Assembly (NCBI GenBank): GCA_949710005.1
Contig: OX453275.1
Location: forward strand, 7,843,481-7,907,480
Source: Ricordea florida
Taxonomy: Eukaryota > Cnidaria > Anthozoa > Corallimorpharia > Ricordeidae
DNA: 64,000 nucleotides
Direction of reading: 5' to 3'
Below are positions 1-64,000 of this stretch, piece after piece. Made by a program: the position numbers and the translations under genes. The notes under the pieces were generated by a model that was not told where the DNA came from, made no database searches, and saw only the letters and a program-made list of their open reading frames with translations. The first letter of the stretch is position 1, and every line of letters begins with the position of its first letter.

Positions 1-310
1 TGGTATGTCTGTGACCTATGTTTTTGGTATATCATTTTCATCTATTAAAATCAGCTACTTTATTGGTATGTCTGTAACATATGTTTTTGGTATATCATTT
101 CTCCTCCAAAAAATTACATACTTCATAGGTATGTCCTAAGTTATGTTTTGGATATGTCTTACAATTAGAAATATTAAAGTACTTTTTGGGTATGTTTTTA
201 AGCTATGTTCAAGGTATGTTTTGGAAAATGACATATCTAAAACATACTAGAGTCACTTGCAACACACCTTGAACATACCTTGGACATACCAAAAACATAC
301 AAAAAAAATT
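1..310. repeat. Degenerate GGTATGT-rich tandem satellite
   Basis: About four degenerate copies of a unit of roughly 65 bases recur, each with GGTATGTC, then ATGTTTTTGG and TATATC. The stretch ends in the opposite-strand form (ACATACC), so it can partly fold back. It begins at the window edge, so its true left end is unknown. No coding potential is seen. Confidence 0.6.
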
Positions 311-318
311 GTGTGGGT

Positions 319-770
319 GAAACCGAGACAGTTTGACTGGCTGATCCAGAGTTGCTATTTATTACCTCTTTGTGGCAAGGCTTTTGTTTTGTATTAAATG
401 TAACTAATGATGCTGTTTAGGTAGTTCAATCGAAAAACTTGACCACTTCGTACAGAACTCTCGAAACGTATCGTTTTTGTTCAATGTTAGACGGCGTGAG
501 TTGAATAGCGAGACGCGGCGTACGCCCTTACGGTTGAAATACGATAATATTCTGAGACCTTTCAGTCGTCGTAGTTTTAAGAGTTCGACAGATTTTGCCC
601 ACACAGCGAATTGAAGAAAGTTTGCCTTATATCATTCTCGTTAAATCTTTGAAATACAGTGGGTACGACATCGGAACCGTTCTTCTGTCTGCCGTGAAAA
701 CAGGTTATGAGGGAATCTTAAGCGGGAAGACTTAACGGATGATAGGATCTGATGTAGTAAACCAATTCAC
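319..770. repeat. Dispersed repeat, copy 1
   Basis: This stretch is highly similar to 4639-4903. Both share the GTGGCAAGGCTTTTGT block, the GACGGCGTGAGTTGAAT block and the closing GTAAACCAATTC. This copy has roughly 100 extra bases before its last block. No open frame of note is shared by both copies, so it is a non-coding dispersed repeat or MITE-like element of unknown class. Confidence 0.6.
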
Positions 771-1579
771 TTTCCCTTTTTCTTTTTGAATTGTAAAATA
801 ATGTGTGTGTTTGAAATAAAAAATAAATAAATAATAATAAAACAAAAGGTAGCTATGCCTTGTTTAGAAAGTAGCGTGGTCTGCAAAACAAATTAAGCTC
901 TAGCTTTATTCAAATCACCAATATTTTTTATTGGAGCTGCACCTGCTTTCAGTTCAGCGGATAAATTACACTACAGTGAAAACAAATCATGTCTTCTTTC
1001 GTCTTTCATCTGGAGGCGATCGAGGTAACCCAGAAAAACCCTGAGTTTTGCTTAAACTCGGAACACAACTGCCTCATGCTAAATCTTGACTTTTTTTAGG
1101 TCTGAATGCATGACCAGGTGGATATAAGTAGAGGACTACTCTGAAAGAATTGCAGCACTATTCTTTGAAATGGAAGAACAGCTGTAGATGCTCAATTTTC
1201 CAAGAAATAGGCTGATTCGCCTGATTCCGTCTTTGCTTATGAAACACCTGCAATCGCGATTTTTCTGTCCGACTAACGCTGAGGGTATTTCCAAGAGAAT
1301 TCGCATCCCATGATTATCCAATAGTTTAACCTTACAAATTAGAATCGACGGAGAACGGAACGCATCAAACTTTTTACTGTAAACTGCCGTAAAGTTTCTT
1401 CAACCGAGTCGATTATTCACACGGACTGGTAACCAATACTGAAAACAAATTTCTTGGGCAAAATAGCGTGCTTGTTTCCTGTCTGTTTTGACATGCGTAG
1501 AAACAACCAAACGTGATAATATTTAAGTGGGAGTTTGCTCCTTTCGCCTGGCCAAAGATCTGAGCATACTCGAAGCAAA
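771..1579. other. Gene-free stretch upstream of the coiled-coil gene
   Basis: AT-rich DNA with no convincing open frame. A TATA-like ATATTTAAG lies at about 1520-1528, some 55 bases before the next gene's preferred ATG, and may belong to its promoter. Confidence 0.4.
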
Positions 1580-2608
1580 ATGGACGGGGAACACTCAGCG
1601 TTGCCAACAGAAGACCTTCGTCGATCTAGAGGATTGCCCTCGATCGTAGAAATGGAAAACACCTATCACGTAGGGATGGTAGTGAGAGAAAATACAGAAT
1701 CTTTTCTCATTCGCCAACACTCAGGCGAAATCGAGACCCTGAAGAAACAAATTGAAGAAAAGCAGGAAGAGATAGCGAGGTTACTTAAAGCCACTAAAGA
1801 TCTCAAGGAACAGAACAACGAGTTAAAGGTGGCGCTGAATTCGAAGGATGAAGAAATCGATACTTTAACGACAAGGATCAACAAACTTGAAGCGGAGAAA
1901 AAATGTTTTGAAGAGAAGCTAGGATCAGTTCAAGTCCAACTCGATCTCGTGAAGAAAGAAGTGGAGGAGTTAAACGAGAAAGGGAAAGCCCAGGAGAAAA
2001 GGAATTTGAAGCTCAAAGAAGAGATGGGGAAAATCTCTAGCCAGATAGAAAGCGTGAATGATGAGCGTCAGAGGACGCACGAGGAAAACAAACGTATGAA
2101 GAAGGAACTGGCTGAAGTGAAGAAAATACAGCAGTTAAAGGTGGGTGGTACATATAGAGCTGGAGTGCAATCGCTGGTTGCCCCAATGGAAACATCACTC
2201 AATACTGAACAGGAAGCAATGTTACAAATAGGGGAACTTTTTTCGCAACTACAAGCTAAGATGTACGAAAGAGTCTTCCCCCACAAAAAATTAATTAAGT
2301 ACGCAAGGTACACGGTTAAGATCATTTGTGGACAAATTGATCAGACAAAATCCCCGGAAGACAAGAAGGAAGCTGAGAGAAGATGGAAGGAGCTTAAAGA
2401 GATGTTAAAATGGAATGAAGAAACGCACGAAGAAGCTATAAAGTTACTCAAGAAAAGCAGAAATGATTTTTCTCATCCCTCAATAACCAAGCAGTCTCTT
2501 GAGGCATCAGTCGCTTTCATGAATAAAGGTAACAATCTCAATGAGTTTTCAGAGCCTCTCACTGAGCTGATAGCTATGTGGGTAAAATTATCTGCCGGCG
2601 ATGAGTAA
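1580..2608 (+). CDS. Intronless coiled-coil protein, unknown function
   Basis: A 342-aa open frame from the ATG at 1580; an upstream in-frame start at 1535 is less likely because its added residues look like 5' leader. Residues about 40-190 are a continuous Glu/Lys-rich heptad coiled coil (IEEKQEEIARLLKAT and similar). A C-terminal helical region of about 140 residues contains KKSRNDFSHPS. No enzyme motif, signal peptide or membrane segment is seen. The protein resembles uncharacterised lineage-expanded cnidarian coiled-coil proteins in layout, but I do not recognise a named family. The lack of introns could mean a retrocopy or a genuine single-exon gene. The frame is undamaged, which argues for a live or recent gene. 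Confidence 0.7.
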   Translation: MDGEHSALPTEDLRRSRGLPSIVEMENTYHVGMVVRENTESFLIRQHSGEIETLKKQIEEKQEEIARLLKATKDLKEQNNELKVALNSKDEEIDTLTTRINKLEAEKKCFEEKLGSVQVQLDLVKKEVEELNEKGKAQEKRNLKLKEEMGKISSQIESVNDERQRTHEENKRMKKELAEVKKIQQLKVGGTYRAGVQSLVAPMETSLNTEQEAMLQIGELFSQLQAKMYERVFPHKKLIKYARYTVKIICGQIDQTKSPEDKKEAERRWKELKEMLKWNEETHEEAIKLLKKSRNDFSHPSITKQSLEASVAFMNKGNNLNEFSEPLTELIAMWVKLSAGDE

Positions 2609-4638
2609 TGGATAACTCCACTTTCACTACTTTCATTCCTGTTTAGTTACTGAGAATATTCAATTTTTCTTTTCAAGAATAGATATTAGAGAGATCAAGA
2701 ATATTTGAAAAAGAATATCAGTCGATAACTTTTGATCAGTTACATTCAAGCGATGCAGCATTAGTACAGGCTCAAATCTGTCGTAACTGTGTAACTGTCC
2801 GTTCTTTTGCAATTGGCGAACGTGTAAAATTCGTGCTGGACATTATAAGTTACGAGACCAACCTACAGACTTAGTTCCCATGGACGGAACTCTCAGAGAC
2901 CCTTAGAGCTACCACGATTTACTCAGATGGATGTTCATATTGCCAATGACTGCGGTTTTACCTATTTCATCAATTAAAGTTAAATTTGTAGAGTGATAAG
3001 TAATACAGTGATGCATATATTGAATAGACTTGTAAAACCCTTAATTTAATGTTTGGTTATTTCAATAAGATCAATGAAATCCAATTCAGTTTGGATTACA
3101 ACAGTTCGAATGTTCGAAAGGATTTATTTGAGGGAAATAAAATTAATTCGGCTCTCCGCGCTGCATATAACGCTTAGCGAATCCTTGAAGTGAATGTGTA
3201 AAGATCAGTATTATACTGTCTTGATTATGTGCAAACTTTTCATATATTCAGCAACAATAAACGAAAGTGCTTACAGCTTAATTTTCGCCTTATTTCGCGT
3301 CAGCTCAATCAGAAAAATTGGAAAACTTCTCCTATATGAATCCAGCAATGCAAGGCTATTGCTTGTACCTGGTAATTTAGCAGTACACATTTCTCGTTTG
3401 ATTTCCTATTTTAAACTAAAACATTTTGTTGCCAATTTCCCAACGAAATGAAACGTATTTCGAAATATTCCGGGAAGTCACGCAGGATCCAGTTCCGAGA
3501 AAACGAGATGCATCCCAGCAGGTGACATAACTGTTGGAAGTGAAAATGATCTTAATGACAATGCCGTTTAGGGAAAGATTTCATCATAATTTTATTTACA
3601 GAATCACCTTCATGCATAATCGAAAGGGTTGTAAAGATTATTCTTTCGTGCAGACTTCGTTCGATCGAATATGGACAACCATACCTTAATTGAGTAACAA
3701 GGTTAAAGAAATCGTTAAATCTAAAATGGAGGTGTTTCAAAATTGTTGAATAAGGTAGGAACCTATTGATTCAAAACAGAAATATTAGCAGAGGAGGTGG
3801 ATAAGCAAATTAAGTCTCTTACTAACAGCAAGCGTTTCATAATTCCAGGAAAACGTTTCCATAAATGGAAATTTGTGACTGAACGCGTATTGAGCATGCC
3901 CAGTGCAGGCGTATTCTGACATGTGATGAGGCTGTACAATGTCAATAAAGGCTGCGCCTTGTGAGTCCACAACACACTTTTGACCAATGTGATGACGCGC
4001 ACTCGTCGATAAGAGTACAGAAAACGCTAAACCACATTCGATTTGTTAGTTTGCTGTTGTGAGGAATACACATAAAATCAGTGCAAGCGCACATAAGGCT
4101 CCTTCGTCTTTTACATCAGGAAAATGACTGCGTGCATGGAAAGAAAACATTATATCGTGAATTCCGGGAAAACGCCACAAGACCACTGGAGTTTCCTAGA
4201 ATCATGAATTTCTTACCACTGAGGTCACGCGCGAGGAATCATATTTTGATTGGATGAAAAAGTGCAACCCAGTAATGAATATAACGCTCTCTATGGAGCG
4301 TAAAAAACCTTGATTTAGATGTGGAAACAGTAGAGGGAGTAGGATCCCATTTGTTTTGTACCGTCGCTTGCCTTATTAGGAAGAAATTCTATGTATATGT
4401 GTGTATGCGTTTCTTTAAGATAAATCCTAGAGCAAGGCCGGAACTTAAAAGAGCTTAGTAGACTTTGTACCCTCTCATATATGACTTTAACGGGCCAAGT
4501 ACTAGTGAAAACGCGTTCACGAACAGATCCCAGCCGACAAAGAGGCCCTTCCCAAGTCTTCTTAAGAACTTGAATACGCAGAAACCATTCTTGAGAACAC
4601 TACAACTCCCAATAACGATCGAGTTCCTTCCAGGGAGA
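2609..4638. other. Gene-free intergenic stretch
   Basis: Two kilobases of AT-rich DNA with only short, unsupported open frames. No transposon ends, RNA gene or splice-linked exons were recognised. Confidence 0.4.
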
Positions 4639-4903
4639 ACGAAAACCGAGACAGTTTTACCTCTTCGTGGCAAGGCTTTTGTCTTGTATTTGTAACAATT
4701 ATGCTGTTTAGGTAGTTCAATCGAAAAACGTGACCGCTTAGTACAGAACTCTCGAAACGTTTTATCGTTTTTGTTCGTATGTTAGACGGCGTGAGTTGAA
4801 TTGCGAGACGCGGCGTACGCCCTTACGGTTGAAATACGATAATATTCCGAGACTTTTTGGCAAGTTAACAGATGACAGGATCTCGTGCAGTAAACCAATT
4901 CTT
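4639..4903. repeat. Dispersed repeat, copy 2
   Basis: Second copy, in the same orientation, of the repeat at 319-770, matching over most of its length with small indels. It ends about 140 bases outside the left end of the giant inverted-repeat element. Confidence 0.6.
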
Positions 4904-5044
4904 GCACTCATTGCAGCCTTTTATTTGGGCATGTGGCATCGTCTCTGTGCAACTTGTTTCGCTTTTAGTTTCGCTTATAGCTCAACACAGGACGTCAAAA
5001 TATCAATACAGTGTTGACTTAGCGCCAAACGTTAGTGACGTTAG

Positions 5045-5050
5045 TGATCT
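5045..5050. repeat. Left target-site duplication of the giant element
   Basis: TGATCT directly abuts the left inverted repeat; TGATCC directly abuts the right one at 48016-48021. Five of six bases match in direct orientation, as expected for a duplication made on insertion. Confidence 0.6.
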
Positions 5051-5685
5051 GTTTTACTTTCTGGGCAACCGAGCACGATTCACGTGAATCGAGCTCGAAA
5101 TGCATATCGAGCTCGGTTTATAGTAGGCCTCGGATCATCGTGCTCAATCAACAGTGAATGGAGCTCCATATATTCTACTCGAGCTCGGTGGATGATGGGA
5201 CTAGGAGCGAGCTCGATTTAGTATTACCGAGCTCGATTTAGTTACCGAGCTCGATTTAGTCACCGAGCTCGATTTAGTCACCGAGCCAAGTTTACTCACC
5301 GAGCCAAGTTTAGTCACCGAGCCAAGTTTAGTCACCGAGCCAAGTTTAGTCACCGAGCCAAAGTTTAGTCTGACGGAGAGAGGTCTGAGACAGAGATCCC
5401 CGTTTTCGGTAGAGTTGTACGGTGTACATTTTAGAAGTACACCACTAGTTCAGATTTACCGGGTAATATTGAAGGTAAGGGACAAGCTCTTTTGTTAACT
5501 TTGTTTTTAACTGATTCGGTTTTTGATAAAGTACGTTTGTTCTAGTTCTAACTGCGGTAGAAGCTATATTTTCAAGTTGGAGTTAGAAAAATACTCGCCA
5601 AATTTTACAAACTTTGCTGTTTAGACTTGTAGAGCATGGGATGGGACAACGTAGTGCCAAAATTAAATGAAATTTACATGGAAAT
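5051..5685 (+). repeat. Left terminal inverted repeat of the giant element
   Basis: The tip holds a perfect 14-bp palindrome, GATTCACGTGAATC. Next come several GAGCTCG motifs and a tandem array at about 5210-5370 of 18-bp units in two forms, ACCGAGCTCGATTTAGTC and ACCGAGCCAAGTTTAGTC. An inner unique part contains a GTGTAC/GTACAC hairpin and a GAAG|GTAAGG splice-donor-like site. Repeated subterminal motifs are typical transposase-binding sites; that role is inferred. Homology to the right copy ends near 5685. Confidence 0.8.
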
Positions 5686-5937
5686 CAATTTCAGGTATTG
5701 TCCAGGCTGTATTGTTTGGTCTTTTGTACCGGCTCTTGTGTACCGGTACACGAGGACTGAACCTTAATGCAGGCTAATAAAATCTTGACAAGTGTACAGC
5801 AAGTCACAAGAACAGGTGAGGCGTATAGTTTCACATAATTTTTATTCTCAAATTAGACATCAAAACCAATTTCTTTATTCCATTGCAGATGACACGGTTA
5901 TTCATGAAATTCTATGATAGGAAAGCTTGAGTACTAT

Positions 5938-6310
5938 GGAATTAGATGGGTAACCTTAAATTGGTTTTCAAACGATCTAGCTTTCTGCAAATAAACTCTC
6001 CTTAAATGTAAAGAAAACTCAGTTCATGGTTTGCAAAACTTGGAAGAAAAAAAATCTTGGAATAACATCAGTTAAAATCGATGGAAGAGCAGTTGAAAGA
6101 ATAACGTACACTATCGAAAAGTTTATTTCCTAATATTACTAGGAGATATCATATCAATCAGGCGTCATTTAAATTATCCACAATGACAGGAATAATAAAT
6201 TGCCAAAAGCAAGGCATTACAAATGTCTCAAAATTCTAATTATGATCTATAAATACAGTGATATGCCCACACATAATACATTGTATTATTAGATGGAACA
6301 GTGTATTTCC
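5938..6310 (+). pseudogene. Degraded LINE reverse-transcriptase fragment
   Basis: Translation with frameshifts gives the 3' half of a non-LTR reverse transcriptase: NWFSNDLAFCK, SLNVKKTQFMV-like, an IDG turn, and later GIINKLPKARHY followed by LKILIMIYKY, the thumb-region signature of CR1/L2/RTE-like elements. Stops and frame changes show it is long dead. It lies between the left repeat of the giant element and the Polinton. Confidence 0.6.
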
Positions 6311-6429
6311 TATTAGGTTTTAACCTTTTTGTCTGATATAAAATCAGATAGTAATAATTAAGACATGTGCAAAATTTAGGGACAAATTGAAACAAATTCT
6401 TCTTTCACCAAAGTTAATCAATATTTATA

Positions 6430-6435
6430 AACTTA
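6430..6435. repeat. Left target-site duplication of the Polinton
   Basis: AACTTA next to the left repeat tip pairs with TACTTA at 24404-24409. A 6-bp duplication is the known length for Polinton integrases; one base differs. Confidence 0.6.
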
Positions 6436-7437
6436 TGATGTATAATTATGGGGGTTCTGGCACATTTTCATTACGATTTCATTTTAAGCGCGGTGCTAGC
6501 ACAATGTTGGTTTTTCGGGTGGGCCGACAGGCGGAGCGAGCCGCGCGAGCGGAGGGCGAATCTATCTTTGAAACTGGAGGGTTTGTGCCAACGGTGAAGT
6601 CGGAAAGCGGGCGAGCCGACAGGCGGAGCGAGCCGCGCGAGCGGAGGGCGAATCTATCTTTGAAACTGGAGGGTTTGTGCCAACGGTGAAGTCGGAAAGC
6701 GGGCGAGCCGACAGGCGGAGCGAGCCGCGCGAGCGGAGGGCGAATCTATCTTTGAAACTGGAGGGTTTGTGCCAACGGTGAAGTCGGAAAGCGGGTGGGC
6801 CGACAGGCGGAGCGAGCCGCGCGAGCGGAGGGCGAATCTATCTTTGAAACTGGAGGGTTTGTGCCAACGGTGAAGTCGGAAAGCGGGTGGGCCGACAGGC
6901 GGAGCGAGCCGCGCGAGCGGAGGGCGAATCTATCTTTGAAACTGGAGGGTTTGTGTCAACGGTGAAGTCGGAAAGCGGGCGGGCCGACAGGCGGAGCGAG
7001 CCGCGCGAGCGGAGGGCGAATCTATCTTTGAAACTGGAGGGTTTGTGTCAACGGTGAAGTCGGAAAGCGGGCGAGCCGACAGGCGGAGGGCGAATCTATC
7101 TTTGAAACTAGAGGGTTTGTGTCAACGGTGAAGTCGGAAAGCGGGCGGGCCGACAGGCGGAGCGAGCCGCGCGAGCGGAGGGCGAATCTATCTTTGAAAC
7201 TGGAGGGTTTGTGTCAACGGTGAAGTCGGAAAGCGGGCGGGCCGACAGGCGGAGCGAGCCGCGCGAGCGGAGGGCGAATCTATCTTTGAAACTAGAGGGT
7301 TTGAGCAGATACAAAAACGATACGAAAGCGATGAAAAAAAAATTGAAAATATATGGTTTTAAAGAAAAAACAGTGAAATATAATACGAAAATGGAACAAC
7401 AATTACAAAGATTAAATGTACCACAATTAAAATCTTT
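6436..7437 (+). repeat. Left Polinton terminal inverted repeat
   Basis: The first 90 bases are unique. Nine units of a GC-rich 92-bp tandem repeat (core GGCGGAGCGAGCCGCGCGAG) follow, one of them shortened by about 20 bases. A last 130 bases carry the polB promoter box, the start codon and the first SAP-domain codons. Homology to the right end stops near 7437, inside coding sequence. Confidence 0.9.
7358..7364 (+). promoter_or_regulatory. TTTAAAG promoter box of polB
   Basis: It lies 33 nt before the ATG at 7391, inside the terminal repeat. The same box at the same distance precedes the other Polinton genes. Confidence 0.6.
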
Positions 7438-9868
7438 AGTTAGATGGTATAATATTCAAGGACGATCTGCGTTTAATAAAGCAGAACTTATTCGTGCATT
7501 GATTAATATACCCGAAATAACTAATAATATTCAAGAAATAGTTGATAATATTGCTGGAATTGTTGGGGCGCTACGTAATACCCCAAAGAGACCAAGAGAC
7601 CAACCAAATTTGCCCCTTCCAATTCCCATACCGAATATTACACCCCCGCAAATAAGACCAATTCCTGGCACACCACCCGGATCGCCAGATAGATTTATAC
7701 CGGAAACACCTCCAGGCCCGCCCCCACCAAACCAACCTAGAATAAATATTAATAAATATAAATCAAAAAGACATTCACCACCCAAACCAAAAACAAAACA
7801 AACCCCCTTTTTAGGAAATGTATTAAACAAGTTTTGGAATTTTGTGAAACCATACATTCCAGAAAAAGCAAAAAATAAAACAGAAGAATTAGCTAAAAAA
7901 TTTATAGAAAGATACAAAAAAGTAAATAAGCCCAAAGAAATAAAACCGCCAAAAAGAGATTACGAGAAGGAGGGAGCAAGACCAAAAACAAAAAGAAATG
8001 AGAATGTGGAAGATTTTACACCAAGAGAATATGAATCAGCCATTAATGGTAATTATATAAGCTATAGGATTGAAGGAAATGAAAAGAATGATGAAAAGAC
8101 ATTCCTACATAAAATAAAACCAAAAGTTATGGATTTAATTAGAAAGAGAGTTAAATCACAAAAATCATTGAAGACTAAATTTATATTTACATGCAGATTC
8201 AAAATGAAATTATTTGAAGAATTAGAAATATATGAATACTGTAATGCGAATTTTCCTTCTGAAAAATCAGAAATTGTTCTTGAGGCAACAGATTTATCAG
8301 AATTATTTGATAGATTAACAAATCAACAACTTGTATTATTTGAAAATTTTATAAATAATGGATCTGGTTGGATATTCGAACGCATACTATTTTTTGACAT
8401 ATTCATAGATCGTTTTGTTCCACTTTTAGGCGGATCTTATATTCCGTTACCAAAAGAATTGTTAAACAGGAATGCGATTATTAATCCACAGAATTATAAT
8501 GATGATGAATGTTTCAAGTGGTGTGTATCACGAGCAGTTTATCCAACCGATAAAAATCCACAAAGAATAACTAAAGAATTGATAGAACAATCAAAGAATT
8601 TTAATTGGAATGGAATTAATTTCCCAAGTACAATTCAAGATATTGTTAATTTTGAAAACCAAAATGATTATGATATTGCTATATATGGATATGATGAGAA
8701 AATAGGGGTATATCCTATAAAAAGAAGTAGTAAACGGGGATTTAAATTGATCAGATTACTTTTATTAACAGAAGAAACTGAAGATGAAGAACCAAAGAAA
8801 CACTTCGTTTTAATAAAGAATATTAGCGCACTTATATGCAGGCAAGTTACTAAACGAAAATGTAAGTTGTATTTTTGTGATAATTGTTTGCATCCTTTTC
8901 ACTTAAAAAACTCATTAGAAAAACATGAAGGATATTGTTTTTTGTACAATGAAGCAAGAATTGATATGCTAAAAAATCAAGATGGAAGCCCATGTTTTAT
9001 TTCTTTTAGAAATTTTGTGAAAAAAATGAGAATACCTTTTGTAGCATACGGCGACTTTGAGTGTATTTTGGAAAAAATAAAACAAATGGGTCTGCTAGAT
9101 AAAAATAAGAGTTACACTAATAAATATCAGATGCACAAACCGGTTGCATTCGGATGTTATATTAAGAGTTTTAATGAAAAAATATGCAAATCCCGATTTT
9201 ATAGATATACTGCCGAATCACCCGAAGATGATGTTGCACAGAAATTTGTGGAATATCTAGAGAAAGAATTTAAGGAAATTTATAAAAATTGCATTAGTTA
9301 TAATAAAAAAAGATTCAAAAAGTTTAATAAGAAGAATATGACTGAAGATGAAAAAATAAACTATGAAAACGCAACTAATTGCCATATCTGTGAGAAAGAA
9401 TTGGGCGAAGATAAGGTAATAGATCATTGCCATCTTACAGGAAAGTACAGAGGTGCAGCACATAAGGAATGTAATTTAAATTATAAGATTCCAAAATTCT
9501 TCCCGGTCATAATTCACAATCTTTCGGGGTATGATTCTCATCTATTTATTAATAATCTTGCAAAAACAGAAGGTAAAATAAAACTAATACCAAATAATGA
9601 GGAAAAGTATATTTCTTTCTCAAAAGAGATTGTGGTTGATACCTTCAAAGATAAAAAAAGCGGGGAGATGAAAGATGTTATAAGGGATATCAGGTTCATA
9701 GATTCATTAAAATTTATGCCGTCCAGCCTTGATAATTTGTCTGGCAATCTTACTAAATGTGGAAAGTGTGATGTTTGTAAAGGTGAAATAAAAGGGAGGT
9801 GTCTTAATCCGACAGATAAAAACCTACATGAAACTACAAAGTATTTTGTAAGCGAAAAATTAAAGTTA

Positions 9869-10579
9869 TAATTATATAGCAGTCAGTTAATCCAGTATTG
9901 CCAGCACGGCTATTATCCTTTAATTTTTCAGAACTGTCCAATTTGGGATTTAATTTGGACAGTTTTCAATATGGAATTTGAGTAAAAATGCAGAAACTGT
10001 CCTATTTGGGAAAAAATAGGTCAGTTTGTTTCAGCCAATGAAATCCAAGAAAAAACAATAGATTGTCAAACCAACCAATCAGCCGTGAAGAAACGTCAGC
10101 ACTGAAAGCAGGACAGGTCGCCATTGTTGTTGACAACATGGAGGAATTCAGTGAAGAAAATTTGCCAAATTTTTCCATCTTTAGCAGTTCTAACACAAAT
10201 GAGAGAATTTCATGGTTGCAGGAAGAGGAAATTAGTACTCTTAAAAGCAGAAACGAAAACTCAAACACCGCCAAGAGCACAAAAACGTGGCTCAACGTTT
10301 TCAACGAGTGGAAACTCCAGCGTAACGAAGCTAAGTACCCGTAAGCAACGTAAGTTCCCATAGTTTTCCTCGCGAAGCTGTATTTCCTCACTAGCTATAT
10401 AATTAATAAGTAACAGGACCACATGCTTGTCCAATTTGGAAATAATTGGATGAAAAAAATTCCTCTGACAGCCAAATTGGACTCGGCCTACGGCCTCGTC
10501 CAATTTTGGCTGTCCTCGGAATTTTTTTCATCCAATTATTTCCAAATTGGACAGCATGTAGTCCTATTACATATACTTA
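9869..10579 (+). mobile_element. 711-bp non-autonomous insertion in polB, copy 1
   Basis: Composite unit. The first part (9869-10405) ends in perfect 12-bp inverted repeats TAATTATATAGC/GCTATATAATTA. The second (10406-10579) is a hairpin with arms around GTCCAATTTGGAAATAATTGG. TTA sits on both sides (9866-9868 and 10577-10579), compatible with a short target duplication. The length is a multiple of three. A 93-aa open frame (10063-10344) ends with KSTKTWLNVFNEWKLQRN, which recalls the N-terminal region of tyrosine-recombinase-related (Crypton-like) cnidarian proteins; that link is tentative. Palindromic CTGTCCAATTTGG motifs recur inside. Confidence 0.75.
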
Positions 10580-11531
10580 TTGAGAAAGGGAGTATTCCCA
10601 TATGATTGGCTTGATGATTTTGTTAAATTAAACGAAACCCAACTTCCACCAAAGGAAGCTTTTTACTCAAAACTTAGAGGCGAAGATATTTCAGATGAAG
10701 ATTATGAACATGCTAAAAAGGTATGGGCAACATTTAATATGAAAACAATGCGAGATTACCTTGATCTATATCTCAAGTCTGATGTGTTATTATTGGCTGA
10801 TGTATTTGAAAACTTTAGAGATGTTTGCCAAAATACCTATAGATTAGATCCTGCTTGGTATTATACGGCGCCAGGGCTTGCTTGGGACGCAATGTTGAAA
10901 AAAACTAAGGTTCAATTAGAGATGATAAATGACATTGATATGCTAATTATGATTGAGAAAGGTGTTAGAGGGGGTATATCTCAGATATCAAACAGATATG
11001 CTAAAGCTAACAACAAATACATGAAAGAATATGACCCAAAAATGATAGCAAATTATATAGAATATCTTGACGCAAACAACTTATATGGTGGGGCAATGAG
11101 TGAAGCATTACCAACTCATGGTTTAAAATGGATGAGTGAAAATGAGAAAACAAATTGGAGAAATATTCCATGTATAGTAGAGGTTGATTTAAAATATCCG
11201 CGACATCTTCATGATTTACATAGTGACTATCCGCTTGCTCCGGAAAGAATTAAGGTAAATAGGGTTGAGAAATTAATACCAAATCTTAACAATAAGAAAA
11301 ATTATGTTGTTCATCATGAAACATTAAAACTTTATGAAAGTCTAGGATTAGAAGTAACAAAGATTCATAGAGGAATTAAATTTGAAGAGTCAAAATGGTT
11401 AAAATCTTACATAGATTTGAATACCCAACGCAGGGCCGAAGCAAAGAATGATTTTGAAAAAGATTTCTTCAAACTCATGAACAACTCTGTATTTGGTAAA
11501 ACAATGGAAAATCTTAGAAAAAGGGTTGATA

Positions 11532-12242
11532 TAAGTATATGTAATAGGACTACATGCTGTCCAATTTGGAAATAATTGGATGAAAAAAATTCCGAGGACA
11601 GCCAAAATTGGACGAGGCCGTAGGCCGAGTCCAATTTGGCTGTCAGAGGAATTTTTTTCATCCAATTATTTCCAAATTGGACAAGCATGTGGTCCTGTTA
11701 CTTATTAATTATATAGCTAGTGAGGAAATACAGCTTCGCGAGGAAAACTATGGGAACTTACGTTGCTTACGGGTACTTAGCTTCGTTACGCTGGAGTTTC
11801 CACTCGTTGAAAACGTTGAGCCACGTTTTTGTGCTCTTGGCGGTGTTTGAGTTTTCGTTTCTGCTTTTAAGAGTACTAATTTCCTCTTCCTGCAACCATG
11901 AAATTCTCTCATTTGTGTTAGAACTGCTAAAGATGGAAAAATTTGGCAAATTTTCTTCACTGAATTCCTCCATGTTGTCAACAACAATGGCGACCTGTCC
12001 TGCTTTCAGTGCTGACGTTTCTTCACGGCTGATTGGTTGGTTTGACAATCTATTGTTTTTTCTTGGATTTCATTGGCTGAAACAAACTGACCTATTTTTT
12101 CCCAAATAGGACAGTTTCTGCATTTTTACTCAAATTCCATATTGAAAACTGTCCAAATTAAATCCCAAATTGGACAGTTCTGAAAAATTAAAGGATAATA
12201 GCCGTGCTGGCAATACTGGATTAACTGACTGCTATATAATTA
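11532..12242 (-). mobile_element. 711-bp non-autonomous insertion in polB, copy 2 (inverted)
   Basis: Reverse complement of 9869-10579. The encoded 93-aa frame (11767-12048) and the hairpin are identical to those of copy 1, so the pair forms an inverted repeat with 700-bp arms around a 950-bp loop of polB. End positions are uncertain by about three bases because the flanks are AT-rich. Confidence 0.75.
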
Positions 12243-12945
12243 GATTGGTTACTAATGAGAAAGAAGCAAGAAAATTAATATCAAAAGCTAACTATAATCG
12301 AAGAACTATTTTTTCTGAAAATCTTATGGCCGTACATATGAATAAAACACATATAAAATACAACAAACCTATTTACTTAGGAATGTGTATTTTAGATATA
12401 AGTAAAGCAATGATGTATGACTTTCATTATAATTATATTAAACCAAAATATGGTGAAAAAGCCAAATTACTTATGACAGATACAGATAGTCTTGTATATG
12501 ATATAGAAACTGAGGATTTCTATAAGGATATTGCCCCAGATGTGATGGAAAGGTTTGATACAAGTAATTTTCCTAAAAAACATAGATCAGGTATTTGGAC
12601 TGATAAAAACAAAAAAGTAATTGGTAAGTTTAAAGATGAGGCTGGCGGAAAAATTATCACTGAATTTGTCGGTCTACGAGCCAAGCTTTACTCATACAGG
12701 ATGGATGGGGGTGAAGAGATAAAAAAGGACAAGGGGGTAAAGACATCAGTAGTAAAAAAGACAATAAGCTTTAATGATTACAAGGAATGTTTGGATAGTA
12801 AAGTAAAGCAGATGAGGGAGATGCAAGTAATAAGAAGTTACAAACATTTTGTTTATACTGAAACTGTTAATAAAGTTGCACTATCAGCTGATGATGATAA
12901 GAGAATAATTTGTAAAGACGGAATACATACTCTGCCATATGGACA

Positions 12946-13932
12946 TTATCTCACTAAAACAGAATTAGGCGGCAACACAGTATCATAAGGTATAACTTGT
13001 AATTCTTCCCTTACAAAACCTCGTCTAGGCCCGTCAGTTAAATAATATAAAACAGGCTGATTAGGAGTAATCATACTTTTAGAAATATTATAAACTTTGA
13101 GGCTCCAAATAGGATCTGTGGCCCTTCTTCGTTCTCCTCCTTCAAGTTCACCGGGAAATAATAGATATCTAACTTTAACCACTGGTGGCAATCTAACTTC
13201 ATCAAGCCCAACAACCCGCTGATAATTTTTGGGTTTAATATCAACCTCTTTCATTTTTATAGCCTCAACAGGCTCTTTACCGGTTATTCTAGTTGGTGTA
13301 TTATTCAAAGTTTTTAGAATAGCTGGCAATCTTTTCACCCATACTCTTGATCGGGCATCACTCACCATTTCTTGCGCATATTGATGGCTAAATAATCTTT
13401 CGCCTAATATTCTATTTGCGTTTTCCACAAATGCTTGAGCTCTATGATTACCGGCTTCACTTCTCTGCATTTTCACATTATGGTAATTCATGAGTTTACT
13501 AACTTCACCCATAAATTCTTTCCCAGGATCAACCATTAATGTTTTTGGGTATTTTAATCTTCTAGAATATATTTTTGTAAAAGCTTCTGATATCTCTCGA
13601 CTTTCTTTTGAGGTTAATGGCTCAGCATCTTTATATCTCGAGGCGATATCAACCACAACTAACGCATATTTATATGTTTTTCTTCCAACTCTATCATGCG
13701 GTAAAAATAATAAATCTGCTTGATGGATCTGATTAGGTTTATCCACAGTCCAGTGGGGCCTAGGTATATATTTAGGCGCAGGTAGATAGATTTGCCATAT
13801 TGCCTGTTTCTGCAACCACTGTTTTGCCGTATTTTCACTTACTCTAGCCCTCTCAGCTAATTTAGGAATTGCAGAATATCCTTTCCAATATCCTTCAGTT
13901 GAATAATATATTTTTGACAAAGTAGAACTCAT
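12946..13932 (-). CDS. int: Polinton retroviral-type integrase
   Basis: A 328-aa DDE integrase that inserts the element and makes 6-bp duplications. It has an N-terminal helix-turn-helix-like region (AERARVSENTAKQWLQ). The core has catalytic D73 (HQADLL), D135 (LMVDPGKEF) and E170 (AFVENANR), with 34 residues between the last two. The C-terminal domain is beta-rich (VRYLLFPGELEGG onward), where Polinton integrases usually carry a chromodomain-like module. It is convergent with polB and divergent from the small gene at 13966, with 33 bp between starts. The frame is intact. A weak TTTAATT box lies 35 nt upstream, overlapping the neighbour's start. Confidence 0.93.
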   Translation of the reverse strand: MSSTLSKIYYSTEGYWKGYSAIPKLAERARVSENTAKQWLQKQAIWQIYLPAPKYIPRPHWTVDKPNQIHQADLLFLPHDRVGRKTYKYALVVVDIASRYKDAEPLTSKESREISEAFTKIYSRRLKYPKTLMVDPGKEFMGEVSKLMNYHNVKMQRSEAGNHRAQAFVENANRILGERLFSHQYAQEMVSDARSRVWVKRLPAILKTLNNTPTRITGKEPVEAIKMKEVDIKPKNYQRVVGLDEVRLPPVVKVRYLLFPGELEGGERRRATDPIWSLKVYNISKSMITPNQPVLYYLTDGPRRGFVREELQVIPYDTVLPPNSVLVR

Positions 13933-13938
13933 TTAAGA
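13932..13938 (+). promoter_or_regulatory. TTTAAGA promoter box of the 62-aa gene
   Basis: It lies 34 nt before the ATG at 13966. The following GTATCTTATAAATTA is repeated almost exactly before the capsid gene. Confidence 0.55.
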
Positions 13939-13965
13939 TTAACAAAAAGTATCTTATAAATTAAA

Positions 13966-14154
13966 ATGGTGGAGGAAGAAAAAACAAAATTTAGCGAATA
14001 TCAAATTAATCTTATGAAAAAAATTATTAGAAAAAAAATTCTATATATGGAAGATGGCGATAAAATTTTTAATATTATGATTTTAATTCCCGAGGCGAGA
14101 GAGGGTTTATTAAAACATATTGTCAAGTTAGAAAATAGAACAACACAGGTTTAA
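13966..14154 (+). CDS. Small 62-aa Polinton protein
   Basis: Charged, helical, 62 residues, with no recognised motif. It has its own promoter box and its leader is nearly identical to that of the capsid gene, which supports it as a real gene. Its stop codon overlaps the capsid gene's promoter box. Function unknown. Confidence 0.6.
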   Translation: MVEEEKTKFSEYQINLMKKIIRKKILYMEDGDKIFNIMILIPEAREGLLKHIVKLENRTTQV

Positions 14155-14156
14155 AG
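14150..14156 (+). promoter_or_regulatory. TTTAAAG promoter box of the major capsid gene
   Basis: It lies 34 nt before the ATG at 14184 and overlaps the stop codon of the preceding gene. Confidence 0.6.
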
Positions 14157-14183
14157 GTTAACCAAAGTATCTTATAAATTACA

Positions 14184-15443
14184 ATGACGTCTGAAAAAAT
14201 TAATCCAAACAGAATTCCCAAAGAACCCTTTGGTTTGAAAGCAGAATCAACATTGAATAGAATTACTCTAAATCCATCCACGGCCAGTCCAGGAGAAACA
14301 TTATACATAAATATTCCAAAACTCGCCGAGAATTTAGTGATTGTACCCGGAAGTGTATCTCTTCTATTTGATTTAGATGTTGAGGGTCATGCGAATAATA
14401 CACTTGTTAATAATGTAGGCCGTAATCTTGTAACTAGACTAAAAGTTCTTTTTGGAGGAGAAACATTGCAAGATACTCAAAGATATGATTTATTTCAAAC
14501 ATATCATGATTTATTCTTAACTGAAGAAGAGCGCGAAGATAGATTAAAACAAGGTATTTCTTCGCTAAATATTAGAAAACTTAGAACAAAAGCTGGAGAC
14601 GCAAAAACACAAGATGTAAAAGAAGTTGCTCTCGCTAATGTTCATGGTTCAAAGTATAGAATACCAATAAATCATCCTATTATAAACGATCATGGTGTTT
14701 TTTATCCGAAAGCGTTGGAAAATCATCTTATATTTGAGCTTACACTTGCCCCAATCACTAATATTCTTATTTATTCTGATACAACTAAAGCACCATCATA
14801 TTCAATCAAAAACTTAGAGTTAGAATATTCTTCAATTTCTAGTGAATACTTAGCCCGCGAGGCTCAAGCAGCTTATCAAGTTGGTAAAGGATTCTTTTAT
14901 GAAAATATTACCTTACACAAAACTTTTACATTTTCCATTGGCGGTGATGGTGTTATTAATCAGCATATTAATTTACCGAGAAGATCAATGACAGGAATAT
15001 TGTTTTTGTTTTTATTGCCTCAAACTGCAGGAGCAAGGGATTCTGAAAATTTTTATAACCCTGGTATATCTTCCGTTGAAATTGATGTTGATGGGGTACC
15101 AAATCGAATATACTCTAGGGGTATGATTCCATCTGATCTTTGGGAATCCGTGAAAAAACGCTTCCGAACAACGGGAGGAACTCATAGGGATGATGGTTTA
15201 CAAATTTCATTGAAAGAAAAAGAATTTTACTCGGATAAGTTTGCTCTTTGGGTTGATACTAGAACTCATCCAGATAATGGTATTCATGGTGGTGGACTTG
15301 CTCTAAATAATACGCATGATGGTGTAAAAATAGAAATTAAAAGGAAACAAAGCGGATCTGGAACCGTAACTTGCCATATGTTTGTTGTAGCAGATGCAAT
15401 GATGGAGATTATGAATTCAAGTTTGAGATCAATTAAGTACTGA
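14184..15443 (+). CDS. MCP: Polinton major capsid protein
   Basis: A 419-aa protein at the position and in the style of the double-jelly-roll major capsid protein that forms the hexon-like shell of Polinton virions. Supporting features are a beta-rich composition, an N-terminal STASPGETLYINIPKLAENL strand region, GRNLVTRLKVLFGGETLQDT, and in the second half FSIGGDGVINQHINLPRRSM and SSVEIDVDGVPNRIYSRGM. Identity rests on gene order next to the packaging ATPase, size and overall resemblance; fold prediction would confirm it. The frame is intact. Two GC-rich hairpins follow the stop codon. Confidence 0.85.
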   Translation: MTSEKINPNRIPKEPFGLKAESTLNRITLNPSTASPGETLYINIPKLAENLVIVPGSVSLLFDLDVEGHANNTLVNNVGRNLVTRLKVLFGGETLQDTQRYDLFQTYHDLFLTEEEREDRLKQGISSLNIRKLRTKAGDAKTQDVKEVALANVHGSKYRIPINHPIINDHGVFYPKALENHLIFELTLAPITNILIYSDTTKAPSYSIKNLELEYSSISSEYLAREAQAAYQVGKGFFYENITLHKTFTFSIGGDGVINQHINLPRRSMTGILFLFLLPQTAGARDSENFYNPGISSVEIDVDGVPNRIYSRGMIPSDLWESVKKRFRTTGGTHRDDGLQISLKEKEFYSDKFALWVDTRTHPDNGIHGGGLALNNTHDGVKIEIKRKQSGSGTVTCHMFVVADAMMEIMNSSLRSIKY

Positions 15444-15445
15444 TC

Positions 15446-15473
15446 GGCGCGTAAGCGCCTCCCCGCTTCGCGG
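15446..15473 (+). terminator. GC-rich twin mini-hairpins after the capsid gene
   Basis: GGCGC-GTAA-GCGCC (15446-15459) and CCGC-TTC-GCGG (15463-15473) are back-to-back stems in otherwise AT-rich DNA, three bases past the capsid stop and just before the ATPase promoter box. A role in transcript ending or RNA processing is inferred. Confidence 0.45.
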
Positions 15474-15481
15474 ACCGAGAA

Positions 15482-15488
15482 TCTAAAA
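15482..15488 (+). promoter_or_regulatory. TCTAAAA promoter box of the ATPase gene
   Basis: It lies 33 nt before the ATG at 15515. Confidence 0.6.
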
Positions 15489-15514
15489 ACATAATGTTAT
15501 GATACAAAAAAATC

Positions 15515-16147
15515 ATGGAAGATTTACGAGATAAAATACCATTCCATTGTATTATAACAGGACCAACAAATTGTGGAAAAACAAAGTACTTAATTGAACA
15601 GCTCCGAGGCCCTTTCCGGAAAGTTTTTGAATATATTGTGTTAATTTGTCCAACCTATTCTAAAAATAAAACATATCATAATTTTGCACGAGGAGATAAA
15701 CATTTCTATGTATTATTACCTAATGCAAGTAATATTGATGAGATTAATGAATTGTTAAATGATTGCCAAACTTTTTTTTCTGGAACAAATACATTAATAG
15801 TTTTGGATGATTGTGCAGTATCTAACGATCTGAAAAAGCGATCAAACAAGTTTATAGATTTAGCATTCTCTGGAAGGCATCATGGATTATCAGTTTGGGT
15901 TTTAACTCAACAATTAACATCAATAGCAAAACCATTTCGAGAAAATGTTGCCTGCGTTGTTACTTTTCATAATCCATCGCAAAAGGGCATGAAGATGTTT
16001 TTTGAAGATTATGGAGGAGATATGGATTATGAAACTAGTAAAAAGTTTGTTCAACTGCTGAAAACTGAAAAATATTCTAGACTTTGTTTATCTTTACGTT
16101 ACCCATTTAATTGTTATTTGGAGATACCAGAAGTGATTTCCGCGTAG
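15515..16147 (+). CDS. Polinton genome-packaging ATPase
   Basis: A 210-aa FtsK/HerA-type packaging ATPase that pumps DNA into the capsid. Walker A is GPTNCGKT (residues 16-23), Walker B is LIVLDD (94-99), and a sensor-like WVLTQQ lies at 128-133. The length fits the compact viral packaging ATPases. The frame is intact. The stop codon sits within a CCGC-GTA-GCGG hairpin, and a second hairpin leads straight into the next gene's promoter box. Confidence 0.93.
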   Translation: MEDLRDKIPFHCIITGPTNCGKTKYLIEQLRGPFRKVFEYIVLICPTYSKNKTYHNFARGDKHFYVLLPNASNIDEINELLNDCQTFFSGTNTLIVLDDCAVSNDLKKRSNKFIDLAFSGRHHGLSVWVLTQQLTSIAKPFRENVACVVTFHNPSQKGMKMFFEDYGGDMDYETSKKFVQLLKTEKYSRLCLSLRYPFNCYLEIPEVISA

Positions 16148-16165
16148 CGGGGCCGACAAAGTCGG
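16140..16165 (+). terminator. GC-rich twin mini-hairpins at the ATPase stop
   Basis: CCGC-GTA-GCGG (16140-16150) spans the stop codon and CCGAC-AAA-GTCGG (16153-16165) ends one base before the next promoter box. The layout parallels the hairpins after the capsid gene. Confidence 0.45.
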
Positions 16166-16172
16166 TTTAAAA
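16166..16172 (+). promoter_or_regulatory. TTTAAAA promoter box of the 176-aa gene
   Basis: It lies 31 nt before the ATG at 16197 and abuts the CCGAC hairpin. Confidence 0.6.
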
Positions 16173-16196
16173 CTAATAAATCTATTATCTCAAAAG

Positions 16197-16727
16197 ATGA
16201 CAAACCTTGAAGATTATATAGAAGAAAAGGAAGAGGTAAAAGATGATAATGAACTTGAAATAAAACAAGAATCACTTGCCATTCTCGCAGCCTTAGGAAC
16301 AACAAAGGAATATTTGGGGGTTGAAATGAGTCTGGGTGATATAAAGAAATTATCTGCAAAAGATGTTGAAAAGTATTTTAATCGTTATCAAGCGGTAATG
16401 GGTAAGAAAATTAACGGTGGATTAGTAGATTCGTCCCTTCAATTAGTTTCCAAACTTATTTCTTATTTAGTTCCGGTTGATGATATAGAATCTCTTTGCA
16501 ATGATCTGAAGAATGATGATTTGGTAAATCGTGAATTAACAAACATTGTTGGGCTCTTAGCATTGAAAGCAGGAAGACTGGCAGCACTTGCTAGCGGATT
16601 ATTTCAAGTAGCTAAACATGTTAAATTCAACAAAAATCAACAATTTTCAAGAGAAGAACCAGTAAATTCTAACATAACTAATCAGGAAACTAAGCAATCT
16701 ACTGAAGGTGTTGATACAGTATATTAA
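16197..16727 (+). CDS. Conserved-looking Polinton protein of 176 aa
   Basis: Acidic N terminus, then a helical core (VEKYFNRYQAVMGKKINGG and LLALKAGRLAALASGLFQVA). There is no clear membrane segment, and the second stretch could be an amphipathic helix. It sits in the morphogenesis block straight after the packaging ATPase, so a structural or assembly role is likely but unproven. No named family recognised. Confidence 0.75.
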   Translation: MTNLEDYIEEKEEVKDDNELEIKQESLAILAALGTTKEYLGVEMSLGDIKKLSAKDVEKYFNRYQAVMGKKINGGLVDSSLQLVSKLISYLVPVDDIESLCNDLKNDDLVNRELTNIVGLLALKAGRLAALASGLFQVAKHVKFNKNQQFSREEPVNSNITNQETKQSTEGVDTVY

Positions 16728-16732
16728 ACAGA

Positions 16733-16739
16733 TCTAAAA
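16733..16739 (+). promoter_or_regulatory. TCTAAAA promoter box of the 143-aa gene
   Basis: It lies 32 nt before the ATG at 16765 and matches the ATPase box and its next bases (ATCTAAAAAC). Confidence 0.6.
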
Positions 16740-16764
16740 ACTTATTTGTAGCATCTAAATAACA

Positions 16765-17196
16765 ATGTCTGAACAATCTGAAGTAGAGCAAATTACAGCT
16801 GACCCAGCACCTGGAAATACTGATACTAAAAAGAGGGAGAAAGATCCTAAAAAAGTCGCAGCTGGTAAGAAATTAGCTGAATATAATAAAAAAGCAAAAG
16901 AAGCATTAGCTAGGGAGATGAAACGAAACGAAAATACAGAAATGGTGTATAATCAAGAAAAGATAAATAATGAATATAATCGCGAAGCGAAATCATGGCT
17001 ACCAGAGTTATCTTTTACTACTGTTTTATCTGTTATTGGATTGGGTTTTACAGCATTTGATCTTTTTATGAGATATAAGGAAAAAGCTAGGGTTGAATAT
17101 TCCAATAGGATAGCTGATTTATCGCAAGTTCCACAAATACCCCAACCTTCAAGAATTCCATTGCATTTAACCTCAAAATCTTTAGGAATGGAATAA
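16765..17196 (+). CDS. Single-span membrane protein, Polinton, 143 aa
   Basis: A Lys/Glu-rich N-terminal half, one hydrophobic segment (FTTVLSVIGLGFTAFDLFM, about residues 82-100) and a short proline-rich tail. It is first in a run of membrane proteins (16765-19815). Function unknown; a virion-membrane or internal-vesicle component is a reasonable guess from its neighbours. Confidence 0.75.
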   Translation: MSEQSEVEQITADPAPGNTDTKKREKDPKKVAAGKKLAEYNKKAKEALAREMKRNENTEMVYNQEKINNEYNREAKSWLPELSFTTVLSVIGLGFTAFDLFMRYKEKARVEYSNRIADLSQVPQIPQPSRIPLHLTSKSLGME

Positions 17197-17207
17197 TTAT
17201 AAAGTTA

Positions 17208-17214
17208 TTTAAAA
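17208..17214 (+). promoter_or_regulatory. TTTAAAA promoter box of the 72-aa gene
   Basis: It lies 33 nt before the ATG at 17241. The downstream TTACTGATGTAGTAAAAAAT is nearly repeated before the 415-aa gene. Confidence 0.6.
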
Positions 17215-17240
17215 GTTTCTTACTGATGTAGTAAAAAATA

Positions 17241-17459
17241 ATGACAACCGAAAACAAACTTGTGAAAACTGTAACTGATTCAGCGGTACTTATCGGATTG
17301 GGGGCTGGAGTTGGACATGTGGCTAAAAAGGTAATGAAAGAATCATTTTTGAGCGACCCATCCTCAAGTATTACAAATTATGCAAAATGGGTTGCTGTAT
17401 TATCCGGGAGTATGTATCTAAAAACATATTTAGAGGATCAAAAGATTTTACCAAAATAA
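17241..17459 (+). CDS. Small membrane protein, Polinton, 72 aa
   Basis: Two weakly hydrophobic helices (SAVLIGLGAGVGHVA and WVAVLSGSMYLKTYL). Only four bases separate its stop from the next ATG, so the two are probably made from one transcript. Confidence 0.7.
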   Translation: MTTENKLVKTVTDSAVLIGLGAGVGHVAKKVMKESFLSDPSSSITNYAKWVAVLSGSMYLKTYLEDQKILPK

Positions 17460-17463
17460 AATT

Positions 17464-17856
17464 ATGGCAACAATAGCGATGATGATTGGTGGAGCTATAT
17501 TGAATGCAACTACTTTCGTTGGCGGATCATATCTTGCAAAATATCTATCAGGAGATAAAACTGATACAGAAAAAATACGACACGATAAAGCAATGGAAAA
17601 ATATCAAAAAGATTACGCTGAATATCAAGAAAAAAGGCAGAAACTAATTGATTGGAAAATGCAACAAAAAGATGAAAAATATCAAGCATCAAAAAATATT
17701 TCAAAAACAAATGAAGCTTTTGAATTATATAGCCAATTGCATGAGCCAAAATTCTCAGATTATTATAAACCAAGCGATAATCAAAAGATGGGGGAAATGT
17801 TATATGTGGGTGGTGGTATGTTAGCCCTTGGTTACACAGTTAGTAAATTTTTATAG
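17464..17856 (+). CDS. Membrane protein with two terminal spans, Polinton, 130 aa
   Basis: Hydrophobic N terminus (MMIGGAILNATTFVGGSYLA), a central charged helix rich in Lys, Glu and Gln, and a hydrophobic C terminus (YVGGGMLALGYTVSKF). It lacks a clear promoter box of its own (only a weak TTTAGAG 35 nt upstream). This and the four-base gap suggest co-transcription with the 72-aa gene. Confidence 0.75.
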   Translation: MATIAMMIGGAILNATTFVGGSYLAKYLSGDKTDTEKIRHDKAMEKYQKDYAEYQEKRQKLIDWKMQQKDEKYQASKNISKTNEAFELYSQLHEPKFSDYYKPSDNQKMGEMLYVGGGMLALGYTVSKFL

Positions 17857-17879
17857 TTAGTTTTCTTACTTCAAGCATA

Positions 17880-17886
17880 TTTAAAG
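17880..17886 (+). promoter_or_regulatory. TTTAAAG promoter box of the 415-aa gene
   Basis: It lies 32 nt before the ATG at 17912, followed by TTACTGATGAGTAAAAAAT. Confidence 0.6.
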
Positions 17887-17911
17887 ATTTATTACTGATG
17901 AGTAAAAAATC

Positions 17912-19159
17912 ATGGCCGAATATATACCATTAGAAGATTTACCAAAAGATGATAATGATGATAATGATGATGAGGATGGTACATTTTACCAAAGCCCAAA
18001 TACATCTACAAGCCGCATAGAATATCCTAGTTATGGTGAAGATGAAGAGGATGAAGTAAGAAGACGGGAAGAATGGGATATACCATCTGAAAGAAGGAAT
18101 CTAGGTGATTTTTTAAGAGAAAGAGATGGGGAATATGATAGAAGGCGAGAAGCGGGTCAAGAACTCAAACGTTATTTACCAGACTTCAATCCTGATGATG
18201 CAACATTTAATGTTACATATGGAAAAGAAGGAAGTATAATCATAGAATATAGTAATAGGACTAATTCTGCATCACATACGGTGGTTGATAAATATGGAAA
18301 TCTTAAGCTTGAAGATTTACCAAAAGGAATGAGAAAAGAACTAGGTGTTGATTATGAAACAGTGTTGGAAAAATATAATAATACCCAGTTAGATTTGAGG
18401 AAATCTATTGAAGCAAATAATGAATTAGATAATGCATTGCAGGGATTGAAAGCAACAGCAGAAGTATATCCTCTGGAGATTGAACGATATGTGGAAAGAG
18501 AAAAAGAACTTAGGGATTTCATTGAGAGACAACAGGTACAAAAAGCCCAAAATAAAAGTCTTTTCGATCAAACCGTTAAACAGAATATAGAATTAAAAAT
18601 ACAAGCGGAAAAACTTTTGGAAGAGGTAAAATTATACAAAGAAGAAATAGACAAATATAAGAAGGGTAAATCAAATGAATCAAAATTAAAACAAAGCAAT
18701 GAACGATTAAAATCAGAGGTTGATAAATTAAATGAACGACTTAGTAATAAAACAATTTTAAGTGAAGAACAATTATCAGATATTGATGGTAAAAAAGATG
18801 AAATACTAAAAAATTTACCACTTAGGGAGAGATTAAAGTATATATTCAAAAAGTATGGTTTTACAGTTTTTTCTGTTCTAAGTGCAGTGGGCGTCATCAT
18901 TGGGGTTATAGTTTCTAATCTTTCTAAAGGTCTAACAACGTTGGGTAAGAGAGTTGGTAATGGTTTGAAAACTCTTGGTAAAAAACTGAGCGAAATATTA
19001 CCGGGAATGGTTGGCGCAATCGTGAGCTTTCTTTTCAAAACAGCTGGACAGGTTATTGGATTTTTGGGTGAAAATGCTTGGTTATTGATAATGGCTGTGG
19101 TTCTATATTTTGTAGACCGACTGAAAGGAGGAACAAGTATAAAAAAGAATAGAAAGTAA
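17912..19159 (+). CDS. Coiled-coil membrane protein, Polinton, 415 aa
   Basis: A very acidic N terminus (DDNDDNDDED), a middle coiled coil (about residues 145-290), then hydrophobic segments near residues 313-335 (VFSVLSAVGVIIGVIVSNL) and 392-402 (WLLIMAVVLYF). Between them is a glycine-rich amphipathic stretch. The layout suggests a membrane-anchored structural protein with a long rod. Function unknown. Confidence 0.8.
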   Translation: MAEYIPLEDLPKDDNDDNDDEDGTFYQSPNTSTSRIEYPSYGEDEEDEVRRREEWDIPSERRNLGDFLRERDGEYDRRREAGQELKRYLPDFNPDDATFNVTYGKEGSIIIEYSNRTNSASHTVVDKYGNLKLEDLPKGMRKELGVDYETVLEKYNNTQLDLRKSIEANNELDNALQGLKATAEVYPLEIERYVEREKELRDFIERQQVQKAQNKSLFDQTVKQNIELKIQAEKLLEEVKLYKEEIDKYKKGKSNESKLKQSNERLKSEVDKLNERLSNKTILSEEQLSDIDGKKDEILKNLPLRERLKYIFKKYGFTVFSVLSAVGVIIGVIVSNLSKGLTTLGKRVGNGLKTLGKKLSEILPGMVGAIVSFLFKTAGQVIGFLGENAWLLIMAVVLYFVDRLKGGTSIKKNRK

Positions 19160-19163
19160 CAAA

Positions 19164-19170
19164 TTTAAAG
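19164..19170 (+). promoter_or_regulatory. TTTAAAG promoter box of the 205-aa gene
   Basis: It lies 34 nt before the ATG at 19198. Confidence 0.6.
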
Positions 19171-19197
19171 ATATCATAACGTTCAGTAAAATACAAT

Positions 19198-19815
19198 ATG
19201 GATGACTACAATAAAATTTATCCTCAATTGCCGGCCGAGGGGAGGAACCTTAATAATGTTGATCCGGTTAATTTCAGACTGCAAAAATCAAGCGAGGTAT
19301 TACAAAATCTTGAGAAAGAAATTAAACATTACGAAGAAGTAAGGAAAAAATATAATAGGGCCAGAGGAATATTTACAAAAATAAGTGTTTGTGGCGGTTT
19401 GATTTCAGTTATTCTATCAGCAAGCGGTTTAGGAACTTCTCTCACCGGTTTTGGGGCTATTGTCGGTGTTCCTTTAGGTGTTGTCGGCGGTGTTTTTGGT
19501 GGATTATCGGTTGGATTCGGTTATGCATCAAAAAGACTTTCAAATAAAGTTAGTAAACATGAACAAACCGCCGCAATTGCCAAATCAAAATTAAACACCA
19601 TTAACGATTTGGTTTCAAAAGCTTTAAAAGATAATGTTATATCCGGTCAAGAATTTTCCATAATTTTGGCAGAGTTGGAAAAGTTTCAAAAACTGAAACA
19701 AGAAATACGACAAAAATTCAGAAAAGATACAGAAAAAAACTTAGACATGAGTATAATAAGGAGGGAAGTTCGCGAAGATCTATTAAAAGAACTTACCGGA
19801 GGGAAAGGACATTAA
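19198..19815 (+). CDS. Glycine-rich membrane protein, Polinton, 205 aa
   Basis: A helical N-terminal part (residues about 30-60) precedes a long Gly-rich hydrophobic hairpin at residues 62-103 (ISVCGGLISVILSASGLG, then GVPLGVVGGVFGGLSVGFGY). A charged helical C terminus follows. Glycine-rich membrane hairpins of this sort occur in membrane-active or vesicle proteins, so the role is open. The frame is intact. Confidence 0.75.
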   Translation: MDDYNKIYPQLPAEGRNLNNVDPVNFRLQKSSEVLQNLEKEIKHYEEVRKKYNRARGIFTKISVCGGLISVILSASGLGTSLTGFGAIVGVPLGVVGGVFGGLSVGFGYASKRLSNKVSKHEQTAAIAKSKLNTINDLVSKALKDNVISGQEFSIILAELEKFQKLKQEIRQKFRKDTEKNLDMSIIRREVREDLLKELTGGKGH

Positions 19816-19894
19816 AACTGGTATATGAGAGAACAGAAGTTGGTTGCAATTGTTTTGCGGGTATTAATTGAATTTACATCTTATTCTTAAAAGG

Positions 19895-19901
19895 TCTAAA
19901 G
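19895..19901 (+). promoter_or_regulatory. TCTAAAG promoter box of the 508-aa gene
   Basis: It lies 36 nt before the ATG at 19931. Confidence 0.6.
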
Positions 19902-19930
19902 ATCACATTATTTGAAACACAAAGAATAAG

Positions 19931-21457
19931 ATGTTATTGGATGATTTCAAAAATCGTTACCCAAAAGCAAACCTTGATAAATTTACATTTATTAATGACT
20001 CATTTGGTGGATATATTAAATGGAAAGTTAATGGAACAACAGTTATGTCAAATGATGATCCATCTGGAAAAACATGGACTGAAAATCTTTCTAATAATTT
20101 GAAAACATTATTATGGAAAGATTTAGGTTTAGAAAAGAAAGCTAAATTTGGTTCGTTTCCAAAAAGTTTAACTAGGACTAACCAAAGCTACCCAATACCC
20201 GCTATTGAATTCAACGACTTTACACCTGATGTAACAAAAACTCTAACCTTTCTAGATATATACGTTTCAAATACTAAGAAATTCACAGCAAATATGAGAA
20301 ACATATTTAAATCACAGGTTGTAACATTTAATTCCGCAAAGGAGTGCAAAAAATGGCTGAATAAACCAGATTTTAATCAATGGCCACAACAACTTAACTT
20401 TGCGGTTTGGTGCGCAACATCTGGTTGTGGTATAAGTCTTTTTGAAAGTTTAAATTATCCCAAAGTAATTAGCAGTTTTATAAAGTTTCATATATATTTC
20501 ACAATAAGGCGAATATTGTATGAATTGAAACTTCCCTTACCAGATGAAAAACCTTTTTCGATAAAAAATAATCCATATAATAAAGTTGCATATAATAAAT
20601 TGTGTGAAGAGTTTGGGATTAGTAATAATTCTGACTTTAGATGGAAGGGCGGAAGAAATCATGGTTTGGGAGATCAATTTATTTATTACAGCTCAGGTGG
20701 GAATGAAAATTTATATATTGTAAGAAATTATGATCATGATGCAAATACTTGGCCGGGGCAAAATAAATTTTCTGATGAGGGTTATAAGGAAGGAGATGGA
20801 AATAAAATCTCGTTTATTAGAAATGATCTATTTAGTGATTTCAAATATGCTTGGTTCATCCCCATGGAAGGACATGGGCTCACCAAAGCGGGGCTTGGAA
20901 GATTAAATCGATCTGCTGAGGCTTTTGTTTACTGTATATTGGGAGCACAAGTTAATACAAGAAACCCAATTTATGGTAGTGGTGGTGGGGCAATAGAAAC
21001 ACAACAAGAATTCAAAGCCTTATTTGAGAGTAGTGTAATAGAAAATGATATTTCTAAATCTATTCAAAATTACCAAAAATCTGTGCAGGAAACTAAATTA
21101 CGGCTTGATTTGGCTGTTGCTCCGGGTGTTTGGTTAATGCCAAGTAATATAATCATAAACACGGAGAGTGTGGTTGGGTATAATAACAAACTCATGAAAG
21201 CCACTGAAGATATGAATTTTGGAGTAAATAATGCATTAAATGTCGAAACAAAAACAGTTGGAATAAGTAACAGTTTAGGGTCTTCAAAGGTTTCTTTACC
21301 TCATAAACCCGAAACAAAACCAAAACCTAAATTAAGCAATAACGATAGATCTGACAAAACGGATGAATTTAGTAATATAGAAACATCTTCTCATCAAAAT
21401 AATCTTATTGTTTTAATGTTTGCTGGGGGATTATTATCTTGGTTTTTATTTCGTTAA
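19931..21457 (+). CDS. Large tail-anchored Polinton protein, 508 aa
   Basis: Largest intact protein of the element. The N-terminal 380 residues look globular, with FAVWCATSGCGIS near residue 158 and DHDANTWPGQNKFSD near 275. A Ser/Lys/Pro-rich linker follows and one C-terminal span (LIVLMFAGGLLSWFLF) ends at the last residues, so it is probably a tail-anchored membrane protein. I do not recognise a family. The clustered Cys and His residues do not match the His-Asp/Glu-Cys order of adenain-type proteases. A surface or maturation role is possible. Confidence 0.75.
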   Translation: MLLDDFKNRYPKANLDKFTFINDSFGGYIKWKVNGTTVMSNDDPSGKTWTENLSNNLKTLLWKDLGLEKKAKFGSFPKSLTRTNQSYPIPAIEFNDFTPDVTKTLTFLDIYVSNTKKFTANMRNIFKSQVVTFNSAKECKKWLNKPDFNQWPQQLNFAVWCATSGCGISLFESLNYPKVISSFIKFHIYFTIRRILYELKLPLPDEKPFSIKNNPYNKVAYNKLCEEFGISNNSDFRWKGGRNHGLGDQFIYYSSGGNENLYIVRNYDHDANTWPGQNKFSDEGYKEGDGNKISFIRNDLFSDFKYAWFIPMEGHGLTKAGLGRLNRSAEAFVYCILGAQVNTRNPIYGSGGGAIETQQEFKALFESSVIENDISKSIQNYQKSVQETKLRLDLAVAPGVWLMPSNIIINTESVVGYNNKLMKATEDMNFGVNNALNVETKTVGISNSLGSSKVSLPHKPETKPKPKLSNNDRSDKTDEFSNIETSSHQNNLIVLMFAGGLLSWFLFR

Positions 21458-21484
21458 TGTTTTGATTATTCGGGCCATGATCAA

Positions 21485-21491
21485 TTTAAAG
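21485..21491 (+). promoter_or_regulatory. TTTAAAG promoter box of the penton-like gene
   Basis: It lies 33 nt before the ATG at 21518. Confidence 0.6.
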
Positions 21492-21517
21492 ATGAGTTTA
21501 ATTTAATCAAAACAAAA

Positions 21518-22153
21518 ATGTTCAGTATTACAATGTACGATTCAGAAACTAGAATTTATTTAGATCCACCGCTGAAAAATCTTCATGAGATACAGCTCCT
21601 GGATTGTAATATAAAAACTAAAAGATTAATTAATTTCAGGGATCAACAGGCAATAACTGATGAAAAACAAGGGTTCGTTTTAAGGATTCCACCGGGCACA
21701 TATTCGTTGGTTGATATTCAATCAATTTTTCATAATTATACAGATAATCTAAAGTTAACAATAAATGGCAATAATAATGTTGGGTATCTATTTTCAAATA
21801 AGAATTATAACATTAAACTTACTAGAGATTTACAAATTTATTTGGGCTTGCCAGAAATTATAAATCCCCGTAAAATATACCCCATAAATATACAGATTAA
21901 GGAGCCATTGAGACTTATTTGTAGTATAGTGGATAATAGGATGTCATATACGAATAAAAGTAAAAATGGTGAACTTTTAAAACTAACCCCATCACAACTA
22001 CTAGCAAACATACCCTCAAAAGATTATCCAACAATCCCAGTTCGAAAATATGATACACTAATAAACCACTTTGATTTAACCATTTTAGATGGGGAATGGG
22101 AAAAATTTGATGTTAGTGGCGCTCCTATAACTATAAGTTTAAGATTCAGATAA
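21518..22153 (+). CDS. Polinton penton-like minor capsid protein
   Basis: A 211-aa beta-rich protein expected to form the single jelly-roll pentamers at capsid vertices. Supporting signs are IPPGTYSLVDIQSIF, NIKLTRDLQIYLGLPEII and the closing strand pair FDVSGAPITISLRFR, a pattern typical of Polinton minor capsid proteins. Identity is by size, pattern and company. The gene ends convergently against the 177-aa gene, with an AT-rich hairpin between them. Confidence 0.75.
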   Translation: MFSITMYDSETRIYLDPPLKNLHEIQLLDCNIKTKRLINFRDQQAITDEKQGFVLRIPPGTYSLVDIQSIFHNYTDNLKLTINGNNNVGYLFSNKNYNIKLTRDLQIYLGLPEIINPRKIYPINIQIKEPLRLICSIVDNRMSYTNKSKNGELLKLTPSQLLANIPSKDYPTIPVRKYDTLINHFDLTILDGEWEKFDVSGAPITISLRFR

Positions 22154-22167
22154 ATTTCAGGCCTTTT

Positions 22168-22203
22168 GTTATGTAACCATTTATTAGGGTTATATAACAT
22201 AAC
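22168..22203 (-). terminator. AT-rich hairpin between convergent genes
   Basis: GTTATGTAACC pairs with GGTTATATAACATAAC, with minor mismatches. It lies between the stop of the penton gene (22153) and the stop of the 177-aa gene (22209). A close copy follows the SAP/CCCH gene at 22829-22862. Confidence 0.45.
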
Positions 22204-22208
22204 TTTTA

Positions 22209-22742
22209 TCAATCTTCTTCACCAAATACCTCTTCTTCCAAAAACTTTAACTCTTCAAAATCAATACACCAATCTAAATATCTAGATGGGTGCCATGTTA
22301 CAACCATTAAATCATCATACAAGTCTTTATAAAATTTCTTTTTATGTAATATCTTATATTCATCTATGTATAATTTTACTTTAATTGAAAAAATAAAAAA
22401 GTCTTTAATATTCAAATCTTCATCATAATCAAGATCTCCATTTTCATTATAATAAACAAGCCCATAATCATCAAATTCATATGCTTTATATAATAAATTT
22501 CTTGTGAACTCTTCAGTAAATATTTCATCATTGTCCATATCCATTAAAAAATCAAAAGAAAATATATTGTTTTTTTTATAGCAACAAAAAACCTTAAAAT
22601 CAATTACTTCACGATCTTTATTAATAAACCCGCGATTTTTTGAGATGTTTTGTAACAAATCTTTTTTAATTGACTCTATAAAATCAATAATAACTAGACT
22701 TTTTTTATTTGAATAATTAAAAATAATTATTGTGTTATCCAT
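22209..22742 (-). CDS. Acidic 177-aa Polinton protein with HPSRYLDWC motif
   Basis: Very acidic and aromatic, with no membrane span. Near the C terminus TWHPSRYLDWCIDFEE resembles an HP-x-R-x3-W-C motif that recurs in uncharacterised proteins of large DNA viruses; this link is from memory of the pattern and is tentative. It has its own TTTAAAAG box 38 nt upstream and the frame is intact. Function unknown. Confidence 0.7.
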   Translation of the reverse strand: MDNTIIIFNYSNKKSLVIIDFIESIKKDLLQNISKNRGFINKDREVIDFKVFCCYKKNNIFSFDFLMDMDNDEIFTEEFTRNLLYKAYEFDDYGLVYYNENGDLDYDEDLNIKDFFIFSIKVKLYIDEYKILHKKKFYKDLYDDLMVVTWHPSRYLDWCIDFEELKFLEEEVFGEED

Positions 22743-22772
22743 CTTTTTTTTTTTTTTTATTTTATATTTTAT

Positions 22773-22780
22773 CTTTTAAA
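22773..22780 (-). promoter_or_regulatory. TTTAAAAG promoter box of the 177-aa gene
   Basis: It lies 38 nt before the minus-strand ATG at 22742, with a long A-tract between. Confidence 0.5.
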
Positions 22781-22828
22781 TTATAATTCATTTTTTTTTT
22801 TAAAATATCTATTTCGTTAAGTTCTTCT

Positions 22829-22862
22829 GTTATGAAACCTAAATAAGGGTTTAATAACATAA
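22829..22862 (-). terminator. AT-rich hairpin after the SAP/CCCH gene
   Basis: GTTATGAAACC and GGGTTTAATAACATAA form a stem. The hairpin sits directly past the stop of the minus-strand gene at 22866 and closely resembles 22168-22203. Confidence 0.45.
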
Positions 22863-22865
22863 TTT

Positions 22866-23300
22866 TCAACATTCTTTGCAATGATACTTTTGTTTATTAT
22901 GTATACATATTTGTGATCCTCCGCATTCTTTACAAAAACTTTTTTGATGGTTGTGAAAACATATTTGTGACCCATCACATAATACACAGTAAGACTTTCT
23001 TTTCCTATGAACGCATATTTGTGTTCCACCGCATTCTTTACATTGATACTTTATTTTTTCATGAATGCATATTTGTGATCCCCCACATTCTTTACAAGAA
23101 TATTTTTTAATTCCATGAACACAAGGGTAATTATACATTAAAATAGCTTTTGTAATTAACTCATCAATATCCGAATCTGAAAATTTTTCCAACTCATTAA
23201 TTAAATTAGCTTTGAACATTTTATGACATCCTTTAATTTCCAACTGTCTTGCAATAAATTTTAGTTGTGGTACTTTTAATCTTCGTAATTGTTGTTCCAT
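22866..23300 (-). CDS. SAP-domain protein with CCCH 18-residue repeats
   Basis: A 144-aa protein. The ATG at 23300 is chosen because a TTTAAAA box lies 36 nt upstream and the frame beyond it runs into terminal-repeat DNA. The first ~40 residues form a SAP-like motif (LKVPQLKFIARQLEIKG) shared through the inverted repeat with the polymerase. After a short linker come about four and a half 18-residue repeats of C-x2-C-G/D-G-S/T-Q-I-C-x-H, likely zinc-binding. A DNA-binding or early regulatory protein is inferred. Confidence 0.8.
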   Translation of the reverse strand: MEQQLRRLKVPQLKFIARQLEIKGCHKMFKANLINELEKFSDSDIDELITKAILMYNYPCVHGIKKYSCKECGGSQICIHEKIKYQCKECGGTQICVHRKRKSYCVLCDGSQICFHNHQKSFCKECGGSQICIHNKQKYHCKEC

Positions 23301-24403
23301 TTTCGTATTATATTTCACTATTTTTTTTCTTTTAAACCATATATTTTCAATTTTTTTCATCGCTTTCGTATCGTTTTTGTATCTGCTCAAACCCTCTAGT
23401 TTCAAAGATAGATTCGCCCTCCGCTCGCGCGGCTCGCTCCGCCTGTCGGCCCGCCCGCTTTCCGACTTCACCGTTGACACAAACCCTCTAGTTTCAAAGA
23501 TAGATTCGCCCTCCGCCTGTCGGCTCGCCCGCTTTCCGACTTCACCGTTGACACAAACCCTCCAGTTTCAAAGATAGATTCGCCCTCCGCTCGCGCGGCT
23601 CGCTCCGCCTGTCGGCCCGCCCGCTTTCCGACTTCACCGTTGACACAAACCCTCTAGTTTCAAAGATAGATTCGCCCTCCGCTCGCGCGGCTCGCTCCGC
23701 CTGTCGGCCCACCCGCTTTCCGACTTCACCGTTGGCACAAACCCTCCAGTTTCAAAGATAGATTCGCCCTCCGCCTGTCGGCCCGCCCGCTTTCCGACTT
23801 CACCGTTGACACAAACCCTCTAGTTTCAAAGATAGATTCGCCCTCCGCCTGTCGGCTCGCCCGCTTTCCGACTTCACCGTTGACACAAACCCTCCAGTTT
23901 CAAAGATAGATTCGCCCTCCGCTCGCGCGGCTCGCTCCGCCTGTCGGCCCGCCCGCTTTCCGACTTCACCGTTGACACAAACCCTCTAGTTTCAAAGATA
24001 GATTCGCCCTCCGCTCGCGCGGCTCGCTCCGCCTGTCGGCCCACCCGCTTTCCGACTTCACCGTTGGCACAAACCCTCCAGTTTCAAAGATAGATTCGCC
24101 CTCCGCTCGCGCGGCTCGCTCCGCCTGTCGGCCCACCCGCTTTCCGACTTCACCGTTGGCACAAACCCTCCAGTTTCAAAGATAGATTCGCCCTCCGCTC
24201 GCGCGGCTCGCTCCGCCTGTCGGCCCACCCGCTTTCCGACTTCACCGTTGGCACAAACCCTCCAGTTTCAAAGATAGATTCGCCCTCCGCTCGCGCGGCT
24301 CGCTCCGCCTGTAGGCCCACCCGAAAAACCAACATTGTGCTAGCACCGCGCTTAAAATGAAATCGTAATGAAAATGTGCCAGAACCCCCATAATTATACA
24401 TCA
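23254..24403 (-). repeat. Right Polinton terminal inverted repeat
   Basis: Inverted counterpart of 6436-7437 with eleven units of the 92-bp repeat instead of nine; three or four of them lack a ~20-base block. It includes the promoter box and start of the SAP/CCCH gene. Confidence 0.9.
23330..23336 (-). promoter_or_regulatory. TTTAAAA promoter box of the SAP/CCCH gene
   Basis: It lies 36 nt before the minus-strand ATG at 23300, inside the inverted repeat and homologous to the polB box. Confidence 0.6.
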
Positions 24404-24409
24404 TACTTA
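24404..24409. repeat. Right target-site duplication of the Polinton
   Basis: TACTTA, matching AACTTA at 6430-6435 in five of six bases. Confidence 0.6.
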
Positions 24410-25066
24410 ATACACACCTACATAACATGACTTGTTTTTTTATGTTGTTATTTTTCATACCCAAAACATTTTTTGACTACTTCCAAGAAAGGAACGTTTA
24501 CATAATAATTATTACAATACATGATCAGCGTCGAACATACAAATTCAAAGAACTATAGTAAGCCTCTAGTTAAATTTTGTAATAAAATTGCTCAACTTTT
24601 CTCTTTGCTTTGTCGGTTTGGGCTGGGTTGTTCGAAGCAGGGTTAAGGTAACCTAGGGTTAGTGTAAAATGTTAAGGCATATAGGACAGGTTAAAAAGCA
24701 CATTTAGCATAATTGTTTTTAGTACAATTTGATGATTGTAATTGCTCTGAAAAAAGAGAGAAAAGTATCGGATAAAATGCTTTTTAACAAGAGTAAAAGA
24801 AACCCAGGTTTAAATTTAACCCTGGCTTAGCGCTAACCGGCTTTCGATCTCTACAATTACAGAACAGAGGAGAAGGATAAGCAATGAGATGAACTTTGAA
24901 TGGATTCCTTAACATTTTAGCATGGGAATTTAACCAAATTAACTTTTTTCTTTTTACAAAGGTATACTTTTGGATCTCAATGGCAATTGTTCTATTTAAT
25001 AATTATGATTATTTGTTATGAATAATTGTGAAACTATTTAAATAAATGGGCTTTTTTTGCTAAAGA
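24410..25066. other. Gene-free stretch right of the Polinton
   Basis: AT-rich DNA that was next to 5686-6429 before the Polinton landed. It presumably holds the 3' untranslated region of the minus-strand TRAF-like gene. Nothing else is recognised. Confidence 0.4.
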
Positions 25067-27684
25067 TTAAAATCTTACATAATAAATTATAAACTTAATC
25101 TGAACCCTGCCAGTTTCGTCTACCCATTTGTTTATATCTTTCAGCTCTCTGCCCCACATCTCTCCTTCATTCAGTGTGACCTGCTGTAGTAAAAACACCT
25201 CCTCCTTCTCTTCTCCTGGCATCATCACAATCCTACGTGGAGAAACAATTTATTTTGCATAACTTTAGAGTGAGTTTATCTTGTATACTATCATTATTTG
25301 GTAAGAAGTGAATTTTCTTTAATCATTGTAGCACTATTTGTAGATAACTTGTGGGTATATCAAATACTGGCAGGTTTCCAACAAGTTATAATGGTAAAGT
25401 TTAAGAAAGTTCTATCTTTCAAAATCTGTTGTGTTTTCCAATGTACCAGTGACGCTAAAGGATTTTACTTTGTCAAATTTTGCAAAGTGCTCTGACTAGA
25501 TTGACAATTAATAATGGTATGGTCAATGGTCAGCAGTTATATTGTTAGGTTTACAATTGCTGGACTTAATCCGATTCCTGGACTGCGTACATGCCATCAG
25601 TAGAGTTGACATGGAAAAATTATTATTGACTTTACCCTGTCCTTTTACTTTACATCTAGATTAGTGTGCGTCCAATTTTTATAGTTTGTTACCTTATCTC
25701 TGCTGTAACTGGGTTTGAAGATGAAATCAGCTGGAGGTACAATATTTTTTCTCCAGTTAAAATTGCCCTCCACCTTTGACCTCCACAAGAAAATGCACCG
25801 CTTGTTAGAGGCTCCTGGTTTGAGTCTCTTTGTAGTGCCAGACTTGCTGGAAAATCTTCGATTTCCCAATTGAATGACACCACCTTGTCCTCCTTTGCTG
25901 CTGTTGACAAGGTACTATAATTCTGCAAAAGGGAAAAAGGTGTATTATAGACCTCTTTCCTATATCAAATTAAAAATCCTTGAATGGCAGGGCACATTAG
26001 CATTTTCTTACGCCTTCATCTTCTTGTTTTAGAGCGCCTTCAGCAAAATATCGTTCCAGTAAGTATGCATATCATCTCACGGAATGTTCTCTTGTTATAT
26101 TGCTAGTTACCTTGTCGTGGATGGTCCTTCGCAGTCTTTGGATTTCTCCATACTGGAGTTGGAAGTGACTGCCTGCAGCCTCACTGATGTGCTGAGGGTA
26201 ATCTTCCCGCATCATGATCTTTTTACATCCCGTCACACTGCACTGCACGGCTTTTTTGGGGCACTGATGCTGGTGCAGATTGACCTGGTTGCTAAAAAAA
26301 TATGTATACCTTGATGAGTTTTCTGGTAATTACCACTGTCATACATTGAGGCGGACAGATTCCACTTGAACATTAATGCTTTCTTTTTTTTGTAATAGTT
26401 ACATCTTGTTAATAGTTAGACACCTGCCTACAGTGTGTTCTAGAATTACTTTGTAACTAGGTATTTCACTAGAATTGAGATTTTTATCCGGGGGAATCCC
26501 TATAAAAATGACACGCTGCTCTACTTGTAAAAGTTTTGTAAATCGTTGTCATGAATCAGTCTATTCTCTTCAGGCAATGTATGTTAAACAAAACATAAAA
26601 ACGTCTTGATGGTGCGACTAGCAAGTAAAGTAATATCCAGCTACGGTGAAAGATATCGTTTGTTTCACATCATTGAAAAATGTGAAATAAAAATCAGCGA
26701 AGACGCACATTGTTCCTGTCACTTTTTGCTCCATACCCTAAAAGGTACAGTGATAACTTTACGGGCGGTCATTTTATGTTGGCACCCCAAGGGGTTCCAA
26801 AATAAAGGTACAATGCGCAGCACCCTCATTTTTAAAGGGGGGTCGCCCTGTGGAATTTTATATAGGTTCAAGAGAGTCCCAACCGTACTTCATAAGGTGT
26901 TTTACGGTGTCAAGGAGTTACACACTATTTCACTGAGTGGAATTGTTTTTGAGTTCTAAATTCAATATATATTACTAGCGAATAACCTGGCTAACTCCAT
27001 AGGCATTTCTTTTTAGCGTGGTCCCACTAGGTTTCCATTGCAATATTGAAATGTAACATACCGTGGTACTGATGTTCCACATGCCAGTGGGCATTGTACC
27101 ACAGAGGTACCGCACATAGATGCTTGATGTCGACCTAGGCGATCCCTCAAAACAGTCAACTTACATTTTGAACAAGGAATCTCTTGTTTTGGACACACTT
27201 CTGCGTGCTCAGTCATGGCTTCGCGGGTCGCCATGTGCCCACAGGATTCGTTGGGGCACTTTTCCTCGACTTTCGGGCATTCTTTCCAGTGACCCTCCGC
27301 ATCCGTGTACTTTCCTTTCCAGTCGCAGCCTTGGTTTGTGCATTCTACTGGCAGATGTCTCGTGATATTGTCCAACGTGACGTTTACTGATAGCTGGCCC
27401 CCTCTAAATGGCGTACGACACTGAGGACATTTCGGATTACCGATAGTTGCCAAAGTATTCAAACAAGTTTCGCATCCAGAATGACCACAGCCGAGGGTAA
27501 CGGGCTTCATCATTATGTTCAAACTGAAAGGCAATAACGCATTTTTTCAAGAATTAAAAATAAACGATAACCAGGGTCGCAATAAGCAATCATGTTCAAA
27601 TAATTCAACTCACCAAATATCACACTGTAATCTTGGGTCCACCATCTGGGCAAAAGTGCAATTGAAAGCGGTGATGTGAGACAT
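25067..27684 (-). CDS. TRAF-like RING and zinc-finger protein, five exons
   Basis: Exons in coding order are 27614-27684, 27062-27523, 26111-26291, 25693-25922 and 25067-25232. All junctions are GT-AG and phases agree, giving 369 aa. A C3HC4 RING (C21, C24, C36, H38, C41, C44, C56, C59) suggests ubiquitin-ligase activity. TRAF-type Cys/His zinc fingers span about residues 75-215, then a short helix, then a divergent MATH-like beta domain (FNWEIEDF, FSCGGQRWR, YLQLISS) that ends VQIKFIIYYVRF. TRAF proteins act in cytoplasmic innate-immune and stress signalling; the partner here is unknown. The gene is intact and lies inside the giant element, so it may be captured cargo. Alternatively it belongs to the host locus, if the element is not a unit. 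Confidence 0.85.
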
Positions 27685-30601
27685 CTCTGTAGACACTTTT
27701 GAACACAAATAATTTTAGGATCAGGGATTCTGTAGCGTGTAGCGTATCGCGGTGGAGTTGCCTGCTTGAGCGATCGAGCAAGATGGAGCGAAGTCAAATT
27801 TATGGCAATAATCAAACATTATTTTGACAGGTCTCCTTTTCCGGCCTGCTGTGAATAAATAGTTCCTTTCATAGCTTTGTTTCATGTTATGACTGTTTTA
27901 TGTTTACATGTCACATACTGAATTGTCCATGATAGTCCAGAATTCTATTTACGAAGGCTTTTTCTACATTATACCGTAATGCACAAAAACTATAGCGGAT
28001 ATGGCTTTTGTTCACACTCTGATTTCGGGGCGATTTCCGAGGGTCCCCAATAGGTTTGGCGGGATGCGGGATTTGGCTATTTTTTCGTGGTGTTAATCGG
28101 AATTTGAGCTGAAAACGGTGGCGGGATGCGGGAATTTCAGTTGGGAGTGGGTGCGGGATATCGTGTTTTTATATGGCTGGGACTCGAAATTGGCGAGGGG
28201 AACAAAACGGCGTACAGGATTTCAATTCCAATGTGATTTCATTCTTAGTTAACTAGCGCAAATACGGCAACTGAGCGAGCGAAAATGAAACCTTTGTGCG
28301 TATAGCTAGGGCTGTGTCATATTCAATTAGTGAATAACAGCGGCTCTGTACTCTGTCAGGACTTGTCAAACGAAACCATTATCGTTTACCCCAGGTTAGT
28401 ATCAGGCCGTATGAGGTCTGAGTCCTATTGGTGGTTTTCACATGGCACGTGATAAAAAATAAAATCGAAAACACTCAACAGACGAACTCAAGAATCTGGC
28501 ATATGATAGATTTCTACCATGTAAAAAGCCTTGCAAAGAATTAGATCTGTGTAGTTTTTCATGCATGAAATATTCGGATAAATGTTTCAACCAAATTGAT
28601 AGAGCTTTGTATGGAGACGCCATGTTTGTGCCCCTTCAAGGGGCACAAATATGGCGGCAGTAAAGTGTTAAAAACAGCTGTTGTTGAGTTTTGCCATAAA
28701 ATCGATACCTTATCACTCGAGTGACTGTATACACTCAAGGTAACACTTGCTTAAATGCAAGAGCTCTTCCAAAAGCAAAAAACTTTCAAGAAAAGTCATC
28801 TTTTCACCTACGGAACAGCCTTTCCGGACAGATATTTTATGTCAAGCAAGGCGAAAGCTTGAAATTCATGCGCACGCTATTACAAAACGAAGAAACCTAT
28901 CGAGCTAAATATTTGTAAATCGACGAGTTTACAGAAGGTCTTTTATCTGATAAAGCTAAGACTTCAAAAGGATTGGCAATTTCTCATTTTGAAATGTTAT
29001 TACGTTACATGAAAACCGAGAATTTCGAAATTACTAATTAACGCAAAAACGTTTTTGAATGATAGGGCTGGATTGGGATTCTCAAGTAAAAAAGGGCGGG
29101 ATGGCGGGAAAGTGGAATTTGAGAACCTTATTGTGGACCTTCACTTCCGTATCTTGATAGTGAATCATCAGCTATCAAATAGGTTCTTGGCCGTTTCCAT
29201 GCAAGGACGGAGTATTTCTCATTTCAACAGTATAAGCTGTCCCTTATAATAGATACATACCCGAATTCTAAAATGAGATTTAGCTGTTCTGATTCGCTCA
29301 AGAATGTGGCACGGTGTTTTGTTATTGTCCTAACTAGAGGGATAATTCGTCTTGCATTAATATCTTATCTGGACGGATAGAGCCTTAAGTCCACCCTACA
29401 TTTTGCTTTGTGTCACTGCGCCTTTTTTGACAGTGCAATACACTGTGGGCCCCGAACAAAAGCTGGCATATGGACTGTTTTGAAAATATTATTTACGCAT
29501 GTTAACGGATGGATTTGTCCTTAAAATGTGCACGGTCAATATCTTGGGATTTTATTCATTTTTCTCTTTTCAAAATCCTAGACTTCAGGCTTTCTTTTAC
29601 GCACTGGATTCCAGAAGCCTAAAGAACGTTCGACGCAGACGCGGGTAGTTGTTGATAATTAGCACATTGTTTGGTAAATTTAACGACAAAATCGGGGGGT
29701 TTACATCGGTGTAAATACCTGTGAAGTTTTTCTTTCTTATTTTTTCACTATTATTTTCCTAGTCTCTATTGTTCCGTCTCCTTTGTTTTCTTTGTTCTAC
29801 GTTACTCGTGAACGTAACAGGTCTTTACACAGAGGATGAGTCAAATCAGGCGCAACTGCGTCTTACTTGTGCGAAAACCAGTCACCGAATTATTATTTGT
29901 TGACAGTACGTTAACTGGCGAATTCACCTTTTCAGCGGCCAGTTCAAAACCATCTAGTGCATTAAAAAAGGAATAGTAAGGCTATATACAGCAAGAAAAT
30001 AGCTCAAAGCATAATAATAGGCACTACTGAATTACCTATAAATTAAGTGAAGGCGGAAATGTTAATAAGGCCGATTGTATTTCTTTATTCAAACAGACTT
30101 CTTTGTTCGTCTGCGGCAGCGAAATATCTGCTTGTGAATACGTTAATAGTGATTGTCGGCTTTCGAAGTCATTTGAGAATACATTAAATTAAGCGAAACA
30201 TTACGGGAAATAATAGGTGCTACACATTTACAATAACTAATCAGGGACGAGAATTTTAACTACGATTAAAAAACAAACCTTGTTGACCCTTAAAACAGGT
30301 GCAACAAAATCTGCTTAAGAACAACCACTAACTTCATTTTTCTTTGAATACTTTAGAAATTGAAGCACGTTGGTGGCAAAAGAATTCATCACAATTTTGT
30401 AGCCTGATAAAAGACAATGAAGAATCTCAGTAAGCGAATAGAGATACCATTCACAATTGTTTTTCTTGAATGGGTTTTAAAATAGGGCGGTTAAACCCGA
30501 GATAAGTTCTATTGTTGGTGCTCTAAAAGGAGAATCCAAGTAAACTTTTTTGGCAAAACCTCTTAATTTGCTCCTAGTAACAGTTGCTCCAGCGTCATCC
30601 A
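27685..30601. other. Gene-free stretch between TRAF-like and transposase genes
   Basis: No supported exon. GCGGGATGCGGGA-type motifs at 28060-28170 and a similar GGGCGGGATGGCGGGAAAG at about 29093 suggest remnants of a dispersed repeat. The rest is unremarkable. Confidence 0.4.
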
Positions 30602-32761
30602 ATGATCATGAGTCTAAACGAAGTTCTAGATTTGGCACGGGGTCCACGTTTGACCTTGATCCAGTGGCTGCAACGCAGGTCTTTACTGGCCAATCCCCTT
30701 CAGTTTGTGCAATGTAACGAAGACATGGTATTGATACCGAGGAACGGCAATCACGTTGATGGTTTCCACTGGTAAGTACAGATGGGTGAGATAAGAAAGC
30801 GACAAGTTCGTGGATTGAATGTAATGGACATCAGTGGAAACGTGATGAGTGCTGCTACGACCAAACGAAGATCGTTGTAACGCATTATAGTTAAGTTGAG
30901 CTACTTTACGGAACGCCAGCTAATGGAATTCCGATAGCAGTGATGCTTTGAGGGCTATTTTTAAGACCGTCTTTCTTCCTAAATAAAGTTGTAAGATAGT
31001 TCCTCCTACCATACCCGTGAAAACAGAATCCAGAATAACTGACTTGAGATGTCCGCTTTTGAAGGAGCATTTTCCTCTTTAAGCTGCACTGATGAAGACT
31101 ATGGCTATCGAAGTTTATTTTAAACCGTACATATGGAGATTATAGATGTAGAATAAAGCTTACATGACAGAGCTATTGATAACTTGTCACACGCTTTACC
31201 CCTTTTGTTTTGTTCTGTTTTGGAATCAAAATTGCTCAGAGCTACGCCACTCCGTCTGAACTTGCATTTCTATAAAATAATAAAGTATCTTGAAAAAAGA
31301 AATCTCATCTTGCAATGATCTAGTACTCAAATAATATGAGGGGAGTATGAGCAAAATTCGCTAGGCATTCACTGCCAAATTATTTACAATGGTTTTTCAA
31401 ATTTCTAGATATTACGATTCTTAATTAACCTGCTCTTCCAATACTCCCTCCATCTTGCCGCGATTCTTTAAAAGTATACTGTGTATCAGTTCAACGTGAC
31501 CAATGTACTTAAAATAGATGAAATGTTTTAGTTGAAGGTTCTCGTTCATTTTTTGTTTTCTATTGATAGGCGCTGTATCGGCTGTAGGAAAAGAAGGAGC
31601 GTGCGTGCGAACAGCTTTTTTGAAGAGTTTCCTCGCGTATCATTGGGAACTTTGCTCCTGGTGATCTACCATTTTGTCTCCGAAGACTCACAAAGAAAAA
31701 CTGCGCGGAGGATGAATCTAAACCCAGGGCTGGTATCCAAGATATTCCGACAGCTGCAAGACGTATGTTCCAGAGACATAGAAGAAAGACCGTTCATACC
31801 ATTCGGGGGACCAGGCGCCGCCGTTAAGTGCGATGAAAGCAAGTTTAATCACAAAGCTAAGGCAAGAGAAAATGTTTTGCTGCCTCTTGATTAGTTATAT
31901 TGGCAGGTACAGTTGATTACTGCATAACGGTGCGAGAGGAATGTTTAAAACTCTACAATTAACCCGTTTCTTCTGTTTGGAGTACTTTACCGGGATTTCT
32001 GGGGTTTTAACGGTGGAGTACGGAGCTGTATTGATGGTGCTCTAAATCAACACCAGCACCCCACCCATCAAACCACCCCTACTTTAGTTATCTTGAAGTG
32101 AGATATTTCTTACAGACATGTCCTACCTAAAACGAACTGCATGAGTATAAATAAGTCTCCATACATCGAAAAACGATGTGCAAGGAAATTCAGCTTTACA
32201 GAATCAGAGAAAGAAAAAATATATTATTTATTTTTTTCGCGTCTTTATTACCGAGGGAATATATTACGAAATGATGACATATCGTTTCAGTACCATCGAG
32301 GGAGAAGAGCAGCCAGGGAAGCGTGGGTTTTTGGCGTCGTGACGACCGAGTTTAGTCCCGCAAGAGGGTACTTTCAAGTTGTACAGAGACGGGATATTGC
32401 CACACTCGACCCCATCATCTCTAGGTGCATCCGACCAGGGACAGTTATGTACACCGATGATTGGGCTGCATATGGAGGCATGACAGGCCGTATCAGCAAC
32501 GTTGCAGCACACAGAATTGTTGTGCATTCTCAACATTTCGTAGATCCAGTGACTGGCGCCCATACACAGGAGGTAGAGTCCTGCTGGAACAACCTCAAGT
32601 TGGGCCAAAAAGTGCGTCGAGGTATAAAGAAGGAAGACATGCAGTCATACCTTGACGAACAAATGTGGCGCCAGTGGAGAGGTGGAGATCAACGGCAGAT
32701 TCTGCAAAATTTTCTGGCCATTTTGCCCCTCCAGTATGTAATTACAAATCCAGCCCTCTGA
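30602..32761 (+). CDS. ISXO2/IS1595-type DDE transposase, three exons
   Basis: Exons 30602-30771, 31570-31861 and 32291-32761 give 310 aa with consistent phases; intron 2 uses a GC donor (AAG|GCAAGA). The N-terminal part has a Cys-x2-Cys zinc ribbon (FVQCNED, then [10 protein letters not shown]) and a helical DNA-binding region ([15 protein letters not shown]). The catalytic domain has the first Asp in VKCDESKF, the second in MYTDDWAAY and the distal [18 protein letters not shown] block, the signature of IS1595-group and Merlin-related transposases. The frame is intact. It is the only recognisable transposase gene of the giant element apart from the Polinton integrase, so it is the candidate mobiliser; it could also be an unrelated domesticated copy. 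Confidence 0.85.
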
Positions 32762-33458
32762 TTCTTCTTTTTCCTTTTCCTTTATTTCGTTTCTTTAGGA
32801 TTTTGAAGGCTATTTCACTCAATAATAATAATTAGTTTTCCCAAATTGGACATTTTGATTATAACCAAAATACGAACCATTATTAGATCGATGTCGCCGT
32901 CGCCTGATTTTCGTTCATTGAACATCTCTTACACAATTTTTTTTTTCTGGAACAAGCTTGTTGATCAGTTTCGCTACCATGTTAAATAACTTCACGACCT
33001 CACCTTTGCGCTTTTTCAGGTCACGTGTCACAGTAGCTTATAACTATAAGTAAGCCTCCAAATACTGTGTTATTAGTCATATTTTTCTTGAAAATGGCAA
33101 CCTGTCACCTAATATTAGGTAATATTGATTGATACTAACTTTAAAATATATCAGAAATCAAATAAATTTATTATATTTTAGGTTTAACTCCTAGACAATA
33201 GTGTACTTTTGCAATCCTTAACATTTGAAAACACTTGGGTGAAACCCACAATGGCGAACTGGCTGTTTGTGCTATCAGAGGAATCCAGCTTTAAAGTTTT
33301 ATTTATGTATTTATTACATATCTATGGATTAAAAAACCAAACGATGAACTGTAAAGGAGTCCTAGACCCCATATAAAAACAGATTACCTAAATATATAGA
33401 GAAACACAATAAAACTAGAAATACGACTTTCGCAAAACCTCGGAATTATAAAAGCTAC
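32762..33458. other. Gene-free stretch after the transposase gene
   Basis: AT-rich DNA, probably including the transposase 3' untranslated region. A CCCAAATTGGACA motif near 32840 resembles the repeated motif in the polB insertions but is isolated. Confidence 0.35.
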
Positions 33459-33565
33459 TTAAAAATCACTGAAAAATTTCTTAACTCTAGACTTAAAAAT
33501 ATTTACTTTATCAGATACACGAATGTCTAACGGTAGTTGATTCCACTGGTCAGTAATTCTATGGA
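33459..33565 (-). pseudogene. LINE ORF2 C-terminal fragment
   Basis: The minus-strand frame reads HRITDQWNQLPLDIRVSD and then KVNIFKSRVKKFFSDF before a stop. This is the usual C-terminal signature of CR1/L2-like reverse transcriptases (W-N-x-L-P ... I-F-K). Upstream the frame is lost. A truncated dead copy. Confidence 0.6.
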
Positions 33566-34593
33566 AAAAAACTATACTTCAAGACAGTTGTTCTGGCATA
33601 TTTCTTCTTTAAAACTCATAATTACGTCTTTAAGAGAACAAAGTAGACCCTTCAACTGCGGAAGGGTGGAGGAATGGAAGGAGGTGGGAAATTATGGATT
33701 AAGAGGAATTACATTAATGTTGCTTTTGATATGAAATCAAACACCAGTCATGGAAATAGTAGCTTGGCATAATGGGCCTATGTAATGTCAGCACCATTTT
33801 GAGTGTAACCAACCGTTACACCGATACACGTTGCTATGTTAAAATATCGCTACCAGAGGGGATATCTCTTAATTTAAACACAGATCAACGAGGAATTAGA
33901 GCCAAATAAGTTGAAATACCTTTTGCAAATAGTCAGAGTTCATGTTTCAAAAAAATGGCTTCTGCATATGAAGCTCGATGTTTACCATAAGGGAAATGGC
34001 ACAAAAAGGCCACCTTAAGTTATCCGCCGAAACTACGTTTGCGCATTTTGGTAACGAGGCTGCTAGTGTACGCAAATTGATCATTTCAGTCCGGTTTTAT
34101 TGTTACTCTTGGTACAGTCTGCATATACGAGAGGCGTTTTCAGTTCAGTCAGGAGCGAATCGGGGTGATTCAGTTTTACCATGGCCTACTATTTAAAACT
34201 CGCGCCACCACGCGCTTTATCGACCTTGACTTTTAACCCGTTTACTGTGTCTAGCCGAAAAACAAAGAAGTCAGGTGTCACATGGTTTAGATATTCTCTA
34301 GGCGACCTATCCTTTCTCGGTAAAAGGGTCTCCTAAAAAAAATACATAAATAAACGGGACTTTAAATTGTGCGCTGTATTTTATAGTTAATTTCTGCGGT
34401 TTAGCATTTCATGTGTAAACAACAAGGGGTTTTACAGGTAAATCAGAAGCAACTAGATCCACTTCCAAACGGCACCTTGTGAGCGTTGGCCCTAACAGAA
34501 ATTTCGAATGTTCATATTTTCCTTACAGACAAATTCCTTGCATTGGCCATTGTAGCAGTGTCACAATAGTTAAGAGTAGTCAGGTTTTTGCAA
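33566..34593. other. Gene-free stretch
   Basis: No supported coding, RNA or transposon feature seen beyond the LINE end. Confidence 0.35.
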
Positions 34594-34597
34594 TTAA

Positions 34598-35361
34598 GGG
34601 GGCAGTCTAGTCAAATTTCAGAGAAATGTTCTAAGCATCTTTAAAACAACAGAGCTCTGTAACGATTTTATAGAAAACAATGAAATTTTCACCAGAGCAT
34701 CCCTTCAGAATGACCTACACAGGAAGGTGTAATTTGAGATGAAGTAGTTAAAAGATAGTTAATGATTAACTCCTGAATTTGACCTTATCAGCTGAGGGTT
34801 GCCGTCTGCCCCACATACTTGTTATGTGCAGAATTCATTGAAAATGAATTCCACTTTCTATCCATAACTAACATGGATTGAACTATGATCCTATGGAGCG
34901 GTTTCGGGGTAAGGCCATAAGTGTTCCCATGGCAACCAAATCCTTCCAAATATGGGTGTAGAACAGATATCTCCTCAAGTATTTAACTTAATCCAATTTC
35001 GCTCCATAGGATCATAGTTTACATCCTAAAGGCAGTCTGTGCCAAATTTCACAGCAATTGGTCATATACTTAAGCAAAAAATAGTTAGGGGGAGATGCCT
35101 ACTTCCGGAAAAAGGCAAATTTGAGAAAAATGCCCTTAAAGTTGGCACAAATTTAAACTTTTCCTTAACCGTTTCCATGGCAACCGATCGCCATTGGCAG
35201 ATTACATCACGAAAATCGCTTTTATCAGCTTTCACAGGTCAATTTATGTGAAAAAGACTTCGAAAACTTAAAGTAGATGGGTTAAACTATAGTTTTAAGT
35301 AAAAATATAAAAAATGGTTGGATAACCGAAAATTAACAAAAAATCTGACTAGACGGCCCCC
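34598..35361. mobile_element. TTAA-flanked MITE, 764 bp
   Basis: Ends read GGGGGCAGTCTAGTCA and, inverted, GGGGGCCGTCTAGTCA. TTAA lies directly on both sides (34594-34597 and 35362-35365), the target of Kolobok and piggyBac elements. It has no transposase. An internal inverted pair (AACTATGATCCTATGGAGCG near 34879-34899 and its complement near 35005-35025) marks a nested hairpin. Confidence 0.75.
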
Positions 35362-35365
35362 TTAA

Positions 35366-37654
35366 CTGATAGCAGGGCTGTCTTAACCACTCGGCCATGC
35401 CAGAAGTCGTGTCATTGTGGAGGATTTATTCAGCTTTAACAGATACTTGCTAAATCCTGAAGAAGATCATCAGTAGTACGTGCCTTAAATAGTGATAAAA
35501 TATTAGCCAAATATGGACAACCTCTTCTTTTTGCAAATGAACAGTATGTCATTACTCGCTGCATGCTCACCTACAATTTAACTCCCAAAAAATAACTGTT
35601 TTCAAAGTGTTATATAAAATGGCCTCACCAAAACTGGAGGAGAGGTGCAGAAAAGAAGCGCTTGTCATGAAAAGATATATGGCGTTGTATGAATTTCTCC
35701 TTTCCCGGGAATTTTTCACAAGGCCATGCACTCTTTACATTTATTCCTATTCGCGCTTCTGTAGTGACACAGGCATAGCCCACCGTTTTACGGGAGGTAC
35801 CGTCAGTCCTTGGTTTTATACTTCACACAAAAACGCAACAGTAATTATTCTATTCTGCACCAATATTTTACTTTTTATGGACACTCCTGGAAATTACCTC
35901 GGAAAATTACATAACACTTAGACAAGCTCCAATGGTACGAACTAATCAGGATGAGGACGTACAAGTGATGGACGACCTATATGACTCAGCAACCCCTAAG
36001 GAGTATTTTATTTGGCGAGCGTTACTTGGCCTTATTGGAAACGCAAATTTCATTAGTTTGTAGTAAGGGTAGACTCGGAAGCCATGAGGAACTCAGTGAA
36101 AGGTAAAATAGCAACTGATAATATACGGTTGCTATTTGAGAGTTAGAAACGGCGAGACAATTTTACCTCACTTAAGTAAGAATAGCAAAAAAAGATTAAA
36201 CAAACTTTTATCGCAACTTTTTCGCGTTATTTTGTTGCGCTCGAGACAAACTTATAGTTACACTGGCTACGGTTTCAGGAAAAGAGGGAGAACATACAGT
36301 GGAAATTTTTACTGAATACTTCGAGGCCCGTTTAGTTGGTACTTTTCATACAATAAATAGATAATTTGTTAAGACCCAGAAACCGTCCTATGAGCCATGC
36401 GTGTCGATGGAAGTTCGGGAAGGAAAAATGCTCCGAAAAGAGGGGCACCCAAACGATGGTCTTCTCTCATCAAGTTCTTCAAAACGCTGATTGAGGTTAT
36501 CAATTATTAAATATTGATATCTTTGGTCACTCTCAGGGTACTTGAACATCCTTCGTTTCTCTAAACAGATATATAAGAAAAACATGGTTGGCTGCCCCTG
36601 TCAGACGCCGTACAGAGTATGGGATTGTGCTTTGCTGGTTGGGCGCGGTTGCAGATCAACCACCAGTTGGCACACCAGTTGATTTACAGAATTGACTACA
36701 TCGCATGATTTTCACATAAAGAACGGCTTTCCAAAAGAAGCCTGGATCTGGAATAAAGTCCAGAGTTTATTAGGGGTAAGACGCTCAATCTAAAAACCGA
36801 CATTACGCAAATAAAACAATGGAAAACAATTATTTATAGACAAAGTTTCATTTTTCTTTTATTTCCAACTATTTCAAAAGTTTTTCATGACGAAGGTGTA
36901 GAGAGACTTAACCTACTGATCAACGAGCACCCTTTATAGCTAGCGTTTTTTTGCGAAGTTGTTTTTAGAAATGCCGAAAGAAATCTATAACCTAAATGAA
37001 CTGATGAAAGTGTTGTGTTAATAATATGCAAGCAAGGAAACATGTTCTTGTTCCAAAAGGAACGAATTTCTGGAGTAGCCTCGTATTTCAGGGTACGAGT
37101 TTACTATCATCGATGGCGCTTGATGGAAGTCAGAGCCTACGGGTTTTTTCCCTCCTATGATTCACTTTCCAGGAAGGTGTGGACCTTTTCAAGGCTATTT
37201 CAAACATCAAACAATCCTGCAAACCAAAGATGAATTTCAATCAGTCATTATATAAACTAATTGCCCCTTTGAATTAACAATTAATCGAAGCATCTGTCAG
37301 TTTTGACAATCAAAAATTAAAACTGTCCTGTTAAGGGCAAAGACAACGGGGCTTTTGAAGGTTTTAAGGTTTGTCAAAATTTAGCACTTGTAAAATAGAA
37401 CTTGGTTATTGTTGTAGGTTTTTCTCACCATACTTTGTGATCTGACTAACCTGTGAGAAACAAGACCTTTTGTTCTCTCTCTCTTAACGCGGCTGTTACA
37501 AAGCAGACAAAGCTACACGTCACTAATTGAGAAACATCAAAATTTCCGAGCCCCTAGGTGTGCTTTACAACACTCTAAGCACGCTTTCGGACTGGTAGCA
37601 TATTTTCACGCTCGCTATACAAAGTCACTGAATCTACAAAACTCTTCGTTGAAG
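35366..37654. other. Gene-free stretch before the UBX-like gene
   Basis: Short open frames only. None has splice or homology support. Confidence 0.35.
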
Positions 37655-40600
37655 ATGAGCCACGCAAGACGTGCACTATTCAGAACAGTAGTCCTTTTAG
37701 ACAGAAGACTTAACGCGATTCCCAGCAGCACAGAGTGGGCGAGACTTTTAAGTGCGGGGCGTGTGAAGCAGATCACGTTTACAAAAAACTACGCAGAGGA
37801 CAAGATCCGCGAACAACTAATAAACAGCTTTGCGTCCATTGCAGGAAAAGATCTCAGTCGGTGAGTTATTCGTTATAAATATCTGAAGAAGCATAATCTA
37901 CATACTACAGTTACGTTCAGTCAATACCATATGCTATATAATTTGGTACAAAGGAATGTTGTTGTTTCCTGCAAAGGACACCGATGCGCTTGGACTCAAA
38001 TGATTCGCGGATTGTGACATAACGATAGCGCGTGTGCTTGTGCTTGCTCGCTATTATTTGCTATAAAAATCGAAAAGAAACTTCCGGGTTCTTAGCAGAT
38101 GTTGTTGTTAAAGTCCGTTTGACTTATATCATGTGCTGCTTGATTTCGTTTGTTTCTGGAATTCATCTAGATAGCGGTTCCCCCCATTACTTTGCCGAAA
38201 TTCGGTTCTACTAAAACATCAAATTGTAAACACGATGACCTCGCACAAGTTCGTCAACTTGCTTCCTTTGGACAGATGATTTTTTTAAACACTACAGCAT
38301 GTGCCACTGCCTAATGTTTCCATCCGGCTCGAAATCATACCGGATTAAACGAGAAACAAAAGCCAACTGATGCTGACTTGGTTGATGCTACTCAAAAACA
38401 TGTTATGTACCCCTTTAGTAATTAAGGATCATCTTTTTTGTTGTAATAACTCTGTGTCCCGCACTTTTAGTTTGGTGGCATCTTGACGAGTTGACCGAAC
38501 TAAAATACCGTGAAAAGGCCCTAATTGTTCATCGATAATCGCTCTCGTTCCCAGATCTCTGGTGGACGAAGAGACAAAGGAATCAGGTCTTCACTATTCT
38601 GAGTAGTATTTTGCCAATCTATGTTAAGTAAGAACAATTTTTTTTGTATTGGAAAAAAATATTTTTTTGTTTGGTTGGTTGGTTTTGCCTGATTTTCATT
38701 AGGTAGGTTGGAGAGGTTGGGGAAAGGGGAGGGTGGAAGGTGGAGGAATTGTTGAATTTAATGGTTAGGTGCAGATCTCTGCATACACTAGACATCCAAA
38801 AATGTTTTAATCTACAAATCCCAACAACCCCATGATGGCCGTAACACATGGAATGAACACTGCCTCCAAGAAGTAATTATAAAAATCAACGACTCCTGTG
38901 AGCCAAGTTGCCAATGAAGGTAACATGTTGGACTGACTGCTCATTCGCATAAACAGGTTACATACTAAAATCCTTACATTGCTAACACTATTCAAAAGAT
39001 AAAACAATGGCAACTGTTTGAAATGCAACCTTGCAGGCCATACACACTATGTAAATGCTAAAATACTTTGTTATACCTTATTTGTAATTTCTGGATCCCA
39101 AATGTTTCACCACACAGATTGGAATTTATTGCATCATATTCCCGTGGCCATGCAATGATGAAGGTTGCAACAGGCATTCAAACTGGGGCCAAGATTGCTG
39201 AACTGTTTGGTGGCGGTAGCAGGAAGAAAGTCTTTTTGTACCTTCCTTCAGGTATGTTCTTCTACTAGCACTATTACCGGCTATAGCAAGTATTTTTAAT
39301 TCATAACATAATTGCAATGAGTATGATATGTTACCTCTGATTTCATCTTCAGATCTATCAACAAACAATAATGCATCTGCTACCAGCAATAATTCCACCA
39401 TGACCTCTTCTCCAACCACCACCTGTCCCAACGCTGCCATCACCACCCAAACAGATATGACCAGTCCAAATTATTCACCTAATGCAACATCAACTGGGTC
39501 TTCATCCGTGGCATTTCATCCAGCTGGAAGTAAGTGAGACAAAAAAATAGTGATTGTAAACCAATCAAGAGAAAATAGATATATGGCTGGCTTTGGTGCA
39601 TAAGAAAATATGTGGATGCCCTTCATTGAAATTATCCTAAACCTCTCACACAGTTAAGTTTACCTTATGAATTGTTCATATACCTTGCCAAGACAGTACT
39701 CTTGACCATAAATTGGACCAAGAAGGGAAGGGAAGGAGCTAGTTTCCATTAACAACTGAAAGCATCCATTGACTTCTAATAAAATCATGACATGACTATA
39801 ATATAACTACTTACCGTGATGGTTTTCCTTTGATTTCATCTTCTGAAGATCCATCTTCAAACAGCAACTATGAAGTCACCACCCAAGCGACTGCCTCTGC
39901 CCCGTTAACAAATGTGACAAATGCAATTTCTGGATCGATTGTTAGCCCAGCTACCTCCAGTTCAACTTTCACACCATTAACCTTGCCACTTCCTACAGAT
40001 GGACGTAAGTGCAATAAAAGAATTATTGGAATTAAAATCCAAAACCACATTGGCATTAATTAAGGTATAATAACGGTAACAACAGCATGGTCTCTGAATT
40101 AAGAGGTAAAGGTGAAATACAATTCTTGAAGAGTGTCAGGATCACTTAGAGCTATAATTTAAGTATTAGTACTTTGGGAACGCAGGTACTTCTCTACTAA
40201 ACCTTTAACTTGTTTATGTTGATGCTGCAGTGTACTTAGATGCAGATTCCAGTCTTACCTTGATTCTGATCAACAGTAAATTTCTTACATACTGCTCTAA
40301 ATGTTACAAGAAAGAAATGCACAAAATAAGATGTGACAAGTATCTTACTTTCTTTCAAAAGATTCAACAAGATTGTACTTAACAAGACTGGCAGGGATTG
40401 CAAGCACAAGGAGGGATAGTGAGTTACATTAACACAAAATGCTGTTATGATCCTTGATGTTTATTCTGCCACTAGCACATATAACATATAAAAGTTGGAA
40501 AAATACCTATAGTATAAACTGAGTATAAACAAAGAAGTGAACATTGACCACAGTGCACAAAAGGAATTAATCTTGTCAGAGCGCAAGAAAGAAGTCTGTT

Positions 40601-43600
40601 GACCCTTACCTACTAGAGAGTCGCACTTGAATGTCTCATCCAATCATCTAAAGTGTTGTCTTATACTTTTATGAATAGATCCTGAGCAGCTCAGCATCGA
40701 TGACTCTGATAGTAAGGTTATAGAATAATAAAATTAACTGAGTGATATTGTTTAACAGTAAAAGATGAGTGAATGTCTGTGAAGACAGGTATTCGGGAAA
40801 GTCTGCGTCAAGCCCATACAGTGGCCAATACAGGTGGAGCTTATCCAGGTTTCTTTACAATGAAGCAACTAAGAGTATTTGCACTCCTCCTGGTTCTCTC
40901 ATGTTGGAGGCACAATGGCCTACTGTTTAGCAAGCATGTCAGAATGACGACTAAATTATAATCATCTGTTTAAGGGCTCTCCAAAGGGTGCTTGCAGGTT
41001 GCAACAGAGAGGACTGGCTATATTGGGCAGCAGAAACATCATCAGAAGATGGCGAGAAAAGTAAGTTAAAAATATCTGAACATTGAAAGGGTATTCTATT
41101 ACTCACTTAATGTTAAATCGTATACAGAACTTAATGGTTATGTTACATGTTTGTTTAGGTATTTGGATATATTTGATACATGTTAATATTTTTCAACATT
41201 TTTTCAGATTACCCATAGAGTGTCTTATAAACTAGCACAAACTTACTTATCGTAATCACATCATAGAGCAGAATCCAGTTAAGATTCTTAAAATTTTTGT
41301 AATGGTTGTAGTTAGTTAACCAAAAAAGCACTCAGTTGCTTATATGAACATTTTACATGTATATTTTATTGGAAATATATATATTTTTTTACATCTATAG
41401 ATATATTTATAAAAATAAATATTTTTTTTCAAAACAGTCATACAGTTATATGGAAACAGGCAAGAAGACCAAATTATCTTACTGGCCCCATCAGCAGGTC
41501 AAAACATGGTCTTCATTGAGAGGATAGAAAATGACAATCCAGGCAAGATCAATGTTTTGTTTTAACTCCAATCCCGTCAACGTAATTGGGCTTTTTTATA
41601 AATCCATGTTAAGAGTACAGAAGTGATTATCATCGAAATTCACAAACAAGTGACTTCAAATGGTGAAAGTGTAGTGTAACATCACAGTTCTTTGAAATAG
41701 GAAAAGAAATAATGGCAGGAATAAAATTAAATGAAACACACAATACCACTAAGTGGAGCTCATGCACAATCTGTCCTGAAACTATTTGCAGAAGGGCTTC
41801 CACATGGGTGGATAATAATGAGAAGAGGTATTTGTCTTCCTAAACAAAATGCTAACATCTTGCTAGGTAGAGAGAGAAACATTGTAGGATTACTTAAATT
41901 ATAAAACTGAGTTAAAAAGTTTTGTCACACATCTGGTTCATTCTCAACAGATTTCAACCCAAACAGGGTACATGAAAGAGTTAAGCTCATGATTGAAGGC
42001 CTGAGTTTGGAAAGGTGAGTTTATTTTTATACTTAGTTATTTCGTATAAATCAGTATTAACAAAGGTGCCTCCAGGTTGGCAAAGGTAGTCTAAAGAGAG
42101 ATCTGATACAACATAACTATAATTTAGCATTGAGGTTAGCTATAGATAGGAATACGTTTCTTTAAAATTTGAATTTTGGCACTTATAGAGAGCAACTAGC
42201 CAACTGGAAAAGGGAAAGGAAAGAGCAAGAAATGTCCCTGAGGGAAACCCAACAAAAGGACAAGGAGAGGGAGAAGGAGAGGGAGACAGAGAAAGAGAAG
42301 GACAAGGACAAGGACAAGGACAATGAAATGATGGGTGTGGAGGATGCTGCTACAAATGTGATAGCAAAGCAGGTTAGTTAACCCAAAAACGTAAACCATT
42401 TACATGTTACCTTAACAAGTTCTTAGACAGACTGACTAACCTCATATTGTTAATACTAAAACATAATTGTATGCTTGTTTGTTGTATGTAGATAAGAGAG
42501 ACCAGACGATTAAGAGTACGTCCACCGCCAGATGAAGGCACCACAATAATCCTCCGTCTCAAGGATGGAGGAAAAATTGCAAGGAAATTTAGGAAGAATG
42601 CCCTGTTCCAGGTATAATGGTACACTCCATGTTTTAGCCACTTGAATTCATTTCACTGAAATATTTGGAAGAAAAAAAAGTTGCTTGCAAAATTGCAAAA
42701 ATGCTTCACAATACAAACTTTCTAACCATTACCATAGTAATTAAGGATGTCTGTCACCAAAGAATCTCAGTGTTGAGAAAAGAAAAGGGGAACTCTGTAT
42801 CTGATGTCTCATTCTTCAAAACTGTCGCTCACCATTGAAGTCTGGTTATACTTAGGATACAGGTTGAAGTTTTTTGGTACGAAAAGCCACAGCTCCGTGT
42901 ACATCTGTATAAGTCTATAATGTAAAAATGCAACTTGATACAGGCATCTAAGAAATAACACAATTTCTCTTATGTTCATGTGAATGACAGGAGGTGTATG
43001 ACTGGGCAGGAGCAATGGATGATGTGCCTCTCCACTTTACCATCCAAAGGAGACAAGCAGTAGTGGGCCATGGTGACCCTTTAGAGAACCATGAGATACT
43101 TGACCTCAGAGAAAGGGTATTTGACTTCTTATTAATATTAATGCTATTTAAAAAACACCTGCACAGTCAACCTCCAACAAAACATATTACTTGAGCAAAA
43201 TCCAGCTTTCATTGCAATGTGCACAAATTTTGAATCCTCATATTAAGATATTTCCTTGGCAATCTTTTATTGAAGTAAGAATCAAGCAGTGTTAACGCTA
43301 TACCTCAGTGACCATTCCTTTAATGGTGAAGTGGACAAAAGCCAGGATCCCATGAGATAAAAAATAAAAACTCATAGAAGTTAAAAAAAGAAAGAAAGAA
43401 AAGAAGACGTAATAACCATCTGACCCATGAAAAGTCTCATGGCTTCTCCGTAAAGAGTATTAAATATTATTTTTCTTCAAATTTCTATAGGAAGCCAACC
43501 AAATAACAACACTGCTACAATCGCAGGTAGGGAAACTAATGAATACTAGGTGATGGTACATGTCCTGCCAAATGTTTCTAAACCATGAACATATACGAAA

Positions 43601-46340
43601 CCATTAAACTGAAGTTAATTCCTATGACCAACTTAACAGGCTCCCTTGGGACGAGGCTCCTTGTGAGCATCGACACTTGGGACAGACAAACGTGACTGGT
43701 TCCCTTGGGATGAGGCTCCATATGAGCATCGACACTTGGGGCAGACAAACTTCACTGCTTCCCTTGGGACGAGGCTCCTTGTGAGCATCGACACTAGGGG
43801 CAGACAAACTTCATTGCTTCCCTTGGGACGAGGCTCCTTGTGAGCATCGACACTTGGGACAGACAAACTTCACTGCTTCCCTTGGGACGAGGCTCCTTGT
43901 GAGAATCGACACTTGGGACAGACTGGTTCCCTTGGGACGAGGCTCCCCGTGAGCATCGACACTTGGGGCAGACAAACTTGACTGCTTCCCTTGGGACGAG
44001 GCTCCTTGTGAGCATCGACACTTGGGACAGACTGGTTCCCTTGGGACGAGGCTCCCCGTGAGCATCGACACTTGGGACAGACAAACTTCACTGCTTCCCT
44101 TGGGACGAGGCTCCTTGTGAGCATCGACACTTGGGACAAACAAACGTGACAGGTTCCCTTGGGACGAGGCTCCTTGTGAGAATCAACACTTGGGACAGAC
44201 TGGTTCCCTTGGGACGAGGCTCCCCGTGAGCATCGACACTTGGGGCAGACAAACTTGACTGCTTCCCTTGGGACGAGGCTCCTTGTGAGCATCGACACTT
44301 GGGACAGACTGGTTCCCTTGGGACGAGGCTCCCCGTGAGCATCGACACTTGGGACAGACAAACTTCACTGCTTCCCTTGGGACGAGGCTCCTTGTGAGAA
44401 TCGACACTTGGGACAGACAAACGTGACAGGTTCCCTTGGGACGAGGCTCCTTGTGAGAATCGACACTTGGGACAGACTGGTTCCCTTGGGACGAGGCTCC
44501 CCGTGAGCATCGACACTTGGGAGAGACAAACGTGACAGGTTCCCTTGGGACGAGGCTCCTTGTGAGCATCGACACTTGGGACAGACAAACTTCACTGCTT
44601 CCCTTGGGACGAGGCTCCTTGTTTGGGTAATGTCATAAATCACAGCAGAACGACTTAAATTTGGATATATATATATATAAATATATGTATCAGAAATAGG
44701 AACACTGTGGACTCTGTTAAACATGAGTTGGCATCAATGTAAATGAGAGATTGCATTGCTGAAATTTGCACTAACACAATTATTAATACTACTAATAATA
44801 ATACCACAAACATTGGAAAATAGACAAACACTCTCTAAAACTGTAACACTATCAGTAACAATAACAAGTTAACACTAACAGTAGGAATAACCATAACACA
44901 AAGAATAACAAGGTAACAGTAACCACACTAATAATCACAAGTCAACACTAACAGTAACAATAATACTAACAGTAACAAAACCACTAACAATAACAATCTA
45001 ACATTACCAGTAACAACCTTACAATAAAAAGCTAATAGTAACAACAACACTCATAATCACAAGTTGACACTAACAATAACAATAACACTGACAGTAACAA
45101 TAACACATTTACACTAACAGTAGCAACCTTACAATAAAAAGCTAACAGTAACCACAACACAAATAATCACAAGTTGACACTAACAGTAACACTAACAGTA
45201 ACACTAACAGTAACAGTAACACTAACAGTAACACTAACAGTAACACTAACAGTAACACTAACAGTAACGATAACACTAACAATAAAAAGCTAACAGTAAC
45301 CACAACACAAATAATCACAAGTTGACTCTAACAGTAACAATAACACTAACAGTAACAATAACACTAACAATAATGATAACACTAAAAAGTTAATGTACTA
45401 AACCAATGAAACATGTGACACTAAGAAATAAACATGAAGGATAAAAAATAAAACACTGACAATAACTAATTTAAACATTTACAAACACTACAGGTAAAAA
45501 CACTGACAACTTTGCATCATGAGTAAATATCACAAATAATAACAAGTCACGATAACACTAACACGAACTGCAACGGTTTAAACAATTTAGTTCATGACAA
45601 AACAATGATCCATTTGATGTCAACTTCATGTAAACAGGGATGCCCTTTTTTGGTAAATAGTTTTAAGGGAAGTGGGCTACTCAAATGAAAAAGTGTGTGA
45701 CTTACTTTTGTTTCATTAACAAAAGCAAGTTACACAATTCATTGAGCAGCTCACTTCCCTTCCCTTATTTGTCTTGCAGGTCTCCTTCAGAGGAAATTTC
45801 CCTCATGACAATGATGACATTAACCTTTCAGCTACAGTTGTGGGTAAGGAAACCTATACTTACTGTTCCTATATTACATGAGAGGCAAATGGATAAAATA
45901 AAGATAACTAAATTAAATCTTAATCTATTATCCAGACTGTAGTCCAGGCAACAGCAATGCAAGCAAAAAGAATTGCCTCACGCAAACAAATAGTCACTGA
46001 CCTGGCAATGGCTAACCAAATAAATGTAAACTGATGAAAAATAGCAAAAAATGACAGATTATAGACATCACAACCTTATATTTGGGAATGTCTAAAAAAA
46101 TGACCTCAGATGAAATTTGTTTTTTCTTTTATCACAGATGAGCCTCAAATGGAGAGAAATAGGGGTGAAGGAAAGGAAGATGACAAAGAAATGCAAGGAG
46201 GAGAAGAAGAAGAAGATGAAGAAGAAGAAGAAGGAGGAGGAGGAGAAAATGAAGAGAGAAATATCAGAAAAAGGAAAAAAGACAAAAGAACCACCGCCCA
46301 AAGAAAAAGGGCTAAAAAGAATGATGCCATGTTCATGTAA
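37655..46340 (+). CDS. 608-aa protein with UBX-like domain, 16 exons
   Basis: Exons: 37655-37860, 39118-39251, 39353-39529, 39849-40004, 40679-40711, 40785-40848, 40975-41060, 41438-41542, 41759-41827, 41951-42014, 42189-42372, 42492-42611, 42991-43116, 43491-43526, 45780-45843, 46138-46340. All phases agree; intron 8 appears to use a GC donor and the exon 9 acceptor is weak. An N-terminal alpha/beta module (residues ~1-112; QITFTKNYAEDKIREQL, KKVFLYLPS) recalls the N-terminal region of G2E3-like cnidarian proteins. Two Ser/Thr-rich linker exons follow, then a Glu/Lys helix (REQLANWKRERKEQ). A UBX-like ubiquitin fold (ILRLKDGGKIARKFRKNALFQ, then VPLHFTIQRR) and an acidic tract precede a basic nuclear-signal-like tail (RKRKKDKRTTAQRKRAKK). 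A p97-adaptor or ubiquitin role is inferred from the fold only. It lies wholly inside the giant element. Confidence 0.7.
43627..44625. repeat. 59-bp minisatellite in intron 14
   Basis: Nearly twenty units with core TTGGGACGAGGCTCCTTGTG occur in two lengths, about 59 and 45 bases. All three minus-strand frames are open for long distances because the unit lacks stops; this is a repeat effect, not a gene. It lies in the intron between exons 14 and 15 of the UBX-like gene. Confidence 0.85.
44770..45590. repeat. AACACTAACAGT simple-repeat tract
   Basis: Degenerate 12-bp units (ACACTAACAGTA) run through the same intron and are most regular at about 45175-45260. Confidence 0.8.
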
Positions 46341-46366
46341 TAAAAAAATTGTGAAACTTAGCCGGT

Positions 46367-46509
46367 AAGATTTCCACACAGGTCCCTACTTTATTATGCA
46401 TACTGTAGCGGTACGGTTTCGTTCTCAGAAATATTTGTACGCACACTTCCCAAGACAATTCAGCTACAGCATGCATAGTGAAGTAGGGACCTGTGAGGAA
46501 ATCTTACCA
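46367..46509. mobile_element. Hairpin MITE of the GCATGCTGTAGC family, copy 1
   Basis: Inverted ends GGTAAGATTTCC ... GGAAATCTTACC surround AGGTCCCTACTT and its complement and the family core TATGCATACTGTAGC/GCTACAGCATGCATA. It starts 27 bases past the stop of the UBX-like gene, so it may lie in its 3' untranslated region. Relatives are at 57611-58636. Confidence 0.7.
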
Positions 46510-47362
46510 CTTAGCCTTCCTTGTTATGCCTAATTTTTCAAGAATGTGCGATACAGTTACAAGGTTTTTATAACATTTTAGATTTGTGATTTCTCAGAAT
46601 TTCTCCTCTGTAAATGACCGAGAATTTTCCATAATTTGTTATTTAAAAAATACTTATCTTGTATTGTTATTTTGTTCACATTCTTTCCTACCTTATCATT
46701 GTATTATACATGTACATCATAATAAGAATTTGAGAGATATGTATATGTCATGACTTCCCGTTGCAATTATTCCTGTCATTTTGGATATTTTAGATGACAC
46801 CAAATTGATATCTACATATAAGTTTGTCATCGATAATCAATCCTAGTAATAGAAAATAATCATTTCCATAGTCAGCAAATTTTTCTTCATTGCTTTGCAA
46901 ACCTTGAAGTGAGTGTTCTTGACATTTAAGGGTTACAAACAACATTATAATCGTATTTAGTTCTTGATTTATGGTATAATATACATTATGTGTGTTTTCC
47001 AAACACAAAACATCAAGGTAGCACACATGTAATTATTGACCTACCTGAAGTGATTTGTATTCTGCTGCTAAGTAGTTTGGAAAGCAATTTAAGGTTACCC
47101 ATCCAATTCCATAGTACTCAAGCTTTCCTAACAGAATTTCGTGAAAAACCGTGTCAACTGAAATGGAAAAAAGAAATTGGTTTCGATGTCAAACTTGAGA
47201 ATAAAAATTATGTGAAACTATAGGCCTTACTTGTTCTTCTGACTTGTTACATACTAGTCAAGTTTTAATTAGCCTGCAGTGTTTAAGCAGGTATATAAGC
47301 AAATAGGAGAGAAATCCTCGGTAGCCTTCTTATTATCTATTTCACTCAGGATTTGGCAACGT
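46510..47362. other. Gene-free stretch inside the right end of the giant element
   Basis: AT-rich DNA without supported features, between the MITE and the right inverted repeat. Confidence 0.35.
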
Positions 47363-48015
47363 ATTTCCATCTAAATTTCATTTAATTTTGGCACTACGTT
47401 GTCCCATCCCATGCTCTACAAGTCTAAACAGCAAAGTTTGTAAAATTTGGCGAGTATTTTTCTAACTCCAACTTGAAAATATAGCTTCTACCGCAGTTAG
47501 AACTAGAACAAACGTACTTTATCAAAAACCGAATCAGTTAAAAACAAAGTTAACAAAAGAGCTTGTCCCTTACCTTCAATATTACCCGGTAAATCTGAAC
47601 TAGTGGTGTACTTCTAAAATGTACACCGTACAACTCTACCGAAAACGGGGATCTCTGTCTCAGACCTCTCTCCGTCAGACTAAACTTTGGCTCGGTGACT
47701 AAACTTGGCTCGGTGACTAAACTTGGCTCGGTGACTAAACTTGGCTCGGTGAGTAAACTTGGCTCGGTGACTAAATCGAGCTCGGTGACTAAATCGAGCT
47801 CGGTGACTAAATCGAGCTCGGTAACTAAATCGAGCTCGGTAATACTAAATCGAGCTCGCTCCTAGTCCCATCATCCACCGAGCTCGAGTAGAATATATGG
47901 AGCTCCATTCACTGTTGATTGAGCACGATGATCCGAGGCCTACTATAAACCGAGCTCGATATGCATTTCGAGCTCGATTTACGTGAATCGTGCTCGGTTG
48001 CCCAGAAAGTAAAAC
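47363..48015 (-). repeat. Right terminal inverted repeat of the giant element
   Basis: Inverted, nearly identical copy of 5051-5685. It has one more 18-bp ACCGAGCTCGATTTAGTC-type unit than the left copy, which accounts for the 18-base length difference. The palindrome at the tip has one change. Confidence 0.8.
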
Positions 48016-48021
48016 TGATCC
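48016..48021. repeat. Right target-site duplication of the giant element
   Basis: TGATCC, against TGATCT at 5045-5050. Confidence 0.6.
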
Positions 48022-48920
48022 GCATTCTGTATTATTTTTCAAACTTCCAGCGTTTCTCCACATTAAAAAAAAAACTTTATTTACTTCAAAGTCTTCAAGG
48101 CTTTTTTTTCTAAAAAGGACAGAAATTCAAGCGTTTTCAAGAGAACAAGTGTTAAGTCAGCGTATTTACTTAACTTAGTGCCAACTGCAGGGTGAAAATT
48201 CTTTCACAAATCATTTCGCAACATGAGCAATTTTAAAAACTTAGATACTGACAGTTATCTCACCGATTAAGCACTCGGTTAACTGTTTATATATTGTGTT
48301 TCAGGACATGATAGAATTGAATCCACATGGTAAGCCCAGGAGGAATGATTAGTTCTAACCGTACCGTTCGATCTCATGTCTCATGTCCCTGTTTTATAAC
48401 TTTTCATTCTCCCTCCTCGACCCCTTGTCATCCTGGCTCTCCTGTCTCTCTATTTCAGGAGCCACATGGTTGATACCACCTCTAATCATTCATTGCACCG
48501 CTATTATCTAATTATAGCATTACGGTTCGCTTGGACTTCACTGTTACAGGAACAGCTGTGGTGCTAGTTGATAAAGGTCTGTTTGTGTTGTCTACCTCCC
48601 CGAGAGCGAATATCGTAAATCACCCAGATTATTTTTTCTTGGTCGTGGGAGCATTTTCATTTCATGCGTTTTCTTTTTTAAAGGGAGGCAGCTGTTGAAA
48701 CAAACCTTTTCAGATTAAGGACACCTCCGAGTTTTCTTAGAAAACTGAATTCTCGTGTTGCAAATATTCTAAAACAACATTATTGTTACACCGTGTACCT
48801 TATACCGTAGATCTCAAAGTCTGCGAAATCATGAAGATTGTATATTTGAGCGTGGATAATTTGTGAAAGATGATTTTTTTAGCATTGTCAAAGGCAAATT
48901 GGGAAAATATCCAATCCGAG
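48022..48920. other. Gene-free stretch right of the giant element
   Basis: Nothing supported; AT-rich with short open frames only. Confidence 0.35.
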
Positions 48921-48990
48921 TTCTTCCAACTGGAGTTGAATCTATGATCTTCTGGTTGCTAGTTCAGACGCTCTACCACTGAGCTATAGT
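48921..48990 (-). mobile_element. tRNA-derived SINE head or tRNA pseudogene, minus strand
   Basis: Read on the minus strand it has an A box TAGCTCAGTGGTAGAGC and a B-box-like GATTCAACTCC at tRNA spacing. Stem pairing is imperfect and no CCA-type end or clear anticodon loop is seen, so it is a tRNA-derived repeat rather than a working tRNA. Confidence 0.6.
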
Positions 48991-49357
48991 ACCGGTTAGC
49001 TCAGTTTGTTGAGCCCTGGTCTATCGTGCGGGAGGTCGTGAGTTCGAAACTCGACCAGACCATCACTCAGGGTCTTTAAATTACTGAGGAGAAAGTGTTG
49101 CTTTTGCAATAACATCTGTAGATGATTAGACTTTCTGGTCTTCTCGGATAAGGACGATAAACCGTAGGTCCCGTCTCACAACCCATGTTCGCATAGCGTC
49201 GTGGAACGTAAAAGAATCCACACATTGTTCGCAAAGAGTATGGGACTTAGATCCCGGTGTTGTGGTATGGCCTTTGTGTATGTAAATTCACACACGTATG
49301 TTCTGAACGAGCTTGTACAGCATTACATGTATGAATAAATTATTGATTGATTGACAG
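48991..49357 (+). mobile_element. tRNA-derived SINE, about 370 bp
   Basis: The 5' part has an A box GGTTAGCTCAGT and a B box GAGTTCGAAACTC. A body follows with CTCGGATAAGGACGATAAACC and GTCGTGGAACGTAAAAGAATCC, then a tail of ATTGATTGATTG repeats. The body resembles the conserved central domain of eumetazoan (Nin-type) SINEs; that assignment is from recall. It sits head to head with the minus-strand tRNA-like sequence. Confidence 0.75.
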
Positions 49358-49390
49358 GAGACTCGTGGGTTTCTGTTGGTATTAGTATGT

Positions 49391-49521
49391 GTAATCAAAT
49401 GGTGACGAGTGAAATTAGGGAATAATTTCACGCGCGTTTTGTCCAAATCCTAAATTATTAGGCTTTGGACAAAACGCAAGTGAAATTATTCCCTAATTTC
49501 ACGAGTTCACCATTTGATTAC
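49391..49521. mobile_element. Hairpin MITE, 131 bp
   Basis: Arms of nearly 60 bp (GTAATCAAATGGTGAACTCG-type ends and GTGAAATTAGGGAATAATTTC) form an almost complete foldback around a short loop. Confidence 0.7.
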
Positions 49522-49526
49522 CTATT

Positions 49527-49900
49527 AATATCATGGGTGACGAATTACGTTAGCAATCGTGGATTTTTGACATGTTTATCCTGGATTGTATCGATCGAGA
49601 ACTCTACTCTCAAATGTTTAGACCTTAAATTTGGCTTATTAAGTTCAGAATTTTTCAGACTTTTTCGGCAAAATACCTGTTAGAATCCTTCTTGATGTTC
49701 TCTTGTGTGTTCAGGTTTTCTAAAACGTCTTTTTGTGCCCTGACATCTTCATTCACGGCATTTTAAAACTTCGTCGCCATCTTGACACTGAGACGTACGG
49801 AAGGGTTGCTATGGCAATTTTGTAATTTCACATGTGAAATTACAAATTAACGCTGAAATTTCGCGCCAAAATTAAGGAGTAATTCGTCACCTATGATATT
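49527..49900. mobile_element. Non-autonomous inverted-repeat element, 374 bp
   Basis: Ends AATATCATGGGTGACGAAT and AATATCATAGGTGACGAAT are inverted. Inside is a perfect 28-bp palindrome (49819-49846) centred on TTTCACATGTGAAA. No coding sequence. Confidence 0.65.
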
Positions 49901-50651
49901 ATTCTGAAAATTACACAACATTCTCTTTCTAATTATGTTTTCAAATATCCCTTACGTCATTTGAACGCGATAGCTAACTTTACTGAGATTTTAATTTGCT
50001 TCTCAAAGTTCGGGTAACGTGGTAAACATAATAACTTCCGAAAGTGGAAGTTTGATGTTACGGGTTAATTCCCGCTTTTCTAACTCTAAAAAGCCCGAGT
50101 CAACAATTCTATAACTTATTTATTTGGTTGAATAAGAATTCTTGAAAGAATTTCCCGAAGTACCAATTTTCGTTATGAGAAGCCACACTTCCGCTCCGCT
50201 TCTCAGACACAGCATAAATACTTGATGACTTAACAATAAGCAGGTGATTCGACTGTGACCTTTATTCCTTTTGGACATCGCATGTATCACGAACGACACA
50301 CAGTGGAAACTGAATCTGTTTCCAGAAAATTTGTTTTCCTCAAATAAACCAGCCGTTCCCCCTTAAAACAACTCATTGCAAATTTGTCTGAAGCATTACA
50401 GATACAAGGTAACTGACGTGAATATCAATTATAAGGGCTTGGAAGTAAGTTTTGGCAGCAATGTTAGGCCAAAACAAGTCAAGAGTACGGAATAAACGAA
50501 ACAAAAAGAGTAAGAGAGTTTTACTATCATTTTGAGCAGAAAATAGTGATGGCTAACATTCCATAACACTGTTGTCATTGCATATGTTTATACCGATGAG
50601 GCTGGGAAACCTGTGATCATTACAACCCTGCCAATGGCTTCCGACTATTGG
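49901..50651. other. Gene-free stretch downstream of MRPS7
   Basis: Probably the end of the MRPS7 transcription unit and intergenic DNA. Nothing else recognised. Confidence 0.35.
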
Positions 50652-53600
50652 CTAACGTTGCCCAAAGTTTGCGAAAAAGCGGATCTTCTTCTCTGCCTGG
50701 ACGCGTCATCTTATCAGAGCTATTTCAGGTCAAAATTGTCACTGCTTTTCTTTCACCACCATCGATAGTGTGCGTAGGCTCTGTTGTCTTCCGCTCGCCT
50801 GTGCAGCTCCTGTTTCTTTTTTATCGCAGTACCCTGAGAAAAAGATTAATACAACGAACTTTGGAAACCTTCATTATTTTGGAAGCTTTTTATGCCAAAA
50901 CATGTTAGTTATTGCTCGAAAATATACAAATGAAACTGGCGCGGGAAAACTCACTTTAGGCTAAAAAACGGTCTATTACGAGTGTTGATAGAGAGGTGAT
51001 CGATAGACTGTTCACTGTGCTGTATTTTTTCTTCCCTGTCAACGCCGCAAATCAGTTTCCTTAATTCTTAGCACAACACTCCAATCAAGCTGGGAGTGAA
51101 TCATCCTGTTATTATCACGCTGCCTTTTTCCCTTATCCATACCTGCAAGCGGACGAAAGATGGCTTTTTGATCGCGAAGAAACAAAATCCAGCTCACCAT
51201 CGTTTCGTCTGCTGCACGAATCCAATGTGGCGTATGACAAGTGAAGCCTGGCTTTTACGATGTAAGACATTATCTAAAAAGCAGACTTTAAAGCCCATAA
51301 TGCTGAAAAAAATCACGAGTCTCACACTTACCTCATTTTTGAACGCATCTAGAAGTTCTTTAGCCAGTTTCTGGTACATCCGGGCATTTTTGTTCGTACG
51401 TTGTTCACGTGCAGCAGTTATGAGCCATTTAATGGCCAGGAAATTGCGACGCTTTAATGGGAGGGGCGTCGGGATCTGAAAATGTCACTTGCAGTTAAGA
51501 GTGTGTTCTGTCGTATTTTAACCGTTTCACTTCCACGATACGAGTAGTGATTCTCCATACTGACTACAGTAACACCGATTTTCGGGGTTCAGGCTGATTG
51601 GGTTCTTATATATCGGGTATTTTAGGTGAAATCAGTCTGAAAGTGTTCTTAAGTGTTCTTAATTTTTTACAACTAAAAAAATTGTAAGGGATTTACTAAC
51701 TATGATGAAATACATAACTTTGAGAGAAAATTAAACTTGAGACATACAACATTAGAAAATAAATTGCACAACCGAGCTTTCGATTGGCATCCGGACTTCT
51801 TGTAAGAACAATTTTCAATTTTCAGGTTGAATGTTGTCTTATATATATATGCGCCTTTTTTACCAAATTTCAGCGTGGGTGTTCTTAATCCACATGTTCT
51901 TGTATGCGGGTTTTTATTGTACTGCACCATACATTTCCCTTGTGTGTTGCTTTGGAGAGTTTGGCATTAAATCAGTTCAATATTCTCGCGTACAGTTTTT
52001 TTCTCAATTCTCATCGTATGCTCGTTTTACAGGAAATTTGATATTGTTAAAGAAACATTTCTGGTAGTAAACGAATACCCCTCATAGCAGTTTCACACTA
52101 AGATAGAAACAAAAAAGAATCGCATTTGAGTATATCGATCATACTGCGAGGGAAACATCGCTACTTTTGTTGCCCACTGCGGTGCAGCTTCAGATGCCGT
52201 CTCTTATATTCAACATTTTACGTTCTTACACCGGCATGCATGAACACAATTATAGCTGTTTGCTCCCAGGGTGGATGGCTGGTAAAGCATCGCACCATCA
52301 ATCACAAGGCCACGATGAATCCCGTCCCGGTCTATTCTTTTCTTGAGGCTAAATCGCTACTGGTGAGAAGCTCTGTTGTTATAACGAACTTATACTGAGA
52401 AACACTTACTCTGTGCGTGTACCCCAGATTCATTGCATAACCAAGCTAGAACAGGTTGTGCAGTCACCTAAGTAGAGTATGTTATTTGCTTGCCAATGGT
52501 ATACAACGTATAAACTTAGTATGTTTGGTCCATTTGTAGTTAGCATACTTGATTTATCATTTGTATCTAATTAAGAGGTTGGAAGTCTGTTAACCCTTTC
52601 ACTCCCAGAAGTGATCAACATTGAACTTCTCCTTTCCATAACATGACGCTGCAAGGAAAACTGACTACGAGAATTCAACAAAATGATCAACTCGAAGATA
52701 TTGAATTGACCAAATACCAAACTCTCAAAATTCATTTGTAACAAAATGTACGGTACTCACTTAGGAGAATTGCTACTCAGATCTTCGGAGTTAAAAGCTT
52801 AAGGCTTTTGTTTTCTGTTTATTTCCTGGCATAGCAGTTTTCACGTATTTCTGTGCTGCTCTGATATCAATGTGACCAATGAAACAGAAGCAAGGCAAAG
52901 TAAAAGGTATAGTGGGGATAGTTTCTAAAGAAACTGGTGCTGCGTCGGTGGGAAATTGAAACACAAGAAATTGGATAAATCAAACGAGTTGATTAAGTAA
53001 GTTATACCACCGTAAGGTGAAAAGGAGGTGCTGACGTTTCGAGCGTTAGCCATTCGCTCCGACGAAGGGCTAACGCTCGAAACGTCAGCACCTCCCATTC
53101 ACCTTACGGTGGTATAACTTACTTAATCAACTCGTTTGAATTATCCAATTTCAAAGTAAAAGGTACCACACTGTAAGCTACAAAAGACAAATAACAACAC
53201 GCCTTACTTGGAAAACCCGTCGTCCTCTTCTAATTGGTACGACGCCCACAAAAGGCTTGACATTGTCCACAGCTTCAAGAAATACTGTCATTGGATCTGT
53301 TTCTACTGTGCCTGGATTTGATGATTTTCTTCGTCTGATTACCAGAAATGAAAACTAGTATTTATTATGTGGCTGGTTAATCGAGCGGGCAAGATCAGGG
53401 AAATCCTGAGTTCTGATTGGCCATCAGAGCGAGCAAGATGAACTATCTTGCCTACTGTGTCCCGCGAAATAAAACAAAAAAAATCGCTTTAGACTAAATT
53501 GTTTATTGATCAAGCGTTATATTCGATCAATATGGCTGGATGTTGGCCTCGTTTCTTGCGCTCTTACTGACTTCGTCTACGTCTCGATCAACGAAAACGC

Positions 53601-56600
53601 AAAAAAAAAACTTGGCCAATGTGCAGACATTTGGTCAACAACGTGTATGCACTGACTGTACCTCCCAGAGGTATTGAAGCATTTCTCGCGCATGCAACGC
53701 GAGAAAATCGACCGCGTCACTCGCAATCCACGACACTCGAGTCAAGTTACGCGCAAACAAGCTACAACATAAAAGGTCACTCAAAACAAAAAATTCCGCA
53801 GGAAGTCCACTAATGACTAGGGTTGAAGATAAGTGTGATTCAGTAAGTATTTCAAACCAAGCAATCTGGTTTTTCACTCTGATTAGTAGTTCATATTAAT
53901 AGAGTATGATTTCGCAGTAATAATGAACATACTTTGCCATGGGCATAATGAGGACTTTTGCACCTCACATTTAAGATAAGTGTCAATCAAAGAAGCATCT
54001 CGAACAAACCTCATGTGCCACAGTTAAGGAAAGCATGTTTCTGCAAAATGACCTAATTGTGGTTTGCCAATTTTATCTTAACTATTAAATTTTGTTAGGT
54101 TAAATAAATAATTTAAATTAATCACCATTATTGCTGGGAAAAAAAGAAACATTATGGTAGCATTAATCCAACAATGACTTACTTTTCTAATTGTGTAGTT
54201 TTTATTTCTTCAAATGCCTGCAAACAGCGGTAAAGCAAATAAGAATCATTAGTTAACCCTTTCAATGCCACAGGCAACTCGTGTAAATTCTCCTTATAAT
54301 TCCCATACACTACTGCACTAACAGATTATAAGAATTGAGAACACGATCAAATCAAGGATGCTAAATCGATCAACTGCCAAATTCTCTGAACTAGAATATA
54401 AGGGACTGTATAGCACTTCCTCAGGAGAATTTATACTTGATCTTGACAGTAAATGGATACAGGGACTACATTGAAATACAAACCCTTACACTACAGTCGA
54501 ACCCTGCTATCTCGAACTCTCAAGGGAAACAAAATAGTTTGAGATAGTGGGGATTTGAGGTAACCAATGGTAAAAGACAGAATAAACAATGCAAGGGAAA
54601 TCAGTTTGAGTTTGAGATAGCAGGAAGTTTGAGATTATCGAGTTCAATATAGCGAAGTTCCACTAGGCGTGAATGACATGTAATTGTCTTTATGTAAAGA
54701 TAACATGTTACAGCCTTTGCGCATTCAAGGGAAAGGCTGTAAAAAGTTAGATGTACTTGCCCAGCAAGGATATCTACCGTACTGTAATTCCCAAAGATAT
54801 TCACAACTTAAGATCCTTTTACTGTTTGTACTTAAGGAAAAGCCCAACAATATCATTATAACATTATTATCATGCAGACATAAGCCAACAGTTTTCATGC
54901 TAGCCACCATTCCTTGAAAAGCTACTGAAGAGTACCTTCATTGTAATTCAACTCTTTCTGTACATTATGTTATTGGATTCTCTTAGGACTGTGAAAAGTA
55001 TTAACAAGTGATGTAAATTATGATGATTTATAACAGAGTTTTGGTCCACCGAGATAAAAGATGGTTTGCTTAATATTACATAAATTATATTAGGCCAAAT
55101 TGAATATGACATACCTTTCTCAGTATACTCTGTGATAAAGATTTCTTGCCATCCCACATCATGCAGTTGACAAATTTGCTGAGAAAAAAAGGCAGTTAGA
55201 TTTTGGTAAGAAATCAAACCAAACCCAACAAAAGGAGACATTGTTAAAATACTACAATCTGCTACACTATGAGTCTGAATCCTTTTGTAAATCAAATTAA
55301 AACTGTCCTTTTATTAACTGATAATTTTTGCTTGACTTCTTTCATCATTCTCTGGATGCATACATACATATGTACGTACATAGATGCATGCATACATACA
55401 TACATACATACATACATACATACATACATACATACATACATACATACCGTATTCGCACGTGTATAGGCTGCACTTTTTTTTCAAATAAATTTTGTCTAAA
55501 ATGGGGGTGCGGCCTATACACGGTATAACTAAAATTTTCATATGATTTAGTGAAAGCCCCTTTAAAGTTGTCACGTAATCCTTCATACAACACAAGTGTA
55601 TAGGCTTGGGCAGATATGGAGCTTTGATATTTTAGTCAATCGCTGCTGAACAGAACATTTTGAAGCCTGAAAGCATCCATCCGATCCTTGAACCTCGCTG
55701 AGATATAAACCATTGAATCTGGAGGCTTTAAATATTTCTCACAACCGAGAAATGATCCACGTATGTAGAATCTAACAGAACACGTGAACAAGTAGCGATC
55801 ACATGTCTCGCGTGCGACGTGCTTAGAAATAGATTTGAGATTCAAGGTGGGCTTTTTCTACCCGATAATTACATTTAATTACAACTTAGCTTGGTTTCCA
55901 ATGAAAACATAGTCCAAGAAAATCAAACACTACATGGAAAACACTGCATAAACGCTCGTGCGAGTTGACACAATCCGCCGCCATCTTTGATTCATTCAGT
56001 AACCTTAGCAACTGATAACAATTGTTCGTGAACAAAACGAATGTCTTGAAGACCTCTTGAAGTTTGATCCCTGCACCTCACTGAGTCAATAAATCCTTCA
56101 GAGACAATCTGAGCGGTCTTACTGTTTCTCATAACAAAGAAATGATTCACGTATGTGGAATTGCCAGAATCTACGTTAACATATCTGTAACAACACGAGT
56201 ACAAGTACACCAAAGTAGCGATCGCATGTCTCGCAGGCTTATGTTTTATATTAAATTTGAGATTCAACATTTATTTTTCTGTCAAATAATTTATCCGTTA
56301 TGTGTACTTACATCTGAGCTTTGTTTCTAACGAAAACAAAGTCTGAGAACAACAAACACTGCATAAGAAATGCAACATGAACTTTCATACGATCGAGTTG
56401 ACACAGTTTTGTTTGTTCGATCGAATGCATGCTGTCTTAGATTATTTATCGCGATGAATTTTGTCATATAAACAAATAACAATATCTTGGTGGTACTCGG
56501 CACTCGCCAGGCCTGTGCGTTTTTAAGAAAGCGTGAATTTTTTTTTCAAGAAATATTGCAAAAATTGGGGTGCGGCTTATACACGAGTGCGGCCTATGCA

Positions 56601-59032
56601 CGTGCGAATACGGTACATATGTAAGTAAGTACATACGTACATACATGTACTTTACTGGCTCGTCCCCACAGGGCTTTTCAGAGTCAATTTTCATGCATAA
56701 AGAATGCATAATGCATAGAGAAGCATATGATGTCTGTTGCCTCAGGGAACATTTAACTTTGTTTTCCATCGATTTTTCCCTTGGATATCGATGTTTCACA
56801 GGACTTCTTCTTGGGGAAAAAACAATTGGTTCCCCCCCCCCCCCAAAGCAGAAATTAACTGAGTGCTTACAATGTTGTATTTTTAATATTCATGTATTAT
56901 TCTTTTAAGACATACCCAATACAACTCAGCCTTTTTTTATCATGCAAGAATAAAATAGCCCGGGTGCAGTTGTCTTTTATTTCCTTAAATTGCACACAGA
57001 GAAGGAAATAAGAGACCATTGCTCGCAGGCTAGAATGAAAAAGAAAACAGTTCCATAACATATGTTACTTACCTCACAGTCTCGTGTTCAAATATTGATG
57101 GTGTAATGTCTGAGCTTGCAGCCTTTGGGATTTCAAAACTGTCACCTTCCTCTAAAATATTACTGATAACGTACATGAAATATAAATAATGAACACATTA
57201 AAATTTCTGGATTAGAAACATACTTTTTAATGAAAGGCAAGTCAAGAAGACAGCTTCGTTAAGGTACAAGGTATTACTACCATTGTCTCACTAACACACA
57301 CATTTAGGCCTGGCTTGTATTAGAGCGGCTGGAAAAGTACATTGATTGGAACACATGATGAAGTTACTCACTCTAACAGATCATCTTCACCTGTGGAAGG
57401 TGCAGGTTCAGTGCTTGACAGAGCCTGTTTATTAAGCATTTCAACCTTCTCATCTTGTTCTTGGACATTCCTGATTTCACACGTAATAATAAAATAATAA
57501 TCAATCAGTGGCTAGATTCTATAAGCACAAGCAATCAATAATTTTTTTGTTTATAGAAAAATGGAAAAGCATGGAAAATGAAGTATGGGTTATCTGGAAA
57601 TTTAGGCTAGTTTCCCACACAACCCCATAGTTTATCATTCATGCTTTATTCGCATTGTTTAGGATAATGCACAGTCATGCAAAAACTTCTTCTTCTTCAA
57701 AGAATGATACAATATGGCTATAGCATGCATAATGAAGTAGAGGGTAATATGGGAATCTGGGCAATATCTACACCATAAAAAATCATTGTGCATGAATCAT
57801 AATGTAAGCTAAAATAGAACTCAAGGGCTACATCACCATATCACATTCAATTTCATTATACATGCTGTAGCCAAACGGTTTTGGTTCTTTGAAACAAGGG
57901 ATGTTTTCATTACCCTGGACAAAATAGCTACAGCAAGCAGAATGAAGTATGAGAGATACAGATGTCTTCACACCTGAGGTACTGCAAAGTCCACACAAAT
58001 TATTTAAGGCTAGATTTTGATATCACCCTTTACTCTATTATGTAAATTGTAGCTATAGACTATTTCATTTTTTGAAAACAAGAAATGTTTGTTTGTGCAC
58101 TTACCTAAACAATTCAGCTACAGCATACATAGTGAAGTATGGGGTGATATGGAAATCTTGTCTTATGTAACTTTACACTCCAGTCGGGGATCAGTAAGTA
58201 GATTCTCCTTACAATATTCAGGAAAGCACATACATTGATCACCCAGTAAACAGAAACAAAATAATAATTTTAACAGCTCATGGACCCTTGACCAGTCAAA
58301 TACTAACACACTTGAAGCAATTGCAGAATACCTGGCCACTTCATTTACGTGCCGGAGGCTATTGAAGAACGAGGCATATTACAATCTACTCTATTGTTAT
58401 TCATCAGTATGTAAATGAAGTGGCGGGTATTCTGCAATTTAGTCACAAATTCTCCCAAATTAGTAAAACGTCATGTATTGTAGTGACAAGACTTTTGGGC
58501 TAGATATTTACCCCATACTTCATTATGCATGCTGTAGCTGTATAGCCAAAGATAATGGACGTGAAAGAATTTCTCGTTTTCGAAGAACAAGTAATGCAGC
58601 TAGAGCATGCATAATGAAGTATGAGGTAATACGGAAACCTGCCATGTGTACATGGGCTTACAGACTGTAAGCCTCAAAACCGCAAAGCAAGCCAAGCAAA
58701 ACTCCCAACAAATTTTGTACTTACAGTCCAGCAACTGATGAACACAGACTTCTTGCAACGGGAAAATGAAATGGCCTTCTGTTCGGTAATGGATGAACAC
58801 AGCAGCATGACATTTAATAAATCTTTCACTGATTGATGTGCTCAATAATTTTTGACATAAATTTACTTGAGTTTTATTTCATGTTTGTACAAGAGTTGTA
58901 ATTCATATCAAGAGAGATTTCTCACCTAGAGAATTGATTCACACGTAAAGCTTCCCGGCAAATAAGCCCAATAAAAGCGTTCTTTTGCCACGACAAAGTA
59001 CTTACAAGGAATCTGCCCCTTCGAGCAGCCAT
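50652..59032 (-). CDS. MRPS7: Mitochondrial small ribosomal subunit protein uS7m, eight exons
   Basis: Exons in coding order: 58926-59032, 57372-57470, 57073-57162, 55115-55178, 54183-54217 (35 bp), 53208-53334, 51332-51475, and a tentative last exon 50652-50696. Phases agree at every junction; total about 236 aa, close to the human length. Exon 1 encodes a basic, acid-poor presequence (MAARRGRFLVSTLSWQKNAF) for mitochondrial import. The S7 core follows: SIFEHETVSKFVNCMMWDG, KSLSQSILRKAFEEI, TDPMTVFLEAVDNVKPFVGV, VPIRRGRRVFQIPTPL, RRNFLAIKWLITAAREQ and KLAKELLDAF. uS7m binds the 3' domain of 12S rRNA. The last exon (AEKKIRFFANFGQR) is the least sure, because a lysine-rich stretch expected just before it is missing. 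Introns are full of MITEs. Confidence 0.88.
52595..52800. repeat. Dispersed CCCTTTCACTCCCAGAAGTG repeat, copy 1
   Basis: Begins TTAACCCTTTCACTCCCAGA and shares its order of motifs, ending near GGAGAATT, with the diverged copy at 54250-54460. Both lie in MRPS7 introns. Confidence 0.5.
52967..53152. mobile_element. Foldback MITE in MRPS7 intron 6
   Basis: Arms of about 85 bp (GAAATTGGATAAATCAAACG at the tip, GACGTTTCGAGCGTTAGCC near the loop) pair almost perfectly around a short loop. No coding sequence. Confidence 0.8.
54250..54460. repeat. Dispersed CCCTTTCA repeat, copy 2
   Basis: Diverged relative of 52595-52800, same orientation, beginning TTAACCCTTTCAATGCCACA. Confidence 0.45.
54494..54670. 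mobile_element. MITE with GTCGAACCCTGCTATCTCGA end
   Basis: The left end CAGTCGAACCCTGCTATCTC faces a right part with TTTGAGATAGCAGG and CGAGTTCAATATAGCGAAG, an imperfect inverted arrangement like small Tc1/mariner-derived repeats. Boundaries are approximate. Confidence 0.5.
55366..55446. repeat. CATA microsatellite
   Basis: About twenty CATA units with a few GTAC/ATGC variants. It is the target site of the adjoining 1.17-kb element. Confidence 0.95.
55447..56613. mobile_element. Tc1/mariner-like non-autonomous element, 1.17 kb
   Basis: Inverted ends CCGTATTCGCACGTGTATAGG and CCGTATTCGCACGTGCATAGG are followed by GCACCCC-type subterminal repeats on both sides. TA flanks each end (55445-55446 and 56614-56615). 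No transposase is present. The TIR type and TA target fit pogo/Tigger-like or related elements. It lies in MRPS7 intron 3. Confidence 0.8.
57611..57755. mobile_element. GCATGCTGTAGC-family MITE, copy 2
   Basis: Inverted arms around TTTATCATTCATGC and GGCTATAGCATGCATAATGA, the most diverged member of the family. In MRPS7 intron 1. Confidence 0.55.
57831..57960. mobile_element. GCATGCTGTAGC-family MITE, copy 3
   Basis: Core TTCATTATACATGCTGTAGC and, inverted, GCTACAGCAAGCAGAATGAA. In MRPS7 intron 1. Confidence 0.6.
58010..58157. mobile_element. GCATGCTGTAGC-family MITE, copy 4
   Basis: Arms GATATCACCCTTTACT and AGTATGGGGTGATATGG with the family core inside. In MRPS7 intron 1. Confidence 0.65.
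58317..58440. mobile_element. Short MITE with ATTGCAGAATACC ends
   Basis: Inverted ends AATTGCAGAATACC ... GGTATTCTGCAATT extend inward to CCACTTCATTTAC. A separate family from its neighbours. Confidence 0.7.
58505..58636. mobile_element. GCATGCTGTAGC-family MITE, copy 5
   Basis: CCCCATACTTCATTATGCAT ... ATGCATAATGAAGTATGAGG inverted arms. The best preserved member. Confidence 0.7.
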
Positions 59033-59630
59033 CTTGGATTCAGGTTAACACTGGGAGGAGAGGGGCCTGGGAAGGAACGGGAATAATCCCTCTCCCAAAG
59101 GTACAAGGAGAGTACAAGGAACGTGTGAGGAAAGATGGACGACAAACAATCAAAACGAATGATAGAAACCGCGGAGAGGAAGGGTGGGTGGATTCTCTCT
59201 ACATAAAAACGAGGCACTCATGGTGAAATATTTTATCTACAGTACTATACTCTAGGTGAATTCACAAGGCAACCTGGATCAAAGATGTTAAAAGCATGAA
59301 AAGCTAATTGATGTGCCACACCAGATACGAATAACCACTTTTAAAAAAACACTCTTAAGAGATGGTCAAAAAATATGTGGAAACGTATTCCCCTTCTTCT
59401 GCTTAGGTACATGTCCATCACTAAAAAATATTACCGAATATAGGGAAGGATTTTGTGAGATAAGTCTGCAATAGGGTGGTAAAATTCAGCTGAAATAGGT
59501 CTTGTCTAGGCGACACATCCCCACCCAAATTTTCCTAAAGTACCACCTCCCCCTCCCCACTTCCCTTATCCCCGGGGTAGAGCTTATTAGTTTGAATGAA
59601 GTAGTTTAGAAATCTGAAGGCAAAGGTGAG
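59033..59630. other. Upstream region of MRPS7
   Basis: Contains the presumed MRPS7 promoter, reading leftward, without a clear TATA box as expected for a housekeeping gene. It also holds the flank of the retrotransposon. Confidence 0.35.
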
Positions 59631-59827
59631 TGTGACGAAACTAATGTGGTTTATCTAGAAACCACAAGGGCTGACCGAAATAGTTTACGTGTCTGCGGTA
59701 TCTATTACCGGAAATAGTTTAGATTTTTCACTAGCCACTCCTAGCACATGTATTACTTGTTTTTCTATCTGCTCGACATTATTATTAAACGTCGTTTGCT
59801 AAAGAAAGTCTCTCGCGTGTTGTTACA
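59631..59827 (+). mobile_element. Candidate 5' LTR of the Ty3/Gypsy element
   Basis: Starts TGTGACG and ends GTTGTTACA (TG...CA), directly before a primer-binding-like TGGTGGCAGCGAGTGG (59828-59843). The 3' LTR lies beyond the window, so the left boundary is a guess. Confidence 0.45.
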
Positions 59828-59900
59828 TGGTGGCAGCGAGTGGAGAGCTATAGTGGTACAATATTACACATAGTTTCTCATCAACGCAAGAGTAAAAAGA

Positions 59901-62900
59901 ATGGCATCGGGATACTCCCTACCACCTCCAGCGCACCTCGAGATTCATGACTCGAACGCTGCGGAAAAGTGGAAAAAGTTCCTGTTAGCATGGGAAAACT
60001 ACGCTCTCGCCACAGAGCTCAGCGAGAAGTCCCAGCCAGTACAAGTAGCCACACTCTTGACAGTGATAGGCGAAGAAGCAAGAGAGGTGTACTCCACCTT
60101 TAACGACTGGGTAAACGAGGGAGACGACAAGAAAATCGGACCAGTACTAAAGAAACTAGGAGATTACTGCGAACCGCGCAAGAACATTCCCTTCGAAAGA
60201 TATCGCTTCAACCGACGTATTCAAGAGCCAGGAGAGACTTACGACCAGTATCGCACGGCACTTCGAAAGTTAGCCGAGGGTTGCAACTTTGCAACAATAA
60301 CTCCCGAAGAAATACTTCGCGACCGCCTGTTGTTTGGAATTCGTGAACCCAAACTCAGAGAGAGATTGTTAAGAGAGACAACATTAACACTCGCCAAAAC
60401 AGACGAAATCTGCAGGGCATCCGAGAGCACGACTGCTCAGATGAAACTTATGGAAAAAGAAGAGAATCCATCAAGCACCGTAAATGCAGTCAGAGAAAAA
60501 AGCAAGAACCTTAAAGTGCCAAGAAAACGAAATCTCAAAGGCAAGGACTCCCAACACGGAAAGCCCAAAGAATGTGAGAGGTGTGGCTCTGTTCATGATT
60601 ACGCAAAGAAAGAACAATGTCCGGCTTTCGGCAAGACGTGTTTGAAGTGTGGTAAACTATCGCATTTTGCAGCTAAATGTCGCAGTAAGAAACGAGACAA
60701 CAACACTCGCACGTTTGTTAGAGCTGTCGACGACGATGTCAGCGAATCCGAGGTATTCTACGCCGACATGATATCAGCAGTAGATCTGGATGATTCCCAA
60801 CTCGTGACACTAAAACTGGAGTCTGGCAATTATCTGCGGTTTCAACCGGACACTGGAGCACAGTGCAACGTAATTCCGGTGAGTCTCTACAAGAAAGCCA
60901 CAAAAGACCACAAATTGGAGCGCGTGACACCACTGAACACTCAACTCTCAGCCTACGGTGGTTCGAAATTACAAGTTGTGGGCCAAGTTCGTATTACCGT
61001 GTGGCGTGACGACTACAGATGTCAGTTGGATTGTAAACTTGTTGACAACAACACAATCCGCCCCCTCCTTGGACGAAAAGCCTGTGTGGGCATGAAGATC
61101 ATTACATACACTGACAATGATCAATTAAACAAACCACAAACAGGAAATGCCCCAGTGTACTCGCTCGAAACGGCAGCAAAAGTAACGCAAGCGCCCATTA
61201 CCAAAATGGCCCTGATTAAGAAATACCCGCAAGTTTTCGGCGAAGGTGTCGGAAAGCTGGCCGGTGAACACCATATTAGAATTGACAGCACCGTTAACCC
61301 TGTACAGCACGCACCGCGTCGCGTACCTGTGGCACTCAGAGCTAAAGTAAAAGAAACCTTAGAAGACTTGGAGAAACAGGAAATCATTGCACCCGTGACC
61401 TGTCCCACAGCATGGATAAGCTCCATGGTAACTGTACCGAAGCAAAACGGAAAACTACGCGTATGCCTGGACCCCAGGGACCTCAACCGTGCCGTCCAAC
61501 GCGAGCACTACCCTCTCCCAACAATTGAAGACATTGCTACTCGACTCCATGGCGCGAAAGTCTTCACAAAGCTCGATGTACGAAACGGATTCTGGCATGT
61601 GGCCCTTGATGCAGAGTCGTCCTACCTGACAACCTTTCACACCCCGTTTGGACGTTACCGTTGGCGACGCCTGCCTTTCGGTATCAGCTCAGCTCCTGAA
61701 GTCTTCCAACGCAAAATGCACGAGCTCATTGAAGGACTTTCAGGCATCGAAGTCGTGGCAGATGATTTTATCGCAATTGGTTGCGGAAACACAGTTGAAG
61801 AGGCCATTAATGACCACGACACAGTCCTGATTAGATTCCTGGAACGCTGCAAAGAGCGAGGCGTTAAGCTCAACACGGACAAGCTCAACCTCCGACTAAC
61901 GGAAGTCCCGTTCATCGGACACGTCGCCACAGACAAAGGTCTATGTGTAGACCCCGCCAAAGTCCGGGCGATCAGCGAAATGCCAGCACCCACAGACAAG
62001 GCCGGAGTTCAGAGATTGCTGGGACTCGCACAGTATCTCAGCAAGTTCCTACCACGTCTGTCTGACATCACAAAGCCATTAAGAGAACTCACCCAGAAAG
62101 ACGTACAGTGGACCTGGGAAACTGCCCAAGAAGAGGCATTGGTGGCGCTAAAGAATGCTGTCATGATTACCCCAGTCTTGCGCTACTACAACCTAGAGGA
62201 AGAAGTCACGCTCCAGTGTGACGCCTCTCAGTTTGGGTTAGGCGCCGCCCTATTACAAAACGGACAGCCGGTGGCCTACACATCGCGTGCTCTTACAGAT
62301 GCAGAAACTCGCTATGCCCAAATAGAAAAGGAACTGCTCGCAATCGTTTTTGCGTGCGAACGTTTTGAGCCGTATGTGTACGGCCGTGACGAAGTCCATG
62401 TGGAAAGCGACCACCAGCCCTTAGAGTCAATCTTTCTAAAGCCACTCCACTCAGCACCCAAGCGACTCCAGCGAATGTTGCTGAGACTCCAAAAGTACAG
62501 CCTTCGAGTGACTTACAAGAAAGGTCACGACATGTTTCTGGCCGACACCCTGAGCAGAGCTTTCCTCCCAGAGGTCAACGCCTGTGAGTTCACGCAAGAG
62601 CTCGAGGAAGTGGATCACACAGCCTCACTACCAGTCAGTGACGAGCGTTGGCAGCAGATCAGACATGCATCGGCAGATGATCCTGTGTTACAGCAGCTAC
62701 GTGCTACTATACGCCGGGGATGGCCAGAAACCAGATCCGAAATTCCGGAATGTCTCTACCCCTACTTCGACATGAGAGATGTGCTGACTGTCCAGAACGA
62801 ACTCGTCTTCAAAGGACAACTTCTCGTAGTACCAGCCTCCCTACGTAAGGAGCTTATGGCAGTGGTACACAGCTCGCATATTGGCGTTGAAGGGTGTATA

Positions 62901-63956
62901 CGCAGAGCACGTGATACCCTCTACTGGCCCCGCATGGCAACCGAGCTACGAGAGTACATCTCGAAGTGTGACGTATGCCTAGCCCACCGCACCGGACAAG
63001 CCAAGGAAACACTCGTACAGCACGAAGTGGTGGCCCGTCCCTGGTCCAAAGTCGCCGCTGATCTTTGTGAGCTAGACAACCGCACACTCCTAGTCATCAC
63101 TGACTACTACAGTAACTTCATAGAAGTTGCTCGACTCAACACCGCGACGTCACGCAACGTCATCAAAGAAATGAAAGCCGTATTTGCCAGGTATGGCATT
63201 CCAGACGTCCTCGTGACGGATAACGGTCCCCAGTTTGCATCCGCTGAATTCGCTGTCTTCGCGAAAATCTGGATGTTCAAACACAGTACATCATCACCCT
63301 ACCATCCACAGTCAAATGGAAAGGCTGAGAACGCCGTGAAAACTGTGAAACGCCTGTTTACCAAGTGTAAAGAGTCTGGCCAATCAGAGTTCCTAGCACT
63401 GTTAGATTGGCGGAACACCCCGACTGAAGGAATTGGCACCAGCCCCGCCCAGCGTCTAATGGGACGTCGCTGCAAGACCCTCCTTCCTGTCGCCGGTACC
63501 CTGTTACAGCCTCGTTACTCAACAGAAGAGGAGACACGCGCGCTTATTGGCAACAAACAGCGGCAGCAGCACTACTACAACAAGCATGCAAGGCCGGCAC
63601 TGCGACCAATCGGACAAGGTGAAACCGTGCGCATGAAACTACCTGGTCAGAAAACCTGGAGCGCTGGTACCTGCATGGCACAAGCTGGTCCGCGTAGCTA
63701 CGATGTGAAAGTCGGCGAGACTGTATACCGTCGCAACCGCCGCCAGCTGATTCAGTCCAAAGAACCTCCCATTGTAGACTCCAGCGAGCCAGAACCTTCT
63801 ACATCATGTGCAGAGACAAAACCTCAACACATTGAACTAGCCAATCAGCCGCCGACCCAAGCATCCAGCACCCCTGACTCACAACCTGTTAGTATACGCA
63901 AATCACAACGTACCCGCAGACCACCTGCTCACCTAAAGGACTTTGTCACCAAATGA
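59901..63956 (+). CDS. gag-pol: Ty3/Gypsy Gag-Pol polyprotein, single open frame
   Basis: A 1,351-aa intact frame that encodes a complete LTR retrotransposon. In order: Gag (to about residue 215), a Cys-rich zone with a CCHC knuckle (CLKCGKLSHFAAKC, ~245-260), aspartic protease DTGA (~316), reverse transcriptase (~490-660) with VADD at the YxDD position (~618), RNase H (~770-850; LQCDASQFGLGAAL), integrase HHCC zinc finger (~990-1030), the D-D-E core (ADLCELDNR, TDNGPQF, NGKAENAVK) and a basic C-terminal tail. It is more GC-rich than the surrounding DNA. The absence of stops suggests recent insertion. The element lies just upstream of MRPS7 on the opposite strand. Confidence 0.95.
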   Translation: MASGYSLPPPAHLEIHDSNAAEKWKKFLLAWENYALATELSEKSQPVQVATLLTVIGEEAREVYSTFNDWVNEGDDKKIGPVLKKLGDYCEPRKNIPFERYRFNRRIQEPGETYDQYRTALRKLAEGCNFATITPEEILRDRLLFGIREPKLRERLLRETTLTLAKTDEICRASESTTAQMKLMEKEENPSSTVNAVREKSKNLKVPRKRNLKGKDSQHGKPKECERCGSVHDYAKKEQCPAFGKTCLKCGKLSHFAAKCRSKKRDNNTRTFVRAVDDDVSESEVFYADMISAVDLDDSQLVTLKLESGNYLRFQPDTGAQCNVIPVSLYKKATKDHKLERVTPLNTQLSAYGGSKLQVVGQVRITVWRDDYRCQLDCKLVDNNTIRPLLGRKACVGMKIITYTDNDQLNKPQTGNAPVYSLETAAKVTQAPITKMALIKKYPQVFGEGVGKLAGEHHIRIDSTVNPVQHAPRRVPVALRAKVKETLEDLEKQEIIAPVTCPTAWISSMVTVPKQNGKLRVCLDPRDLNRAVQREHYPLPTIEDIATRLHGAKVFTKLDVRNGFWHVALDAESSYLTTFHTPFGRYRWRRLPFGISSAPEVFQRKMHELIEGLSGIEVVADDFIAIGCGNTVEEAINDHDTVLIRFLERCKERGVKLNTDKLNLRLTEVPFIGHVATDKGLCVDPAKVRAISEMPAPTDKAGVQRLLGLAQYLSKFLPRLSDITKPLRELTQKDVQWTWETAQEEALVALKNAVMITPVLRYYNLEEEVTLQCDASQFGLGAALLQNGQPVAYTSRALTDAETRYAQIEKELLAIVFACERFEPYVYGRDEVHVESDHQPLESIFLKPLHSAPKRLQRMLLRLQKYSLRVTYKKGHDMFLADTLSRAFLPEVNACEFTQELEEVDHTASLPVSDERWQQIRHASADDPVLQQLRATIRRGWPETRSEIPECLYPYFDMRDVLTVQNELVFKGQLLVVPASLRKELMAVVHSSHIGVEGCIRRARDTLYWPRMATELREYISKCDVCLAHRTGQAKETLVQHEVVARPWSKVAADLCELDNRTLLVITDYYSNFIEVARLNTATSRNVIKEMKAVFARYGIPDVLVTDNGPQFASAEFAVFAKIWMFKHSTSSPYHPQSNGKAENAVKTVKRLFTKCKESGQSEFLALLDWRNTPTEGIGTSPAQRLMGRRCKTLLPVAGTLLQPRYSTEEETRALIGNKQRQQHYYNKHARPALRPIGQGETVRMKLPGQKTWSAGTCMAQAGPRSYDVKVGETVYRRNRRQLIQSKEPPIVDSSEPEPSTSCAETKPQHIELANQPPTQASSTPDSQPVSIRKSQRTRRPPAHLKDFVTK

Positions 63957-64000
63957 ACTATTAGTTCCTCTAAATACTTGTTGATTCGATCTTGATTTAT
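63957..64000 (+). other. Start of the Ty3/Gypsy 3' region
   Basis: Sequence past the gag-pol stop; the window ends before any polypurine tract or 3' LTR can be seen. Confidence 0.5.

Follow-up and report, generated by a model that had tools for sequence, protein, structure and literature searches.

A 43-kb inverted-repeat unit in Ricordea florida, a likely giant Merlin-superfamily transposon or relic with host-like genes

Introduction

Animal cut-and-paste transposons are usually a few kb long and rarely carry whole genes. The window analysed here is a stretch of 64,000 nucleotides of the corallimorph Ricordea florida (assembly GCA_949710005.1, contig OX453275.1, called C4 below), in which two long inverted repeats face each other across 43.0 kb, from position 5045 to position 48021. 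A sequence-only reading of the window had taken this unit to be a giant cargo-carrying transposon. Is it one mobile element, or do its ends and genes stand together for other reasons? We searched the genome (537.8 Mb in 48 contigs) for the ends of the unit and compared the loci at which they recur. We consider it likely that the unit is a giant DNA transposon of the Merlin superfamily or the relic of one.

Results

Structure of the unit and its ends

The features of the window are listed in Table 1. The two inverted arms (5051-5685, 635 bp, and 47363-48015, 653 bp) have 633 of 635 aligned bases in common, with two substitutions and one 18-bp gap, which corresponds to an extra 18-bp array unit in the right arm. 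The near-perfect repeats of the sequence-only reading, one array unit apart, are thus confirmed. Its extent of about 640 bp holds for the outer arms, but the inverted homology runs further inward. Inward of the outer arms there is a block of 82/84 bp, in which left and right are unrelated, and past this block the homology between the arms returns in three stretches with 85-88% identity. The left-type inner arm may resemble a LINE reverse transcriptase, and searches of Pfam, NCBIfam and PDB gave no confirmation of this likeness.

The outer 200-bp flanks of the unit are dissimilar, with 240 of 300 shuffles reaching an equal score. The left flank ends with ...GACGTTAG and the right one starts with GCATTCTG..., and no 8- or 9-bp duplication was found at the two ends, where the best agreement is 4 of 8 bases. 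GGATCA is present at the right end, and the left terminus TGATCT departs from the consensus at two of six bases. At up to three mismatches each arm has only one terminus within the window, and on this basis a small element that is complete inside each arm was rejected, as was a foldback or Ising composite, which would have a complete transposon at each end. Relatives of the end or of the 18-bp array were not found in the viral and prokaryotic collections.

Table 1. Features of the unit in the window (positions in the window; gene structures by eye).
Feature	Positions	Strand	Description
Left end	5045..5685	+	Terminus TGATCT-GTTTTACTTTCTGGGCAACCGAG (consensus GGATCA-); 18-bp array; outer arm common to both end types
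Left-type inner arm	5686..6435	+	82-bp block identical to the contig C8 end and unrelated to the right arm
Nested Polinton	6436..24404 (limits approximate)	+	Integrase, capsid, ATPase and other genes; own terminal repeats
TRAF-like gene	25070..27645	-	RING, zf-TRAF and weak MATH; five exons; 3' end towards the left terminus
Dispersed insertion, ~600 bp	28424..29028		Missing at the C5 (17.61 Mb) locus; another copy on C14
Merlin/IS1595-type DDE transposase gene	31571..32758	+	Pfam DDE_Tnp_IS1595; two exons, neither with a stop
UBX-like gene	40991..46337	+	Pfam UBX
Small MITE-like inverted-repeat element	46364..46508		Between the UBX-like gene and the right arm
Right-type inner arm	46694..47362	-	Common to the C14 and C9 ends
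Right end	47363..48021	-	Terminus GGATCAGTTTTACTTTCTGGGCAACCGAG; 18-bp array with one unit more

Genes inside the unit

Gene structures in the window were drawn by eye from splice signals and homologues. They bear out two spliced host-like genes and a spliced transposase gene inside the unit, as proposed before. The UBX-like gene matches Pfam UBX with E=7.2e-4 and 20.1 bits, just under the curated cut-off of 21. Its last exon (46137-46337) was assigned by C-terminal similarity to a Porites lutea protein (P0003), and two serine/threonine-rich stretches, around 39340 and 39844, are possibly part of the same gene. Reef corals (Montipora, Porites, Acropora) are the source of the named relatives listed for the UBX-like and TRAF-like genes.

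The intron of the transposase gene has a GC donor by eye, and an upstream exon was not located. The named relatives of the transposase are mostly from reef corals as well. As many as 151 coral proteins are related to it, and since such relatives are common, its position inside the unit could be due to chance. The gene does not appear to be a separate small element with convincing ends of its own between 29.5 and 35 kb. A search of this range gave two weak candidates, and three shuffles of it gave 0, 2 and 3. No further transposase was found by Pfam in the translated frames of the plus strand from 28.9 to 57.6 kb and of the minus strand from 27.6 to 46.8 kb, and the transposase exon has no relative in the viral collections.

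The nested Polinton

The sequence-only reading had counted a whole Polinton among the contents of the unit. The Polinton is whole in its extent, with terminal repeats of its own, but its polymerase frame is broken by two identical 712-bp inserts in opposite orientation (9869-10580 and 11531-12242). These two inserts form a perfect inverted pair in the window and yet bound no mobile unit. The Polinton is flanked by a duplication of about AACTTA/TACTTA (5 of 6 bases, by eye). It lies inside the unit, as had been claimed, but as a later nested insertion that is not part of the design, because the related locus on C5 at 17.6 Mb continues across the site without it.

Polinton genes are found inside all three giant facing pairs described below (the window, C1 and C5 at 4.97 Mb), at different places. 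Their presence there is probably not special, since Polinton capsid genes are abundant in the genome: a first look gave 6186 candidates, and all 99 of those scored match at 95-100% without an internal stop. A preference of Polintons for these giant elements is nevertheless conceivable. The capsid gene has no relative in the viral collections. We also considered whether the outer unit could itself be a Polinton. In the window and in C1, separate terminal repeats inside the unit enclose the polymerase, integrase and capsid genes, and this candidate was rejected.

Ends across the genome

Facing ends of this type can be written as GGATCA...CTGGGCAACC. A 25-base pattern of the end motif, allowing up to three mismatches, has 53 sites in the genome, and the reversed pattern, which served as control, has none. 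Among the loci that were read, nine of 11 end sites with at most two mismatches have GATCA and seven of 11 have GGATCA (17 entries at up to eight mismatches). The hexamers TGATCT and TGATCC outside the arms had been interpreted as direct repeats from the insertion, and their agreement has a chance of 0.010-0.024 as bare coincidence. This interpretation does not hold. GATC is part of the element, because nine of the 11 close sites read GATCA on outer flanks that are unlike one another, and this recurrence excludes GATC as a target-site duplication. Seven outer flanks of 500 bp each gave no mutual match at E 1e-3, and the alignment of the C5 and C8 ends runs about 11 bp past the terminus. Going outward at C14, C8 and C5, the homology to the window is lost within 2 bp of the terminus.

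Of the 53 sites, 13 have a facing partner or belong to a facing group within 50 kb, with small pairs counted, and the other 40 have none in this range. The sequence-only reading had named many solo copies with flanking duplications of their own as an argument against a single giant element. Solo ends are indeed numerous, so this argument applies in part. Own 8-bp duplications are seen at small copies: a MITE of 102 bp on C6 has an exact one, and a short copy on C16 has one by eye, its far end not being recognisable as a GG end. A small pair on C15 has a duplication of at best 7 of 9 bases.

The genome search for further facing pairs, which had been suggested as a check, gave two more of the same subtype, so that pairs of this kind are found at 43.0 kb (window), 47.0 kb (C1) and 38.7 kb (C5 at 4.97 Mb). 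The chance expectation within 50 kb is 0.0014 for the C1 pair and 0.0005 for the C5 pair, with subtype site counts of 3 x 5 and 1 x 5. Two pairs at 38.7 and 39.8 kb do not face each other, one on C12 being direct and one on C5 (24.85/24.89 Mb) pointing outward.

The giant pairs on C1 and C5

The C1 pair (C1:24,918,973-24,965,926) was read over its entire interval. Both ends have GGATCA, their first 199 bases are identical and they are alike in patches to about 360 bp. Directly outside both ends there is an exact 8-bp duplication, AGTTCTAG. Matches to the TRAF-like protein of the window cover residues 12-356 with 47-55% identity and lie 2.05-7.94 kb from the left end, which the 3' end of the gene faces. 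The distance from the left end is thus 2.05 kb in C1, and in the window it is about 2.06 kb net of the Polinton. Transposase matches (tblastn with the window protein) cover residues 1-253 with 62-65% identity at 15.3-16.3 kb, so that an IS1595-type gene is found inside two of the three giant units, the window and C1. From about 29.9 to 44.9 kb there is a Polinton, which has inverted repeats of its own (362 bp, 99.4%), and no UBX match was found in the whole interval. In the C1 element (L034), an open frame of 432 amino acids on the minus strand lies between TRAF matches, at a distance of about 4.0-5.3 kb from the left end, and may resemble tyrosine-recombinase-like proteins.

The spacing of 38.7 kb on C5 (C5:4,970,849-5,009,579) is that of the facing end sites. 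The arms are 95-96% alike, and their inverted homology starts about 163 bp outside the end-motif termini, where no duplication was found (best 4 of 8). The part read, 25.4 of the 38.7 kb, contains UBX-like matches at 7.1-7.6 kb and Polinton genes, and no match to the TRAF-like or the transposase gene. A 59-bp minisatellite in the UBX-like gene of the window (43626-44622) is about 70% like one beside the UBX-like match of this pair.

Single ends and arm lineages

Counting its own two, the left arm has 16 matches in the genome. The window-like DNA at C14 and C9 consists of the right end with the 3' portion of the UBX-like gene, and at C5 (17.61 Mb) of the left end and the TRAF-like gene, up to window position 29506 and without the Polinton and the 600-bp insertion. 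At C8 only the left end is matched. At C9 (C9:21415745-21436082) there are two tandem copies at a distance of about 20 kb, with 99.96% identity over 7.7 kb, and the duplication includes the right end.

Inward of the ends at C5 (17.61 Mb) and C14, a second end of the same subtype was not found over about 35 and 36 kb, respectively. Weak inward sites have five mismatches at C5 (L020 7484, inside a 16-kb insertion) and seven mismatches at C14, the latter without a duplication. A C14 match to window 28424-29024 was rejected as the second half of a unit, being the dispersed insertion. The 16-kb insertion (C5:17589108-17605193) breaks the C5 relative of the left half. It contains helicase-like frames and may be Helitron-like; its end regions share just a 19-bp inverted match. 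A more distant TRAF gene, with 31-57% identity, is found on C3 (L015 5340-9390), about 1.5 kb from a variant end, GGATCATTTTTTG..., and its orientation relative to this end is the same as in the window and C1.

We compared six arms from five loci in 15 pairwise comparisons. The inner arms fall into two lineages, a left type (C4 left, C8, C5) and a right type (C4 right, C14, C9). Between the lineages the 82/84-bp block is unrelated (43-48%) and the remainder is 69-88% alike, with the exception of C5 and C9, which reach 92.5% over 80 columns. Across the outer body the arms are 90-99.7% alike, whichever two of them are compared. The closest pair there is formed by the two window arms (99.7%), by a narrow margin, with C14 next at 99.0 and 98.7%. 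Over the terminal 105 bp the window arms are 97.2% alike to each other, 82-90% to C14, C8 and C5, and 96.2% to the short C16 copy. Such a pattern of outer and inner arms is what would be predicted for a two-ended element with common terminal arms.

Discussion

A giant element of the Merlin superfamily

Our placement in the Merlin superfamily is based on ends that begin with GG, the 8-bp duplication at C1 and the IS1595/Merlin transposase gene. As a transposon, the unit would consist of about 25 kb of its own DNA and an 18-kb Polinton that landed inside it, and it would be bounded by long arms that begin with GG and contain the 18-bp array. An IS1595-type DDE transposase, plausibly self-encoded, would excise the element at these GG ends and reinsert it at new sites, which would be duplicated over 8 bp. 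Judged from the sequences alone, the encoded transposase is a candidate for acting on these ends. Multi-exon host-like genes would travel as cargo, the TRAF-like gene near the left end and the UBX-like gene near the right. The window unit would have inserted as one piece and lost its duplication later at the altered left junction. Gene conversion may keep the outer arms alike, and the TRAF-like gene would have accompanied the element from before the divergence of C1 and C4. The proposal of a giant transposon is strengthened by the other facing pairs and above all by C1, where the ends are identical, the 8-bp duplication is exact and both TRAF cargo and a transposase gene are present, but the window unit itself has no duplication. 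The existence of a giant family, for which C1 is the main evidence, is better supported than the window unit as one intact insertion.

The window could also hold two separate end relics that happen to face each other 43 kb apart around ordinary genome, with outer arms made alike by conversion. A giant family would exist in this case and the window would not be one of its elements. We regard this as unlikely, although it agrees with the missing duplication, with the frequent single-ended copies and with outer arms that are nearly identical next to inner arms that differ, across a sharp border at the unrelated block. It also fits the finding that the window arms are each other's closest match by a small difference only. 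Against it, the outer body is common to both end types at all five aligned loci, and therefore conversion within the window is not needed. Two independent relics would moreover have to account for a TRAF-like gene whose distance from the left end, with the Polinton left out, is about 2.06 kb, compared with 2.05 kb in C1, in addition to the transposase gene.

Two other explanations seem far less probable still. Segmental duplications of gene regions that hold a MITE-like repeat, with nothing above MITE size moving, would account for the tandem duplication on C9 (about 20 kb apart, 99.96% over 7.7 kb, right end included) and for the small copies with 8-bp duplications of their own. We consider this very improbable, as the homology to the window stops within 2 bp outside the terminus at C14, C8 and C5, the seven outer flanks have no mutual match apart from the ~11 bp of C5 and C8, and an exact 8-bp duplication surrounds 47 kb on C1. 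That Polintons are the driver, as large Polintons or fusions of a Polinton and a transposon comparable to Teratorn, is hardly credible. Polinton genes do occur in all three giant facing pairs, but their positions differ, they have terminal repeats of their own in the window and C1, the related locus at 17.6 Mb on C5 lacks the window Polinton, and copies of the capsid gene abound (of 6186 candidates in a first look, 99 were scored and all match).

Returning to the giant Merlin-type transposon, we are inclined, with some reserve, to a broader view. Corals would hold a long-lived lineage of autonomous Merlin-superfamily transposons of 25-47 kb that carry complete multi-exon host-like genes, with TRAF in a constant position some 2 kb inward of the left end and a UBX-like gene in some. 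As animal equivalents of giant elements with cargo, these transposons would also accumulate Polintons and might move them. If this is true, a recurrent family of about 40 kb with 8-bp duplications and with signalling-type genes at a fixed place would be a route to spread intact intron-bearing genes in animal genomes. It would also indicate a way in which another element might transport a virus-like Polinton.

Comparison with known elements

Merlin elements have a terminal 5'-GG, an 8- or 9-bp duplication, a DDE_Tnp_IS1595 transposase and terminal inverted repeats of 24-462 bp, according to the excerpt of PMC8101967 used here. The present family is like Merlin (IS1016/IS1595-like) elements in its 5'-GG ends, in the 8-bp duplication of C1, which has no counterpart at the window unit or the C5 4.97-Mb pair, and in the DDE_Tnp_IS1595 transposase gene. 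It differs in the window arms of 635/653 bp, compared with the reported 24-462 bp, while the C1 ends are identical for 199 bp. It also differs in its size of 39-47 kb as found and in its multi-exon cargo, which the same excerpt of PMC8101967 does not mention. In kind it is a Merlin transposon; its size, arm length and cargo are new as far as that excerpt goes. A review passage (PMC8101967 or PMC6431247) states that the efficiency of DNA transposition falls above 6 kb of cargo. Our literature search for giant transposons with cargo genes in coral gave no papers.

Two large mobile elements of animals are described in the excerpt of PMC6431247. In Ising's composite transposing element of Drosophila, large host segments are mobilised between foldback transposons, whereas the segment described here is bracketed by single GG-ended Merlin-type arms. 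Teratorn, a herpesvirus plus piggyBac, measures 41-182 kb and is a mobile element of animals that has long inverted repeats (PMC6431247). The unit resembles it as a large animal element with long inverted repeats and differs in that no herpesvirus core is seen and the viral part is a separately inserted Polinton. Polinton/Maverick elements are represented by their genes inside each of the three giant pairs, but the Polinton has its own terminal repeats and insertion site and the outer ends are not those of a Polinton. The Starships of fungi are giant cargo-carrying transposons as well; they have a tyrosine recombinase and are not known to have inverted-repeat ends of the kind seen here.

Outside the unit, the window also contains an open Gypsy-like polyprotein of 1360 amino acids at 59874-63956.
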